Of a stretch of DNA of 50,141 nt, positions 1 to 50,141 are shown piece after piece; position 1 is the first letter of the stretch; the number at the start of each line of letters is the position of its first letter. The translations under genes were made by a program, and so were the position numbers. Location: NCBI GenBank assembly GCA_903927955.1, contig CAIYOW010000022.1, forward strand, positions 1-50,141. The letters run 5' to 3'. The DNA is from an uncultured Methylococcaceae bacterium. GTDB lineage: Bacteria; Pseudomonadota; Gammaproteobacteria; Methylococcales; Methylomonadaceae. Below the pieces are notes generated by a model, which ran no database searches, was not told where the DNA came from, and saw only the letters and a list, made by a program, of their open reading frames with translations.

Positions 1-1
1 A

Positions 2-166
2 CTGGCCGGGTTATCCATCACCGAAAAGGTCTACCACACCACCGGCACCGAAGTGGACTTGGTCAACAGCAAAGGCGCAGTGGTCAACCAACTGATCTTC
101 ACCCACGACACCGAAGCCCATCTGCATTTGTTGGGCATTGGCAGCACCGTGGTGCATGTGCTGTAA
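2..166 (+). CDS. C-terminal fragment of an unrecognised protein
   Basis: An open frame enters from the left edge and ends at TAA 164-166, giving about 54 residues (LAGLSITEKVYHTTG near the start, ending GSTVVHVL). The composition is protein-like, rich in alternating hydrophobic and Thr/His residues, suggesting beta structure, but I do not recognise the family. No start codon lies in the window. A hairpin repeat follows the stop closely, so this is probably the end of a transcription unit. Codon use resembles the neighbouring core genes. Confidence 0.5.
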   Translation: MAGLSITEKVYHTTGTEVDLVNSKGAVVNQLIFTHDTEAHLHLLGIGSTVVHVL

Positions 167-182
167 CGCCCGGTAGATACAA

Positions 183-255
183 GGGTGGGCACGCCGTTTG
201 TGTCCACCGTTGGCGTTGCCGATGTGACGCGTGGGCATGAGAGGCGTACCCACCC
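183..255. repeat. Imperfect inverted repeat of the GTGGGCAC family
   Basis: Arms GGGTGGGCACGCC (183-195) and GGCGTACCCACCC (243-255) are inverted copies with one mismatch. Inside, GTGGGCAC is followed by GTGTCCAC, a smaller hairpin. Related GTGGGCAC...GTGTCCAC units occur at 17255-17284 and 17561-17591, so this is a dispersed REP-like intergenic repeat. It could act as a terminator or mRNA stabiliser for the gene ending at 166. Confidence 0.6.
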
Positions 256-373
256 TGCCAAACTTTATGTCCTATGGTTTGACGGAATGGTTACTTAATC
301 ATACTTAATCAATGGCGGCAAACCCCAACTAATGGTATAACAAAACCAGTTATCCCATTCACGGAGCTTGCCC

Positions 374-1309
374 ATGCCTGTTTACAAACCCACAGCTATC
401 CCCGCTTCAGAAATAACGCCGCGTCAATTATTCAATGACCGCCGCCGGTTTATGCAAATCGCCGCTGGTGCGTCCCTAGCCGCATTGTTGCCGCCGTCGG
501 TTTGGGCGGCTGACAATAAATTGGCGGGCGTTAAAAACCCTGCCTACACTGTGCCAGAGGAGTTGACCCCGTACAAAGACGTGACCAGTTACAACAATTT
601 TTACGAATTTGGCACGGGTAAGGATGACCCAGCAAAAAATGCCGGTAGTTTAAAAACCAGACCGTGGACTGTCACGGTGGAAGGCGAAGTAAAAAAGCCA
701 CAGGTGTTTGACCTGGATACGTTAATGAAAATGGCGGCTATTGAAGAACGGGTTTATCGGTTGCGCTGCGTCGAAGCGTGGTCGATGGTGGTGCCGTGGC
801 TGGGGTTTTCTTTGGCGGAGCTGATCAAGCAAGTGGAACCCACCGGCAAAGCCAAATTTGTGGAATTTATCAGCCTGAACGATCCCTCGCAAATGCCCGG
901 ACAACAGACATCGGTATTGGCATGGCCTTATCGTGAAGGGCTTCGCATCGACGAGGCAATGCATCCCCTTACCCTGCTGACCTTTGGCTTGTACGGCGAA
1001 TTATTGCCCAACCAGAACGGTGCGCCTATCCGTGTGGTCGTGCCGTGGAAATACGGTTTTAAAAGTGCCAAGTCTATTGTCCGCATCCGCTTTACCGAGC
1101 AGCAGCCAGTGACCAGTTGGATGCTGGCGGGGCCGGGTGAATATGGTTTTTATTCGAATGTTAACCCCACTGTTGACCATGCCCGCTGGAGCCAAGCCAA
1201 AGAACGCCGCATCGGCGAGTTTTTACGGCGCAAGACACTGATGTTCAATGGCTATGAACAGGAAGTGGCGGCGTTGTACACGGGTATGGACTTGACAGCG
1301 AATTTCTGA
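374..1309 (+). CDS. msrP: Protein-methionine-sulfoxide reductase catalytic subunit MsrP
   Basis: Periplasmic molybdopterin enzyme that reduces oxidised methionines in envelope proteins, receiving electrons from MsrQ. The 311-residue product has a twin-arginine signal near the N-terminus ([12 protein letters not shown], residues 21-32) followed by a hydrophobic stretch and an Ala-rich cleavage region ending VWAA, consistent with Tat export. The sulfite-oxidase-like fold is indicated by RLRCVEAW, whose Cys132 is the expected molybdenum ligand. ATG 374 is chosen because GGAG sits 7 bases upstream; a TTG at 368 is also in frame but is placed worse relative to that site. msrQ follows after 2 bases, so the two are one operon. 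Length fits the YedY/MsrP family. Confidence 0.93.
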
Positions 1310-1311
1310 TT

Positions 1312-1959
1312 ATGGCACTAAAAAACCTTAGCAACCAAACCTTGGCCTGGCTAAAAAGGGGTGTGTTTTTATTGGCTTTAGTGCCGTTGGGCAATCTTGC
1401 CGTGGCTGGTTTTACCGATGGTTTGGGGGCCAACCCCATTGAAAAGATCACCCGTAGCACGGGTTATTGGACGCTGACCTTGCTGTTGATAACACTGTCA
1501 ATCACGCCTTTGCGGAAGCTTTCTGGCTGGCAATGGCCAGTACGGTTGCGTCGGATGTTAGGTTTATTTGCCTTTTTTTATGCTTGCCTGCACTTTTCGA
1601 TGTACTTGGTGGTTGATCAATTTTTTGATTGGGAAGGTATTGTCAAAGACATCGTCAAGCGCCCTTACATTACGGTTGGCTTCCCGGCTTTTTTATTGAT
1701 GCTGCCGATGGCAATCACCTCCAGCGATGGCATGATACGCCGTTTGGGCGGCAAGCGTTGGCGGCAATTACACCGCTTGGCATACCTCTGTGCCATTGGC
1801 GGCGTGGTGCATTATTGGTGGCTGGTTAAAAAAGACCTGACCAATCCCATCACATTTGCGCTATTACTCAGTGTGTTGTTCGGTTTACGGCTGTTTTATG
1901 TCGCGAAAGATGCTATTAAGCGGCGGCGCAATGCGGATACCGGTACGGCTGCCCGCTAA
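1312..1959 (+). CDS. msrQ: MsrPQ haem-binding membrane subunit MsrQ
   Basis: Inner-membrane b-haem protein of the YedZ/MsrQ family that passes quinol-derived electrons to periplasmic MsrP. The 215-residue sequence has about six hydrophobic segments. Candidate haem ligands lie in them: His in FYACLHFSMYLV, His in RQLHRLAYLC and His in GGVVHYWWL. The C-terminus is Arg-rich (KRRRNAD). Its ATG lies 2 bases after the msrP stop, a tight operon. It ends 8 bases before the convergent hxlR stop with no obvious terminator between. Confidence 0.92.
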   Translation: MALKNLSNQTLAWLKRGVFLLALVPLGNLAVAGFTDGLGANPIEKITRSTGYWTLTLLLITLSITPLRKLSGWQWPVRLRRMLGLFAFFYACLHFSMYLVVDQFFDWEGIVKDIVKRPYITVGFPAFLLMLPMAITSSDGMIRRLGGKRWRQLHRLAYLCAIGGVVHYWWLVKKDLTNPITFALLLSVLFGLRLFYVAKDAIKRRRNADTGTAAR

Positions 1960-1967
1960 AGGAAATA

Positions 1968-2354
1968 TTATTTGCCCGCCAACAAATCTTCCGGTTTTGC
2001 CGCCATAAAATCATCCGGTGGCGGCATAGAGCCAGGCACATAGCGGTGTGCCCATAGCCCTAGCTGTTGCAACACGGGCAGCAAATCGGCGCCTTTGGCG
2101 CTTAATAAATACTCATAGCGTGGTGGGTTGGTTTGATAAGGCTGTTTTTTGATGATACCGTTCTCTTCCAATTGCCGTAATCGGTTTGCCAAGATATTGC
2201 TGGGAATGCCCTCCGGTGAGTTTTGGAAGTCGCCGTATTTGCTTTTACCCATGCACATATCGCGGACTATCAACAAGCTCCATTTGTCACCGATCATTTC
2301 CAGTGCAGCGGATAAAGGGCATTGCGAGCGGTAATTTTGAGCCAAGCTTTTCAT
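1968..2354 (-). CDS. HxlR-family winged-helix transcriptional regulator
   Basis: 128-residue DNA-binding regulator of the HxlR/MarR-like fold. It shows the family's N-terminal CPL motif (Cys12, a typical redox or electrophile sensing position), the MIGDKWSLLIVRD helix, the recognition region PSNILANRLRQLEENGII, and a wing ending PPRYEYLLSAKG. It is divergent from a glutathione S-transferase gene. The 127-base intergenic region carries a palindrome that is the likely operator for both genes, so it probably controls gst and itself. The inducing signal is not visible; an electrophile or quinone is a reasonable guess from the Cys and the GST partner. Confidence 0.9.
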   Translation of the reverse strand: MKSLAQNYRSQCPLSAALEMIGDKWSLLIVRDMCMGKSKYGDFQNSPEGIPSNILANRLRQLEENGIIKKQPYQTNPPRYEYLLSAKGADLLPVLQQLGLWAHRYVPGSMPPPDDFMAAKPEDLLAGK

Positions 2355-2387
2355 CGCCTTTTCATCTATCCCTGTTTCTTAATCTTG

Positions 2388-2445
2388 TCACTTGCAAAAT
2401 AAAAGTGTGTGTGTGACAATCTTATCACTTGCTAATTGCAAGTGA
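2388..2445. promoter_or_regulatory. Probable HxlR operator region
   Basis: A perfect inverted repeat TCACTTGC-TAATT-GCAAGTGA occupies 2425-2445. A second, degenerate copy with the same 8-5-8 geometry begins TCACTTGC at 2388 and retains AAGTG in its right half at 2403-2407. Both lie between the divergent hxlR and gst starts, where a regulator of this type would bind as a dimer at two adjacent sites. Binding is inferred from position and symmetry. Confidence 0.65.
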
Positions 2446-2481
2446 CATACCTTTCTTCATCAACTTGAGCAAAAGCTTACT

Positions 2482-3105
2482 ATGAAACTCTATCATTTCC
2501 CAATTTCACCTAATTCCCGTCGTGTTGTTGCCACCTTACATCATTTGGGGCTGGACTGCGAACTTCAGGCCGTTGATTTAAGCAAACGTGCGCAACTGCA
2601 ACCAGAGTTTGTGCAAATCAACCCCAACCACATGATCCCCACCTTGGTAGATGGCGATTTTGTGTTATGGGAGTCCAACGCTATTATGCAATACCTGTGC
2701 AGCAAAGTGCCAGACAACAGCCTGTTACCTGCCGACCCTATTGGCCGAGCCGATGTTAACCGCTGGCAGTTTTGGCAAACCGGACATTTTGGCAGTGCTT
2801 GTGGCGTTTTTATTTTCGAAAACCTTATCAAGCCGGTGTTTTCGCAAGCCGAGCCAGATTTACAAGAAATCGCCAAAGGCGAAGAACGCTTCCATCGTTT
2901 CGCTAAGGTGCTGGACGATCACTTGAAAGGCCGTGATTGGTTGGTGGGTGATGATGTGACCTTGGCAGACTTTTCGGTGGGTTCTTATCTGGATTTGACC
3001 AGCATGGCAAAATACCCTGTTGAACCGTATTTGGAAATCCAGCGTTGGTATGCGGGTATCGAAAAATTAGCGGCTTGGCAAAGTTCAGCACCACAGAAGT
3101 TTTGA
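2482..3105 (+). CDS. Glutathione S-transferase family protein
   Basis: 207-residue cytosolic GST. The N-terminal thioredoxin-like domain (about 1-80) has SPNSRRV, where a Ser could activate glutathione, then the cis-Pro motif NHMIPTLVDG and the glutathione-binding WESNAIMQYL. The C-terminal helical domain (about 90-207) contains LVGDDVTLADFSVGSYLDL, the conserved N-capping/hydrophobic staple region. It is divergently transcribed from the HxlR regulator and probably controlled by it, suggesting a detoxification response. Substrate cannot be told from sequence. Confidence 0.92.
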   Translation: MKLYHFPISPNSRRVVATLHHLGLDCELQAVDLSKRAQLQPEFVQINPNHMIPTLVDGDFVLWESNAIMQYLCSKVPDNSLLPADPIGRADVNRWQFWQTGHFGSACGVFIFENLIKPVFSQAEPDLQEIAKGEERFHRFAKVLDDHLKGRDWLVGDDVTLADFSVGSYLDLTSMAKYPVEPYLEIQRWYAGIEKLAAWQSSAPQKF

Positions 3106-3168
3106 TGGCATTTTGTCCTGCTCGCCAAGCAGTGGCATTTTTAGCATAGCTTTTTTATGCTGATTGAG

Positions 3169-3205
3169 TGGAAGCAAGCACACGCGTTAGCAGGCATTGC
3201 TTCCA
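3169..3205. terminator. Hairpin between convergent gst and argG
   Basis: TGGAAGCAA (3169-3177) and TTGCTTCCA (3197-3205) form a perfect 9-bp inverted repeat with a 19-base loop, placed 13 bases beyond the argG stop and about 64 beyond gst. A smaller AGCATA...TATGCT hairpin with T-rich flanks precedes it. Neither has a classic T-run immediately after the stem, so terminator function is inferred from position. Confidence 0.4.
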
Positions 3206-3217
3206 TTCATATAATAT

Positions 3218-4429
3218 CTATTTCAAACGCTTGGCGGCAATCCGCAACCTTAAGGCATTCAGCTTGATAAAGCCTTCGGCATCTTTTTGGTTGTACGCGC
3301 CTTGGTCTTCTTCAAAAGTGGCGATGCTTTCATCAAACAAGCTATCGGTGTCAGACTGGCGGCCCACCACGACGACATTGCCTTTATAAAGCTTCAGCCG
3401 GACTTTGCCGTTGACATTCAGCTGCGATGCGTCAATCATGGTTTGTAGCATCCTGCGTTCTGGACTCCACCAATAGCCGTTGTAAATCAATGAGGCATAA
3501 CGCGGCATCAGTTCATCTTTCAAATGCGCCACTTCGCGGTCCAAAGTAAGCGACTCAATCGCACGGTGCGCTTTTAACATCACTGTACCGGCGGGGGTCT
3601 CGTAACAGCCGCGTGATTTCATGCCGACATAGCGGTTTTCGACAATGTCCAAGCGTCCCACGCCGTTTTCACCAGCGATTTTATTGAGTTTTTCCAGCAC
3701 TTCGGCGGGCGAATGGGCAATACCGTCAATCGCCACAATATCACCTTGCCGGTAATCCAATTCGATGTAAGTGGCTTGGTCGGGGGCTTGTTCAGGGCTA
3801 ACCGTCCAACGCCACATGTCTTCTTCAGGCTCCGCCCAAGGGTCTTCCAGTACGCGGCCTTCATAAGAAATATGCAATAGATTGGCATCCATGGAATAAG
3901 GCGAAGATTTGCCTTTTTTCATTTCTACCGGGATGCCATGTTTTTCGGCATAATCCAGCAGGCTTTGCCGTGAGGTCAAGTCCCATTCCCGCCACGGGGC
4001 GATCACATGAATATCGGGGCGTAGCGCGTAAGCACCTAGCTCAAAACGTACTTGGTCGTTGCCTTTGCCGGTGGCGCCGTGCGAGATGGCATCTGCACCG
4101 GTCTCGTTGGCAATTTCAATCAAGCGCTTGGCAATCAGCGGGCGGGCAATGGAGGTACCCAATAGGTATTCACCTTCGTAGATGGTGTTGGCGCGGAACA
4201 TGGGGAACACGAAATCACGCGCAAATTCTTCGCGTAAATCGTCGATATATATTTCTTTTATGCCCATAGCTTGGGCTTTGCTACGGGCTGGTTCGACTTC
4301 TTCGCCTTGACCCAAGTCTGCGGTAAAGGTGACCACTTCGCAAGCATAGACATCTTGCAACCATTTGAGGATAACGGAAGTATCCAAACCGCCGGAATAG
4401 GCCAACACCACTTTATTAATTTCTGACAT
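3218..4429 (-). CDS. argG: Argininosuccinate synthase
   Basis: Condenses citrulline and aspartate using ATP in arginine biosynthesis. The 403-residue protein has the N-type ATP-pyrophosphatase P-loop [12 protein letters not shown] (residues 9-20), then the family blocks [15 protein letters not shown] and [13 protein letters not shown], and the C-terminal [16 protein letters not shown]. Length is usual. It appears to be transcribed alone: the next gene upstream on this strand starts elsewhere (its end is at 4505, 75 bases away), and gst converges downstream. Confidence 0.97.
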
Positions 4430-4504
4430 TACACTGCACCCTAAGGTTAAAAATGCCGCTAATTATAGCTGAATTTGCCAGTTCCGGCAGAAGTCCCGCC
4501 ATCA

Positions 4505-5527
4505 TCATTTGTATTCAATCAAAAACCGCCGCCGTTGCCGCCAGCGATCCCACCAATAACTGAGCTGACCGACCGTAATGGGAAGTTGCTGGATATGGCT
4601 ATGGACACCGTACAACAGTAAGGTGGCAGGAGAGGCTTGTTTCCATTTTGCGCGGGAAGCCGAGCGCAAGCTTAGCCCTAAGTACAGCCCCAACATAGCG
4701 CACAACGGCAACAGCGATTGCAACGACACAGCAGCGGCAATAGCAGCAATTGCAATGCCTATCAGCACCAAACTATGGCGGGCGTTACGCCGACAGTCAG
4801 ATTGCCATAACGGAAAAGCACTGCCCGCCAAACGTTGGGAAACTTCGGCATAGGCATAACCGGCACGAAAAGCGCGGCGCCAATACGCTTGCCAACTAGT
4901 GATGGCCAAATCATGCAGGGTCATGGGCTGGTCGATATGCAGGATTTTATAGCCTGCGGCACGGATTCTCTGGCATAACTCAGGCTCTTCTCCAGCTATC
5001 AAATCTTCGCTAAAACCGCCCACTTGCTCTAAAACCGATTTACGCACCAAGGCATCGCCGCCGCAAAATTCACTCTCACCCGCCGCATAAACCCAATCCA
5101 AGTCCAACACGCGGTTATATAACGATTGTTCGGGATGCAGTTCGCGGCGATGCCCCCACACCACAGCCACCTGTGGGTCGTGCAAAGCAGTTAGCGCGTG
5201 GTTGATAAAATCAGGATGCAGCAAGGTGTCACCATCGAGGAACAAAATAGTGTCCGCTTGTGCCACCCGCCAGCCTGCGTTGCGGCCCAGTGCTGCGGAA
5301 GGCCGCTGGGGTTGCACGGGGATGACGTGAACACCTAAGGCCGCCGCCCGCTCCGGACTGCCATCGCTGGAGTTGGAATCGACATAAATGATCTCTGGCG
5401 GCACTGTGCTGACACTGGGGCTAACACTATGGCTGGCCAAAACCGATTCCAGACATTTGACCAGTCGGTCGCCTTCATTGCGCCCTATCACCACTACCGA
5501 TAATGCGGGGCGTTGTGCATTTGCCAT
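4505..5527 (-). CDS. Family 2 glycosyltransferase with C-terminal membrane segments
   Basis: 340 residues. The GT-A nucleotide-sugar domain starts with LSVVVIGRNEGDRLVKCLES, followed by IIYVDSNSSDGS and the metal-binding TILFLDGDTLLHPDF, matching GT2 enzymes. VGGFSEDLIAGEEPELCQRI is the acceptor/catalytic region. Two hydrophobic helices lie near the end (roughly residues 250-285), so it is probably attached to the inner membrane facing the cytoplasm. A strong AGGAG site precedes ATG 5527. No polysaccharide genes are adjacent, so donor and product are unknown. Confidence 0.88.
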   Translation of the reverse strand: MANAQRPALSVVVIGRNEGDRLVKCLESVLASHSVSPSVSTVPPEIIYVDSNSSDGSPERAAALGVHVIPVQPQRPSAALGRNAGWRVAQADTILFLDGDTLLHPDFINHALTALHDPQVAVVWGHRRELHPEQSLYNRVLDLDWVYAAGESEFCGGDALVRKSVLEQVGGFSEDLIAGEEPELCQRIRAAGYKILHIDQPMTLHDLAITSWQAYWRRAFRAGYAYAEVSQRLAGSAFPLWQSDCRRNARHSLVLIGIAIAAIAAAVSLQSLLPLCAMLGLYLGLSLRSASRAKWKQASPATLLLYGVHSHIQQLPITVGQLSYWWDRWRQRRRFLIEYK

Positions 5528-5583
5528 AAAGTCTCCTTTTGCAAAAAGGTGTTGCCTATCAAACCCTGTTCAAGCTGCCGCTG

Positions 5584-6477
5584 TCAAGCTTTGCAATACG
5601 ACGGTATCCAGCTTTGCGCCAGCATATATTCGGGCACTTCGTTAAAATCAAAAGCCTCGCCGTCTTTTACCATTTGCTCAATATCAAACAATAAGGCCAC
5701 TTCGGGGATGTCGGCAAAAAATAGCTTATACAACGGGCGCACCATCATTTTGGAGGCTTTCATACCCATAGGGCCAATAAAATTGCGGCGTTGGCCAACA
5801 TGGGCAATCTCATCGATGGTGATTTCATCCAGTAATTCATGCAAACGCTGGCATACTTCCGGCTCGTCTTTCAGAATGTCATCAAATAACTGATGTAAAT
5901 GGAAATAATAAGTCACGCCCATCAGTTCGGTGACAAAAGCGGGCGGATCCATGAACACGCCCGGCACTTTGGGGAATTGCCTGTAAATCCATTCCTTAGC
6001 GGGGCTTAAGGGTTTCCATTCAACCTGATCAAGGCCGCAAGTCCGTAACATTTCATCAAACAACCGCCAATGGCAAAATTCTTCCGCCAAATGTACCCGG
6101 CTGATTTTGTCTTCTATGCTGTACGAATGGGCCATATCCGGCACCACACCCCATGCACCTTTAATGCCAACCCATTCGTGGCGGGCAAACTTATACATGC
6201 TGGTCAGCATTAAGGTCATGCGGTCTATTGACTGCACGTCATCGACAAAATCAACATAGTTGCGGTAAAAAGCATCGGGGTCTGCCAAAGGTGTCCGCAA
6301 ACTGACCGGGTTGGCCTTAAAATAGTCCAGTTTTTCTCGTTTTTTGGCGAGGTCTTGCTCCGCTTCAAACAACTCCCCCCCGTGCTGTTGGGTAAATGCC
6401 CAATAATCAACAAAGTTGTCCTGCCGTTGTTGCTTGTTTGCCGGGGTGAATATCGACAAAAACTTGTTTTGCTCCAT
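5584..6477 (-). CDS. Ferritin-like (putative diiron) protein
   Basis: 297-residue soluble protein, largely helical, without signal peptide. Two acidic/His helices look like carboxylate-bridged metal sites: HLAEEFCHWRLFDEM (about 128-142) and LDEITIDEIAHVGQRRNF (about 217-234), the latter with an E-x-x-H pattern. This resembles the ferritin-like/diiron oxidase superfamily, but I cannot name a family or substrate. It follows ccmB by 44 bases on the same strand, so it may be cotranscribed with the haem exporter genes and linked to iron, haem or cofactor oxidation. Metal binding is inferred from motif spacing. Confidence 0.55.
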   Translation of the reverse strand: MEQNKFLSIFTPANKQQRQDNFVDYWAFTQQHGGELFEAEQDLAKKREKLDYFKANPVSLRTPLADPDAFYRNYVDFVDDVQSIDRMTLMLTSMYKFARHEWVGIKGAWGVVPDMAHSYSIEDKISRVHLAEEFCHWRLFDEMLRTCGLDQVEWKPLSPAKEWIYRQFPKVPGVFMDPPAFVTELMGVTYYFHLHQLFDDILKDEPEVCQRLHELLDEITIDEIAHVGQRRNFIGPMGMKASKMMVRPLYKLFFADIPEVALLFDIEQMVKDGEAFDFNEVPEYMLAQSWIPSYCKA

Positions 6478-6521
6478 AATGGCTTGCTCGGGTGGGTTGA
6501 AAATAGGTTTTTTAAGACCGT

Positions 6522-7196
6522 TTAGTTAAGGCTCATTTTTAGCGCGGCAACGGTGGGCCAAGGTGCCAACACTAAGGCCATGCATAACATGGCCATTAAA
6601 ATATTAAGTTGCGCGTCAATGGGCAGGCCGCTACTGGCCATTTCCACGGCATTGCTGGCAAAAATAAGCACCGGCACATACAACGGCAACACCAGCAAGG
6701 ATAGCAGCATCCCGCCACGGCGCAAGCCTACGGTAAGGGCAACACCAATTGCACCCAACAGGCTTAGCACCGGTGTACCCAGCAACAGCGTCAACAGCAG
6801 CACGCCTAAGGACTGGCTGGGCATACCTAACAGCACCGCCAATAAAGGGGCTATCAGCAGTAACGGCAGACCTGTCACCAGCCAATGCGCCAGCACCTTG
6901 CCTAGCACCAACAGCGAGGGAGGATGCGGGCTTAACAATAGCTGTTCCAGCGAGCCATCATCAAAATCGGAACGGAACAGGCTATCCAGTGACAACATGG
7001 CTGCCAATAGCGCCGACACCCAAATAATGCCGGGGGCGATGGCTTGCAGCAAATGTGGCTTTGCGCCTACGCCCAGCGGGAATAAGGTGATCACTAGGAC
7101 GAAGAAAAATAGCGGGTTGGCAATTTCCGAGCGGCGGCGCAGTGCCAATAACAGGTCGCGGCGGATAATGGCGAAAAATGCGGCGGATAAGGACAT
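6522..7196 (-). CDS. ccmB: Haem exporter membrane protein CcmB
   Basis: Permease of the CcmABCD ABC-type complex in System I cytochrome c maturation, which releases haem-loaded CcmE in the periplasm. The 224-residue product has about six hydrophobic helices; FRSDFDDGSLEQLLLSP and GVALTVGLRRGGMLLSLLVLP match CcmB. Its ATG overlaps the ccmA TGA by one base (TGATG), so translation is coupled. ccmC, ccmD, ccmE and ccmF are not next to it; the remaining ccm genes in this window are at 28.6-30.9 kb. Confidence 0.93.
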   Translation of the reverse strand: MSLSAAFFAIIRRDLLLALRRRSEIANPLFFFVLVITLFPLGVGAKPHLLQAIAPGIIWVSALLAAMLSLDSLFRSDFDDGSLEQLLLSPHPPSLLVLGKVLAHWLVTGLPLLLIAPLLAVLLGMPSQSLGVLLLTLLLGTPVLSLLGAIGVALTVGLRRGGMLLSLLVLPLYVPVLIFASNAVEMASSGLPIDAQLNILMAMLCMALVLAPWPTVAALKMSLN

Positions 7197-7822
7197 CAGC
7201 TTAAGCGGATCCGTTGCACATCGGTGCTAGGTAGGTTTAATTCGTGGTGCGAGGTTAACACAATCATGCCGCCCCGGTCACATTGTTCTGCCATTAATTG
7301 CTCACTTAGGGCAATGCCTTGTTTGTCCAGCGCGGTGAACGGTTCGTCTAAAATCCATAGCGGGCAAGGGGCCAGCAGTAAACGGGCCAACGACAAGCGG
7401 CGTTTTTGTCCGGCGGATAGTGTTTGCGCGGGCATGTCATCAAAACCCGCCAGTTGCACCCGCGCCAGTGCGGCTTGGATAGCATCCGCCTCAGCGCACG
7501 CTTGCGCCGCCAATGCCAAGGCAAACTGTAAGTTTTCCAACACGGTCAATTCTTTTTTGATGCCATCCAAGTGACCAATATAGGCCATATCGGCACGGTA
7601 TTGCCCGTTGCTACTGATGGGTTCGCCACACCATTGCACTGACCCGGCATCAGGTTCGCGGAAACCACATAAAATGCGTAGCAACGAGGTTTTGCCGCTG
7701 CCATTTTTGCCTTCCAGCAATAATACTTGCTGGCTATGCAGGGTAAAGTCCAGGCTGCTGAACAATAGGCGGTCATCGCGGATGCAGCTGAGCTTTTGGG
7801 CTTGTAAGGTATGCTTGTCCAT
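7196..7822 (-). CDS. ccmA: Haem exporter ATP-binding protein CcmA
   Basis: 208-residue ABC ATPase that powers release of holo-CcmE during cytochrome c maturation. Walker A is LLEGKNGSGKTSLLRIL, the signature is TLSAGQKRRLSLARLLLA, Walker B is LWILDEPFTALD, and the switch His is in IVLTSHHELN. First gene of a ccmA-ccmB unit on the minus strand that probably includes the ferritin-like gene. The 155 bases upstream hold a repeat and no obvious ccm gene. Confidence 0.94.
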   Translation of the reverse strand: MDKHTLQAQKLSCIRDDRLLFSSLDFTLHSQQVLLLEGKNGSGKTSLLRILCGFREPDAGSVQWCGEPISSNGQYRADMAYIGHLDGIKKELTVLENLQFALALAAQACAEADAIQAALARVQLAGFDDMPAQTLSAGQKRRLSLARLLLAPCPLWILDEPFTALDKQGIALSEQLMAEQCDRGGMIVLTSHHELNLPSTDVQRIRLS

Positions 7823-7875
7823 TTAATAAGGGGGCTAAACCCAATAAGTTTTACAGTAAATACTGATATTACGCA

Positions 7876-7963
7876 GCACGTTGGCTGAGCATAGCCGAAG
7901 CCGGTATAAGCCATTGTTTACCTCGCCACATTGCCTGGTTGCCGTGCCTTCGGCTTCGCTCAG
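7876..7963. repeat. Dispersed inverted repeat (CTGAGC-AGCCGAAG family)
   Basis: CTGAGCATAGCCGAAGCC (7885-7902) and GCCTTCGGCTTCGCTCAG (7946-7963) are imperfect inverted copies flanking about 43 bases. The left arm with its flank (7876-7902, reverse strand) nearly matches 23916-23942, so this is a repeat shared between loci. It lies in the gap between ccmA and rlmB. Confidence 0.6.
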
Positions 7964-7977
7964 GAAACATTTCGGCT

Positions 7978-8718
7978 TTAGCTAAGCCGTTGCCGTAAAA
8001 CCTCATACAACAACACCCCGGTCGCCACCGATACATTTAGGCTACTGACCTGCCCCTGCATGGGTAATTTGATCAATATATCGCATTGTTCGCGGGTCAA
8101 TCGGCGCATGCCTTTGTCTTCAGCACCCAGCACCAAGGCCAGCGGAACAGTCAGGTCGGCTTGGTAAACAGTTTGCTCGGCTTCGCCTGCCGCGCCAAAT
8201 ATCCATAGCCCTTGGTCTTTTAGCCAACGCAAGGTGCGTGACAGGTTGGTCACTTGGTACACCGGCACCGTTTCTGCTGCCCCACTGGCGACTTTGCAAA
8301 CGGTGGGGGTAATGCCGGTGGCGTTGTCTTTGGTGATGATCACACCGTGTACGCCGGTGGCATCGCAACTGCGTAGGCAAGCACCCAGATTGTGCGGGTC
8401 TTGCACGTTGTCTAACACCAAAAACAAAGCTGTGCCGGGCAAGGTTTGCAGAGCGGTTTTTAAATCGCTTTCGGTGAGTTCGCCCGGCATCTCCACTTCA
8501 ATGATAATGCCTTGATGGTTGTTGCCTTCCGCCAATTTGTCGAGTTTTTTGCGCTCGGTTTTTTCCGGTTCTATGCCCAAGTCGAGCAGGTCTTCAATGG
8601 CTTGGCTCAGGCGTTTGTCTTGGCGTTGGCTGTCCACCCAAGCTTTATTGATGCTTTTTGGGGAGTAGTCAAGTGCGGCTTGAACTGAGTGTAGTCCGTA
8701 GAGTTTGGAGGTTTTCAT
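7978..8718 (-). CDS. rlmB: 23S rRNA 2'-O-methyltransferase RlmB (Gm2251)
   Basis: SPOUT-class enzyme methylating G2251 of 23S rRNA. The 246-residue product has the N-terminal substrate-binding domain starting LYGLHSVQAAL and the three SPOUT motifs: LDNVQDPHNLGACLRSCDA, LVLGAEDKGMRRL and LPMQGQVSSLNVSVATG, which form the trefoil knot SAM site. In E. coli rlmB directly follows rnr. Here it starts 5 bases after an AIPR gene inserted between the two. No clear Shine-Dalgarno precedes its ATG, so translation may depend on coupling to the upstream gene. Confidence 0.95.
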   Translation of the reverse strand: MKTSKLYGLHSVQAALDYSPKSINKAWVDSQRQDKRLSQAIEDLLDLGIEPEKTERKKLDKLAEGNNHQGIIIEVEMPGELTESDLKTALQTLPGTALFLVLDNVQDPHNLGACLRSCDATGVHGVIITKDNATGITPTVCKVASGAAETVPVYQVTNLSRTLRWLKDQGLWIFGAAGEAEQTVYQADLTVPLALVLGAEDKGMRRLTREQCDILIKLPMQGQVSSLNVSVATGVLLYEVLRQRLS

Positions 8719-8723
8719 AATTA

Positions 8724-10439
8724 TTAAAAAGGGGCATCTTCGCTCAGTTCCAAAATTTCATTCAGATGAAAACGGGAACGGGCGGATTTAAAAAAGCTAT
8801 TATGCGAATAAGTGGCGTGGTTTTTACTTTTTAAAGTTTTTTCGCGGGTTATGCATATAGGAATGGTTTGATAAACCGTCTGATAAGCATCGGGCAGCCG
8901 TGCGCTGTTAAAACCACATTTTTGTTTTAGCAGCTTATATATACCATAGGATAATAGCTCATCACTGAACAAAACAAAATCTGTGGCGTGTTGCTGGGTT
9001 TGCCGCTGCGTGACCACAAAATCATAAATCCAAAACGCTTCCAGCAACTGCTGATAAATGGGTGAATTTTTATCGCCATTGAATAAGGCATGAAGCGGGT
9101 TGTTTTTATTGGTGGTGGCATCAAAAAGTTCTTCCAAAACTTTGGATTTTGCACTTTTGGCACGCTCGGGTTGCTCAAAAAACGTGGCATACCAAAATTT
9201 TAGCACTGTCTCGCTATGCACCGACTTTTGCAAAGAAACGCTGAGCTTGTTGTCAAAAGTTTCACCACGCTTACATAAATAACCCACGCCTGCATTAGAA
9301 AATATCTCTTGGGTGTAGTCATTAAAACGCCGGGCACTGATTTTGTCCCGATAATTAATGGGTGATTGCGTATTGGTGGCATTGGTTATTTTATCGATAA
9401 GCGCATTATCGGTTGTTTCATAGAGCCTAACCACCACATAAACCCCATTGAGCCGCGCCTTGTCTTGTTGGTAAATATCGTAAATGACATGGGTGGTTTG
9501 TAGCCCGTTGACGATGACAGGGTTTTTAACCTCCAATGGATAATAGCCAGCTTGCATATTGGATGGTATGTTGACCCGTTCGGCAATAATTGTGATGCCA
9601 TTATTTAAAAACGGAAAATAACCCGCATCGTTGCTTAGCAAGGTTTCCCGAATATTCTTGTTGGTGCGGTTGTATCGTAAAAAGCCCCTAATGTTTTCGC
9701 TAAACAGCGTATCGGTGCGTTTGTTTATTTGCTGTTCTTTGTCGATCAATTCACACAGCGCCAGCGCGGGCAAACGAAAACTGACCGCCTTGACATTTTG
9801 GATAGAGAATGAAATAAGTGTTTGTGGATCATTATTGGGCAAGGCAATATTAGATTTTTCCGCCATAAAGCTAAAAGTGACCGGTTTGCGTTTCTTGTGT
9901 ACAGCCACCAAGCTATCAATTTGATGGTACAAATCGCTGCTGTCATAAATACGCAATGCCGCCGTGCGTTGGCTATGGCGATCAAATATAGGCTGGTTTT
10001 GTTGGTTTTTTTCACCATTAAAAACAAAATGCAGCTGCGCGTCAATCACCCGCCCTGAAACCACCAAAGCCTGATACGTTTGTAATGCGGCACTGACTTT
10101 ACTGTTTAATGGCAATTCCAAGGTGTTGCCATAGACAAATAAATTCTGATAATCCGTTATAAATTTACTGAGTTCATTGTCGCCTATGTTTTTGGAAAAT
10201 TTGATCTGAAATATATGTAAGGCACTTTCCTCTTCATCTTCTTCCAAATAGATGCCATCAAACCCACCGTCATGGCTACCGCTGCCATTTTCAATGGTTG
10301 ACACCAACGCAAAGACCTCATCGAAACTCAAATCCAAAATAGCCGCAATTGCCAGAATTTCAAACGCGAATGGCTTTTCTAAATTGAATTTATTAGCAAT
10401 CCGTTCGATGTAGCCGTTAAAAAAGAGCTCTTGATTCAT
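8724..10439 (-). CDS. AIPR family abortive-infection protein
   Basis: 571 residues. The central part carries the AIPR hallmark blocks: ENIRGFLRYNRTNKNIRETL, then FPFLNNGITIIAERV, then NPVIVNGLQTTHVIYDIY, the family founded on lactococcal AbiR-type phage-abortion proteins. Before it, DGGFDGIYLEEDEEE and HIFQIKFS give an Asp (61) followed by a Q-x-K (78-80), resembling a PD-(D/E)xK nuclease core of Mrr-like type; this part is inferred. It is the last gene of a cassette (ATPase, small protein, AIPR) lying between rnr and rlmB. Its stop is 5 bases from the rlmB start. Likely role: defence against phage. Confidence 0.8.
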   Translation of the reverse strand: MNQELFFNGYIERIANKFNLEKPFAFEILAIAAILDLSFDEVFALVSTIENGSGSHDGGFDGIYLEEDEEESALHIFQIKFSKNIGDNELSKFITDYQNLFVYGNTLELPLNSKVSAALQTYQALVVSGRVIDAQLHFVFNGEKNQQNQPIFDRHSQRTAALRIYDSSDLYHQIDSLVAVHKKRKPVTFSFMAEKSNIALPNNDPQTLISFSIQNVKAVSFRLPALALCELIDKEQQINKRTDTLFSENIRGFLRYNRTNKNIRETLLSNDAGYFPFLNNGITIIAERVNIPSNMQAGYYPLEVKNPVIVNGLQTTHVIYDIYQQDKARLNGVYVVVRLYETTDNALIDKITNATNTQSPINYRDKISARRFNDYTQEIFSNAGVGYLCKRGETFDNKLSVSLQKSVHSETVLKFWYATFFEQPERAKSAKSKVLEELFDATTNKNNPLHALFNGDKNSPIYQQLLEAFWIYDFVVTQRQTQQHATDFVLFSDELLSYGIYKLLKQKCGFNSARLPDAYQTVYQTIPICITREKTLKSKNHATYSHNSFFKSARSRFHLNEILELSEDAPF

Positions 10440-10508
10440 TGCTGGAGATTTTAACCAAAAAAATGGACACTATTCGTTAAGTATTTCACGATTTAAATTA
10501 AAAATTCT

Positions 10509-11105
10509 TTAATTTACGCTATGATGTAATAGAAATTTTTCAAGGTGTTGAGTATTGCAAACTTGAACATTTCTTACCTTATTGCATTGCCCATTAAGTC
10601 GCCTACCTAACTCAGTGTTAAGCTCATCCAGTATTTTTGTGTCTGTCCCGTCTCTGCAGACAATCAATAAGCTGTATTGTGGATCGATATCGACAGATTG
10701 ACCTGTTTTGCGGTAAAGCCTTTCGATCACCGCAATAGAACCTGCCCATTTTTTAAGAAATTCATCCCGGAGACTTTGCCATGCTTCCTCTGCCAATGCC
10801 TTTTTCTGTTTGGACCTATCTTTTTTACTTAGTCCAGCATCGTTATCTATTGCATCAAAACCGGCTTTGGCATAGTTGCTTTTATTTCTGCATTGTTTTA
10901 ATTGTTCGCGAAGATCAGATAATTCAATTAACTGAATATGAAATTCAAGTTCTGAAAAATAATCAACTTTGCTGATGATATTACTATTAAAACCAATGCG
11001 TTCGGCAATGCCTTCAGCATCATCTAGCTTATAGGCACTCAATTCAGATTGTTCGGAGCATTTTGCATGTTCAATTTTTACAAAATAATCTGATTTATCG
11101 AGCAT
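10509..11105 (-). CDS. Small ATPase-partner protein, possible degenerate nuclease
   Basis: 198 residues, not a family I can name. It follows the AAA ATPase gene by 6 bases. The pattern SKVDYF (Asp48) then IQLIELSDL (Glu61, Ser63) and later YSLLIVCRDGTDTK resembles a PD-(D/E)xK core with the catalytic Lys replaced by Ser. The same layout appears in the 158-residue partner of the second ATPase at 25.3 kb, where the Lys is present. A charged helical insert (about 75-125) separates the strands. The region is AT-rich compared with rnr and rlmB, a sign of transfer. Function is probably effector or sensor of the ATPase; this is inference. Confidence 0.6.
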   Translation of the reverse strand: MLDKSDYFVKIEHAKCSEQSELSAYKLDDAEGIAERIGFNSNIISKVDYFSELEFHIQLIELSDLREQLKQCRNKSNYAKAGFDAIDNDAGLSKKDRSKQKKALAEEAWQSLRDEFLKKWAGSIAVIERLYRKTGQSVDIDPQYSLLIVCRDGTDTKILDELNTELGRRLNGQCNKVRNVQVCNTQHLEKFLLHHSVN

Positions 11106-11111
11106 GAGATA

Positions 11112-12503
11112 TTACAAATCGCTAAAGTAGAGTTCTTCATAAGCTAAATTTAATAAGCCTCTGGCTTCAATTAATTGTTGCAGTTTATCTTCTGAATCGA
11201 ACTCAAGCAACTTACCGCCCACATCCACAAAATGCACGGATAGAAAGTCTTCCATGACTTCGATAGCTTGTTTTTTTATTTTAACTTCTAAAGCTTTTAT
11301 TAAGTCGGAACTATGGGTGGTAATAACCACTGTCACCCCTTCTTGGGCCAAAACCAGCAATACCTCCATTAATTTGACTTGCCAATCGGGGTGCAAGTTG
11401 GTTTCTGGTTCATCGATGAAGATAAAAGAGCCTTGGGTGACAATATTATGTTTTAACAATGCTTGAATCATGCCTAAATTGGTCATGCCAAAAGACACCA
11501 AGTTTTTGGAAATTTCTCGACCAGCATTGTCCGTATAGACTAAGCTTCCACCACTAAAAACAAATTCACCTTCAATTGCACCTCCCAATAAATCGGTTGC
11601 TGATTTAAATGAGTTTTCTGTTTTTGTTTTGCTATTTAGGGCAATGTCTAAGTCATAAAAATATTTTGGGACACCTGTTAGTAGATCACTCTTTTTCTTT
11701 CCTATTAATAATGGACGACTAGGATAGTCTTTAGCTCGGTTTAAAGCATCCCTTACTTTCCAATACGCAGGAGATTCAAAAAATATCACACTGGACAATT
11801 TCTTAACATCATCTATAAAATCAGAACCCATTTCAACCGATATTTTTTTATTACCCTCTAATTCAATTTCTAAAAGCCCATCAATATTTAAATGAATTTT
11901 ATCTTGTCCAAAACTAATTAATTGATCAATGTCTGAAATTTGGAAATTTTCTTTCAGTTCGTCTTCAAAATTTATGGCAAAAAAGATGCTATAGTATTTT
12001 TCAGGACTTTTAAGATGAAGTAGAAAAAATCCAAAATTTTTATTAATAGCCTCTGAAATACTTCTTATGGATTCTTTCTTAGAAGGTTTCTTATTTAATT
12101 CATGCAAATAGTCTTCATAGAGTTTTTTTATTGTCTCTACGGTAATCACTTTTGAAATTGCAAAAGCGAGATAATCATCAATTTTCCAGCTACTGGCATC
12201 TTCAAATTCTGTTTTTAATTGCTCGAGGGCAGCCTGTATTTTTGACACTGTTTCAAAGTCATGCGCCCCAATATATTTAATATTACTTTTGAGTATGTCC
12301 AATTGCAGCTGAGTTTGCCGAATCGTTTGATTCACCTTCTCATGATAAACATTCTTGTTGATAACATTTAAAATTGAATAGAGCGATTTTGTAAAAAAGC
12401 TCTTGCCAGTGCCATTGGGGCCAGTAATAACCGTCATGGGGCGGATATTAAAAGTGGCCTCTCTGATTTGCCCCAAATTTTTGACGCTTACATCAAGCTT
12501 CAT
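11112..12503 (-). CDS. AAA/SMC-like ATPase (OLD/RecF-type, AAA_15-like)
   Basis: 463 residues from ATG 12503 (a TTG at 12518 is a less likely start; AGAGA lies before the ATG). Walker A is GPNGTGKS (28-35), Walker B FIFIDEPETNLHP (about 360-372), and the switch His is in VVITTHSSDLI (His397). The region between holds a long helical, Lys/Glu-rich insert that may form a coiled-coil arm, as in overcoming-lysogenisation, RecF and defence ATPases. No TOPRIM domain follows, so it is not a class 1 OLD. It is the first gene of the cassette between rnr and rlmB and noticeably AT-rich. Likely a phage-sensing or effector-regulating ATPase. Confidence 0.8.
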   Translation of the reverse strand: MKLDVSVKNLGQIREATFNIRPMTVITGPNGTGKSFFTKSLYSILNVINKNVYHEKVNQTIRQTQLQLDILKSNIKYIGAHDFETVSKIQAALEQLKTEFEDASSWKIDDYLAFAISKVITVETIKKLYEDYLHELNKKPSKKESIRSISEAINKNFGFFLLHLKSPEKYYSIFFAINFEDELKENFQISDIDQLISFGQDKIHLNIDGLLEIELEGNKKISVEMGSDFIDDVKKLSSVIFFESPAYWKVRDALNRAKDYPSRPLLIGKKKSDLLTGVPKYFYDLDIALNSKTKTENSFKSATDLLGGAIEGEFVFSGGSLVYTDNAGREISKNLVSFGMTNLGMIQALLKHNIVTQGSFIFIDEPETNLHPDWQVKLMEVLLVLAQEGVTVVITTHSSDLIKALEVKIKKQAIEVMEDFLSVHFVDVGGKLLEFDSEDKLQQLIEARGLLNLAYEELYFSDL

Positions 12504-12536
12504 AACGGTTCTCTGCAATATTCAAACAAACAAAAA

Positions 12537-14831
12537 TTAACCCGTTTTAGGCTTTCTTTTCCGTTTCTTCTTGGCTTTGGCTGTTTTGGCGGCGGCGGCA
12601 CCTGCCCCGGTGCTAGCGGCTTTTTTAACAACCCCTTCTTTTTTCACCAGCTCAAAATCCATTTTCTTTTCATCCAAATCCACCCGCACTACCTTGATTT
12701 TTACACTATCGCCTAAGCGGTAGGTGGTGTTGGTGCGTTCGCCCTGCAAGCGGTGGCTGGTTGGGTCAAAATGGAAATAATCTTCGCCTAGATTACTGAT
12801 ATGCACCAAGCCTTCGACAAAAATTTCCGCCAATTCGACAAAAAATCCAAACGAGGTGACGGCGGGGATAATGCCGGTGAATTCTTCGCCGATTTTATCC
12901 ATCATATATTCGCATTTCAGCCAATTGACCACGTCGCGGGTGGCATCGTCGGCACGCCTTTCGTTAGCGGAGCAATGCTCGCCCAGCAGCACCATATCCG
13001 GCACGCCGTAATAGAAGCTGTCAGCTTTTTTGCCTTGCAAACAATGGCGGATGGCACGATGCACCAGCAAATCGGGATAGCGGCGGATAGGCGAGGTAAA
13101 ATGCGCATAAGCCTCCAATGCCAAACCAAAATGACCCTTTAATTCAGGGCTGTAGACGGCTTGTGACAAGGAACGCAGCAATACGGTTTGGATCAGGTGG
13201 GCATCGGGACGGCCTTTAATGCTATTGACCAAATGCATATAATCCAACGGGGCCGGCTCGGCTTCGCCGCCCATTTTTAAGCCCAGTTCGCCCAAAAAGG
13301 TTTTTAGTGCAAATAACTTATCGGAACTGGGGCCTTCGTGGATACGCAACAGCTTGGGCATTTTTTTGCCGTTCAAGAATTTTGCCGCCACGCTGTTGGC
13401 GGTGATCATACATTCTTCAATCAGCTTGTGGGCATCGTTACGGGTGACCGGGACAATTTTGCTGATTTTACGGTTGTCGCCAAAAAGGATACGCGTCTCT
13501 TGGGTGTCAAAATCCATAGCCCCGCGTTGTTCGCGCTTCATCCGCAACACTTGGTACAGCGCGTAAAGCTCTTGCAAATGCTTAAATACCGGCTGATATT
13601 TTGCCTGTAATTCGGCATCGCCATCGACCAGCATTTTAGCCACTTCGGTGTAGGTCAGGCGGGCGTGGGAGTTCATCACCGCTTCCATAAATTTGGCGCG
13701 GGTCACATTGCCATCATGGTCAATCAGCATTTCGCAAACCATGCATAAACGGTCAACATGGGGATTTAACGAACACAAGCCGTTAGACAACACCTCGGGT
13801 AACATTGGAATGACGTTTTCTGGAAAATACACCGACGTGCTGCGGTTTTTGGCTTCGGCATCCAAAGCCGTGCCAATTTGCACATAATGCGAAACATCTG
13901 CTATCGCCACCAGCAATTTCCAGCCACTGGGGGTTTTTTTGGCGTATACGGCATCGTCAAAATCGCGCGCATCTTCGCCGTCGATTGTCACCAAGGGCGT
14001 AGCGCGCAAATCCACGCGCCCCGCTTTGGCCGCTTCCGGCACTTCTGGTGTCAGCGGTTTAATTTCTTCCAACAAGGCTTCTGGCCATTGATAAGGCAAC
14101 TCATGCGAGCGTATAGCCATTTCAATTTCCATGCCGGGCGCAAGGTGGTCGCCCAACACCTCTATAATGCGGCCTATGGGTTGGCGCAATTTGGACGGTT
14201 GCTCAACAATTTCGGCAATCACTATTTGCCCTTGCTTTGCGCCGCCTATGCCATCTTTTTGCAACAGGATAGTTTGCGAAATATTTTTATTATCGGGGAT
14301 GACGTAGGTAAAACCATCTTCCTTATAAAGCCGCCCGACCACCTGATGGGTGTTGCGCTCCAAAATTTCCACCACCGCACCTTCGCGGCGGCCTTTTTTA
14401 TCAATGCCGACCACCCGCACCATAGCACGGTCATTGTGCAGCAGCGGGTTCATTTCGCGCGGGGATAGGAACAAATCGTCTGAACCGTCATCTGGCCGGA
14501 TAAAACCAAAACCATCGGCATGGCCAATAATGCGCCCGACAATCAAGTCCTTGTTATTGACCAAACAATAGCGCTGCCCACGGTTAAACAGCAATTGCCC
14601 GTCTCGCTCCATAGCGCGTAAGCGTCGCCGTAATGCCTCCAACTGAGTCTCATCATCAATCGCAAAGGCTTCAGCTATTTCCTTACGATCCAATGGCTTG
14701 CCAGTTTTTTCAATAAGTTGCAGGATACATTCCCGGCTGGCAATCGGGTTGTCGTATTTTTCAGCTTCGCGCTGAGCGTAGGGGTCGGGTGTCGATTTGA
14801 TATCAACGTCTTTTTTAGACTTCAAGGGCAT
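12537..14831 (-). CDS. rnr: Ribonuclease R
   Basis: 3'-to-5' exoribonuclease of the RNB/RNase II superfamily that degrades structured RNA. The 764-residue protein starts with a winged-helix region (CILQLIEKTGKPLDRKEIAE), then cold-shock domains (GFGFIRPDDGSDDLFLS), the RNB catalytic domain with DGEDARDFDDAVYAKK, whose Asp cluster binds Mg, and AHFTSPIRRYPDLLVHRAI, then an S1 domain (FTGIIPAVTSFGFFVELAE). It ends in a Lys/Ala-rich basic tail typical of RNase R. Immediately downstream, where rlmB is usual, a defence cassette is inserted. Confidence 0.96.
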   Translation of the reverse strand: MPLKSKKDVDIKSTPDPYAQREAEKYDNPIASRECILQLIEKTGKPLDRKEIAEAFAIDDETQLEALRRRLRAMERDGQLLFNRGQRYCLVNNKDLIVGRIIGHADGFGFIRPDDGSDDLFLSPREMNPLLHNDRAMVRVVGIDKKGRREGAVVEILERNTHQVVGRLYKEDGFTYVIPDNKNISQTILLQKDGIGGAKQGQIVIAEIVEQPSKLRQPIGRIIEVLGDHLAPGMEIEMAIRSHELPYQWPEALLEEIKPLTPEVPEAAKAGRVDLRATPLVTIDGEDARDFDDAVYAKKTPSGWKLLVAIADVSHYVQIGTALDAEAKNRSTSVYFPENVIPMLPEVLSNGLCSLNPHVDRLCMVCEMLIDHDGNVTRAKFMEAVMNSHARLTYTEVAKMLVDGDAELQAKYQPVFKHLQELYALYQVLRMKREQRGAMDFDTQETRILFGDNRKISKIVPVTRNDAHKLIEECMITANSVAAKFLNGKKMPKLLRIHEGPSSDKLFALKTFLGELGLKMGGEAEPAPLDYMHLVNSIKGRPDAHLIQTVLLRSLSQAVYSPELKGHFGLALEAYAHFTSPIRRYPDLLVHRAIRHCLQGKKADSFYYGVPDMVLLGEHCSANERRADDATRDVVNWLKCEYMMDKIGEEFTGIIPAVTSFGFFVELAEIFVEGLVHISNLGEDYFHFDPTSHRLQGERTNTTYRLGDSVKIKVVRVDLDEKKMDFELVKKEGVVKKAASTGAGAAAAKTAKAKKKRKRKPKTG

Positions 14832-15077
14832 TTAAACTAAAGGAATAAGAGGGTGGTGGCTACAGTCAGCTTGGGCTATATCATACATGCTTAGGCTATT
14901 GATTAGAATTGATAATAGCACGGCTTAGTCTGGTAAGGGAAAAGCGTCGGGCCTAGGTGGGCAATTCCTGAAAATTAGCCATCCCGAAAATGCTGAAAAT
15001 AGCCAATGAATACGCCGTGTTAATAAGCCTAACGGGGTTATGGGACAGTGCTTGAAGGTAGTGGATGAATACTATAA
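14832..15077. other. Gene-free stretch between rnr and the tRNA-Leu promoter
   Basis: About 245 bases with no convincing reading frame, no conserved RNA fold that I recognise and no strong hairpin. It must hold the rnr promoter on the minus strand, but no clear -35/-10 pair stands out. Confidence 0.5.
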
Positions 15078-15106
15078 TTGACAACTGGGTGAGTACAAAT
15101 TACAAT
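15078..15106 (+). promoter_or_regulatory. Sigma-70 promoter of tRNA-Leu
   Basis: TTGACA at 15078-15083 and TACAAT at 15101-15106 are separated by exactly 17 bases, a near-consensus sigma-70 promoter. Start of transcription would fall near 15113, about 19 bases before the mature tRNA 5' end. Confidence 0.8.
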
Positions 15107-15131
15107 TGTCGTTTAAGTTATATCATATAAC

Positions 15132-15218
15132 GCCGAGATGGTGAAATTGGTAGACACGCCAGCTTCAGGTGCTGGTGGGCGCAAGCTCGTGGAGGTTCAA
15201 GTCCTCTTCTCGGTACCA
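15132..15218 (+). tRNA. tRNA-Leu (anticodon CAG)
   Basis: 87 bases including an encoded CCA. The acceptor arms GCCGAGA and TCTCGGT pair (G1-U72 wobble). The D-loop has the Leu-type AAATTGGTAGACACG, the anticodon stem CCAGC/GCTGG encloses TTCAGGT (anticodon CAG, reads CUG), a long variable arm TGGGCGCAAGCTCGT is present, as expected for tRNA-Leu, and the T-arm is GAGGTTCAAGTCCTC. It is flanked by its own promoter and terminator, so it is a single-gene unit. Confidence 0.96.
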
Positions 15219-15251
15219 AATAGACGTTCAGCAATATCGAAAGCCATACAT

Positions 15252-15286
15252 AAACCTTTGATTACTTATGTAACAAGGGTTTTTTT
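15252..15286 (+). terminator. Rho-independent terminator of tRNA-Leu
   Basis: AAACCTTT (15252-15259) pairs with AAGGGTTT (15275-15282) with one G-U wobble, with a small inner TTAC/GTAA stem, followed by a run of T to 15286. It lies 34 bases after the tRNA. Confidence 0.75.
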
Positions 15287-15604
15287 ATGTCCAAAGAAAA
15301 CCGACGAAAACCAGTAACCGCCTGCAATCATTGCAGTAACATTTACAGTAACTCCTCACCACCTCAAAAAGTGACACCGAGGGTGGCATTGGCTAAAGCG
15401 ACATTTCCAATGTCACCTTGCTTGGGCCACACGTATTGTTATCAGAAAACACAACCCTACCCTATCGCATTGATTTTTATAGCCACCAATCACTTTCAGA
15501 TATTTTAATTTGTCTCGACGGGAAGTTTACCTTTAGCCTATAATTGCACACAATAGCAAGAAGAACCCTATAAATAGTCTTAACTTTATTTGAAAGCGGC
15601 TTAT

Positions 15605-15853
15605 ATGAGCTTAATTAATTTCCCAGACACACCTAGCCGAGCGTTTCTTAATGGTTTTTTTAGTGGCTTATCTGGGTCTGGTATTTTTGAAAAACCCGTT
15701 TTTGTCCGAACCACTAGGATTAAACCAATCCCAATGCCAAGCAGAAGCGATGCCGAAGCACTTGCGTCTGATTGGAGATCAATCGGTAATGATTTCAAAG
15801 CAGTGATAAAGAAACATGGCAAAGTCCGCCGCAAGGCTAAAGCGCCCAGGTAA
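15605..15853 (+). CDS. Small hypothetical protein preceding a DUF2335-like gene
   Basis: 82 residues, no signal peptide or membrane segment, basic C-terminus (KKHGKVRRKAKAPR). The middle contains SRSDAEALASDWRSIGNDF. The 3' end overlaps in another frame the probable ATG (15816) of the DUF2335-type gene, so the two are likely translationally coupled. From memory, small proteins with a SDW-x-x-hG motif often precede DUF2335 genes; role unknown. About 300 bases upstream, after the tRNA terminator, are empty of convincing genes. Confidence 0.5.
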   Translation: MSLINFPDTPSRAFLNGFFSGLSGSGIFEKPVFVRTTRIKPIPMPSRSDAEALASDWRSIGNDFKAVIKKHGKVRRKAKAPR

Positions 15854-16258
15854 TCCGTCAGAATCCACACAAACAGTACAGCAAACGCAACAAATCCTAA
15901 CCATTATCAAGGAGCCATTCCGCCACCGTCGCTTCTAAAGGATTTTGATGCAATACTGCCTGGGTCAGCGGCTAAAATGATTCAGCAGGCACTTGATGAA
16001 ACATCCCATCGTAGACAGCTTGAAAATCGAACATTGCAAGCAAATATAGATGCGCAAAACGCCAATATACAACAAGAAATCAGGAATTCAGAGATCATTT
16101 ATAAATCTGATCTGTATGGAAAGATAATAGGATTGATAGTTTGCGGGTTATGTCTTGGAGCTGCTGTTTATTTAGGTGTTTTAGGCCATGACATTCTGGC
16201 TGGCGCAATAGCGGCCATACCGACAGGTGCTTTAATTAAGGCATTCGTTATAAAGTAG
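15816..16258 (+). pseudogene. DUF2335-type small membrane protein, frameshifted
   Basis: The 3' part reads GAIPPPSLLKDFDAILPGSA, then a coiled region, then two hydrophobic helices (IIGLIVCGLCLGAAVYLGVL and ILAGAIAAIPTGALIKAFV), the DUF2335 pattern. That frame has no ATG, GTG or TTG between its upstream stop (15851-15853) and the PPP motif. A plausible start, ATG 15816 (MAKSAARLKRPGNPSE), is in a different frame, which runs to TAA 15936-15938. One missing base between 15854 and 15936 would join them. It is either a broken gene, a sequencing error, or a programmed -1 shift, though no canonical slippery heptamer is seen. If the N-terminus is lost, translation could begin at ATG 15977 (93 residues). 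Confidence 0.6.
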
Positions 16259-16303
16259 CCATTAACACAACGTTCGCATATCATTTATGTAGGAGTTTTG
16301 CCG

Positions 16304-17233
16304 TTGCTCGCGCAACCCATCCACCACAATAACCCGTTCCCCTTTTTTTATGTGGATGCTGCTTTCTCTGATGAGCAGTGTGCCGCGCTTGAGCTTTTAT
16401 TTTTGCAAGACAGTGCTTGGCAGCATCGGGATGGTGCATTTTATCGCTGCTCCCTTAGCGACGTCACCGAATATATCCCCGCAACATTTCAGGCAGAAGT
16501 GCTGGGCAGAATGCACGAGATTACCGGATTGCCACTGGTGGGTAGGGTTGTTGTCACCGCCCAACGCATGTTGCCGGGACAAGCCATTGGCATCCACAGC
16601 GACCGGCCGCTATTGGGCTATGAGATGGCGCGGCTGGTTGTGCAGCTCAACAGGCATTGGCAAATTGAACATGGCGGCGTTTTGGAATTGTTCGCAACAC
16701 CGGACAGTGCAGCGGTTTTCCGTGTCACCCCTGAACACAACAAAGCCTTTGGCTTTCTGCTCCATGCCGATTCTTACCATAGTGTCACCCCAGTGACCCA
16801 ACCGCGACAAACAGTGGTGTTCAATTTCTGGCATAAGGCGAATACTCCAGAACTTGCGGAACACCTCCAAGCCCTGTTTGACAACGTACGTTTTTCTGAG
16901 TTGCCGACCGCACTCAATGCCGTTGCCACGGCAGCAGAATTGAGTCTGCCCGAAGCAACCACTTTTCGTGCCGGTACAGCGGCGGTGGCCCTACAACGCT
17001 GGGGCTATGACGAGCCAACCATTGTGGCGGGGTATCAGCACAGCACCGGTCTTAGTAACTGCACCACTGCCCCTGCGGAAACCTATGCCGCTGTGCTGCT
17101 GGCTGATTGGGTGGCGTTTTTGTATCGGGATTCGTTTGACCTGACCCGCTGGCTGCTATTGCAGCGCGAACTTGAGGGTATGGCCCCGTTTGCACGCCTG
17201 ATGCCCATCTGGCAGCTTTGTCTGCCGGAATAA
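16304..17233 (+). CDS. 2-oxoglutarate/Fe(II) oxygenase, YhhC-like
   Basis: About 309 residues. The jelly-roll core reads PGQAIGIHSDRP, giving the iron ligands His98 and Asp100, then RLVVQLNRHW and GGVLELF, then SYHSVTPV (His159) and Arg168, which would bind 2-oxoglutarate. This arrangement matches prolyl-hydroxylase-like oxygenases of the YhhC type associated with cyclophane peptide natural products. A C-terminal domain of about 120 residues, helical, is unrecognised. The start is uncertain: AGGAG at 16291-16295 is spaced 8 bases from TTG 16304 but only 2 from TTG 16298; no ATG is available nearby. No radical-SAM partner or precursor peptide is evident in the window, so the substrate is unknown. 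Confidence 0.75.
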   Translation: MLAQPIHHNNPFPFFYVDAAFSDEQCAALELLFLQDSAWQHRDGAFYRCSLSDVTEYIPATFQAEVLGRMHEITGLPLVGRVVVTAQRMLPGQAIGIHSDRPLLGYEMARLVVQLNRHWQIEHGGVLELFATPDSAAVFRVTPEHNKAFGFLLHADSYHSVTPVTQPRQTVVFNFWHKANTPELAEHLQALFDNVRFSELPTALNAVATAAELSLPEATTFRAGTAAVALQRWGYDEPTIVAGYQHSTGLSNCTTAPAETYAAVLLADWVAFLYRDSFDLTRWLLLQRELEGMAPFARLMPIWQLCLPE

Positions 17234-17254
17234 GGCTAGGCTTTTATAGTTTGC

Positions 17255-17284
17255 GCGTGGGCACAAACAGCGTGTCCACCCTAC
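17255..17284. repeat. GTGGGCAC-family hairpin repeat, copy 2
   Basis: GCGTGGGCACAAACAGCGTG then TCCACCCTAC: the GTGGGCAC and GTGTCCAC halves pair with one G-T. It is related to 183-255 and 17561-17591 and lies just beyond the slyX stop. Confidence 0.6.
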
Positions 17285-17311
17285 TGTGCTTTTGCGGCAA
17301 TGTTAATAATG

Positions 17312-17527
17312 CTAATAATGCGGTGGTATTTCCTGCTGATGGCTAGTATTCTCGCCTTCTTGCCGCTGTTCGGACACGCTTTTGATGCGCTCGTTCAAAA
17401 GGGCGCAAGTCCTTTCCAGACGGTCTATTTGTTGTTGTTGCTGGCTGACAATGGCATTTAAGGCCTGTAGTAAATCTTCCTGATATGCCTGCTTAATTTC
17501 CAGCTCGATAATCCTGTTCTTATCCAT
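17312..17527 (-). CDS. slyX: SlyX family protein
   Basis: 71-residue coiled-coil protein of unknown biochemical role. The sequence MDKNRIIELEIKQAYQEDLL, then a Gln-rich run (VSQQQQQIDRLE) and the terminal PPHY are hallmarks of SlyX. ATG 17527 is chosen over an in-frame upstream start at 17587 because only the shorter form fits the family, and the upstream part overlaps a hairpin repeat. A TATAAT-like element lies about 17 bases upstream of the start on the minus strand. The gene is bracketed by two copies of the GTGGGCAC repeat. Confidence 0.88.
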   Translation of the reverse strand: MDKNRIIELEIKQAYQEDLLQALNAIVSQQQQQIDRLERTCALLNERIKSVSEQRQEGENTSHQQEIPPHY

Positions 17528-17560
17528 GCTTAAATAACATTTTATTATATAGGGTAATTG

Positions 17561-17591
17561 CCGCGTGGGCACGCCGCCCGTGTCCACGCGG
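17561..17591. repeat. GTGGGCAC-family hairpin repeat, copy 3
   Basis: CCGCGTGGGCACG (17561-17573) and CGTGTCCACGCGG (17579-17591) are inverted copies with one mismatch around a 5-base loop. It lies just upstream of slyX. Confidence 0.7.
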
Positions 17592-17684
17592 AATGTAAAA
17601 CCTGACCGCCATCCAAACCCGTAGCTACCGTCTTGAAAGTCAACTTTAAGTAGTCGGGTAGGGTTGATTGGCCGTTAGACAACA

Positions 17685-17715
17685 GGTGGTTTGCTGGCGC
17701 GAAACCACCCTACGC
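17685..17715. repeat. GGTGGTTTGC-AAACCACCCTACGC repeat, copy 1
   Basis: GGTGGTTT and AAACCACC form an 8-bp stem; the tail CCCTACGC is shared with the second copy at 39180-39210. The repeat contains the stop codon (17710-17712) of the GIY-YIG gene, so that gene's C-terminus was set by, or abuts, the repeat. Confidence 0.7.
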
Positions 17716-18903
17716 TTGCACCAACTTGGCTTGTTGGCTGTCATACCGGTAAGCTGTTATAGAGCCATCCCTAATTTTTTCCACCACCTCATCAATAATG
17801 AACAAGGGCACCAAAAACCACTCCCTGGGGGAAATGGGGCTGCCAAAACGGTCACGAATCTGAATATCCAACTTAGCCGGTTCAAAAAAGCGGTGCAGCA
17901 GATTTTCTAGCTTGGTGCGGTTGATGTTATACAGCTCATAAGTGGCGACCACTTCCACATCAGCCATTAAAAATGTCGGGTCAAGCTTGGCGTTTGCCAA
18001 ACGTTTATCCACACTGCCACCCGTCACGCCAATTTTATGCAGCAAATCGGCGGCGGCTTTTATTTCAGGGTGCGCGGATTTGCTTCTCAGCACATAAATA
18101 GTGCCGCTGCCAATATCATCATCCCCTAAAACATCATCAAACAACGGTCTGGCGGCGGGGTCGGTGATGCGCCGTCCGGCATTGTCCTTATATAACGCCT
18201 TTTGTAATGAGCGCAACAACATATTGCTTTCTGTACCATTGTCAAAAATCACCCGCAGCCGTGCATCCCAATGGCCCGATGCATCCTGGGCCAATTCCCC
18301 CCTATCGGCAACCCATGCGGTCTGACCATCGACAATAAAAAATTCGCCCTTATTAATGCTGGCATTTTCTTTAAAACGGAAGGTGTGCCGGATGCCCGCC
18401 TTCAAATCGGCTTGCACATGTGCAAATAGCGGTTTAAAGCTCTCAAAATCAACGCATAAGGAACGCTGGCCTATTTCCTCCGCCGCCTTCTTTTCGGCAA
18501 ACGCCTTAACATGGGTCAGCTGGGTGATGTCCGGCTGATTGCCCGCGCCAGCCATGCCCAACTCAGCCAGCAACACCTCATCATCCCATGCGGCATCGCC
18601 ATTATGCGGCGGCGCGTCATGCGTCAGCAGCCCGTGCTTGTCCAAAGCGGCCAACAGCTCCCTACATTCGCTGGATGATCTAAGCTTATCCAACCTGACC
18701 GCATACAGGCGTTCAAAAATTGGCTTATCTTCGCCGTGCTGCGGCAAGCTGCCGTGCTGTTTGACAAAGCGTTCAATATCTTCAAAACCGGCGATAATGC
18801 GCTGTTCGCGGGGCGTATGGCGGCACACCGCTTTAGCCACCACCGCAATCCCCAGCTCCGCCAGCAAATCGTCGTCATGTTCGGTAAACGCACTGTTAGC
18901 CAC
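17710..18903 (-). CDS. GIY-YIG nuclease domain protein (T5orf172-like)
   Basis: 397 residues. The C-terminal part reads GTIYVLRSKSAHPEIKAAAD, then LLHKIGVTGGSVDKRLANAK and a conserved ENLLHRFFEP, which matches the T5orf172/Mug113 branch of GIY-YIG nucleases (Tyr in IYVLRS, IGVT for the second motif, Arg in KRLANA, Glu/His in the last block). The N-terminal 230 residues hold two similar segments (DDLLAELGIAVVAK and DEVLLAELGMAGAG), perhaps duplicated DNA- or protein-contact modules. It overlaps the helicase stop by 8 bases and probably supplies the cleavage activity of a helicase/methyltransferase set. Its stop lies inside a dispersed hairpin repeat. Confidence 0.8.
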   Translation of the reverse strand: MANSAFTEHDDDLLAELGIAVVAKAVCRHTPREQRIIAGFEDIERFVKQHGSLPQHGEDKPIFERLYAVRLDKLRSSSECRELLAALDKHGLLTHDAPPHNGDAAWDDEVLLAELGMAGAGNQPDITQLTHVKAFAEKKAAEEIGQRSLCVDFESFKPLFAHVQADLKAGIRHTFRFKENASINKGEFFIVDGQTAWVADRGELAQDASGHWDARLRVIFDNGTESNMLLRSLQKALYKDNAGRRITDPAARPLFDDVLGDDDIGSGTIYVLRSKSAHPEIKAAADLLHKIGVTGGSVDKRLANAKLDPTFLMADVEVVATYELYNINRTKLENLLHRFFEPAKLDIQIRDRFGSPISPREWFLVPLFIIDEVVEKIRDGSITAYRYDSQQAKLVQA

Positions 18904-21043
18904 GGGCAGCCTCCGCTTTCATACGCATCAGAAAAGCGACCCCTTCCGCCATACGCTTTTCCCACGGGTCGGCAGCGGTCAATTCTGGCAAACGCCCGCG
19001 CTCCTGCTTAAATTTAAGTGCGCGTCTAGCCAATTCACGCGCCTCTTCAGGAGTCAGGTTGACCCGTTTTCCGGCAATAATCGCTTGCACCTGCCTTAGG
19101 GTGGCCTCGTCCATCGCCTTGGCCAAAATGGCATAGGCGGCGCTGAACGGATTGATATGGTCTATCAGATCAATATCCAAATCACGGACATCCATCGCAT
19201 ATTTTCTGACCCCTTGGATAAACGCCATGCCGCCGCCGACCGGTGCGCCGCCGTCATGGGCAGGCGCATGGCCAGCCTCACTATTGGGGGCATTGTTAGG
19301 GGCATTATTGAGTTCATCAAGCACCCCACTGGCAAAGCCATTGGCAAATCCATGGGCAAACTGTTTCGCCTGTTGGGTCAGGTTAAGCGCGGCAATGGCA
19401 TGTTGCCGCACCGCCTCTTGGTCTTCGGCATCCAGCTCAGGGTATTTGTCTTTAACAATCTTGCCCATGCGCACCTGGGTCAGCTCTTCCGCCACCATTT
19501 CCGTATCAAACAGCCCGCGTTCCAAAGTGGTTTTGTCTTGCACAAACGAGGCAATCACCTCGTTCAAATCATTTTGGCAGATACGCTGCGCGGCACTGCT
19601 TTTCGGCTCTGCCAGCCCTTTAATTTCAATATGGAACTGCCCGGTGTCTTCGTTAATGCCGATATTGTTGGCAGTCGGCTGATAGCCCTCCGCGCCATAA
19701 TCAAAGCCTGCCAGTGGCAGTGCCTGGGGATGTTTGGGGGTAAAATTAAACTTGGGGGTCAGCACTTGCTCCATTAACAGGCTGGCGGCAATGGCTTTTA
19801 AAGTGTCGTTGACCGCATCGGTCACTTTGGCTTCAGCGGCATCCGGCTCGGCAATCAGATTAGTGAACCGTGTCCGCGTTTTGCCGGGGGCATCACGGGT
19901 GGCGCGGCCAATAATCTGGATAATCTCCGTTAGGCTAGAACGGTAGCCAATGGTCAAGGCATGTTCGCACCAAATCCAATCAAAACCTTCTTTTGCCATA
20001 CCCAAGGCAATAATAATGTCTACATGGTCACGGTCATGCTTGTGCGCGGGGTCTTTTAGTGCCGTCAATACTTTGGAATGGCGTTCCGGGCCGTCATCGA
20101 CCAAATCAGCCACTCTTAACAGCCGTCCGTCGGCACAGGCGACAAGATCAAACCCCGTCACCGGGTCTTTGCCTTGCCATTGCCCCAGCGTGTCCAAAAT
20201 CTCGCTGACTTCGGTGGTCTTGCCGCGTTGGGTGCTTTCCCGCGAATTGACATTGGGGATATGGATAATGGTTTTCAGGCGGGTGTCCAACACCGCCGTT
20301 ATTTCATCCAGATACGGGCCGGCGTAAAAATAATAGCCCATATCAAAGGTTTTCAGGTATTGGTAGCCATTAAGCTGCTCATAATAGGTATAAGTCACCG
20401 TCTCAAATTGCGCCTCATCTTCGGGTGACAACACCGCCTCGGCATCACCGCGAAAATAAGAACCGGTCATGGCGACAATATGCACCTTGCCCCGCGCCAT
20501 AAACTGCCCAAGGTGCACACCCAACTTATTGTCGGGATTGGCACTGACATGGTGGAATTCATCCACCGCCAACAAACATTGGTCAAACGGTTCGATACCC
20601 CACTTGTCCACGGCAAAGCGCAGGGTGGCATGGGTGGTCACCAAAATGCGCCCGTCACCGTCCAAAAATGCTTTGACGCTGTTCACTTTGCCGCCGTCTT
20701 CCCCGGGTGCATTGCACAAATTCCATTGCGCCCCTACCTGCCAATCCCAATAAAAACCCGCTTGGCTGAGCGGCTCGTCATTAAAGCTGGCACCGATGGA
20801 TTTTTCCGGCACCACAATAATGGCTTTTTTGATGCCCTGATTATGCAACTTGTCCAAGGCAATAAACATCAGGGCGCGGCTTTTGCCGGAAGCGGGCGGC
20901 GATTTTATCAGCAAATACTGTTCGCCGCGTTTTTCATAGGCGCGTTCTTGCATGGTGCGCATACCTAGCTCATTGGCTTGGGTGGAACGGCCGTTGGCGG
21001 CATAAGTCACCGATACGGAAGGGATGGTGTTAGGTTTGCTCAT
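18896..21043 (-). CDS. DEAD/DEAH-type SF2 helicase of a restriction-like system
   Basis: 715 residues. Motif I SPPASGKS (48-55), motif II LAVDEFHH (DEFH 161-164), motif III IVAMTGSY and motif VI QIIGRATRDAPG define a superfamily 2 translocase of the restriction-endonuclease R-subunit kind. No nuclease motif is evident within it; the overlapping downstream gene encodes a GIY-YIG domain. The C-terminal third is helical and Ala-rich. A DNA methyltransferase gene lies upstream on the same strand. Together these resemble a multi-gene restriction-modification or DISARM-like defence system, though I cannot assign a named type. Confidence 0.85.
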   Translation of the reverse strand: MSKPNTIPSVSVTYAANGRSTQANELGMRTMQERAYEKRGEQYLLIKSPPASGKSRALMFIALDKLHNQGIKKAIIVVPEKSIGASFNDEPLSQAGFYWDWQVGAQWNLCNAPGEDGGKVNSVKAFLDGDGRILVTTHATLRFAVDKWGIEPFDQCLLAVDEFHHVSANPDNKLGVHLGQFMARGKVHIVAMTGSYFRGDAEAVLSPEDEAQFETVTYTYYEQLNGYQYLKTFDMGYYFYAGPYLDEITAVLDTRLKTIIHIPNVNSRESTQRGKTTEVSEILDTLGQWQGKDPVTGFDLVACADGRLLRVADLVDDGPERHSKVLTALKDPAHKHDRDHVDIIIALGMAKEGFDWIWCEHALTIGYRSSLTEIIQIIGRATRDAPGKTRTRFTNLIAEPDAAEAKVTDAVNDTLKAIAASLLMEQVLTPKFNFTPKHPQALPLAGFDYGAEGYQPTANNIGINEDTGQFHIEIKGLAEPKSSAAQRICQNDLNEVIASFVQDKTTLERGLFDTEMVAEELTQVRMGKIVKDKYPELDAEDQEAVRQHAIAALNLTQQAKQFAHGFANGFASGVLDELNNAPNNAPNSEAGHAPAHDGGAPVGGGMAFIQGVRKYAMDVRDLDIDLIDHINPFSAAYAILAKAMDEATLRQVQAIIAGKRVNLTPEEARELARRALKFKQERGRLPELTAADPWEKRMAEGVAFLMRMKAEAARG

Positions 21044-21070
21044 GCGAAAGGTTTATATGTATATGTGGGA

Positions 21071-21157
21071 CTAAACAGCTACCTTGTTTACAGCCTTTCT
21101 TTTAAGCGTTCTAATCTGGTGCTGTTGTTCTGTCATTTCAATGGTAAGGCGGCTCAT
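21071..21157 (-). CDS. 28-residue ORF, possible RHH antitoxin remnant
   Basis: ATG 21157 is preceded by GGAGGA with 9-base spacing, an unusually good ribosome site. The product begins MSRLTIEMTEQQHQ, which is the typical start of ribbon-helix-helix antitoxins (usually 70-80 residues), then diverges (IRTLKRKAVNKVAV) and stops at 21071. It probably is a truncated antitoxin gene left between the methyltransferase and helicase genes. No matching toxin gene is next to it. Confidence 0.4.
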   Translation of the reverse strand: MSRLTIEMTEQQHQIRTLKRKAVNKVAV

Positions 21158-21255
21158 AGTTTTTTATCCTCCGACTTTTTTGGAAGCCAATATGGCACAA
21201 AAATGCAAGCCTGTAAAAAGATACATTTTTATTTGTTTCGCCATTAACCGTCAGG

Positions 21256-23805
21256 TCACGGGGGGGTGGCGGTGGTCATGCGGGTGTACAGGTCAAACAG
21301 TTTTTCTAGCCGTTCGGTGTCGTTTTTAAAGCGCCGGCCGATATAGATGCGTTCCAATACTTCATCGTTGCGTTCATGGGCGTGGCGCAGGTCGTCGGGC
21401 ATTTGCCCGGCGGCGTATAACTCGGCAAGGGTGGCGGGGAAGTGCGCTTCCCGTGCCAGCAAAATAGCTTCGGCACAGCGGGTCAGGTCTTGTTGGTTTT
21501 TTTCGGTCAGCGGGGGCAGCGGGAAGGTGTTCCAGCCTAGGGTGTTGGAGTAGCGGAAATCGGTTTTCAATTTGCCGCAAACCGTGGCAATCCAAACCCA
21601 GTGCAGTTTTGAGGCAATGATCGCCATATTCCATAGCGGGGCATCGTAGAGGGCAAAGGCTAGGTTAGAAATGATTGTTCCCGATGCAACGATGCCAGCG
21701 GGTAAATATTCCCTGCTTTCTGATGACACGCTCGGAACAATAATGGTTAGGGTTTTAGTGCTATTTATTTCCCGCATTTGGTGTGCCCGTGCCGCCATAC
21801 CATTTGTACCTTTATCACGGCTGGTAAGGCGCATGGCCCGAACACCCTCAACGCGTTTGCGTATAGCCGCAACCGCCATTGCTTCTTCTAAATGTTGGTC
21901 TTCTATCCATAAGCAATAGCGTTGTAATCCGCGGATAAATTCGGCGGAGCCATAAATCTGCCGGATAAACTTATCCTGCTGTGCCGCTGACAATTGCAGG
22001 TGGTCGAGTTCTTCGGCATTTAACAATAAATGCCCGCCATCCACAGGCATGTTACCCTTAGGCATATCCGCCAACGCCCCAAACGGCTTGCTGCGTTTGC
22101 CGACAATGACATTTTGCGCCGCCACCAAATAAGCGTTGATATGGGGCACTTGTTTGACACTGCCTTGCTTGTTCTCATCCATGGCAAACAACTGCCGGTG
22201 GTTGCCGGGCTGTTTGGACAGGCCAATAATGGCCACCGTCACGCCCGCATTATGGCTGGCCAAATTGGCCCATTTAAAGCTGGTGTAGGCAAAGGCAATT
22301 TGGTGGCCGGTGTTAAAAATGAGCGGCCATAAAATAGCAACTTGCTGGCCTTGGCAGATGGAGTTGGTGGACACAAAAGCGGCAACGGTGGGGGTGTGGC
22401 TGCCATACTCGGCGGCTTTCATAAACCACCCCGCCACATAATCCAGTGATTTCCAATGGTTGCAATGGCGGTCAAAAATGGCTTTCAGATCAGCTTTTTG
22501 TGCCGGGCTTTGCCAAGTGGACCCCAGATAGGGCGGGTTGCCACAAATGTAGGTTTCCCCGCCTTCATTGTCAAAGTCTATTTCCGCTTGCACTTGCGGC
22601 GGGTCGAACAAATCATCATGCAACACTTGCACGCGGGTGCCGGTGGGTGGGCATATCGCCAGCCAATCCAGCCGCAGCGCGTTGCCGCAGGTGATCCAGT
22701 TATGTGCGTCCAGCGGCAAAAACTCTGCCAGTGCCTGCTGTTGCCCACGGTACAGCACGTCGCATTGGTATTCGGCGATAATCAGCGCCAGCCGCGCCAC
22801 TTCGGCGGAAAAATCCCTCAGTTCTATGCCCCTAAAGTTGGTCAGGGGCAGCACCGAACCCAAATGGGTTTGGTTGAGCCGCTTGTTGGTGTAGTGCATG
22901 CCCAATGCGCCGCGTTCGTCATCATCGGCCACGGCTTGTATCATGGAGCCGAAAATATCGGGGTTGATTTTGGTCCAATCCAGTTTGCCGACGTGGATCA
23001 GGTAGGCGCGGGCTATTTTGCTGAAGCGCGGCGTGGCGGTGCTGCCGGAGAACAGGCCGCCGTTGACATAGGGGAAGCCATCGGCCCAGCGTTTGATGCC
23101 TGCACGGGGGCGGTCGGCCCGTTGGGTGTTCATGGCGCGGAACAGTTCGCTGATGACTTGATGCGTGTCCGTCGCATCTTTGCCGCCCATTTGTTCGATG
23201 GTGGCGGTGAACAGGCCATGGCCATTGAAGATGTCGGTGTCTTCGGCAAAAAAGCAAAAGATCAGCCGCGCCATAAAGTGGTTCAGGTCGTGGCGGCGTT
23301 CCGCCGTGCCCCAATCGGGGTTGGTTTGCAGCAGTGCCAGATACAGCCGGTTGAGGCGGCTGGTGGCGCGGATGTCAAACGAGCTGTCGCGGATTTGCTT
23401 GACGGTGCTGATGCCCGCCAATGCCAAAAACACGCCAAAATGGTTGGGGAAGTCGGGGTATGGGCAAACGATGGGGCCATCGTCGGCGGTCAGGTCTTCC
23501 GCTTCAAAGTCAATGCCGTCGGTTGCCAAGATAAATTTGGCTTTGGCTTTGCGGGTGGCGGGGCTTAGCCTGAGTTTGTCGAGGGTGTCGGTGACGTGCC
23601 CGGGCGGGCAGACGGCGATATGGATGTTGTTGCGTTGCAGCACCGCGCCGGTCATATCCGACTCGTTGCCCACGCCGCTTTTTAGCCGCTTAAGGGTGGT
23701 GGGCTTGTTGCCGAACGCTTCCAAAAACGCATAGGGGAAGTGGTCGGCATCAAACGGCTGTTCCGCCAGTTGGCTGATGGCTTCTTCAATTTCTACGGCG
23801 TTCAA
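21256..23805 (-). CDS. MmeI-like class I SAM-dependent DNA methyltransferase, motif I missing
   Basis: 849 residues, built like the MmeI-type DNA adenine methyltransferases: an N-terminal helical region with LIFCFFAEDTDIF, the linker GALGMHYTN (residues 299-307), PLTNFRGIELRDFSAEVARL (320-339), IAEYQCDVLY, motif IV YICGNPPY (419-426) and a C-terminal target recognition domain ending with GWNTFPLPPLTE. In the family, roughly 60-70 residues containing DPACGSGNFL (SAM motif I) normally sit between the MHYT block and PLTNF. Here only about 12 residues lie there, with the frame kept. The enzyme is therefore probably unable to bind SAM normally. Downstream are the helicase and GIY-YIG genes of the same set. 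Confidence 0.85.
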   Translation of the reverse strand: MNAVEIEEAISQLAEQPFDADHFPYAFLEAFGNKPTTLKRLKSGVGNESDMTGAVLQRNNIHIAVCPPGHVTDTLDKLRLSPATRKAKAKFILATDGIDFEAEDLTADDGPIVCPYPDFPNHFGVFLALAGISTVKQIRDSSFDIRATSRLNRLYLALLQTNPDWGTAERRHDLNHFMARLIFCFFAEDTDIFNGHGLFTATIEQMGGKDATDTHQVISELFRAMNTQRADRPRAGIKRWADGFPYVNGGLFSGSTATPRFSKIARAYLIHVGKLDWTKINPDIFGSMIQAVADDDERGALGMHYTNKRLNQTHLGSVLPLTNFRGIELRDFSAEVARLALIIAEYQCDVLYRGQQQALAEFLPLDAHNWITCGNALRLDWLAICPPTGTRVQVLHDDLFDPPQVQAEIDFDNEGGETYICGNPPYLGSTWQSPAQKADLKAIFDRHCNHWKSLDYVAGWFMKAAEYGSHTPTVAAFVSTNSICQGQQVAILWPLIFNTGHQIAFAYTSFKWANLASHNAGVTVAIIGLSKQPGNHRQLFAMDENKQGSVKQVPHINAYLVAAQNVIVGKRSKPFGALADMPKGNMPVDGGHLLLNAEELDHLQLSAAQQDKFIRQIYGSAEFIRGLQRYCLWIEDQHLEEAMAVAAIRKRVEGVRAMRLTSRDKGTNGMAARAHQMREINSTKTLTIIVPSVSSESREYLPAGIVASGTIISNLAFALYDAPLWNMAIIASKLHWVWIATVCGKLKTDFRYSNTLGWNTFPLPPLTEKNQQDLTRCAEAILLAREAHFPATLAELYAAGQMPDDLRHAHERNDEVLERIYIGRRFKNDTERLEKLFDLYTRMTTATPP

Positions 23806-23915
23806 TGGGGTGTGGGTTATGGGTATGTTGGGTTTTTAGTCGTGTGCCATTGTAACCCGATTGTGGTGTGTGTGAAGCAAAGTGAAGCAGAAGGGAACGG
23901 CAAGCCAAATGATCT

Positions 23916-23942
23916 GGCTTCGGCTACGCTTAGCCAACGTGT
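23916..23942. repeat. Second copy of the GGCTTCGGCTA-GCTYAGCCAACGTG repeat
   Basis: GGCTTCGGCTACGCTTAGCC and the following AACGTGT match the reverse strand of 7876-7902 at about 24 of 27 positions. It sits in the gap upstream of the methyltransferase gene. Confidence 0.6.
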
Positions 23943-23958
23943 TCGGTAATATCCGTTA

Positions 23959-24156
23959 TCAGCTTGCAAACGCCTTAAAAGGCAAAGAAACCATACCTGC
24001 AAGCAGAAAACCCAACATCCATTTCAACACCATAATTTGAGCTTTTAATAGCGACAAGTCCTGATCTATCTTGTTAAATCGGTTGTCATAATCGGCCATT
24101 GCCTTTGCTGTTGTCCTGGCTTTTTCTTCAGAAGCCCTAGCATCTTTATAATGCAT
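23959..24156 (-). CDS. Small coiled-coil membrane protein, DUF1640-like, probably truncated
   Basis: 65 residues: a charged helix (ARTTAKAMADYDNRFNKIDQ) and one C-terminal membrane helix (LKWMLGFLLAGMVSLPFKAF). This is the C-terminal half of DUF1640/CCDC90-like bacterial proteins. Directly upstream, overlapping the toxin stop, is ATGATTATCGAACGTTACGA (MIIERYD), the kind of N-terminus such proteins have, but in another frame with an early stop. The gene therefore looks shortened by a deletion and frameshift. It lies 15 bases after the relE-type toxin stop, so it may be cotranscribed with that pair. Confidence 0.5.
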   Translation of the reverse strand: MHYKDARASEEKARTTAKAMADYDNRFNKIDQDLSLLKAQIMVLKWMLGFLLAGMVSLPFKAFAS

Positions 24157-24171
24157 CGTAACGTTCGATAA

Positions 24172-24444
24172 TCATTTATAAACTCCGCCACGGCTACCTG
24201 CTGTCATGATATAAATAACCAGTTTATTTTCATTAATCTGGTAAATAAAACGATATTGGCCGACCCGCAGACGGTACACGGATTCGCCAGCACCTTGCAT
24301 TGGCTTGATATCGAGCTGGATACGGTCATACGGATTTTGGCGGAGCATTTCTAATTTATCGTAAAAACGTGTTTGCCATTCTGGGGTGAGGGATTGCAAA
24401 AACTTTTTAACCTGTTTATGCAGCTTAAGGGTATAAACAGTCAT
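24172..24444 (-). CDS. RelE/ParE-type toxin
   Basis: 90 residues with the RelE/ParE superfamily fold: an initial YTLKLHKQVKKFLQSL, central MLRQNPYDRIQLDIKPMQG, and the strand-rich end VYRLRVGQYRFIYQINENKL then VIYIMTAGSRGGVYK. The Arg/Tyr residues in YRLRVGQYRF match ribosome-dependent mRNA interferases, though a gyrase-directed ParE-like function cannot be excluded. Its ATG overlaps the antitoxin stop by 4 bases. Confidence 0.85.
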   Translation of the reverse strand: MTVYTLKLHKQVKKFLQSLTPEWQTRFYDKLEMLRQNPYDRIQLDIKPMQGAGESVYRLRVGQYRFIYQINENKLVIYIMTAGSRGGVYK

Positions 24445-24659
24445 TTAAAATCGGTCTTGATCGCTTCCCAATCTTCAAAGTCACTATCATCACCTGCTTG
24501 CAAGCAGGCTTGCAGTGCCTTTATTTGGGTTTGTTCTTCGGGGCTAAGGCTATCGCTATCGTCTTCGAGAAGATGAAAACGGTCTTTGGGCAATAAACGT
24601 AAAAAATTCATCATGTCCCAATAGCTGTTGTCATCCACTTCTAGGCTAATGGTTTTCAT
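24441..24659 (-). CDS. Antitoxin of the RelE-type pair
   Basis: 72 residues starting MKTISLEVDDNSYWDMMNFL, acidic C-terminus (EDDSDSLSPEEQTQ, then DDSDFEDWEAIKTDF) likely to wrap the toxin. Start ATG 24659 is chosen over a longer in-frame opening at 24782 because AAGGG lies just upstream of it and the extra residues look unlike a protein. It overlaps the toxin gene by 4 bases, the usual antitoxin-first arrangement. The complex probably represses the shared promoter. Confidence 0.8.
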   Translation of the reverse strand: MKTISLEVDDNSYWDMMNFLRLLPKDRFHLLEDDSDSLSPEEQTQIKALQACLQAGDDSDFEDWEAIKTDFK

Positions 24660-24694
24660 TATTTTTCCCTTGTTATATTTGGTTACGTTTTTGG

Positions 24695-25180
24695 ATGTGG
24701 TTATCGGCATGGCGACTAACAATCGATAGATGCTCTGGCAATAGTATAAAGTTTCAGACAAAAAATCAAAAATCAAAGGCATTACAAGTGGCTGGTTTTA
24801 TAATAGGCAAGGGTTTGCTGGCAAACCTGAGTGCCAGTACTGCAAATGAGATTGAAGACGTGGGTAAAAGTGCGCTTCGGGAATTGGCTAGTCGGTTATC
24901 GGTGCTGTTGGCCCACTTGCTAAAATGGCAGTATCAACCCAGCCACAGGGAGAGCTGTTGGGAAATAACCATCAAAACCCAACGCCACATCAAACAAGCG
25001 CCCAGTTTAAAAATCAAACTAACTGATGCGGACTGGTTGGAATCGGTTTGGGATGATGCTTTGGTGCTGGCGACCAATGAAACGGGATTGGCTTGCTTTC
25101 CTGAATCATGCCCGTGGGGATATGGGCAAATTTTCTCAACGGATTTTTGGCCCGAAGCTGTGGATGTTGATGCCGATTGA
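24695..25180 (+). pseudogene. DUF29 family remnant
   Basis: The later part is clear DUF29: EIEDVGKSALRELASRLSVL, LLAHLLKWQYQPSHRESCWE, and ETGLACFPESCPWGYGQI. The N-terminus of the family (a D-x-Y-x-W-L motif and a basic helix) is missing from this frame, but YKWLVL can be read in another frame just upstream (around 24787). So the gene appears frameshifted near its start. Any start codon in the current frame overlaps the antitoxin promoter region without a ribosome site. It diverges from the toxin-antitoxin pair. Confidence 0.6.
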
Positions 25181-25322
25181 AATTTGGCCAACATCCTACG
25201 TAAATAGGTGACCGGAAAAGCCATACGTTCCCTGAGCGTAGTAATGTAGCCCGTACGCATGGGAAGCCCTAATAGTTTAATTTTGTTGAAAAAGCATTGC
25301 CCAAGCTCTAATCTTTTTCAGG

Positions 25323-25799
25323 CTATCTAATGATTTCTTTAAATAAATCGATTGTGGTATCATCTTCGCAAAGAAATTGCCTAAGTCTCATGCCGTTTGC
25401 ATCCTCCCATGCTTCTTTCTTCGGCTTATTGGTGTTGGCGTTTTTGGACAAAATCACCACGCCATATTCTTTGTCAGGCTTTGCAGCTGCCAACAATTGT
25501 CTATAGTTGTTGTGCTGCTTGGTGGCACTAAGCTGTTCAAGAGCCGTAGGGTAATCAGTGCCTTTAAGCTCCACAAGAAACGCATAGCGCTTAGTGGATG
25601 ATTGGTAGAAATATGAGCAATCGCACTTTTTAGTGTTATTTTCGGTGATTAAATGCGCATCGACTTTAATTTTTATAGCCTCGCCATTGGTCGGCGGCGT
25701 AAGCTTCACGCCTTTGCCCTTCTCTTGATAATGAAGTGACTGGTGTTCGCAATCTTCTTTACCCAGCGTGGCAAGTTGCTCCCTTACCGCATTGATCAT
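25323..25799 (-). CDS. Small PD-(D/E)xK nuclease-like partner of the ATPase
   Basis: 158 residues from ATG 25799, which overlaps the ATPase stop as ATGA, a strong coupling signal (a GTG at 25814 is possible). The core KKCDCSYFY (Asp60) followed by AFLVELKGTDYP (Glu77, Lys79) is a recognisable PD-(D/E)xK pattern. A helix containing ALEQLSATKQHNNYRQLL and a strand EYGVVILSKN follow. This suggests a nuclease effector controlled by the ATPase. The same layout, with Lys replaced by Ser, is seen in the gene at 10509-11105. Confidence 0.6.
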   Translation of the reverse strand: MINAVREQLATLGKEDCEHQSLHYQEKGKGVKLTPPTNGEAIKIKVDAHLITENNTKKCDCSYFYQSSTKRYAFLVELKGTDYPTALEQLSATKQHNNYRQLLAAAKPDKEYGVVILSKNANTNKPKKEAWEDANGMRLRQFLCEDDTTIDLFKEIIR

Positions 25800-27184
25800 C
25801 CACGATGCTCCCACTCAATGTCACGCATCCGCTCATACAACCCGTTAATGCGGTCAAACGGTTCGGTAAATTCTGCCTCATCAATCAAGCCTGACGTATG
25901 GACTATGTTTTTTACAGAACCGTCGGGGTCAAAGTGGTAAGCGCAGACCTGTTTTTCCAGCGGCACCATGTTTGGATGATCGGCCAATAGCGCCTGTACA
26001 TCGGCATCATCTGGAAATTGTTTTTTAAGCCCTTGCAGCTTAATCAGGTTGTTGATGCAGGATAAAATGTACGGGCTATGGGTGATCAGTATCACTTTTA
26101 AGTCTTGGTTGATGGCATCAGCCAGCACATTGATCAAATCCCTTTGTGCCTCTGGATGCAGGTGTGATTCTGGCTCATCAATAATGACCAGGCTATTTGG
26201 CTCAACCCAATACTTAAGGCCCATTAAAATGGGTGAGGTGTCTGTCACCATGGAAGAGGCAAGGTGAAGGCGGATTTTATTTTCTGAGTGCCTGACTTGG
26301 TAGCGGAAATCAGGGAATGCGCCTTCAGGCTGCTCAACTAAAAATCGCTCTTCACCGTACAACAGTTTTTCTAATTTGGCGGCAATGGTTGACAAAGCAT
26401 TTTCTTTTGAAGTGTCTAGGTCGTAAAGATGCCGAATAAAATCCTCGGTTGGCCTGTCAAACCGAATGAGCGACCCCATCTTTCGGGCATTATTGCCTTT
26501 ACTGTCGAAAAATTCAGGAATTGACCTTATTCCACCCAATGCATTATTGCCTTTAAATGGAACCGATCCTAAGCCAACATGCTCATCGGCTCTTGCACGG
26601 TATAGCTCTTTATAGGTCAGCATAAAATTAGAGCGGGCCGCAGGAAAATAATCGACTTTCCCATCACCATAAGCCGAAAAGACACTCCAACAAAACAAGA
26701 ATAAAATGCTACCAAGTAAAATATCTTTTTGAGCATTTATAGCCGCGTTTGTATTTTTAATTGCATCATTCAAACCAATTTCTAACCACTGTTCATCCAG
26801 ATTGGGAATATCTGAATAACAGATAGTCGTGTTATCAAACATATCGCTATCATCATTAAAAAATTCACCAAGCCTATCCTTAAATAATTCCGCATGTAAA
26901 TTGACCAATGCGGGGATTACTTGCTGTATAGAAGCCGGGGTCAGTGTTTGCAAAAGCAACAAAGCTTCTTCTGCGGTACTGACATCCCTGCCAAAAAATG
27001 TGTTAACAAAGCGATTGTCATAACTAAGACTACTGTCGATAATAGTCATGCGGCTCTGCAAACCATAAATCACCTTAGCCAGATAGCTTTTTCCGGTGCC
27101 ATTCGGCCCCACAAAAACAGTCAGTCCGCCCAATTCAACGGTAGCTTCTTTGATTGGCCCTAGGTTCGTCACTGAAATTTTCAT
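25796..27184 (-). CDS. AAA/SMC-like ATPase of a two-gene defence module
   Basis: 462 residues. Walker A GPNGTGKS (26-33), Walker B LVIIDEPESHLHPEA (332-346) and switch His in VILITHSPYIL (His369). The N-terminus ISVTNLGPIKEATVELGGLT and overall length parallel the ATPase at 11112-12503 (SVKNLGQIREATFN), so the two are probably homologous. The middle contains a hydrophobic segment SILFLFCWSVFSAYG, unusual for this class. It is coupled to the small nuclease-like gene. hemN ends 61 bases upstream of it on the same strand, so read-through from the hem/ccm operon is possible. Confidence 0.8.
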   Translation of the reverse strand: MKISVTNLGPIKEATVELGGLTVFVGPNGTGKSYLAKVIYGLQSRMTIIDSSLSYDNRFVNTFFGRDVSTAEEALLLLQTLTPASIQQVIPALVNLHAELFKDRLGEFFNDDSDMFDNTTICYSDIPNLDEQWLEIGLNDAIKNTNAAINAQKDILLGSILFLFCWSVFSAYGDGKVDYFPAARSNFMLTYKELYRARADEHVGLGSVPFKGNNALGGIRSIPEFFDSKGNNARKMGSLIRFDRPTEDFIRHLYDLDTSKENALSTIAAKLEKLLYGEERFLVEQPEGAFPDFRYQVRHSENKIRLHLASSMVTDTSPILMGLKYWVEPNSLVIIDEPESHLHPEAQRDLINVLADAINQDLKVILITHSPYILSCINNLIKLQGLKKQFPDDADVQALLADHPNMVPLEKQVCAYHFDPDGSVKNIVHTSGLIDEAEFTEPFDRINGLYERMRDIEWEHRG

Positions 27185-27245
27185 GTCTTATTCCCTCATC
27201 ACTGGCTGCACTGACCGCTTTGTCTACGATTCACATGGGGTCAAA

Positions 27246-28631
27246 CTAAATCACCTTAGAAAACTGTTGTTGCTGTTTTTGCGCCAGATATTTGTCGAAC
27301 ACCATGCATATATTGCGTATCAACAAGCGTCCGGCGGGTGTCACTTGAATGGCTTGGCTTGTTAGCTGCAATAATCCATCGTTTGCCATTGCCGCCAACG
27401 CTGCCAGTTCTTTGGCAAAGTAAGCGCTAAAATTAATGGCAAATTGCCGTTCTATATCGGCAAAATCTAGGGCGAAGTGGCAGATAAGCTGGGTGATGAC
27501 TTCGCGCCGCAGCTTGTCGTCGGCAGCAAGCTCAAACCCTTTAAACACGGGCAATTTGCCTTGTTTAATCAGGTTGTCGTAGGTTTCCAGTTCCTTGACA
27601 TTTTGGCAATAGGCAGTGCCGACCCGGCCAATCGATGTGATGCCCAAGCCGACCAGATCACAGTCCGAATGGGTGGAATAGCCCTGAAAATTACGGTATA
27701 GCTTGCCTTCGCGTTGGGCAATGGCCAATTCGTCATCGGGTTTGGCAAAGTGGTCCATGCCGATATACAGATAACCCGCAGCGGTGAGCTGGGCGCCCAC
27801 TTTTTGCAGAATGGCCAATTTAACGTCGGGGCTGGGCATGTCCGCTTCATTGATTTGCCGTTGCACTTTAAAGCGGTTGGGCATGTGCGCGTAGTTGAAT
27901 ACGGAGAAGCGGTCTGGCGCGGCGGCAATCAATTTGTCCAAGGTTTCGGCAAAACTGTCCACGGTTTGCAGCGGCAGGCCGTAGATCAAATCAATATTGG
28001 TGGAGCGGAAACCTTCGCGGCGGGCGGCAGCCAATACGCCAAAGGTTTGTTGTTCGCTCTGGATGCGGTTGACCGCCTGTTGCACCGCCGGATCAAAATC
28101 TTGCACCCCTAGGCTGATGCGGTTAAAGCCCAGATCACGCAACTGTTTTAGGGTGTCGGTGTGGGTTTCGCGCGGGTCAATTTCAATGGAATATTCGCCA
28201 TTATCATCGTTTCTTAGGTTAAAATGCGCCCGCGTCACCGTCATGAGCCGTTGCATTTGCGGGTGGCTTAAAAAGGTGGGTGTGCCGCCGCCCCAATGCA
28301 ATTGGTTGACCACGCGGCGGTTATCGAACAAATCGCCTTGCAGGGCGATTTCTTGGCACAGGTTGTCCAGATAAGGCACGGCATGGTTGCGGTTTTTGGT
28401 GACGATTTTATTGCAGGCGCAATAAAAGCACACGGTGTCGCAAAAAGGGATATGGACATATAACGACAACGGCCCGCCCGCTGCGTTGGATTGTTGGATG
28501 TGGCGGCGGTAATCTTGGTCGGTGAAGCCGTCGTGCAATTCCAGCGCGGTCGGGTAGGAGGTGTAACGCGGCCCGGCCTTGTCGTAACGGTTAATCAGCG
28601 CGGTATCGAAAGTTAAAGTTTGGTCCATCAT
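27246..28631 (-). CDS. hemN: Oxygen-independent coproporphyrinogen III oxidase HemN
   Basis: Radical-SAM enzyme converting coproporphyrinogen III to protoporphyrinogen IX in haem synthesis. 461 residues with VHIPFCDTVCFYCACNKI (C-x3-C-x2-C plus the fourth Cys typical of HemN), then LHWGGGTPTFL and RISLGVQDFDPAVQQAVNRI. The C-terminal HemN domain is complete. The ATG overlaps the ccmI stop (AATGATGG), so haem synthesis and cytochrome c maturation genes are translationally coupled here, which suits low-oxygen expression. Confidence 0.94.
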   Translation of the reverse strand: MMDQTLTFDTALINRYDKAGPRYTSYPTALELHDGFTDQDYRRHIQQSNAAGGPLSLYVHIPFCDTVCFYCACNKIVTKNRNHAVPYLDNLCQEIALQGDLFDNRRVVNQLHWGGGTPTFLSHPQMQRLMTVTRAHFNLRNDDNGEYSIEIDPRETHTDTLKQLRDLGFNRISLGVQDFDPAVQQAVNRIQSEQQTFGVLAAARREGFRSTNIDLIYGLPLQTVDSFAETLDKLIAAAPDRFSVFNYAHMPNRFKVQRQINEADMPSPDVKLAILQKVGAQLTAAGYLYIGMDHFAKPDDELAIAQREGKLYRNFQGYSTHSDCDLVGLGITSIGRVGTAYCQNVKELETYDNLIKQGKLPVFKGFELAADDKLRREVITQLICHFALDFADIERQFAINFSAYFAKELAALAAMANDGLLQLTSQAIQVTPAGRLLIRNICMVFDKYLAQKQQQQFSKVI

Positions 28632-29878
28632 TTGACTGAGCCGTTAATGACTAAGGTGTGCGGGGTTTTGTCGGCGGTGCTGACGGATTCTATCGTGCCG
28701 AGCAAATCGCCCGGTTGTGCCATGGCATTGCCTGACTTGGATAGCCTTGCCAATAGCTTCACTTCACTAAAGTTGGATAGTTTCATGTTAGGCATCATGG
28801 CTTGTGCATCCGTTAGGGTAACGGTCAGTGGCAGATCGGCGGCTGATTTACGGACAATCGCCAATGGCATACGTCCGCCTTGCAATGCTTGGGCGTAGAT
28901 GAACAGCGTATCGCTAGGGGCCACCGCTGCCTGCAATTCTGGGGCCAGGCTGGCTTGTACGGTCAAGGCAACCGCACCCGCTGTGGGTTTTGCTGAAGCC
29001 GTGGCTGGCGCAACCGTTTGACTATTCTGACCATTGGGCAGGGTTGCTTCCAGTTTGCCCAGCAGTTCTTGCACTTCTTGTTGGGATTGCGAATTAGGTG
29101 GCAATAAAGCCATCAGTTTGCGCCATAACTTAACGCCTTCCGCTGCGTCACCGGCTTGGGCTTTTGCCATGCCGCCGTACCATAGCGCGTTAATGTTATC
29201 CGGTTCACGCGCCAACACGTTAAACACCAGTTCGGCAGGTTTGCCCGCCATTTGTTCGCCATTGGCAAATGCCAGCGCGTCGGCATACGCCAACATAATG
29301 TCAGTTTGTTCGCCTAACAGGGCATACGCTTTGCCAAACGCTTCGGCGGCTTTGGGGTATTGCTGCAAGTATTTGTAAGACTTGCCTAGCATGGTCCAGC
29401 CTTCAGCATCATTGGGATGGGTTTCCATGCGCTTGGCCAGTTTGTCCACCATTTTGTTGATTTCATCCAGCTTGGCGCTGGCTGGCTGTGTGGCACCTAA
29501 CATTGCTGGCGTAGGGCTGATGGCCTGATAAGTGCCTAGCCCTGCGTACAAGGCTAATGCGCCTAGCGGCACAAGCACGGCCAGCAGATAGGCCAACCAG
29601 CGGCCTTGCGACGCGGTGGCATGGGCGGTTTGGGCAATTTCCAAATCATCACTTAATGCCAGTTCCAGCTCGGTGCGCTGTGCCTCATATTGCGCGGGGG
29701 CCAGTGTGCCGCCGCTTAATTGTTCTTTCAGTTCTGCCAGCCGCGTTTTGGCAATGGCAATATTACGCGCGTCCATATCGGCATCGGCTACGCGCTGCAC
29801 CCGCCATAATGGCGGCAAGATAAAAGCCAGTGCCAGTAAAATCAGTAGGCCAACGGATAGCCAAAATAACCAAGTCAA
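28628..29878 (-). CDS. ccmI: Cytochrome c maturation protein CcmI (CycH)
   Basis: Apocytochrome c chaperone of System I. 416 residues: an N-terminal membrane helix (WLFWLSVGLLILLALAFILP), a cytoplasmic heptad region, a second helix (WLAYLLAVLVPLGALALYAG), then TPR repeats (EGWTMLGKSYKYLQQYPKAA) and a C-terminal beta-rich domain (GRMPLAIVRKSAADLPLTVT) that holds the apocytochrome. It overlaps ccmH by 4 bases and hemN by 4. Confidence 0.92.
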   Translation of the reverse strand: MTWLFWLSVGLLILLALAFILPPLWRVQRVADADMDARNIAIAKTRLAELKEQLSGGTLAPAQYEAQRTELELALSDDLEIAQTAHATASQGRWLAYLLAVLVPLGALALYAGLGTYQAISPTPAMLGATQPASAKLDEINKMVDKLAKRMETHPNDAEGWTMLGKSYKYLQQYPKAAEAFGKAYALLGEQTDIMLAYADALAFANGEQMAGKPAELVFNVLAREPDNINALWYGGMAKAQAGDAAEGVKLWRKLMALLPPNSQSQQEVQELLGKLEATLPNGQNSQTVAPATASAKPTAGAVALTVQASLAPELQAAVAPSDTLFIYAQALQGGRMPLAIVRKSAADLPLTVTLTDAQAMMPNMKLSNFSEVKLLARLSKSGNAMAQPGDLLGTIESVSTADKTPHTLVINGSVK

Positions 29879-30339
29879 GAATGTTCCCCTTCATCGAGCA
29901 AGCGGCGGATTTTCGCCAATTTTTCGGGTGTTGTGCCGGTGGTGGTATCGGTGACGGCGGTTTTTTTGTGGCGGATAACCAAGACTATCGCCACTAAGCC
30001 GAGCAGCAAAAAGGCCGCCGGACCGACCCATAGTAAGCCAGTTTTCAATTTAAAGGGTGGTTTGTACAACACAAAATCGCCATAGCGGTCAGTCATAAAC
30101 TTGACAATGTCATCCCGCGATTTGCCTTGTTCAAGCATTTCTTGCACCTGCCGCCGCAAATCGGCCGCCAATTCGGCATTGGAATCGGCAATGGTCTGAT
30201 TTTGGCAAACCAAACAACGCAATTCTGCGGTGAGTTGCTCATAGGCTTGTTGTTGTTCAGGATTGGCAAATTGGCGCGAATCAATCGCCGCTGCCAATGG
30301 CGACAAGCACAGCAATAGCATTAAAATATACGTTTTCAT
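29875..30339 (-). CDS. ccmH: Cytochrome c maturation protein CcmH
   Basis: Membrane-anchored thioredox-like protein that reduces apocytochrome c haem-binding cysteines. 154 residues: signal/anchor at the start (YILMLLLCLSPLAAA), the redox motif RCLVCQNQTIADSNAELA with C-x2-C, the typical YGDFVLYKPPF block and a C-terminal membrane helix (GPAAFLLLGLVAIVLVI). Overlaps ccmG and ccmI by 4 bases each. Confidence 0.94.
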   Translation of the reverse strand: MKTYILMLLLCLSPLAAAIDSRQFANPEQQQAYEQLTAELRCLVCQNQTIADSNAELAADLRRQVQEMLEQGKSRDDIVKFMTDRYGDFVLYKPPFKLKTGLLWVGPAAFLLLGLVAIVLVIRHKKTAVTDTTTGTTPEKLAKIRRLLDEGEHS

Positions 30340-30869
30340 GGGGTTTCCGCTTGCAGTTGGGCAATCAAGGGCAAGAACACGGCCTGCACATCACTATTAG
30401 TCACCGGTCCTGTGTGCTTGTAACGGACTAGCCCTTTTTTGTCCATCACAAACGTTTCCGGTACGCCGTAAACGCCCCAATCCAATCCGATACGGCCATC
30501 TTGGTCCATTATGCTAACCGCATAAGGATTGCCCAAAGATTCCAGCCAGTGCAGAGCATTGGCGGGGTCGTCTTTATAATTCAAGCCGACCATCAGCACC
30601 GTTTTTTGCTGGGCCAGTAGATTAAGCACTGGGTGTTCGGCACGGCACGACACGCACCAAGAAGCCCAGACATTGAGCAACCAGACTTGGCCTAACAAAT
30701 CGGTATTAGCCAGTTTTTGTTCGGGTGCTTGCAGTTTGGCGGCGGCAAATGCGGGCGCGGGCTTGTTAAGCAGCGGCGAGGGGATTTCGTTAGGCTTAAG
30801 GTTTAAACCAATGGCAAGGAAAATTGCCATGATGATGAACAGTATTAGGGGAAGTAGGTATTTAAGCAT
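30336..30869 (-). CDS. ccmG: Thiol:disulfide interchange protein CcmG/DsbE
   Basis: Periplasmic thioredoxin-fold reductant for cytochrome c maturation. 177 residues: an N-terminal anchor (LLPLILFIIMAIFLAIGL), active site WASWCVSCRAEHP, and the acidic-groove region DWGVYGVPETFVMDKKG with cis-Pro. It is the first gene of the ccmG-ccmH-ccmI-hemN run; ccmF is not adjacent, so the System I genes are divided among at least two loci with ccmAB at 6.5-7.8 kb. Confidence 0.93.
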   Translation of the reverse strand: MLKYLLPLILFIIMAIFLAIGLNLKPNEIPSPLLNKPAPAFAAAKLQAPEQKLANTDLLGQVWLLNVWASWCVSCRAEHPVLNLLAQQKTVLMVGLNYKDDPANALHWLESLGNPYAVSIMDQDGRIGLDWGVYGVPETFVMDKKGLVRYKHTGPVTNSDVQAVFLPLIAQLQAETP

Positions 30870-31386
30870 TTTGATGGCAGTTAATGCGAAGGTTAGCCAT
30901 TATAACCAATAGCTATAATATGATTTTCGGTATCTTAACCAAGATGGCTGCTAATTGCTGCAAAAAATACGGGGCAATGTGGTGTTTTATTTGGTGGCGG
31001 CTAAACCGTAACGGTTTATAGGCGGCTAGCGGACACTGAAGCCAATTAATGCGCACCTTTGAAGGATTTGCTGCGGTAATGGGCGGTTACGGTTTAGCCA
31101 CTACCCGCAAATTGATGGCGTTGGGCAATAAAACCTAATCGTATCGCTTAGAATCGAATACAATTTGTTGCCAATTTGGGCGGCAAAAACAGGGCTTTTA
31201 ACCGTCCAGCCCGCCAGCCACGGTCTTGCGGCTTCTATTTGAGCGGTTTTGCCAGCATTTAAGGCGCTTAACCTGTTAAACCACGCGCCCAAAATAATGC
31301 GCCCGTTTATTTAAGGCACAGGCAGCATGTAACGAATAACCTAGTGTTATAGTAAACTATAGTCATAGATAGAGGATAAATGCGTT
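30870..31386. other. Intergenic region with long inverted repeat
   Basis: 517 bases between divergent ccmG and ubiG without convincing genes. GGCTAAACCGTAAC (30999-31012) and GTTACGGTTTAGCC (31086-31099) are perfect 14-bp inverted copies 73 bases apart. The left arm is also part of a small palindrome TAAACCGTAACGGTTTA (31002-31018). This may mark a small RNA, an attenuator or a mobile-element remnant. The ubiG promoter lies near 31345-31370 (TATAGT-like elements) and AGAGG at 31371-31375 is the ubiG ribosome site. Confidence 0.55.
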
Positions 31387-32094
31387 ATGATCGCAACAGA
31401 CAATGTGCACTTGCACGAAATTCACAAATTTGGTTCTATGGCGGAACGCTGGTGGGATCCGCAAGGCGAGTTTAAAACCTTGCATGACATTAATCCATTG
31501 CGCCTGCAATTTATTGAGAAATATATTAATTTATCAGGAAAGCGGGTGATTGACGTAGGCTGTGGCGGGGGTATTTTAACCGAGGCGTTGGCACGGCAAG
31601 GGGCTGATGCCACCGGTATAGACCTGAGTGAAGAGTTGATTGACGTTGCTGATTTGCATGGTCTTGAAACGGGGGTTAACGCCCATTATCAAAAAATCAG
31701 TGCCGAAAATATGGCGGCGCAACAGCCGCACAGCTTTGATGCGGTCACCTGCATGGAGATGCTTGAGCACGTTCCTGACCCCGCTGCGATTATTGATAGT
31801 TGTGCGGCAATGGTAAAGCCTGGGGGCATGGTGTATTTCTCTACCCTTAACCGCCAATCAAAAGCTTATCTTTTGGCTATTGTCGCTGCCGAGCATGTGT
31901 TACAAATGCTGCCTAAAGGCACGCATGATTTTAAAACCTTTATTAAACCTTCGGAATTATGCCAGTCCGCGCGCCAAGCCGGTTTGCAATTGCAAGGCTT
32001 GGTGGGGATTGAATACAACCCTTTCAACAAGCTGTTTAACTTAGGCAAAGATGTTGATGTCAATTATTTGGCCGCCTTTAGGCGACCAGAATAA
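31387..32094 (+). CDS. ubiG: Ubiquinone biosynthesis O-methyltransferase UbiG
   Basis: Catalyses both O-methylations of ubiquinone synthesis. 235 residues with SAM motif VIDVGCGGGILTEALARQGA, the acidic ribose-binding ATGIDLSEELIDVA, and CMEMLEHVPDP; the N-terminal FGSMAERWWDPQGEFKTLHD is typical of UbiG. It heads the ubiG / HAD phosphatase / yciK run, with 2 bases to the next gene. Confidence 0.96.
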   Translation: MIATDNVHLHEIHKFGSMAERWWDPQGEFKTLHDINPLRLQFIEKYINLSGKRVIDVGCGGGILTEALARQGADATGIDLSEELIDVADLHGLETGVNAHYQKISAENMAAQQPHSFDAVTCMEMLEHVPDPAAIIDSCAAMVKPGGMVYFSTLNRQSKAYLLAIVAAEHVLQMLPKGTHDFKTFIKPSELCQSARQAGLQLQGLVGIEYNPFNKLFNLGKDVDVNYLAAFRRPE

Positions 32095-32096
32095 CC

Positions 32097-32777
32097 ATGT
32101 CTGAAGCCTTTGAACTATCGTGTGTGCTGTTTGATTTGGATGGCACATTAGTTGATACCGCGCCCGATTTGATAGCCTGTTTAAATAAGGCGTTAGCGGT
32201 ATATGGTTATCCTTTGGCCGAGGTAGGCAAAGTGACTCCGTATATTTCTTATGGTGCAGCGGCAATGATAAAAGCCAGTGTTGGCGGTAGTGCCAATGAC
32301 AGCCAGCAAGCGGATATTCTGGAAACGGCGCTTAATTTTTACCAAAACAATATTGCCGAACATAGCCAGTTTTTTGCCGGTATTTTAGATACGCTGGCAT
32401 TGATTGAGGACGAAGGGCTAAAGTGGGGGGTAGTGACTAATAAACGCAAACGTTTCACGGAACCCTTGATGGCGGCTCTTGGTCTGACCGCCCGCGCCGC
32501 TTGCATTGTCAGCGGTGACAGCACCGCCTACCCTAAGCCGCATGTGGAGCCTATGCTGACGGCTTGCCGGATTGCAGGGGTCAGCCCGCAACAATGTGTT
32601 TATATCGGTGATGCCAACCATGACATTATTGCCGGAAACAATGCCCAGATGAAAACCTTGGCTGCCCTGTATGGCTACCTGAAACCCGATGACCAACCTG
32701 AGACTTGGGGGGCCGATGCCCTGATAGCATCGCCCGGGCATCTTTCTGATTGGATAAAGGACGCCTTATGCCGCTAA
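32097..32777 (+). CDS. gph: HAD phosphatase, Gph/MupP type
   Basis: 226 residues of the HAD-IA family: nucleophile motif FDLDGTLVDTAPDL, motif II VVTNKR, motif III KPHVEP, and motif IV YIGDANHDIIAGNNA. By similarity it is annotated as phosphoglycolate phosphatase. The ubiG-X-yciK context is the same as for Pseudomonas MupP, the MurNAc-6-phosphate phosphatase of cell-wall recycling; nagZ nearby (34.2 kb) fits that role. Sequence alone does not decide between the two. Its 3' end overlaps yciK by 10 bases. Confidence 0.85.
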   Translation: MSEAFELSCVLFDLDGTLVDTAPDLIACLNKALAVYGYPLAEVGKVTPYISYGAAAMIKASVGGSANDSQQADILETALNFYQNNIAEHSQFFAGILDTLALIEDEGLKWGVVTNKRKRFTEPLMAALGLTARAACIVSGDSTAYPKPHVEPMLTACRIAGVSPQQCVYIGDANHDIIAGNNAQMKTLAALYGYLKPDDQPETWGADALIASPGHLSDWIKDALCR

Positions 32778-33496
32778 CCCAGCATACTATTTTAATCACC
32801 GGTGCGGGCGGTGGCCTTGGTGGCACGGCGGCAGTGGCGTTGGCGGCACACGGTGCCGATGTGATACTGCTGGACAATAAAATTGCCAAGCTGGAAGCGG
32901 TTTATGATGCCATAGTGGCTGCTAACGGCAAAGAACCAGTGATGTATCCTTTTGATTTGGCAGGTGCCAGCGAGCATGATTATTATGAATTGGCGGGGCG
33001 CATAGCTGACAAATATGGCACTTTGCAGGGTCTGTTGCATTCTGCGGTGGAATTTAGCGCTTTTACGCCCATTGCCCTGCACGGCACTAAAGAATGGGGA
33101 CATACCTTAAATGTCAACTTAAATGCCCCGTTCGTACTGACGCGTATGCTGTTGCCACTGTTGCAACAAAGCCCGCAAGCCTCGATTGTGTTCACCTCTG
33201 ATTCTTCGGCACGGCAGGCAAATGCCTATTCCGGCGCTTATGGCGTATCAAAAATTGCTTTGGAAGGCTTCGCCAAGTTATTGGCAGAAGAATTGCAGAC
33301 GCAACCGCACCTGCGGGTCAACACATTAGTCCCAGGGCCGGTCGATTCGCCATTCAGAAAACGTGCCTACCCTGCTGAGGACAAGAGCAAATTACCGTCT
33401 ATGCCGGAACTGGCGGCGGTTTACCTGTATTTATTCGGCCCACAAAGCAAGGGCATCAGCGGGCAAGTGGTTGATGCACGAACTTTTCATTTATAA
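32768..33496 (+). CDS. yciK: YciK-like short-chain dehydrogenase/reductase
   Basis: 242 residues from ATG 32768 (AAGGA upstream); an earlier TTG at 32750 is less likely. The Rossmann motif TGAGGGLGGTAAVAL binds NAD(P); the active-site Ser/Tyr/Lys are in SIVFTSDSSA and SGAYGVSKIAL. LHSAVEFSAFTPI matches the YciK branch, which lacks the usual NNAG. Substrate unknown. It follows ubiG and the HAD phosphatase as in many gammaproteobacteria. Confidence 0.88.
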   Translation: MPLTQHTILITGAGGGLGGTAAVALAAHGADVILLDNKIAKLEAVYDAIVAANGKEPVMYPFDLAGASEHDYYELAGRIADKYGTLQGLLHSAVEFSAFTPIALHGTKEWGHTLNVNLNAPFVLTRMLLPLLQQSPQASIVFTSDSSARQANAYSGAYGVSKIALEGFAKLLAEELQTQPHLRVNTLVPGPVDSPFRKRAYPAEDKSKLPSMPELAAVYLYLFGPQSKGISGQVVDARTFHL

Positions 33497-33504
33497 ATAT
33501 CGTT

Positions 33505-34059
33505 ATGGCAGAAAGAGAAGAAGTCATTTTAACCCGTAATGTCAACGTGGTGATGGTTCCCGATGGCCATACCAGCACCTTGGATAAAGGAGAGCTGGTG
33601 ACTATCCATCAGGCATTGGGCAATAATTATACGGTCGTGACCGCCTACGGGCACATGGTGCGGATTGCCAGTGCCGATGCTGACGCGCTAGGCAAAGAGC
33701 CGCCGCCCCAGCAAGCACTGACCACCGAAACCGATGCCCAAACGATTGAACAAAACTGTTGGGATGTGTTGCGGACTGTTTATGATCCTGAAATACCTGT
33801 TAATATCGTTGAGTTAGGCTTGGTGTATGAATGTAAGGTGACACCACAAACCAACGACCCTAGCGAGCATACGGTCAATGTCATGATGACCTTGACCGCT
33901 CCAGGCTGCGGCATGGGGCCGGTTATTCAAGGCGATGTGGAAAAAGCCATCCGTGCCTTGCCGGGCGTGGCCAGTGTGGCGGTTGAGGTGGTGCTGGATC
34001 CGCCTTGGTCAAGGGATATGATGTCGGATGTGGCGCGTTTGCAATTGGGGCTATATTAA
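33505..34059 (+). CDS. sufT: Putative Fe-S cluster assembly protein SufT
   Basis: 184 residues; the C-terminal MIP18/DUF59 domain has VYDPEIPVNIVELGLVY, TLTAPGCGMGPVI (conserved Cys) and VVLDPPWSRDMMS. The N-terminal 85 residues (an extra beta-domain, VPDGHTSTLDKGELVTIHQA) identify the longer SufT form. Involved in maturation of Fe-S enzymes. It starts 8 bases after yciK, so likely in the same operon; no other suf gene is nearby. Confidence 0.88.
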   Translation: MAEREEVILTRNVNVVMVPDGHTSTLDKGELVTIHQALGNNYTVVTAYGHMVRIASADADALGKEPPPQQALTTETDAQTIEQNCWDVLRTVYDPEIPVNIVELGLVYECKVTPQTNDPSEHTVNVMMTLTAPGCGMGPVIQGDVEKAIRALPGVASVAVEVVLDPPWSRDMMSDVARLQLGLY

Positions 34060-34227
34060 GCAAGCTAAATTAAGGCCATTGATCACTTAGCAGGACTGTT
34101 TGCCGCTTACTGCACAAAAAATGTGCGTTTGTGGCACAAAAGCTTTTGGTTAGTGGCAAATAACCAGTAAACTTAAGCCCTTTCCAATCACTTTAAGCGC
34201 CTTGTTGCGGCCCATGCCCTGACCCTA

Positions 34228-35247
34228 ATGAGTAAGCCTCTGCCTATCGGCCCTGTCATGATTGATGTGGCGGGCCTGACCCTGACCGGACACGAACAAG
34301 AAATGATCCGCCACCCCAATACGGGGGCGGTGATTTTATTTGCCCGCAACTACCAAGACCCCACTCAAGTCAGCGAACTGATTGCCGCCATTCGCGCCGC
34401 CCGTAATGGAGCCATCCTGATTGCTGTCGATCAGGAAGGGGGACGGGTACAACGATTCCAAAACGGTTTTACCCGTCTGCCTCCTGCCGCCGCCTACCTT
34501 GACGCGCCTGAATTGGCCGAACCGGCGGGTTGGCTGATGGCGGCAGAATTGCTGGCGGTGGGTGTTGATTTCAGTTTTGCCCCTGTGCTGGATATTGATT
34601 GCGGGGTTAGCCAAATTATTGGCGACCGTTCCTTTGCCCGCGATGCTTGGCAAGCCACGCAATTATCCAGTGCTTTCCGCCGAGGCATGAATGCGGCGGG
34701 CATGGCGGCAACCGGCAAGCATTTTCCGGGGCATGGTGCGGTGGCACTTGATTCCCATCTGACTTTGCCGTTGGATGAACGTGATCTGGACAGCATCCGC
34801 GCCAAAGACCTCATTCCATTTAAGCAACTTATCAATGAAGGTTTGGAAGGCATTATGCCCGCGCACGTCTTGTATCCGGCGGTTGATGGCAACCCTGCTG
34901 GATTTTCTGCCTTTTGGATACAACAAATTTTGCGGCAAGAATTGGCTTTTAATGGCGTGGTGTTCAGTGATGATTTGAGCATGGCAGGGGCAGCGGGCGC
35001 GGGGGATTTTCCCGAGCGTGCGAAGCTTGCCCAACAGGCGGGTTGCGACATGCTGTTGGTATGCAATCATCCGGCTGCCGCCGAACAAGTGCTGGAAACC
35101 TTGCCGATTATTGATGACCCTGTGCGCGAACAACGCTTGTTGGCTATGCAGGGGCGTATACAGTGGCAACGCAACGCGTTATTGGCTAGTGCCCAATGGC
35201 AACAGGCCGCCACTTTAATCCAACAATTGAGTGACCATCATGCTTGA
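34228..35247 (+). CDS. nagZ: Beta-N-acetylhexosaminidase NagZ
   Basis: Family 3 glycosidase that removes GlcNAc from muropeptides in peptidoglycan recycling. 339 residues with the substrate motif KHFPGHGAVALDSHLTLP (the conserved His general acid nearby), DRSFARD, VDQEGGRVQRF at the N-terminus, and the nucleophile Asp in VVFSDDLSMAGA. A weak hairpin GCACA/TGTGC at about 34112-34126 lies in the 168-base gap before it. Its stop overlaps the next gene by 8 bases. Confidence 0.95.
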   Translation: MSKPLPIGPVMIDVAGLTLTGHEQEMIRHPNTGAVILFARNYQDPTQVSELIAAIRAARNGAILIAVDQEGGRVQRFQNGFTRLPPAAAYLDAPELAEPAGWLMAAELLAVGVDFSFAPVLDIDCGVSQIIGDRSFARDAWQATQLSSAFRRGMNAAGMAATGKHFPGHGAVALDSHLTLPLDERDLDSIRAKDLIPFKQLINEGLEGIMPAHVLYPAVDGNPAGFSAFWIQQILRQELAFNGVVFSDDLSMAGAAGAGDFPERAKLAQQAGCDMLLVCNHPAAAEQVLETLPIIDDPVREQRLLAMQGRIQWQRNALLASAQWQQAATLIQQLSDHHA

Positions 35248-35794
35248 TGAAATAAAGCGCGTACAAGCCACTGCTGATTTGCTGTATAGCGGACAGCAAG
35301 TGGAAGCCGCTCTGGATAATATGGCGGCTGCCATCAACAGCCAATTGGCAAACAGCAACCTGTTGGTGCTGTGTGTCCTGAACGGCGGCATCGTCACGGC
35401 TGGCAAGCTAATCACCCGCCTGACTATGCCGCTGACTATCGATGCCATTAATGCCAGCCGTTACCAAAACCAGACTTCTGGCGGCAACATTGCCTGGTTG
35501 TTGAAGCCGCAAGTTAGCTTGGCAGGCCGCACTGTGCTGGTTGTTGATGACATACTTGATGAAGGCATCACTTTGGCGGCTATCTGCCAATACTGCCAAG
35601 CACAAAGTGCAGCGGCGGTTTATAGTGCCGTATTGCTGGACAAAGCGCTGGCCCACAGCAAGCCGATAGCGGCGGATTTTGTCGGACTAACAGTGGCAAA
35701 CCGTTATTTGTTTGGTTACGGCATGGATTACAAAGGCTATTTACGCAATGCAGCAGGCATTTATGCCTGTCACCAAGAGGAATTGAAACAATGA
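35240..35794 (+). CDS. hpt: Hypoxanthine-guanine phosphoribosyltransferase
   Basis: 184 residues from ATG 35240 (GTG 35231 also possible). The type I PRPP-binding motif is TVLVVDDILDEGITLAA; LLVLCVLNGGIVTAGKL is the pyrophosphate loop and YLFGYGMDYKGYLRN the purine-binding end. It overlaps nagZ by 8 bases and the next gene, methylthioinosine phosphorylase, by 4, which fits a purine salvage role since that enzyme releases hypoxanthine. Confidence 0.88.
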   Translation: MLDEIKRVQATADLLYSGQQVEAALDNMAAAINSQLANSNLLVLCVLNGGIVTAGKLITRLTMPLTIDAINASRYQNQTSGGNIAWLLKPQVSLAGRTVLVVDDILDEGITLAAICQYCQAQSAAAVYSAVLLDKALAHSKPIAADFVGLTVANRYLFGYGMDYKGYLRNAAGIYACHQEELKQ

Positions 35795-36531
35795 CCCTTT
35801 TAGCTATTATTGGCGGCACTGGCCTGACCCAATTGGGCGGTTTGACCATCAGCAAACGTGAAACGTTGACAACCCCTTATGGTGCGGCATCGGCCGAATT
35901 TATCACTGGGGAGCTGTTTGGCAAAAGTGTGGTTTTTTTGGCGCGGCATGGTAATCCGCACCGCATCCCGCCGCATAAAATCAATTATTGCGCCAATATT
36001 TGGGGCTTAAAGCAATTGGGTGTTGAGCGTATCATTGCTGTGGCTGCGGTGGGCGGCATCACCACTTCAATGGCGCCGGGGCATATCGCCATACCTGACC
36101 AAATCATCGATTATAGTTATGGGCGTAAGCACACTTTTTTTGCCGATGACAAATTTCCGCTGACCCATATCGATTTTAGTTTCCCTTACCATCCCAAGTT
36201 ACGGGCAGAACTGATTGCTGGCGCCCGGCAGGTGGGCTTGCCGGTCAGCGAAACCGCCACTTACGGCTGCACCCAAGGGCCCCGGCTGGAGACTGTTGCC
36301 GAAATCAGGCGTATGGAGCGGGACGGTTGCGACTTGGTTGGCATGACCGGAATGCCAGAAGCGGCCCTTGCCAGAGAGCTGGGCATGGAATACGCCTCGT
36401 TGTCGGTGATTGCCAACTGGGCGGCGGGCAAAACGGCGGGGGAAATCAGTATGGCGGAAATTGAGCATAACCTGCAATTGGGTATGGCAAAAGCGGTGGA
36501 TTTGCTGAAAGGTTTTATGGCCTTGTCTTAG
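35791..36531 (+). CDS. S-methyl-5'-thioinosine phosphorylase (MTIP)
   Basis: 246 residues of the MtnP/PNP-I family: phosphate-binding GGTGLTQLGG and FLARHGNPHRIPPHKINY, then GCTQGPRLETVAEIRRM and VGMTGMPEAALARELGM. The MTGMPEA block corresponds to the base-binding region that marks MTIP rather than MTAP, with the same nagZ neighbourhood as PA3004 of Pseudomonas. It cleaves methylthioinosine to hypoxanthine, which the preceding phosphoribosyltransferase can reuse. Confidence 0.85.
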   Translation: MTLLAIIGGTGLTQLGGLTISKRETLTTPYGAASAEFITGELFGKSVVFLARHGNPHRIPPHKINYCANIWGLKQLGVERIIAVAAVGGITTSMAPGHIAIPDQIIDYSYGRKHTFFADDKFPLTHIDFSFPYHPKLRAELIAGARQVGLPVSETATYGCTQGPRLETVAEIRRMERDGCDLVGMTGMPEAALARELGMEYASLSVIANWAAGKTAGEISMAEIEHNLQLGMAKAVDLLKGFMALS

Positions 36532-36575
36532 GATAAGGCTTGCCAAACAGCCAATGCGGCAGGCGCTCCACCCGC

Positions 36576-37886
36576 CTAAAGCGTTATAGTGACTAGAAGC
36601 CCACCCAATTTTTCGCTACTGCCCAGTTGCAGCTGTCCACCATAAAATTCCGCCACATCGCGCACTATGGCGAGTCCCAAGCCATGACCTTGGACGTTTT
36701 CATCAAAACGGACACCGCGTTGTGCAAGCTGCTCCCGCTCACTTTCCTGACAACCCGGGCCGTCATCTTGCACCGTGATAATAAGCCCTTGTTGCCAGAT
36801 TACCTTAATGTCCACCCAGTGGCGACCCCATTTACAGGCATTGTCGGCCAGATTGCCGACAATTTCTAAAAAATCTTCCCGGTCGAACGGGATTAAGTCA
36901 TTGGGCGCATCAATAGCGATAAGCAGATTTTTTTCCGCATAGATACTGTTCAGCAAGCGGGCTAAAGCGGTCAATTCCTGATAGGGGTTCAATGCCGTGC
37001 CAGAATTGACGTTGCCGGCCAGCCGCGCACGTTTCAGCTCGCGTTGGATGCGGTTATGGATGGTTTGGGTTTGTGATTCCAATAGCTGCCTGAGTTCGGT
37101 ATGGGCTTGTATATCAGGATGTTCGCTGATTCTGACCATGACCGCCAAGGGTGTTTTTAAGGCATGGGCAAGATTGCCGATAGCCGTCCTTGAGCGTTGC
37201 AGCCGCTGCTTAATCAATATAATAAGCCGATTCACCTCATTGACCAAAGGTGATATTTCTTGCGGCACATTGGTTAGTATCTGGGTTTGTTTGCCGTTGG
37301 CAATGTGCTCTAGCTCAGTAACCACATTGCCTAATGGCAGCATGGCGCGTTTGACATCCAAGCTTTGCAGCATTAATGCGAAAGCAAAAATAAGCACGGT
37401 AATGCCTAGATAAACTAAGCGGATAGCAAGAATGTCTTGGCCTATTTCGGTCAAATCTTCTGCAACCGTTAAGGTGATGGCGGCCCCCCATTGATCGAAG
37501 CCCCGCCCCAGCGCCAACAGCGGCTGTGCTTGCGGCCCTTGCAAGTAGTAACGCTTGACCTTATTGGCTTCAATAGCGTCCACTGGCAGGGTAAGCTGTT
37601 GTAACGAAGCAGATGAGTAGCTGCGGCCGCTAATTTGCATGACAAAATAATGACCGGAAAAAGCCTGCCCGTACACTAATGGCAAGCGTGAATAATCAAA
37701 GTTCACTGCGCCATTTTGGTTGGTAATGGTTGCCAATAAAGTATCGCTGTCATGCTCCAGGCGCGTCATCATTTCCTTTTCGGCGACCATTCGGATGGCC
37801 CAGTCGGCCGCGAACCAGTGCAGGGCAAATATGGCCAGCAAGGTAAGCACCAAGCCACGGTTCAGACGTTGCCGAAGTGAGATCAT
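36576..37886 (-). CDS. Sensor histidine kinase (PhoQ/QseC-like)
   Basis: 436 residues: membrane helices at about 11-30 and 155-175 flank a periplasmic sensor of about 120 residues; a HAMP-like linker follows; the H-box is IGNLAHALKTPLAVM with His241; the ATPase domain has VGNLADNACKWGR, VQDDGPGC and GHGLGLAIVRDVAEFYGG. NLAHALKTPL resembles PhoQ-type kinases (LSHSLKTPL). It overlaps the response regulator by 4 bases. Signal unknown; the sensor lacks an obvious acidic patch for Mg binding. Confidence 0.9.
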   Translation of the reverse strand: MISLRQRLNRGLVLTLLAIFALHWFAADWAIRMVAEKEMMTRLEHDSDTLLATITNQNGAVNFDYSRLPLVYGQAFSGHYFVMQISGRSYSSASLQQLTLPVDAIEANKVKRYYLQGPQAQPLLALGRGFDQWGAAITLTVAEDLTEIGQDILAIRLVYLGITVLIFAFALMLQSLDVKRAMLPLGNVVTELEHIANGKQTQILTNVPQEISPLVNEVNRLIILIKQRLQRSRTAIGNLAHALKTPLAVMVRISEHPDIQAHTELRQLLESQTQTIHNRIQRELKRARLAGNVNSGTALNPYQELTALARLLNSIYAEKNLLIAIDAPNDLIPFDREDFLEIVGNLADNACKWGRHWVDIKVIWQQGLIITVQDDGPGCQESEREQLAQRGVRFDENVQGHGLGLAIVRDVAEFYGGQLQLGSSEKLGGLLVTITL

Positions 37887-38560
37887 TGCTTGCCACCAAA
37901 CACATAACCCTGACCACGCCGTGTGGTGATAATGTCTTTGCCCAGTTTTTGCCGTAACCGGTTAATGTAGACCTCGATGATATTGCTGTCCTTGTCATTG
38001 TCTTCGTTGTAGATATGTTCGGCAATATGGCTGCGGGTCAATAGTTTGCCCGCATTGAGCATAAAATAACGTAACAGGCGAAATTCCACGGCGGTGAGTT
38101 CGAGCGGCGGGCTGTCATTAATCATAACCGATTGCTGTTGTTCATCAAGAACGATGCCGCCATATTTCAGCTGGGGTTGTTGGGGCTGATGGTGCACCCG
38201 TTTTAACAATGCTTGGATGCGCGCCAACAATTCTTCGAAATGAAAAGGCTTACCCAAATAATCATCGGCCCCCGCCTTGAATCCATCAACTTTTTCATGC
38301 CAGGCATCACGCGCTGTTAGAAGGATCACCGGTAAGCAATTTTTTGCCGCCCGCCAGCTTGACAACACGTCCAAACCTGATAATTGGGGTAATCCTAGGT
38401 CAAGAATGGCGATATCGTAGCTTTCGGTTGCCCCTAAAAACTCACCGCTTTTGCCATCGCTGGCGGTGTCTACGGCAAAACCAGCCTGCTCGAGATTGAG
38501 CTTTAAGGTTTTACTTAAATGGGGGTCATCTTCTATCAGCAATAGGCGCATGATCGTCAT
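37883..38560 (-). CDS. OmpR/PhoP-family response regulator
   Basis: 225 residues: receiver domain with acidic pair EDD (10-12), phospho-acceptor Asp54 in IAILDLGLPQL, LLTARDAW and Lys in YLGKPFHF; winged-helix output with VEFRLLRYFMLNAGKLLTRS and SNIIEVYINRLRQKLG. First gene of the two-component pair. A second in-frame ATG at 38551 (MRLLLIEDD) is an alternative start; neither has a strong ribosome site. Divergent from tadA, only 20 bases away. Confidence 0.92.
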   Translation of the reverse strand: MTIMRLLLIEDDPHLSKTLKLNLEQAGFAVDTASDGKSGEFLGATESYDIAILDLGLPQLSGLDVLSSWRAAKNCLPVILLTARDAWHEKVDGFKAGADDYLGKPFHFEELLARIQALLKRVHHQPQQPQLKYGGIVLDEQQQSVMINDSPPLELTAVEFRLLRYFMLNAGKLLTRSHIAEHIYNEDNDKDSNIIEVYINRLRQKLGKDIITTRRGQGYVFGGKQ

Positions 38561-38580
38561 CTCGTAATAATTGAAAGGAT

Positions 38581-39048
38581 ATGGACTTACAACAGGTTAA
38601 CACGGTAGATGAAGCTTGGATGCGCCACGCTTTGCGCCTTGCCCAACGAGCCGAAAGCATGGCGGAGGTGCCGGTGGGTGCGGTGCTGGTACACAATGGC
38701 GGATGCATCGCGGAAGCGTGGAACCGCCCTATCGGGCTGAATGACCCGACCGCACATGCCGAAATCTTGGCTTTGCGTGATGCGGGCAGGGCCTTAAAAA
38801 ACTACCGGCTTATCAACACAACCCTTTATGTCACACTGGAGCCTTGTGTAATGTGTATGGGGGCCATTAGCCATGCCCGGGTCAGCCGTTTGGTGTTTGG
38901 TGCGTTTGATGGCAAACGTGGCGCGGTGTGCAATGCCCTGAATTTGGCTGATGCCAGCTTTTTAAACCACAGTATTAATTGGCAAGGCGGCGTGTTAGAA
39001 GAAGAATGCGCCACTTTGTTGCGGGATTTTTTTCGCGCCAGACGGTGA
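38581..39048 (+). CDS. tadA: tRNA-specific adenosine deaminase TadA
   Basis: Deaminates A34 of tRNA-Arg(ACG) to inosine. 155 residues with zinc/catalytic motifs THLike HAEILALRDAGRALKN (H-A-E) and TLEPCVMCMGAISHARVSR (P-C-x2-C). GAFDGKRGAVCNALNL is typical of TadA. It starts 20 bases from the divergent response regulator gene. Confidence 0.94.
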   Translation: MDLQQVNTVDEAWMRHALRLAQRAESMAEVPVGAVLVHNGGCIAEAWNRPIGLNDPTAHAEILALRDAGRALKNYRLINTTLYVTLEPCVMCMGAISHARVSRLVFGAFDGKRGAVCNALNLADASFLNHSINWQGGVLEEECATLLRDFFRARR

Positions 39049-39179
39049 CAAAGGCGCACTGACCACTGACCCCAGCGCATTAACACGCAACAATGGTAGG
39101 GTGAATTCGCTGCTAGGCAATCCAACACAAGGAGCCATGACTGTCGGGATGATTTCGAATTTTAAAGGGTAATTTGGAA

Positions 39180-39210
39180 GGTGGTTTGCTATCGCAAAAC
39201 CACCCTACGC
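39180..39210. repeat. GGTGGTTTGC-AAACCACCCTACGC repeat, copy 2
   Basis: GGTGGTTTGC, then a short loop and AAAACCACCCTACGC, nearly identical to 17685-17715. It lies between the convergent ends of tadA and pgi and may serve as a terminator. A further GGTAGGGT motif at about 39095, also seen upstream of copy 1, suggests a longer shared element. Confidence 0.7.
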
Positions 39211-39238
39211 ATTACACACACTGCTTAGTTTGGTTTTA

Positions 39239-40876
39239 TCACTTGTGTTCGCGCAATTGCTTATAGGCATTGATCAGGCCGTTAGTGGAGCTGTCATGGC
39301 TGCTGATGGTGTCTTCGTTCTTAAGTTCCGGCAATATTTTGTTGGCCAGTAGTTTGCCCAATTCCACGCCCATTTGGTCAAATGAATTGAGGTTCCAAAG
39401 CACGCCTTGGACAAAAATTTTGTGTTCATAGAATGCCAATAACGCGCCTAATGTCTTAGGGGTCATTTTTTTGACCAGAAAAGAATTGGAGGGCTTATTG
39501 CCTGCAAAGACTTTCGAGGCCACCAATACGGCATCGCTGCGTTCTTCCTCGGCCAGTGCCTCGATCACTTCTTCGGCGGTTTTGCCTCGCATTAGCGCTT
39601 CCGGCTGGGCCAAGAAATTGGAAACCAAAATGTCGTGGTGTTCCGGCAGGTCATAATGACTATTGGCCGCCACCAGAAAATCGCAAGGAATGAGTTTAGT
39701 GCCTTGGTGAATTAATTGGAAAAATGCGTGTTGGCCGTTAGTGCCGGGCTGCCCCCAAATGATGGGGCCGGTGTTGTAATCGACTTTTTCGCCATTCAGG
39801 TCAACGCTTTTGCCGTTGCTTTCCATATCACCTTGTTGGAAATAATCGGCAAAATAGCGCATGGATTGATCGTAAGGGAGCAACGCGTAGGATTCAGCAT
39901 TAAAAAAATTGTTGTACCAAACACCTAACAACGCCATTAAAACAGGGATATTTTTTTCAAACGGGGTATGGCGAAAATGTTCATCCGCTTCAAAAGCCCC
40001 CTGTAACAGCTCTTCAAAATTATCCATGCCAATATACAAGGCAATGGACAAACCGACGGCAGACCATAGCGAATAGCGTCCGCCGACCCAATCCCAAAAT
40101 TCAAACATATTTTCGGTGTCGATGCCAAAGGCGGCGACGTTTTCTGCGTGGGTGGAAATGGCGACAAAATGCTTGGCGATGGCGGCAGGGTCTTGGGCGC
40201 TGGCAAGCAACCAATTTTTGGCCGATTTGGCGTTCATCATGGTTTCTTGGGTGGAAAACACTTTGGAGGCGACGATGAACAGGGTGGTTTCAGGATTAAG
40301 TGGCTTGAGCTTTTCCACTACATCGGTTTGGTCAATATTGGACACATAATGCACTTTCAATACTGAGCTGTAGGGGGTCAAGGTCATTGACACCATTTTT
40401 GGCCCCAGGCCAGAACCACCAATGCCGATATTAACCACATCGGTGATGGCCTTGCCGGTGTAGCCTTTCCATTCACCGGAGCGTACTGCGTGGCAAAAAC
40501 CGCGCATTTTTGCCAGCACCGCATTGATTTGTGGCATGACATCTTGGCCATCCACATAAACCGGCTGGTTGCTGCGGTTGCGTAATGCGGTGTGCAAGAC
40601 CGCCCTGTGTTCGGTGGTGTTAATGGCTTGACCGGTGAACATCGCCTCGGTTTTGGCTTTTAAGCCAGCAAAATTAGCCAGATCGATTAATAATGGTATA
40701 GTTTGCTCAGTAATGATGTTTTTTGAATAATCAAACAAAACATCGTTGTGTGACAGGGAAAACTTCTGGAACCGTGCGGGGTCTTGGGCAAAAGCCTCGC
40801 GTAATGAAAGTTTATTGATGTCCTGATAGTGGGTCTGTAGTGCAGACCAAGCGTTTGAGGTAGTCAGGGATGACAT
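39239..40876 (-). CDS. pgi: Glucose-6-phosphate isomerase
   Basis: Interconverts glucose-6-phosphate and fructose-6-phosphate. 545 residues from ATG 40876 ([10 protein letters not shown]), where the family alignment begins; an in-frame upstream opening to 40939 adds 21 unlike residues. Signatures: [51 protein letters not shown] (general His) and the C-terminal [13 protein letters not shown]. Single transcription unit, convergent with tadA. Confidence 0.95.
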
Positions 40877-41035
40877 GTTTGGCGGTTCCCGTTTAGATGA
40901 AGTTGGATTAAGTCTACGAAAAGGATGGCACGATAGCAATAGGCAAGCAAAACAATTGCCTTAATTTTAATGGCGGCACTGCAAAGCTTGTTTTATTATC
41001 AATTCCTTTATTTGGCTAAGGTGATGTGCTAGAGT

Positions 41036-41066
41036 TTGCAGTTGCTATTAATGAGGCGTCTATAAT
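41036..41066 (+). promoter_or_regulatory. Probable promoter of the copper-protein pair
   Basis: TATAAT at 41061-41066 is a perfect -10; TTGCAG at 41036-41041 is a possible -35 with a long 19-base spacer. Transcription would start near 41073, leaving a leader of about 85 bases before ATG 41157. The suboptimal spacing could mean activator or MerR-type control. Confidence 0.5.
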
Positions 41067-41156
41067 GGGCGGAAGGTAGCGGTTTTTTTCTGGTAAGAGC
41101 GGTGCATTGTTGCAGCTAAAATTGTATAAAAATAATTATTTAAACAGGAAGGTATT

Positions 41157-41747
41157 ATGAACACAGCAAAATTTTTTAGAACGTCAGGCCTTGTGTTGTT
41201 GGGCTTGTTTTTTTCCACTTCGTTATGGGCGCATGGTGGTGCAGCCGGTACTGATACCGACCAATGTAAATTTGAATTGGAGCCTAGCCACTGGATACAC
41301 TATACCGCTTATCAGCCAGTCGCTTATTCGGCAGAAGAATTTTGTGGCAAATTGCCTGCATTGGACACCAAAACCCAATTGGTGTTTGACTATCAAGACA
41401 TGCGCTACAGAAACATGACTATCGAGTTTGAGGTGACCAAAGAACCCGAAGGTACCCGTGTATTTTTCCTGCCTGCGGCAAAACATAAAGCTGGCACAGT
41501 CAACCTTGAATTGCCAAACGGCCTGCCAGAAGCAGGTAAATATTTAATACACATCACTTTGGTGCCCGATCAAGGCGAGCGTTTGGATGCCCACATGGGC
41601 TTTACTGCAGGCACTGGCCCAGCCACTAGCCGAACCAGCTTGTTGCTTTATGTTTTCTTTGCTTTTGCGGGCTTGTATATCTTGTATTTGTCGCACGGCG
41701 GATTCAAGTCCATGGTTGATAGCACTATTGCTAAAATTAAAAGCTAA
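41157..41747 (+). CDS. Secreted, membrane-anchored PmoD/AmoD-like copper protein
   Basis: 196 residues: a signal peptide ends SLWA, so the mature chain would begin with His26 (HGGAAGTD). The soluble domain has DTDQCKFELE (Cys37), IHYTAYQPVAYSAEEFC (Cys63) and LVFDYQDMRYR, which corresponds to my recollection of the PmoD/AmoD family found beside methane and ammonia monooxygenase operons, where two cysteines help build a CuA-like site. A C-terminal helix (LLLYVFFAFAGLYILYLS) anchors it in the membrane with the domain in the periplasm. AGGAAGG precedes the ATG. Cotranscribed with the cupredoxin gene 65 bases later. Copper binding is inferred. Confidence 0.65.
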   Translation: MNTAKFFRTSGLVLLGLFFSTSLWAHGGAAGTDTDQCKFELEPSHWIHYTAYQPVAYSAEEFCGKLPALDTKTQLVFDYQDMRYRNMTIEFEVTKEPEGTRVFFLPAAKHKAGTVNLELPNGLPEAGKYLIHITLVPDQGERLDAHMGFTAGTGPATSRTSLLLYVFFAFAGLYILYLSHGGFKSMVDSTIAKIKS

Positions 41748-41812
41748 TAACTGGCAAAGTGGGCTGGATAGCAATGGGACAAAGTCCTGAATTGAAAAGA
41801 GGAGGCGGTGCA

Positions 41813-42712
41813 ATGTTGAAATGTTTGTCGGTTGGTTTATGGGTGGCTGTGTTTTCGTCGGTGCTATGCGCTGCGGAAATTGAAGACCATGACGGAATGC
41901 TGATGGATCATGGTGATGGTCACTTGATGGATATGGGCGGCGGCATGGTCATGGGCCAGAACGCCGACACCTTGCCCGGTGGCTGTGACGGCATAGCCGA
42001 AACACGGGAAATCACCGTCCATGCCGGCCATAAGTATGCGGAAAAATTCCCAGGGCGGATGTTTGCATTTGATACCCAAGAATTTCAATTTAAGCCTTGT
42101 ACCAAGCTGAAAGTCCATTTTATCAATGAAGACCACATCCGCCACCAATGGATGATGCATGGCCTGCCCAAGTATCTTTATCCCAAAGGCATGTTCCATT
42201 TGGAAGTGAGCGGGCCAGGAAAAATATCCGGCACGCTGATTTTGCCGCCCGGGGATAAAACCTATTTGGTGCATTGTGATATTGCCCAGCACATGGAAAA
42301 AGGCATGAAGGCCCAGCTTAAGGTGGGTAAAGGTGATGGCGACTTGCCCAGTATTCCGGGCGTGACCGCTATGGCGGTTGCTGATGACTATCATGCTAGC
42401 TTGCCCGAACTGATTGCCGCTGCGCAAGCCGCCGCCCTATTGCCCGAAGTTGTCCCGCCTGTGGTCGCCGCTGTAAGCGCACAGCCACCTGCGGAAGATA
42501 CTTGGTTTTCTGGCATGACAGTGGTGGGTTTGGCTATCGGTTTGGCATTGGCGCCCTTTTTGGCACGCAAATTTGCTGGTATGACACTATCTGAGGCCAT
42601 TGCCACAGTATTTGAACTATTGCGTTTCGGTATTGATTGGCTGGTACACAAGTCTTCTAGCTTGGTTAAACGGTTCGGCGGCGGCAAAAATAATACCTTG
42701 CCGGGTTCTTAA
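41813..42712 (+). CDS. Membrane-anchored cupredoxin with Met/His/Asp-rich N-terminus
   Basis: 299 residues from ATG 41813, which has GGAGG 7 bases upstream (a GTG opening at 41759 is unlikely). Signal peptide about 1-21; a Met/His/Asp-rich segment (DHDGMLMDHGDGHLMDMGGG) likely binds copper loosely. The cupredoxin domain (about 65-170) has HIRHQWMMH with a candidate His111, and VHCDIAQHMEKGM giving Cys155, His160 and Met165 at type 1 copper spacing. A linker rich in Ala/Pro/Val leads to a membrane helix (about 233-250). With the PmoD-like neighbour it forms a periplasmic copper-handling or electron-transfer pair. A strong terminator follows. Confidence 0.8.
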   Translation: MLKCLSVGLWVAVFSSVLCAAEIEDHDGMLMDHGDGHLMDMGGGMVMGQNADTLPGGCDGIAETREITVHAGHKYAEKFPGRMFAFDTQEFQFKPCTKLKVHFINEDHIRHQWMMHGLPKYLYPKGMFHLEVSGPGKISGTLILPPGDKTYLVHCDIAQHMEKGMKAQLKVGKGDGDLPSIPGVTAMAVADDYHASLPELIAAAQAAALLPEVVPPVVAAVSAQPPAEDTWFSGMTVVGLAIGLALAPFLARKFAGMTLSEAIATVFELLRFGIDWLVHKSSSLVKRFGGGKNNTLPGS

Positions 42713-42727
42713 GCTGCCCAACACAAC

Positions 42728-42759
42728 AAAACCCCTGTTAGTCAACAGGGGTTTTTTTT
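42728..42759 (+). terminator. Rho-independent terminator of the copper-protein operon
   Basis: AAAACCCCTGTT (42728-42739), loop AGTC, AACAGGGGTTTT (42744-42755) and continuing T-run to 42759: a perfect 12-bp stem. It lies 16 bases after the cupredoxin stop. Confidence 0.93.
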
Positions 42760-42779
42760 GCCCAAAATAGAGCGTTATA

Positions 42780-43193
42780 ATGAATGGAATGGTGGGGCTG
42801 TTTGTCAGTGCATTTGTATCTTCAACTATCGCGCCGGGCGGCTCGGAGGCAGTTTTGGCCTATATGGCAGCCAGCAACCAGCATCCCGCCTTGCAATTGC
42901 TGTTGGTGGCTACTGTCGGCAATACCTTAGGCGCCATGACTACTTGGGGATTAGGGCATCTGGCGGCAAAAAAAATTGAGATTGCCAGCACCTTGCCAGA
43001 AAAAAAACAACAAGCCTTAGCTATTTTGAGCCAAAAAGGCCAATGGCTGCTGCTGTTCACTTGGTTACCGTTAGTGGGCGATTTGTTATGCTTTGCGGGC
43101 GGCTGGCTCAAGCTCCCGCTATTATCAAGCACACTTTTGATATTATTGGGCAAATTGGGGCGCTATGCGGCCATTGTTTGGCTATTTGCTTAA
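42780..43193 (+). CDS. YqaA-like DedA/SNARE-associated membrane protein
   Basis: 137 residues with an N-terminal FVSSTIAPGGSEAVLAYMA, amphipathic re-entrant segment NTLGAMTTWGLGHLAAKK, and TWLPLVGDLLCFAGGWLKL, which match YqaA, a short member of the DedA/VTT superfamily. The G-D-x3-F/GG block is characteristic. Probably three to four membrane segments; role in lipid or envelope transport is inferred from the superfamily. Starts 20 bases after a terminator, so has its own promoter or read-through. Confidence 0.8.
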   Translation: MNGMVGLFVSAFVSSTIAPGGSEAVLAYMAASNQHPALQLLLVATVGNTLGAMTTWGLGHLAAKKIEIASTLPEKKQQALAILSQKGQWLLLFTWLPLVGDLLCFAGGWLKLPLLSSTLLILLGKLGRYAAIVWLFA

Positions 43194-43314
43194 CGGCCTT
43201 AGACGTATTTAATGCCAAAACATATCCTGCTTGCCATCTGATTGAATTGGCACCGCCACACCTTTATCCAAATTAATTTTAATTTACCCTATTCCACACA
43301 AGAGGTTATTTGCC

Positions 43315-44100
43315 GTGTTGCGCCATTTTCCTGAAATTGGGACCCATTACCCCCATAAAAAACGCGATTACTTCATTGCTGCTTTTACGTTTTTTTGCGT
43401 CGCCGTTTGCTTGGTCTCGGATGCGACCGCAGGCATGGATAAGCAAAATGCCCTAGGGGTATGTGGTTGGGTTTTTTTAATCGGCCTGTTGCTCGGTGAA
43501 ACCAGCGATGTGCGGGTGCAAGTGCTGATTGCCGTGATATTTGCCACTATTGGCGAGCATTTTGCATCGCCCTACATGGGTGGATACACCTACCGGTTTG
43601 GCAATGTGCCTGCCTATGTCCCGCCGGGGCATGGCATGGTCTACCTGACAGCCGTTGCGTTGGCGCGTTCGGGTCTGTTTATGACTTATGCCCGGGCAAT
43701 TACAGGCGGTGTCTTGCTGGTTTGTGGCTTATGGTCTTTGTGGGGCATCAGTGGCATACCCGTACAAGGTGATTATGTTGGTGCTTTATTGTTTTGTGTG
43801 TTTTTGATTTATGTGTTCAAGGGTCGTTCGCCCTTGGTGTATGTGGCGGCATTTTTTATCACCACTTGGTTGGAGCTGATTGGCACTGCTGTAGGCACTT
43901 GGAAATGGGCGGCAATTGATCCGGTTTTGCATTTGCCACAAGGCAACCCGCCTAGTGGCGTGGCTGCTTGGTACTGTTTGGTGGATGCTGTTGCAATGGG
44001 CGGTGCGCCCTTAGTTTTTAGGGGTTGGGGAAATATTTGTGAATGGTTTTCTGCTATTAGGGAACGGCGCGCTGCTTATCAAGGTGCTGCAGATGATTAA
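43315..44100 (+). CDS. Multi-pass membrane protein of unknown function
   Basis: 261 residues starting at GTG 43315, with AGAGG 9 bases upstream. About seven to eight hydrophobic helices. A polar, conserved-looking loop ATIGEHFASPYMGGYTYRFG, then VPAYVPPGHGMVYL, suggests a buried active site or binding site with Glu/His and PGHG. A second loop ELIGTAVGTWKWAAIDPVLH is similar in character. I do not recognise the family; carotenoid- or lipid-modifying membrane enzymes share such features but this is speculation. Confidence 0.6.
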   Translation: MLRHFPEIGTHYPHKKRDYFIAAFTFFCVAVCLVSDATAGMDKQNALGVCGWVFLIGLLLGETSDVRVQVLIAVIFATIGEHFASPYMGGYTYRFGNVPAYVPPGHGMVYLTAVALARSGLFMTYARAITGGVLLVCGLWSLWGISGIPVQGDYVGALLFCVFLIYVFKGRSPLVYVAAFFITTWLELIGTAVGTWKWAAIDPVLHLPQGNPPSGVAAWYCLVDAVAMGGAPLVFRGWGNICEWFSAIRERRAAYQGAADD

Positions 44101-44578
44101 TGATGTATAAATATAGCCTCGGCAACGCATAAGGGGTGGAACTTGTCGGCCGCCATTTTGTCTAGTTTATGGGTGCTGAATTTAAGCAGATTTTTCGCCC
44201 TGGCTAACGGGTTTGTTTGATGCCTACTGTAAAAATAAATCACAAGCCGCTATTGTTTTGGCCTTAAGATATAGGCATAATCAGAACCGCTGGCAACTCA
44301 GCCCATATTCTGTTTGCCAGTTAATATAGTAAAAAATAGTAACACGGTGGGTTATCTGACAAGCACCAATTAACGTAAATAAATTATGGTAATGGTGTCG
44401 TTTCGGGTTTAGAATGGATATACTTTACATATCCGTTAGCCACCCAATCACTGTTTGCAGGCAACTTATCTGCCAGGAAGCCACATTAAAATGGAATTTA
44501 TACGCTTTTTACCCATGGAATTTTCAATCTAATGTATTAACCTAACTTTTATAAGCATAATTAATGCTAGGGGCAACT
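44101..44578. other. Long intergenic region upstream of the EXORDIUM-like gene
   Basis: About 478 AT-rich bases without convincing genes. Contains GGATAT-ACTTTAC-ATATCC (about 44414-44432), a 6-bp palindrome with a 7-base spacer that could be an operator, and CTGGCAA...TTTGCCAG around 44292-44322. Several TATAAT-like stretches occur. No recognised riboswitch. Confidence 0.4.
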
Positions 44579-45619
44579 ATGCGCAAAATATTTACACTCA
44601 TCGTCACTGTTCCATGTTTGGCTTTTGCCATCCACGCTAAAGCCGGGGCAATTGCAGAAGACCTGAGCGCACCGAACGGCAAAATATTGGTGGATTTCTT
44701 GGGCACAAAACAGGTTTATGCCGCCACTAAAAGCAAAATGGTGGCTATCAAAGCAGCAGTAGTGGCCAGTAATTTCGTCACTGCTCACAGCAGCCCTGTT
44801 GTAGTTATGCCAACCCTTAACACCACTGCCATTTTTTGGGGCACTTCTTGGGCGACAAGCAATGCCACATTCATCAGCGATAAAATCGCCGGGCTGACTT
44901 ATTTTTACAATAATGTGGGTAACTCCTCCTATACCAGTACCGTGTCTGAATATTTTGCTAGCGGCTTGCCCTTGACCCATAACTTCGTCACCTACAAAAC
45001 CGACGCATCAAGAAAATCAAGCAGCACGCCAGCAGCTGTTCTTACAGAAGTTTGTAATTTGGTTGGTGCAAAAAACATTGACCCAAACGGTTATTACCCT
45101 GTCTATTCCGATCTACCCAGAGGCACTGCCAGTTACTGCGCTTATCATAGTGCCGGACAATGTACTGCAGGCGGCACCACTGTTCAATTTGCTTTCTTTT
45201 TCAATTTAAATAATGACTCAAGTTGTGACCCACAAAGCCCTTATGCACCCGCATCAGGTTCTGCAAGCGCACAAGCGCCTTTGTTTATGACAGGTGGCGG
45301 CGTTGCCCCACAAACCCAATCGCAAGGTTTGGCCGCTTTGATCAATGTAACCGCGCATGAATTGGCCGAAACAGCAACCGACCCCGTTTACTTCCCTCGC
45401 ACGGGTAGTGCCTATTGGGCGGGCTATTTTGATGTGGCGGGCAACGAAGTTGGCGATAAATGCGCTTGGACATTCGGCCCGTCTAATATTGCCGGCACTA
45501 AACCGGGCACGGTATTGGTCGGAGCTTATGACTGGAAGCTGCAAGGCGAATGGTCTAATAAAGCCTACAACAGCTCGACTGGTTACGATTCATTAAAAGG
45601 TTGTGTCACTGGCTCATAA
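44579..45619 (+). CDS. Secreted EXORDIUM/PHI-1-like protein with HExxE motif
   Basis: 346 residues from ATG 44579, with AGGGG 5 bases upstream (an ATG at 44564 is in frame but poorly placed). A signal peptide (MRKIFTLIVTVPCLAFA..AKA) is followed by a domain with SPVVVMPTLNTTAIFWGTSW, then ASYCAYHSAG (paired Cys), then INVTAHELAETATDP (His260, Glu261, Glu264) and GNEVGDKCAWTFG, ending YDWKLQGEWSNKAYN and GC. This pattern is that of the phosphate-induced EXORDIUM family, known in plants and in some bacteria; the HELAE motif recalls metallopeptidases. Function in bacteria is unclear. Confidence 0.65.
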   Translation: MRKIFTLIVTVPCLAFAIHAKAGAIAEDLSAPNGKILVDFLGTKQVYAATKSKMVAIKAAVVASNFVTAHSSPVVVMPTLNTTAIFWGTSWATSNATFISDKIAGLTYFYNNVGNSSYTSTVSEYFASGLPLTHNFVTYKTDASRKSSSTPAAVLTEVCNLVGAKNIDPNGYYPVYSDLPRGTASYCAYHSAGQCTAGGTTVQFAFFFNLNNDSSCDPQSPYAPASGSASAQAPLFMTGGGVAPQTQSQGLAALINVTAHELAETATDPVYFPRTGSAYWAGYFDVAGNEVGDKCAWTFGPSNIAGTKPGTVLVGAYDWKLQGEWSNKAYNSSTGYDSLKGCVTGS

Positions 45620-45654
45620 GCCAGAGAGTATTTAAAACCCATCCTGCCCCATGC

Positions 45655-45713
45655 ACACATCGTCTGCCTTTATGGCTAAGGCCTTGTCCTCGGCTACAAG
45701 CCAGACGATGTGT
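45655..45713. terminator. Large hairpin after the EXORDIUM-like gene
   Basis: ACACATCGTCTG (45655-45666) and CAGACGATGTGT (45702-45713) are perfect 12-bp inverted copies with a 35-base loop. It lies 35 bases after the stop. There is no T-run, so it may act as an mRNA 3' stabiliser or a repeat. Confidence 0.55.
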
Positions 45714-45761
45714 CTACGCATATTTTAAGCAAATATCACCCGATGATTGGGGGTAACACCA

Positions 45762-46262
45762 ATGTCTGTTCAGCAAAACATAACACGGCTAGTTTGCTCA
45801 AGCCTATTACTGGTATTGCCATTAGCACCGGTGCAGGGCGACCCTATAGTAATGGATCCACAATCTAGGGGACAATCCACGGTAACGCGGGATGTTGCCG
45901 AATATGCCGACCGTGAACAAGCGTTAATGACTGCGGCACTCACTAGTGGGAATAATGCCACACCCTTATTGGCGGATGATTTTCAAGCTTGGTCAACGGA
46001 TAACGACTGGCAATCTAAGGAAGCATGGCTAAGCTCTGCACAACACATCAAGTCGTTTATTATTAAAGATGTGTCCGTGCGCCTATTAGATGGGTTGGCA
46101 GTTGTGCAATTCCTACTCCAAACCCAAGGCAATAAAGGGGTTCATCATCAATATAAAACCGTTGTTGATATTTGGCGGCAAAGCAGCAAGCAGTTGGCAG
46201 TCAGATATACAACAAACACCACCGCCATCCCCCATACTGCTGCACTTAGCCCAAAACACTAA
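45762..46262 (+). CDS. Secreted NTF2/SnoaL-like protein (DUF4440-type)
   Basis: 166 residues from ATG 45762 (GGGGG 8 bases upstream; a TTG at 45747 is in frame). Signal peptide about 1-30 (SLLLVLPLAPVQG). The mature part reads REQALMTAALTSGNNATPLL, ADDFQAWSTDNDWQSKEAW, and AVVQFLLQTQGNKGVHHQYK then VVDIWRQSSKQLAVRYT, a cone-shaped NTF2-like fold. It likely binds a small ligand in the periplasm. It precedes the TonB-dependent receptor by 180 bases and might serve it. Confidence 0.65.
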   Translation: MSVQQNITRLVCSSLLLVLPLAPVQGDPIVMDPQSRGQSTVTRDVAEYADREQALMTAALTSGNNATPLLADDFQAWSTDNDWQSKEAWLSSAQHIKSFIIKDVSVRLLDGLAVVQFLLQTQGNKGVHHQYKTVVDIWRQSSKQLAVRYTTNTTAIPHTAALSPKH

Positions 46263-46444
46263 TCACTCGCCAAGCGCGAAATATTACTGGAGTGGCCAAA
46301 TTTGTCACATCAGTCGCGGTTGGGCTATTTTTTATCCGATACTTTCCCAATCCCTTGGCTATGCTGGATTGCTTGAGAAAAACACTTCTTTTCTGGCCTG
46401 AATTCGGTTAATCTAAAAAATTCGGACAAAAATGGCTGTTATTG

Positions 46445-48859
46445 ATGCGTTACCCAAATATTCCTAACTATTTATGGCTTCTGCCGTGGTTTTTTTTGGT
46501 GGCGGGCCGCGAATGTCTTGCCCAAAATCCTACCGGCGCAGCGGTACCTCTTCCCGCTGCCACCACAACAGACCGGCCCGTTATAAAGCCGCTTATAAAA
46601 AAAGATAAGGACAAATCGGCAATTACCTTAGTCGCCCCTAATGGACAGCCTAAGCCTGTTGGCGACAAGCGTCGGAGTGATGCGTTTGAACTGCCGGAGG
46701 TGTCGGTTATAGGCACCACGCCTTTAGGCAGCACGGGGCTTGCCAGCAAAAAGGTTTCGGGCAATGTGCAGTCGGTGGAGGATGAGGACATTAAGCGCCA
46801 TGAAGCCACGTCTTTAACGGACTTCATGAACCGTCGCCTGCAAAGCGTCAATATCAATGACACCCAAAACAACCCCTACCAACCGGATGTGACCTATCGT
46901 GGCTTCACCGCTTCGCCCATTGTCGGCACGCCGATTGGCCTATCGGTTTATCAGGATGGCGTGCGCGTCAACGAAGCGTTTGGCGATACCGTTAATTGGG
47001 ATTTGATACCACAAATTGCCATTGCCAATATGGATGTGATGCCCGGCTCCAATCCGTTATTTGGTTTGAACACCTTGGGCGGTGCCTTGTCTATCCGCAC
47101 CAAAAGCGGTTTTAGCCACCCGGGCTTCCATGCCCAAGCACTGGGCGGTTCTTTTGGCAGACAAAATTATCAGGCGGAAATAGGCGGATCAAAGGGTAAA
47201 TTTGATTGGTATTTTGCCGGTAACATTTTTGGTGATGGCGGCTGGCGGCCTTTTTCGACCTCCAGTGTCAATCAAGGGTTCGGCAAGATCGGTTGGGAAG
47301 ATGACAAAACCGACTTGGACTTGTCGTTCACCTATGCGGGCAATACTATGAACGGTGTGGGGCCAACTCCCCAAGAATTGTTGCAACAAAGCTGGTCAGC
47401 TATTTACACCGCCCCCGACGTCACCCAAAATACCTTGTATTTTGTCAATCTTAAGGGCAATCATAGTTTTACCGAGCAATTGCAGTTCAGTGGCAATGTC
47501 TATGACCGCAACAATAACAACTATAGCCTGAACAGCAACACCACAGACCCCGACACCTGCACTGCCATTAATCTGACCGCATGTAGTGAAACAGGTATCA
47601 CCCCTGCTTATTTTCAGGCCAGCCGGGCCCGGCAAAACGGCACCGGCATTAACCTGCAATTGACTTCCGATTACCCATTGTTAAAGCACGAAAACCAATT
47701 GATGGTCGGTGGCGGGTTCAATTATGCCAAAACTGATTTTAATTCTGCGGCACAAGCGGCTATTTTTAACAGCCACTACTTTGAAATAGCCACAGCAGCA
47801 CTGGGTGACAGCACTTATGGGCCATCGGTTAATATTAGCGGTGAGAACCGCTATACCAGTTTGTTCGCCACCAATACTTTTTCAGTGACCGACTGGCTGC
47901 ACGCCAACGCTTCGGCTAATTGGCTGCAAGCACAAGTAAACACTGCCGATCACATTAACCCAACTGGCGACACGCACTACCTAGGCAATAATCTTCATTT
48001 CCAAAGGCTTAATCCATCTGCTGGGCTGACTTTCGACCCTTTTGGGGCATTGTCGATAAAATCCCCTATGCAGGCATTCACCACTTATTTTAATTACAAC
48101 GAAGGCTTCCGCGCACCTACCATTATTGAATTGGCCTGCGCCAATCCCAATGCGCCGTGTAGCTTGCCCAACGGCTTTGTATCAGACCCCAATTTAAAAC
48201 CGGTGGTGTCGCATACCTTAGAAACCGGCATGAGAGGTACATTTAGCGAGGCTTTGAAATGGAATTTTGCGGTCTACCAGACCATCAACAACAATGATAT
48301 TTTATATTTGAATGCGCCGAATGGTAGCCAAAATGCCGGTTACTTCAGCAACGTCGGCAACACTAGGCGACAAGGTTTGGAACTGGGCCTGAACGGCTTG
48401 GCGTTGGAATCGCTGAACTGGTACATCAGCTATGGTTATGTTGATGCCACCTACCAATCTGTTGCCACTTTAAATAATGCCTACGGTTCGGAAAACGTGG
48501 TGCCGGGCAATAGCATCCCCAGTATTCCGCAAAACACAGCCAAGGTGGGGGGAGAATATCAGTTGTTGAAGAATTTATTTTTGGGTAGCGATCTGCAATA
48601 TGTATCCAGCCAATATGCGCGTGGTGATGACCAAAACACCCATCCACAAATCGCCGGTTACACGGTTGTCAACTTAAATGGCCGCTATGTGCTGACAGAG
48701 CATATCGAGTTGTTTGCCACGGGCAAAAATATTTTTGATAACCATTATGCCTCATTCGGGCAATTGGGCAGTAACGTGTTCAGCGGACAAGCTACGCAAT
48801 TCCAAGGTCCAGGGATGCCTGCCACGGGTTATGCGGGGGTGCGAGTTCATTGGGATTAA
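46445..48859 (+). CDS. TonB-dependent outer-membrane receptor
   Basis: 804 residues from ATG 46445. Signal peptide (YLWLLPWFFLVAGRECLAQ), a Lys-rich linker, a TonB-box-like ELPEVSVIGTTPL (about 85-97), plug domain with VTYRGFTASPIVGTPIGLSV, YQDGVRVNEAFGDTVNWDLI and PLFGLNTLGGALSIRTKSGF, then a 22-strand barrel. The usual C-terminal aromatic is not last (ends GVRVHWD). ERADING of specificity is not possible; neighbours point to metal or a small organic ligand. The preceding gene is a secreted NTF2-like protein. Confidence 0.9.
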   Translation: MRYPNIPNYLWLLPWFFLVAGRECLAQNPTGAAVPLPAATTTDRPVIKPLIKKDKDKSAITLVAPNGQPKPVGDKRRSDAFELPEVSVIGTTPLGSTGLASKKVSGNVQSVEDEDIKRHEATSLTDFMNRRLQSVNINDTQNNPYQPDVTYRGFTASPIVGTPIGLSVYQDGVRVNEAFGDTVNWDLIPQIAIANMDVMPGSNPLFGLNTLGGALSIRTKSGFSHPGFHAQALGGSFGRQNYQAEIGGSKGKFDWYFAGNIFGDGGWRPFSTSSVNQGFGKIGWEDDKTDLDLSFTYAGNTMNGVGPTPQELLQQSWSAIYTAPDVTQNTLYFVNLKGNHSFTEQLQFSGNVYDRNNNNYSLNSNTTDPDTCTAINLTACSETGITPAYFQASRARQNGTGINLQLTSDYPLLKHENQLMVGGGFNYAKTDFNSAAQAAIFNSHYFEIATAALGDSTYGPSVNISGENRYTSLFATNTFSVTDWLHANASANWLQAQVNTADHINPTGDTHYLGNNLHFQRLNPSAGLTFDPFGALSIKSPMQAFTTYFNYNEGFRAPTIIELACANPNAPCSLPNGFVSDPNLKPVVSHTLETGMRGTFSEALKWNFAVYQTINNNDILYLNAPNGSQNAGYFSNVGNTRRQGLELGLNGLALESLNWYISYGYVDATYQSVATLNNAYGSENVVPGNSIPSIPQNTAKVGGEYQLLKNLFLGSDLQYVSSQYARGDDQNTHPQIAGYTVVNLNGRYVLTEHIELFATGKNIFDNHYASFGQLGSNVFSGQATQFQGPGMPATGYAGVRVHWD

Positions 48860-48884
48860 GCCATTTAGCATTGATGACAATGTG

Positions 48885-48937
48885 CCGGTTAGGCAACTCA
48901 GGCAATTCAGGTAACAATAGCCGCTTTGCCTAACCGG
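48885..48937. terminator. Long hairpin between convergent receptor and MOSC genes
   Basis: CCGGTTAGGCAA (48885-48896) and TTGCCTAACCGG (48926-48937) are perfect 12-bp inverted copies with a 29-base loop, positioned between two convergent genes. It probably stops transcription from both sides, although no T-run is present. Confidence 0.6.
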
Positions 48938-48956
48938 TCAGTAGTGTCCCGTCAGA

Positions 48957-49793
48957 TTATTGGACAACAACCGTTGCGCCACGGCTTACCACCCCAGGCA
49001 CCAGCACTTTGGCATACACACCAATGCTGGGCAAGGCTTTACCGGCAAAAGGCACCATCACATTATTGAGGGCAATGCCGTGCTTGAATATAGCGGGGTC
49101 GTTGGGCAAATCGCCTTGTGCCAAGGTCGGCATCACACAGCGCGGGCAAGGGTCGGTCACTTGTAACTGCACATCGCCAATACAAAGGGTTTTGCCGACC
49201 CAGTCGTTTTCGACAAAGCCTGCTTGCCCGTGGGTGTCAATGACGATATTAGGGCGGAAGCGGCGGGCTTCAAAGCGTCCTTTCGGGTAGGCGGTTTGCA
49301 GGGCTTCTAAGGAGCTGGTGGTGATGATATGCACCGCGGCATAATCAAAAAATGTGCCTTGGGGCGCATCGCCCGCCATTGCCTCATTGCTGATTTCATT
49401 GGCATCGCCTTCATATTCAGGCCAAAATTGCTCTAAGTTGGGCTGTTCTGGCGCAATGTTTTGTAAACTGACAGAGCGGGACAAAGCGGCTGACAACAGT
49501 TCATTAAGGTTTGCCGCATCACTGCGGACAACCGTGCCATCTGGCAAGGTGATCCAAACCGGCGGCAAACTGCCAATTTGTGGCGCTTCACAATAGGCGG
49601 CGCGATAAGCAAAAATATCCGGCCATTTTTTGGGATTTTTGGCACTTGCCACTTTGCCGGTGTCATTGTCGATACAGGCAAAAATACGGTCGCCGAGGAT
49701 ACCGGTTTCGGTAATGGCAGAAGCATTCAGTTCTTCGCCCTGCATGGATTTTACGGGATAGCGCCAAAGTGTGCTGACAGTGGGGTTATGCAT
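48957..49793 (-). CDS. MOSC domain-containing protein (YcbX/mARC-like)
   Basis: 278 residues. N-terminal beta-barrel domain (VSTLWRYPVKSMQGEELNAS and GILGDRIFACIDNDTG) and MOSC core with RFRPNIVIDTHGQAGFVEND then VTDPCPRCVMPTLAQGD; the Cys in CPRC is the likely molybdenum ligand. Such proteins carry molybdenum cofactor and reduce N-hydroxylated compounds or receive sulfur. Together with MsrP it is a second Mo-related gene in the window. It lacks the C-terminal ferredoxin domain of long YcbX. Confidence 0.9.
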   Translation of the reverse strand: MHNPTVSTLWRYPVKSMQGEELNASAITETGILGDRIFACIDNDTGKVASAKNPKKWPDIFAYRAAYCEAPQIGSLPPVWITLPDGTVVRSDAANLNELLSAALSRSVSLQNIAPEQPNLEQFWPEYEGDANEISNEAMAGDAPQGTFFDYAAVHIITTSSLEALQTAYPKGRFEARRFRPNIVIDTHGQAGFVENDWVGKTLCIGDVQLQVTDPCPRCVMPTLAQGDLPNDPAIFKHGIALNNVMVPFAGKALPSIGVYAKVLVPGVVSRGATVVVQ

Positions 49794-49981
49794 AGGTGTC
49801 TCCTGTTATAGTCGTTTTTATAATAGTTATAGTGGGCAAGCTGTATCAATTGCACAGGCATAATAGCTTATTAAAGTGGCTGCTGGGAGCGGTGAAGCAG
49901 CTACAGCCAGTCATTCTTATGATTTTAGGCTTTAACGCTGTTTATTTCAATGTGAGGTACACAGCCACGACCAATAATATA

Positions 49982-50141
49982 TTATTCAACCAAAAACTCC
50001 CGCATCATACCCATATCTTCATGCTCAAGATTATGGCAATGGTACATGAACAAACCTTTGAAATCTTGGAATGGCTTGATAATGCGCACTTTCTCGCCCG
50101 GCATGACCAATACGGTATCTTTAAGGCCGGTGTCGATAAAA
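49982..50141 (-). CDS. Multicopper oxidase, C-terminal fragment
   Basis: The last 53 residues of a protein entering from the right edge, ending at TAA 49982-49984. MYHCHNLEHEDMGMMREFLV carries the type 1/type 3 copper block H-C-H-x3-H-x4-M, preceded by DTVLVMPGEKVRI. That is the CueO/SufI-like cupredoxin domain 3. It suits a copper-tolerance or periplasmic oxidase. The gap of 188 bases to the MOSC gene holds nothing recognisable. Confidence 0.9.
   Translation of the reverse strand, partial: FIDTGLKDTVLVMPGEKVRIIKPFQDFKGLFMYHCHNLEHEDMGMMREFLVE

Follow-up and report, generated by a model that had tools for sequence, protein, structure and literature searches.

Two gene pairs, each an ABC-type ATPase with a small protein encoded directly downstream, lie in the window, by which we mean the whole 50,141-nt stretch of DNA analysed from an uncultured, methane-oxidising Methylococcaceae bacterium. 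They raise the question of whether they are copies of one module, and of whether the small protein of pair 1 (small1), which has S63 at the usual lysine position of the PD-(D/E)xK motif (E61-L-S63), can be an active effector. Pairs of an ATPase sensor and a small nuclease form a large, little-characterised defence class in which nuclease calls rely on the ExK motif, and a family with serine or threonine at this position in most of its members is a clean natural test of the residues that such effectors require.

Table 1. Features of the two gene pairs and of the site of pair 1
Feature	Position	Strand	Remarks
rlmB (name presumed)	7978..8718	-	right border of the pair-1 site
AIPR-family protein	8724..10439	-	between small1 and rlmB; AIPR 4.9e-44, AbiU 3.9e-44
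small1, putative PD-(D/E)xK-fold effector, S/T variant	10509..11105	-	198 aa
ATPase1, ABC/OLD-like	11112..12503	-	463 aa from ATG, TTG start -> 12518; Walker A GPNGTGKS, Walker B IFIDEPE, H-loop TTHS
rnr (name presumed)	12537..14831	-	left border of the pair-1 site in several Methylococcales
small2, putative PD-(D/E)xK nuclease	25323..25814	-	163 aa
ATPase2, ABC/OLD-like, PD-T4-4_A-like	25796..27184	-	462 aa; AAA_15 2e-21, PD-T4-4_A 2.6e-37

Two related ATPases with separate partners

Both pairs are real, with the open reading frames originally predicted, and the motifs that drew attention to them are present: NLGQIREAT and NLGPIKEAT, GPNGTGKS and IDEPE..LHP in the ATPases, KVDYF and KCDCSY followed by IELSD and VELKG in the small proteins. 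ATPase1 and small1 are separated by 6 nt, and the small2 reading frame overlaps that of ATPase2 by 19 nt. Judging by their alignment, Walker A, the Walker B glutamate and the H-loop are intact in both ATPases, and the P-loop, DEPE and HS residues are unchanged in all nine ATPases aligned. ATPase1 matches AAA_15 (7.6e-20) and AAA_21 (2e-19).

The original prediction described the pairs as two divergent copies of one module, which is borne out by the ATPases and by the order of the genes but not demonstrably by the small proteins. ATPase1 and ATPase2 resemble each other far above chance: blastp aligned almost their full length at 22% identity (68.9 bits, E=6e-17), and hhalign, run on two profiles of 3 rows each, matched 77 columns surrounding Walker B at E=1.4e-18. 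The small proteins share their layout at the level of motifs, but blastp (E=0.73) and hhalign (probability 0.15%, a weak test with one profile of only 3 rows) gave no sign of sequence homology, and by these comparisons they are two separate families. A recent duplication within the genome can be rejected because the ATPases are so divergent and both have far nearer relatives in other genomes (69% identity in Methylobacter for ATPase1, 63% and 58% for ATPase2).

Relationship to described defence systems

The further expectation of an undescribed two-gene defence family does not hold, since two-gene systems of this kind have already been described. WonAB, from the WASA-1 prophage of Vibrio cholerae, is reported as an experimentally shown defence in which both genes are required, protection is lost in WonB K71A and in WonA ATP-site variants, and WonB toxicity depends on WonA (PMC12137116). 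The system shuts off translation. In its authors' view it is connected with PD-T4-4 and with an 'OLD-ABC ATPase + novel REase' operon, and they suggest a wider family of ATPase sensors with nuclease effectors (PMC12137116). PD-T4-4 comes from E. coli (PMC9519451) and is listed with PF13175 and a PD(D/E)XK nuclease (PMC10952713).

The pairs in the window share with the prophage-borne WonAB an ABC ATPase with a small partner, putatively of PD-(D/E)xK type, encoded directly downstream, a comparison made from the description of WonA and WonB (WonB is a 16.1-kDa protein, small1 has 198 residues). Whereas Lys71 is essential in WonB, small1 has serine at this position and most of its family serine or threonine; small2, unlike small1, keeps the lysine as WonB does. 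The small2 motif is canonical (D65...E82-L-K84 plus Q94-x-x-x-T98).

Pair 2 appears to be PD-T4-4-like, and pair 1 probably belongs to a distant HEC-02/WonAB-like family. PD-T4-4 is the best PADLOC family for both genes of pair 2 (small2 against PD-T4-4_B, 3.2e-6), yet a distant one, assessed by E-value; all three members of the small2 family match PD-T4-4_B at E<=0.1, and small1 has no match to that model up to E=1. ATPase1 matches HEC-02A, of a PADLOC candidate system, at 1.9e-29 and PD-T4-4_A at 5.9e-27, and small1 matches HEC-02B weakly (1e-4), against 5.9e-66 for a strong HEC-02 member (L080). Six of 20 small1-family members match the HEC-02B model PDLC04229 at E<=0.1, and the other HEC-02B models match 3, 2, 1, 1 and 1 of the 20, possibly overlapping. 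The HEC-02-type ATPases of L080 and of L081, a third module of the window's own genome, have 344 and 367 residues as against 463 in ATPase1, a HEC-02-type length of about 340-370 aa being read from these two proteins and the HEC-02A profile lengths and not from a definition by the authors of the system. A literature search on HEC-02 returned nothing useful.

The ATPases of PARIS (AriA), Septu (PtuA) and Gabija (GajA) belong to the same superfamily as ATPase1 and ATPase2. Their partners are other nucleases (TOPRIM, HNH), and neither small1 nor small2 matches the partner models of these systems in PADLOC up to E=1.

Conservation without the ExK lysine

Among 38 distinct proteins of the small1 family, the lysine position is occupied by serine or threonine in 32 and by lysine in six. 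The difference between small1 and small2 noted originally is real, and since serine or threonine stands in most of the family, decay specific to the window can be rejected. D28, D48, E61 and D64 were unchanged in 33 of 33 proteins and then in 38 of 38, once five proteins from prophages, discovered afterwards and no more than 36% identical to those already in the set, had been added; all five fit the conservation pattern. K119 is kept in all 37 proteins that reach its position (the frame of L072 stops earlier). Across 27 S/T proteins, with a median pairwise identity of 31% and a minimum of 13%, the only invariant residues in 165 well-filled columns are D28, D48, E61, D64 and K119, the last being the only basic one.

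As in the S/T members, the relatives that retain lysine are paired with this kind of ATPase in the same gene order, and K119 is invariant in these six proteins as well. Sister proteins of the symbiont-type clade carry VDYxE...LIE[LMP]KD, the canonical motif with 13-residue spacing. The HEC-02B-type small proteins of genome G136 (L012/L080) and of L081 keep both the ExK lysine, where small1 has E-x-S, and the helix lysine, the latter within a K-x-x-x-[S/T] motif that they have in common with pair 1; a more distant ExK partner (L014) has asparagine aligned at the K119 position. Because L012/L080 and L081 keep both residues, a simple route may have been the loss of the strand lysine and retention of the helix lysine. 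In the ATPase tree (32 rows, leaving out the fragments L032, L072 and L079) the lysine clade stands beside a serine member, L071, with support of 94/92, and at least three changes between lysine and serine or threonine are needed when the long-branched L011, L012 and L014 are included.

Structure prediction, put forward originally as a check on both small proteins, was informative for small1 (pLDDT 89.5, pTM 0.85); the single-sequence model of small2 is unusable (pLDDT 38). In the small1 model D48 starts one strand, E61 and S63 close the next, and K119 lies in the long helix that follows. This strand-strand-helix-strand order is compatible with a PD-(D/E)xK fold, to which small1 probably belongs, and K119 would then face the active site.

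Proposed mechanism and alternatives

We propose that each pair is an ATPase-licensed effector module similar in kind to WonAB, PD-T4-4 and HEC-02, and would serve in defence. An ABC-type ATPase, probably a dimer, would sense infection and activate or position a small PD-(D/E)xK-type nuclease, with an outcome that may resemble abortive infection or exclude the phage. The active site of pair 2 would be canonical (D65, E82-x-K84, Q94). In pair 1, D28, D48, E61 and D64 would be metal ligands and K119, on the following helix, would supply the positive charge, and catalysis would persist. RecB and Cas4 nucleases carry the Q of QxxxY on the helix where K119 sits. We give this proposal, with a canonical pair 2 and K119 replacing the usual lysine in a PD-(D/E)xK-like site of pair 1, about an even chance of being correct. 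That pair 1 represents a partly phage-borne branch with a relocated catalytic lysine, in which the strand-3 ExK lysine became serine or threonine and K119 at the QxxxY position took over, is a more tentative hypothesis. Migration of the lysine or of a carboxylate is documented within the PD-(D/E)xK superfamily (PMC1189080); a separate literature search on such lysine migration returned nothing useful. A reviewer remark that QxxxY mutants retain activity (PMC4625639) counts against catalysis by K119, as does the asparagine of L014, and its invariance in the six lysine-bearing relatives means that K119 could be structural.

If the proposal is correct, D28, D48, E61, D64 and K119 form an active site that annotation demanding ExK judges dead, which suggests that motif-based annotation may wrongly label effectors lacking ExK as inactive. 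We do not claim that this S/T variant is new to the literature.

The most serious rival is that small1 is indeed a catalytically dead PD-(D/E)xK protein that still binds metal or nucleic acid, in which case pair 1 would act without cleavage as a sensor or as an inhibitor of, for example, replication or translation; this view we consider unlikely, though not negligible. The replacement of the lysine in so much of the family speaks for it, as does the inactive WonB K71A variant (PMC12137116), by which loss of the ExK lysine may mean loss of catalysis too, and there is a precedent in the Cas4-derived TP1, described as a probably inactivated member of a nuclease group kept for another role (PMC4625639). 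It is opposed by the restriction of invariance to four acidic positions and one lysine, as expected of an active site, and by the partner and gene order shared with the lysine-bearing relatives. Dead enzymes usually lose the acidic pair. The original alternative of an inactive protein or one using another residue thus leans, short of proof, towards another residue, and small1 may be a nuclease.

Less probable still is that small1 is some other alpha/beta protein, an enzyme or an adaptor, with a D...ExS-D motif that resembles PD-(D/E)xK. Foldseek found no match at E<=0.001 (best E 0.28 in PDB, 0.14 in BFVD), Pfam and solved structures yielded nothing noteworthy (structure-search matches at E 0.17 or worse only), profile searches of Pfam, NCBIfam and PHROGs gave no family match, and the weak HEC-02B similarity is the only family profile match of the window protein. 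That same similarity, however, together with the canonical motif of the symbiont-type sisters and the strand order of the model, argues for the PD-(D/E)xK assignment.

Genomic context and distribution of pair 1

Pair 1 lies between genes that we take, from general knowledge, to be rnr and rlmB, and one or both of these flank it also in L018-L023 and L034, which would suit a host housekeeping module, for example in RNA quality control. We regard this as very improbable, as the family has a patchy distribution (present in 21 of the order's 301 genomes, and in 2 of 369 of the class in a single-sequence search), decayed remnants occupy the same site (L033/L073, L077), the pair lies between other genes in the symbiont-type L008 and L009, and members occur in prophage-type loci. 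A toxin-antitoxin reading is not favoured because WonB toxicity needs WonA in the WonAB precedent (PMC12137116).

The pairing itself, as originally expected, is supported by neighbourhood: a small-protein profile search gave 21 matches including the window, 19 of which have an ATPase directly upstream, while one of the other two lies beside an ATPase remnant and one is a fragment with no detected ATPase. The AIPR-family protein between small1 and rlmB has no homologue in loci L001-L079 (phmmer E<=1e-8). Neither small protein alone as query found a match in plasmids, nor did the Vibrio-type ATPase1 (L030) in plasmids or phages at strict limits, and a scan restricted to six short peptide patterns found no small1 in genome_contigs. 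For pair 2, ATPase2 had no match in phages or viral contigs, and small2 none in viral contigs, by profile or by a scan restricted to six short peptide patterns.

S/T members of the small1 family stand both at the rnr-rlmB site of methanotrophs and in prophage-type loci. In L031, L046, L047 and L049 the pair has a phage-type transcriptional repressor gene upstream, in L088 and L089 it has a Q-like antiterminator gene upstream, and in L087 portal and terminase genes lie on its downstream side. Such places are usual for lysogenic-conversion genes. The small1 of the window, L046, L047 and L028 have no match to PHROG 34018 at E<=0.01; this phage family of unknown function covers a deeper branch of the S variant, with matches to L049, L087, L089, L092 and L074 at 8e-19 to 4e-109.

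A known kind of two-gene system with a proposed variant of the active site

Pair 1 (ATPase1 and small1) is a known kind of two-gene system, and its family offers within that kind a clean, testable variant of the active site. The four reading frames of the original prediction, with their coordinates and quoted motifs, were all found in the window sequence. Its view of the two pairs as divergent copies of one module holds for the ATPases, which are homologous (22% identity, E=6e-17) and both AAA_15/AAA_21 in Pfam, but not demonstrably for small1 and small2, between which neither direct sequence comparison nor profile comparison detected homology; neither small protein matches Pfam. Among PADLOC defence models, the nearest system is HEC-02 for pair 1 (A 1.9e-29, B 1e-4) and PD-T4-4 for pair 2 (A 2.6e-37, B 3.2e-6).

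The further proposal of an undescribed two-gene family fails because WonAB, likened here by description rather than alignment, has already been published with this layout. That 2025 paper (PMC12137116) describes an ABC ATPase with a small PD-(D/E)xK-type protein, in which defence requires both genes, toxicity of WonB depends on WonA, and a K71A change inactivates WonB; its authors relate WonAB both to PD-T4-4 and to an operon termed "OLD-ABC ATPase + novel REase". As in WonAB, sensing and licensing would most likely fall to the ATPase, with the small protein acting as effector.

Features of the window considered in this analysis
Feature	Position	Strand	Remark
AIPR gene	8724-10439		AIPR/AbiU-like, weak Mrr_cat similarity; between small1 and rlmB
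small1	10509..11105	-	pair 1
ATPase1	11112..12503	-	pair 1
Three genes in a row	17710-23805		MmeI-like type IIG methylase, DEAD-type helicase, GIY-YIG/T5orf172 protein; possible further defence cluster
Small gene pair	24172-24782		resembles RelE/ParE-type toxin and partner (by eye)
small2	25323..25814	-	pair 2
ATPase2	25796..27184	-	pair 2

Lysine replacement and predicted structure

D28, D48, E61 and D64 are invariant in all 33 distinct small1-family proteins first aligned, and K119 in all 32 that reach it, the frame at locus L072 stopping earlier. Position 63, the usual site of the ExK lysine, is serine in 21, threonine in 6 and lysine in 6; the last are five proteins of one symbiont-type clade (L008, L027, L028, L029, L032) and L012, a distant protein of HEC-02B type. 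Duplicates and fragments (L002, L005/L010/L013, L033, L073, L077) had been omitted from this count, and the short L024 (149 aa) retained. Across the 27 S/T proteins, with a median identity of 31%, the same four acidic residues and K119 are the sole invariant residues among 165 well-filled columns. A later scan of viral contigs added five distinct proteins (L087, L088, L089, L092, L093; L090 and L091 are the same as L089 and were not counted separately), none sharing more than 36% identity with those aligned before, and all five keep D28, D48, E61, S63, D64 and K119. The total of 38 proteins has S 26, T 6 and K 6 at position 63, with K119 in 37 of the 37 reaching it.

Our overall reading, to which we give about an even chance, is that pair 1 encodes an active nuclease with a relocated lysine. 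HEC-02B-type proteins (L012/L080, L081) combine ExK with the helix K-x-x-x-[S/T], and more distant ExK partners differ at the helix position (Lys in L011 and Asn in L014, as aligned). By eye, L015, L017 and small2 read Q-x-x-x-[S/T] there, while Lys is missing from L037. In RecB/Cas4 nucleases the helix motif is QxxxY. PMC4625639 names a QhxxY motif and prints a reviewer's remark that QxxxY mutants can remain active, which makes it less likely that K119 is essential. The main rival, a dead nuclease serving as sensor, seems less likely to us.

Modelling of small1 with 20 sequences gave a confident structure (pLDDT 89.5, pTM 0.85), with strands at 8-12, 19-26, 49-53, 56-63, 143-150 and 177-184 and helices at 66-87, 94-134 and 156-173. 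Strand 49-53 opens with D48 and strand 56-63 ends with E61/S63, a predicted placing like that of the motif residues in PD-(D/E)xK proteins. Foldseek found no match at E<=0.001 in PDB or BFVD, and the putative fold class is therefore based on the motif, the strand order and the relationship to sister proteins that bear ExK. For small2, folding by itself gave an unusable model.

Distribution and loss

ATPase-based searches placed relatives of pair 1 in Methylococcales, symbionts such as those of Bathymodiolus, Vibrio, and viral contigs. ATPase1 is matched at E<=1e-12 in 6 of 369 genomes of a class-wide sample, and with the small-protein profile, members of the small1 family were detected in 21 of 301 genomes from the order, a count that includes the genome of the window. 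An ATPase lies directly upstream in 19 of these 21 (partial in L072), an ATPase remnant lies alongside in L073, and none was detected beside the stop-ridden small1 fragment L077. Several of the 21 loci duplicate sequences already obtained from named genomes, and the alignments count each of these once. L005 and L032 have a split ATPase frame. In L005 (genome G097) and L077 (G554) the pair-1 copies are decayed and their frames interrupted, which shows repeated loss of the module.

In the close relative G523, of the same genus, both modules are reduced to stubs, each at its usual site: between rnr and rlmB, a fragment of ATPase1 (91% identity across residues 1-65) and a 45-aa small1 tail (L073, an identical stretch within the named L033), and beside hemN, the first 40 aa of ATPase2 (L056, 95% identical).

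ATPase2 is matched at E<=1e-15 in 8 of 201 genomes besides the window's own. Two relatives are close (63% and 58% identity), each with its small protein, one is the L056 stub, and five are 31-36% identical; an ELK-bearing small protein lies downstream in four of these five (L053, L054, L055, L057), and a script scan of the fifth locus (L058) found no downstream small protein. On plasmids, a hypothetical protein adjoins the ATPase in all 4 loci examined, out of 12 ATPase matches listed. The window's own genome holds a third, HEC-02-like pair (L081, contig C117), with an ATPase of 367 aa and a small D...EVK protein of 177 aa. Distant ATPases that also came up in the ATPase-based searching (L038-L044; Bacteroidota and one Lachnospiraceae bacterium) are followed by HNH-like proteins, recognised by eye from a CxxC...H..N pattern, and so form Septu-like pairs.

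Genomic context

In the window, as in several methanotrophs, pair 1 sits between rnr and rlmB; both genes neighbour it in L018, L019, L020, L022 and L023, rnr alone in L021 and L034, and neither was seen within the short loci of five further relatives from this order (L065-L068, L071). Where a relative's locus reaches rlmB, small1 adjoins that gene directly, so the window's AIPR/AbiU-like gene, which has no homologue in loci L001-L079, looks like a later insertion.

Neighbour proteins were tested in three sets of ten chosen proteins each. In L031, L046 and L047 the pair has a phage-type transcriptional repressor (PHROGs) 61-84 nt upstream, and in L049 one 463 nt upstream; for L046 and L049 the models named are CI-like. 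A Q-like antiterminator precedes the pair in L088 and L089, in L087 the pair is followed by a portal gene on the opposite strand, and an endolysin and a transposase lie near it in L092; the one gene tested in L093 was not telling, and one of two neighbours tested with Pfam in L030 is a KAP NTPase. Sites adjacent to repressor, antiterminator or portal genes are the usual places of lysogenic-conversion genes, and these prophage-type positions support phage exclusion as the role, without proving it. PHROG 34018, a family of unknown function, is a deeper, phage-rich branch of the small proteins that takes in those of L049, L087, L089, L092 and L074 and does not match the window's small1; it gains a likely partner, the ATPase, and a candidate active site.

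Within the possible further defence cluster of the window, no ExK was seen by eye in the N-terminal domain of the MmeI-like methylase, and the helicase and GIY-YIG/T5orf172 genes overlap by 8 nt.
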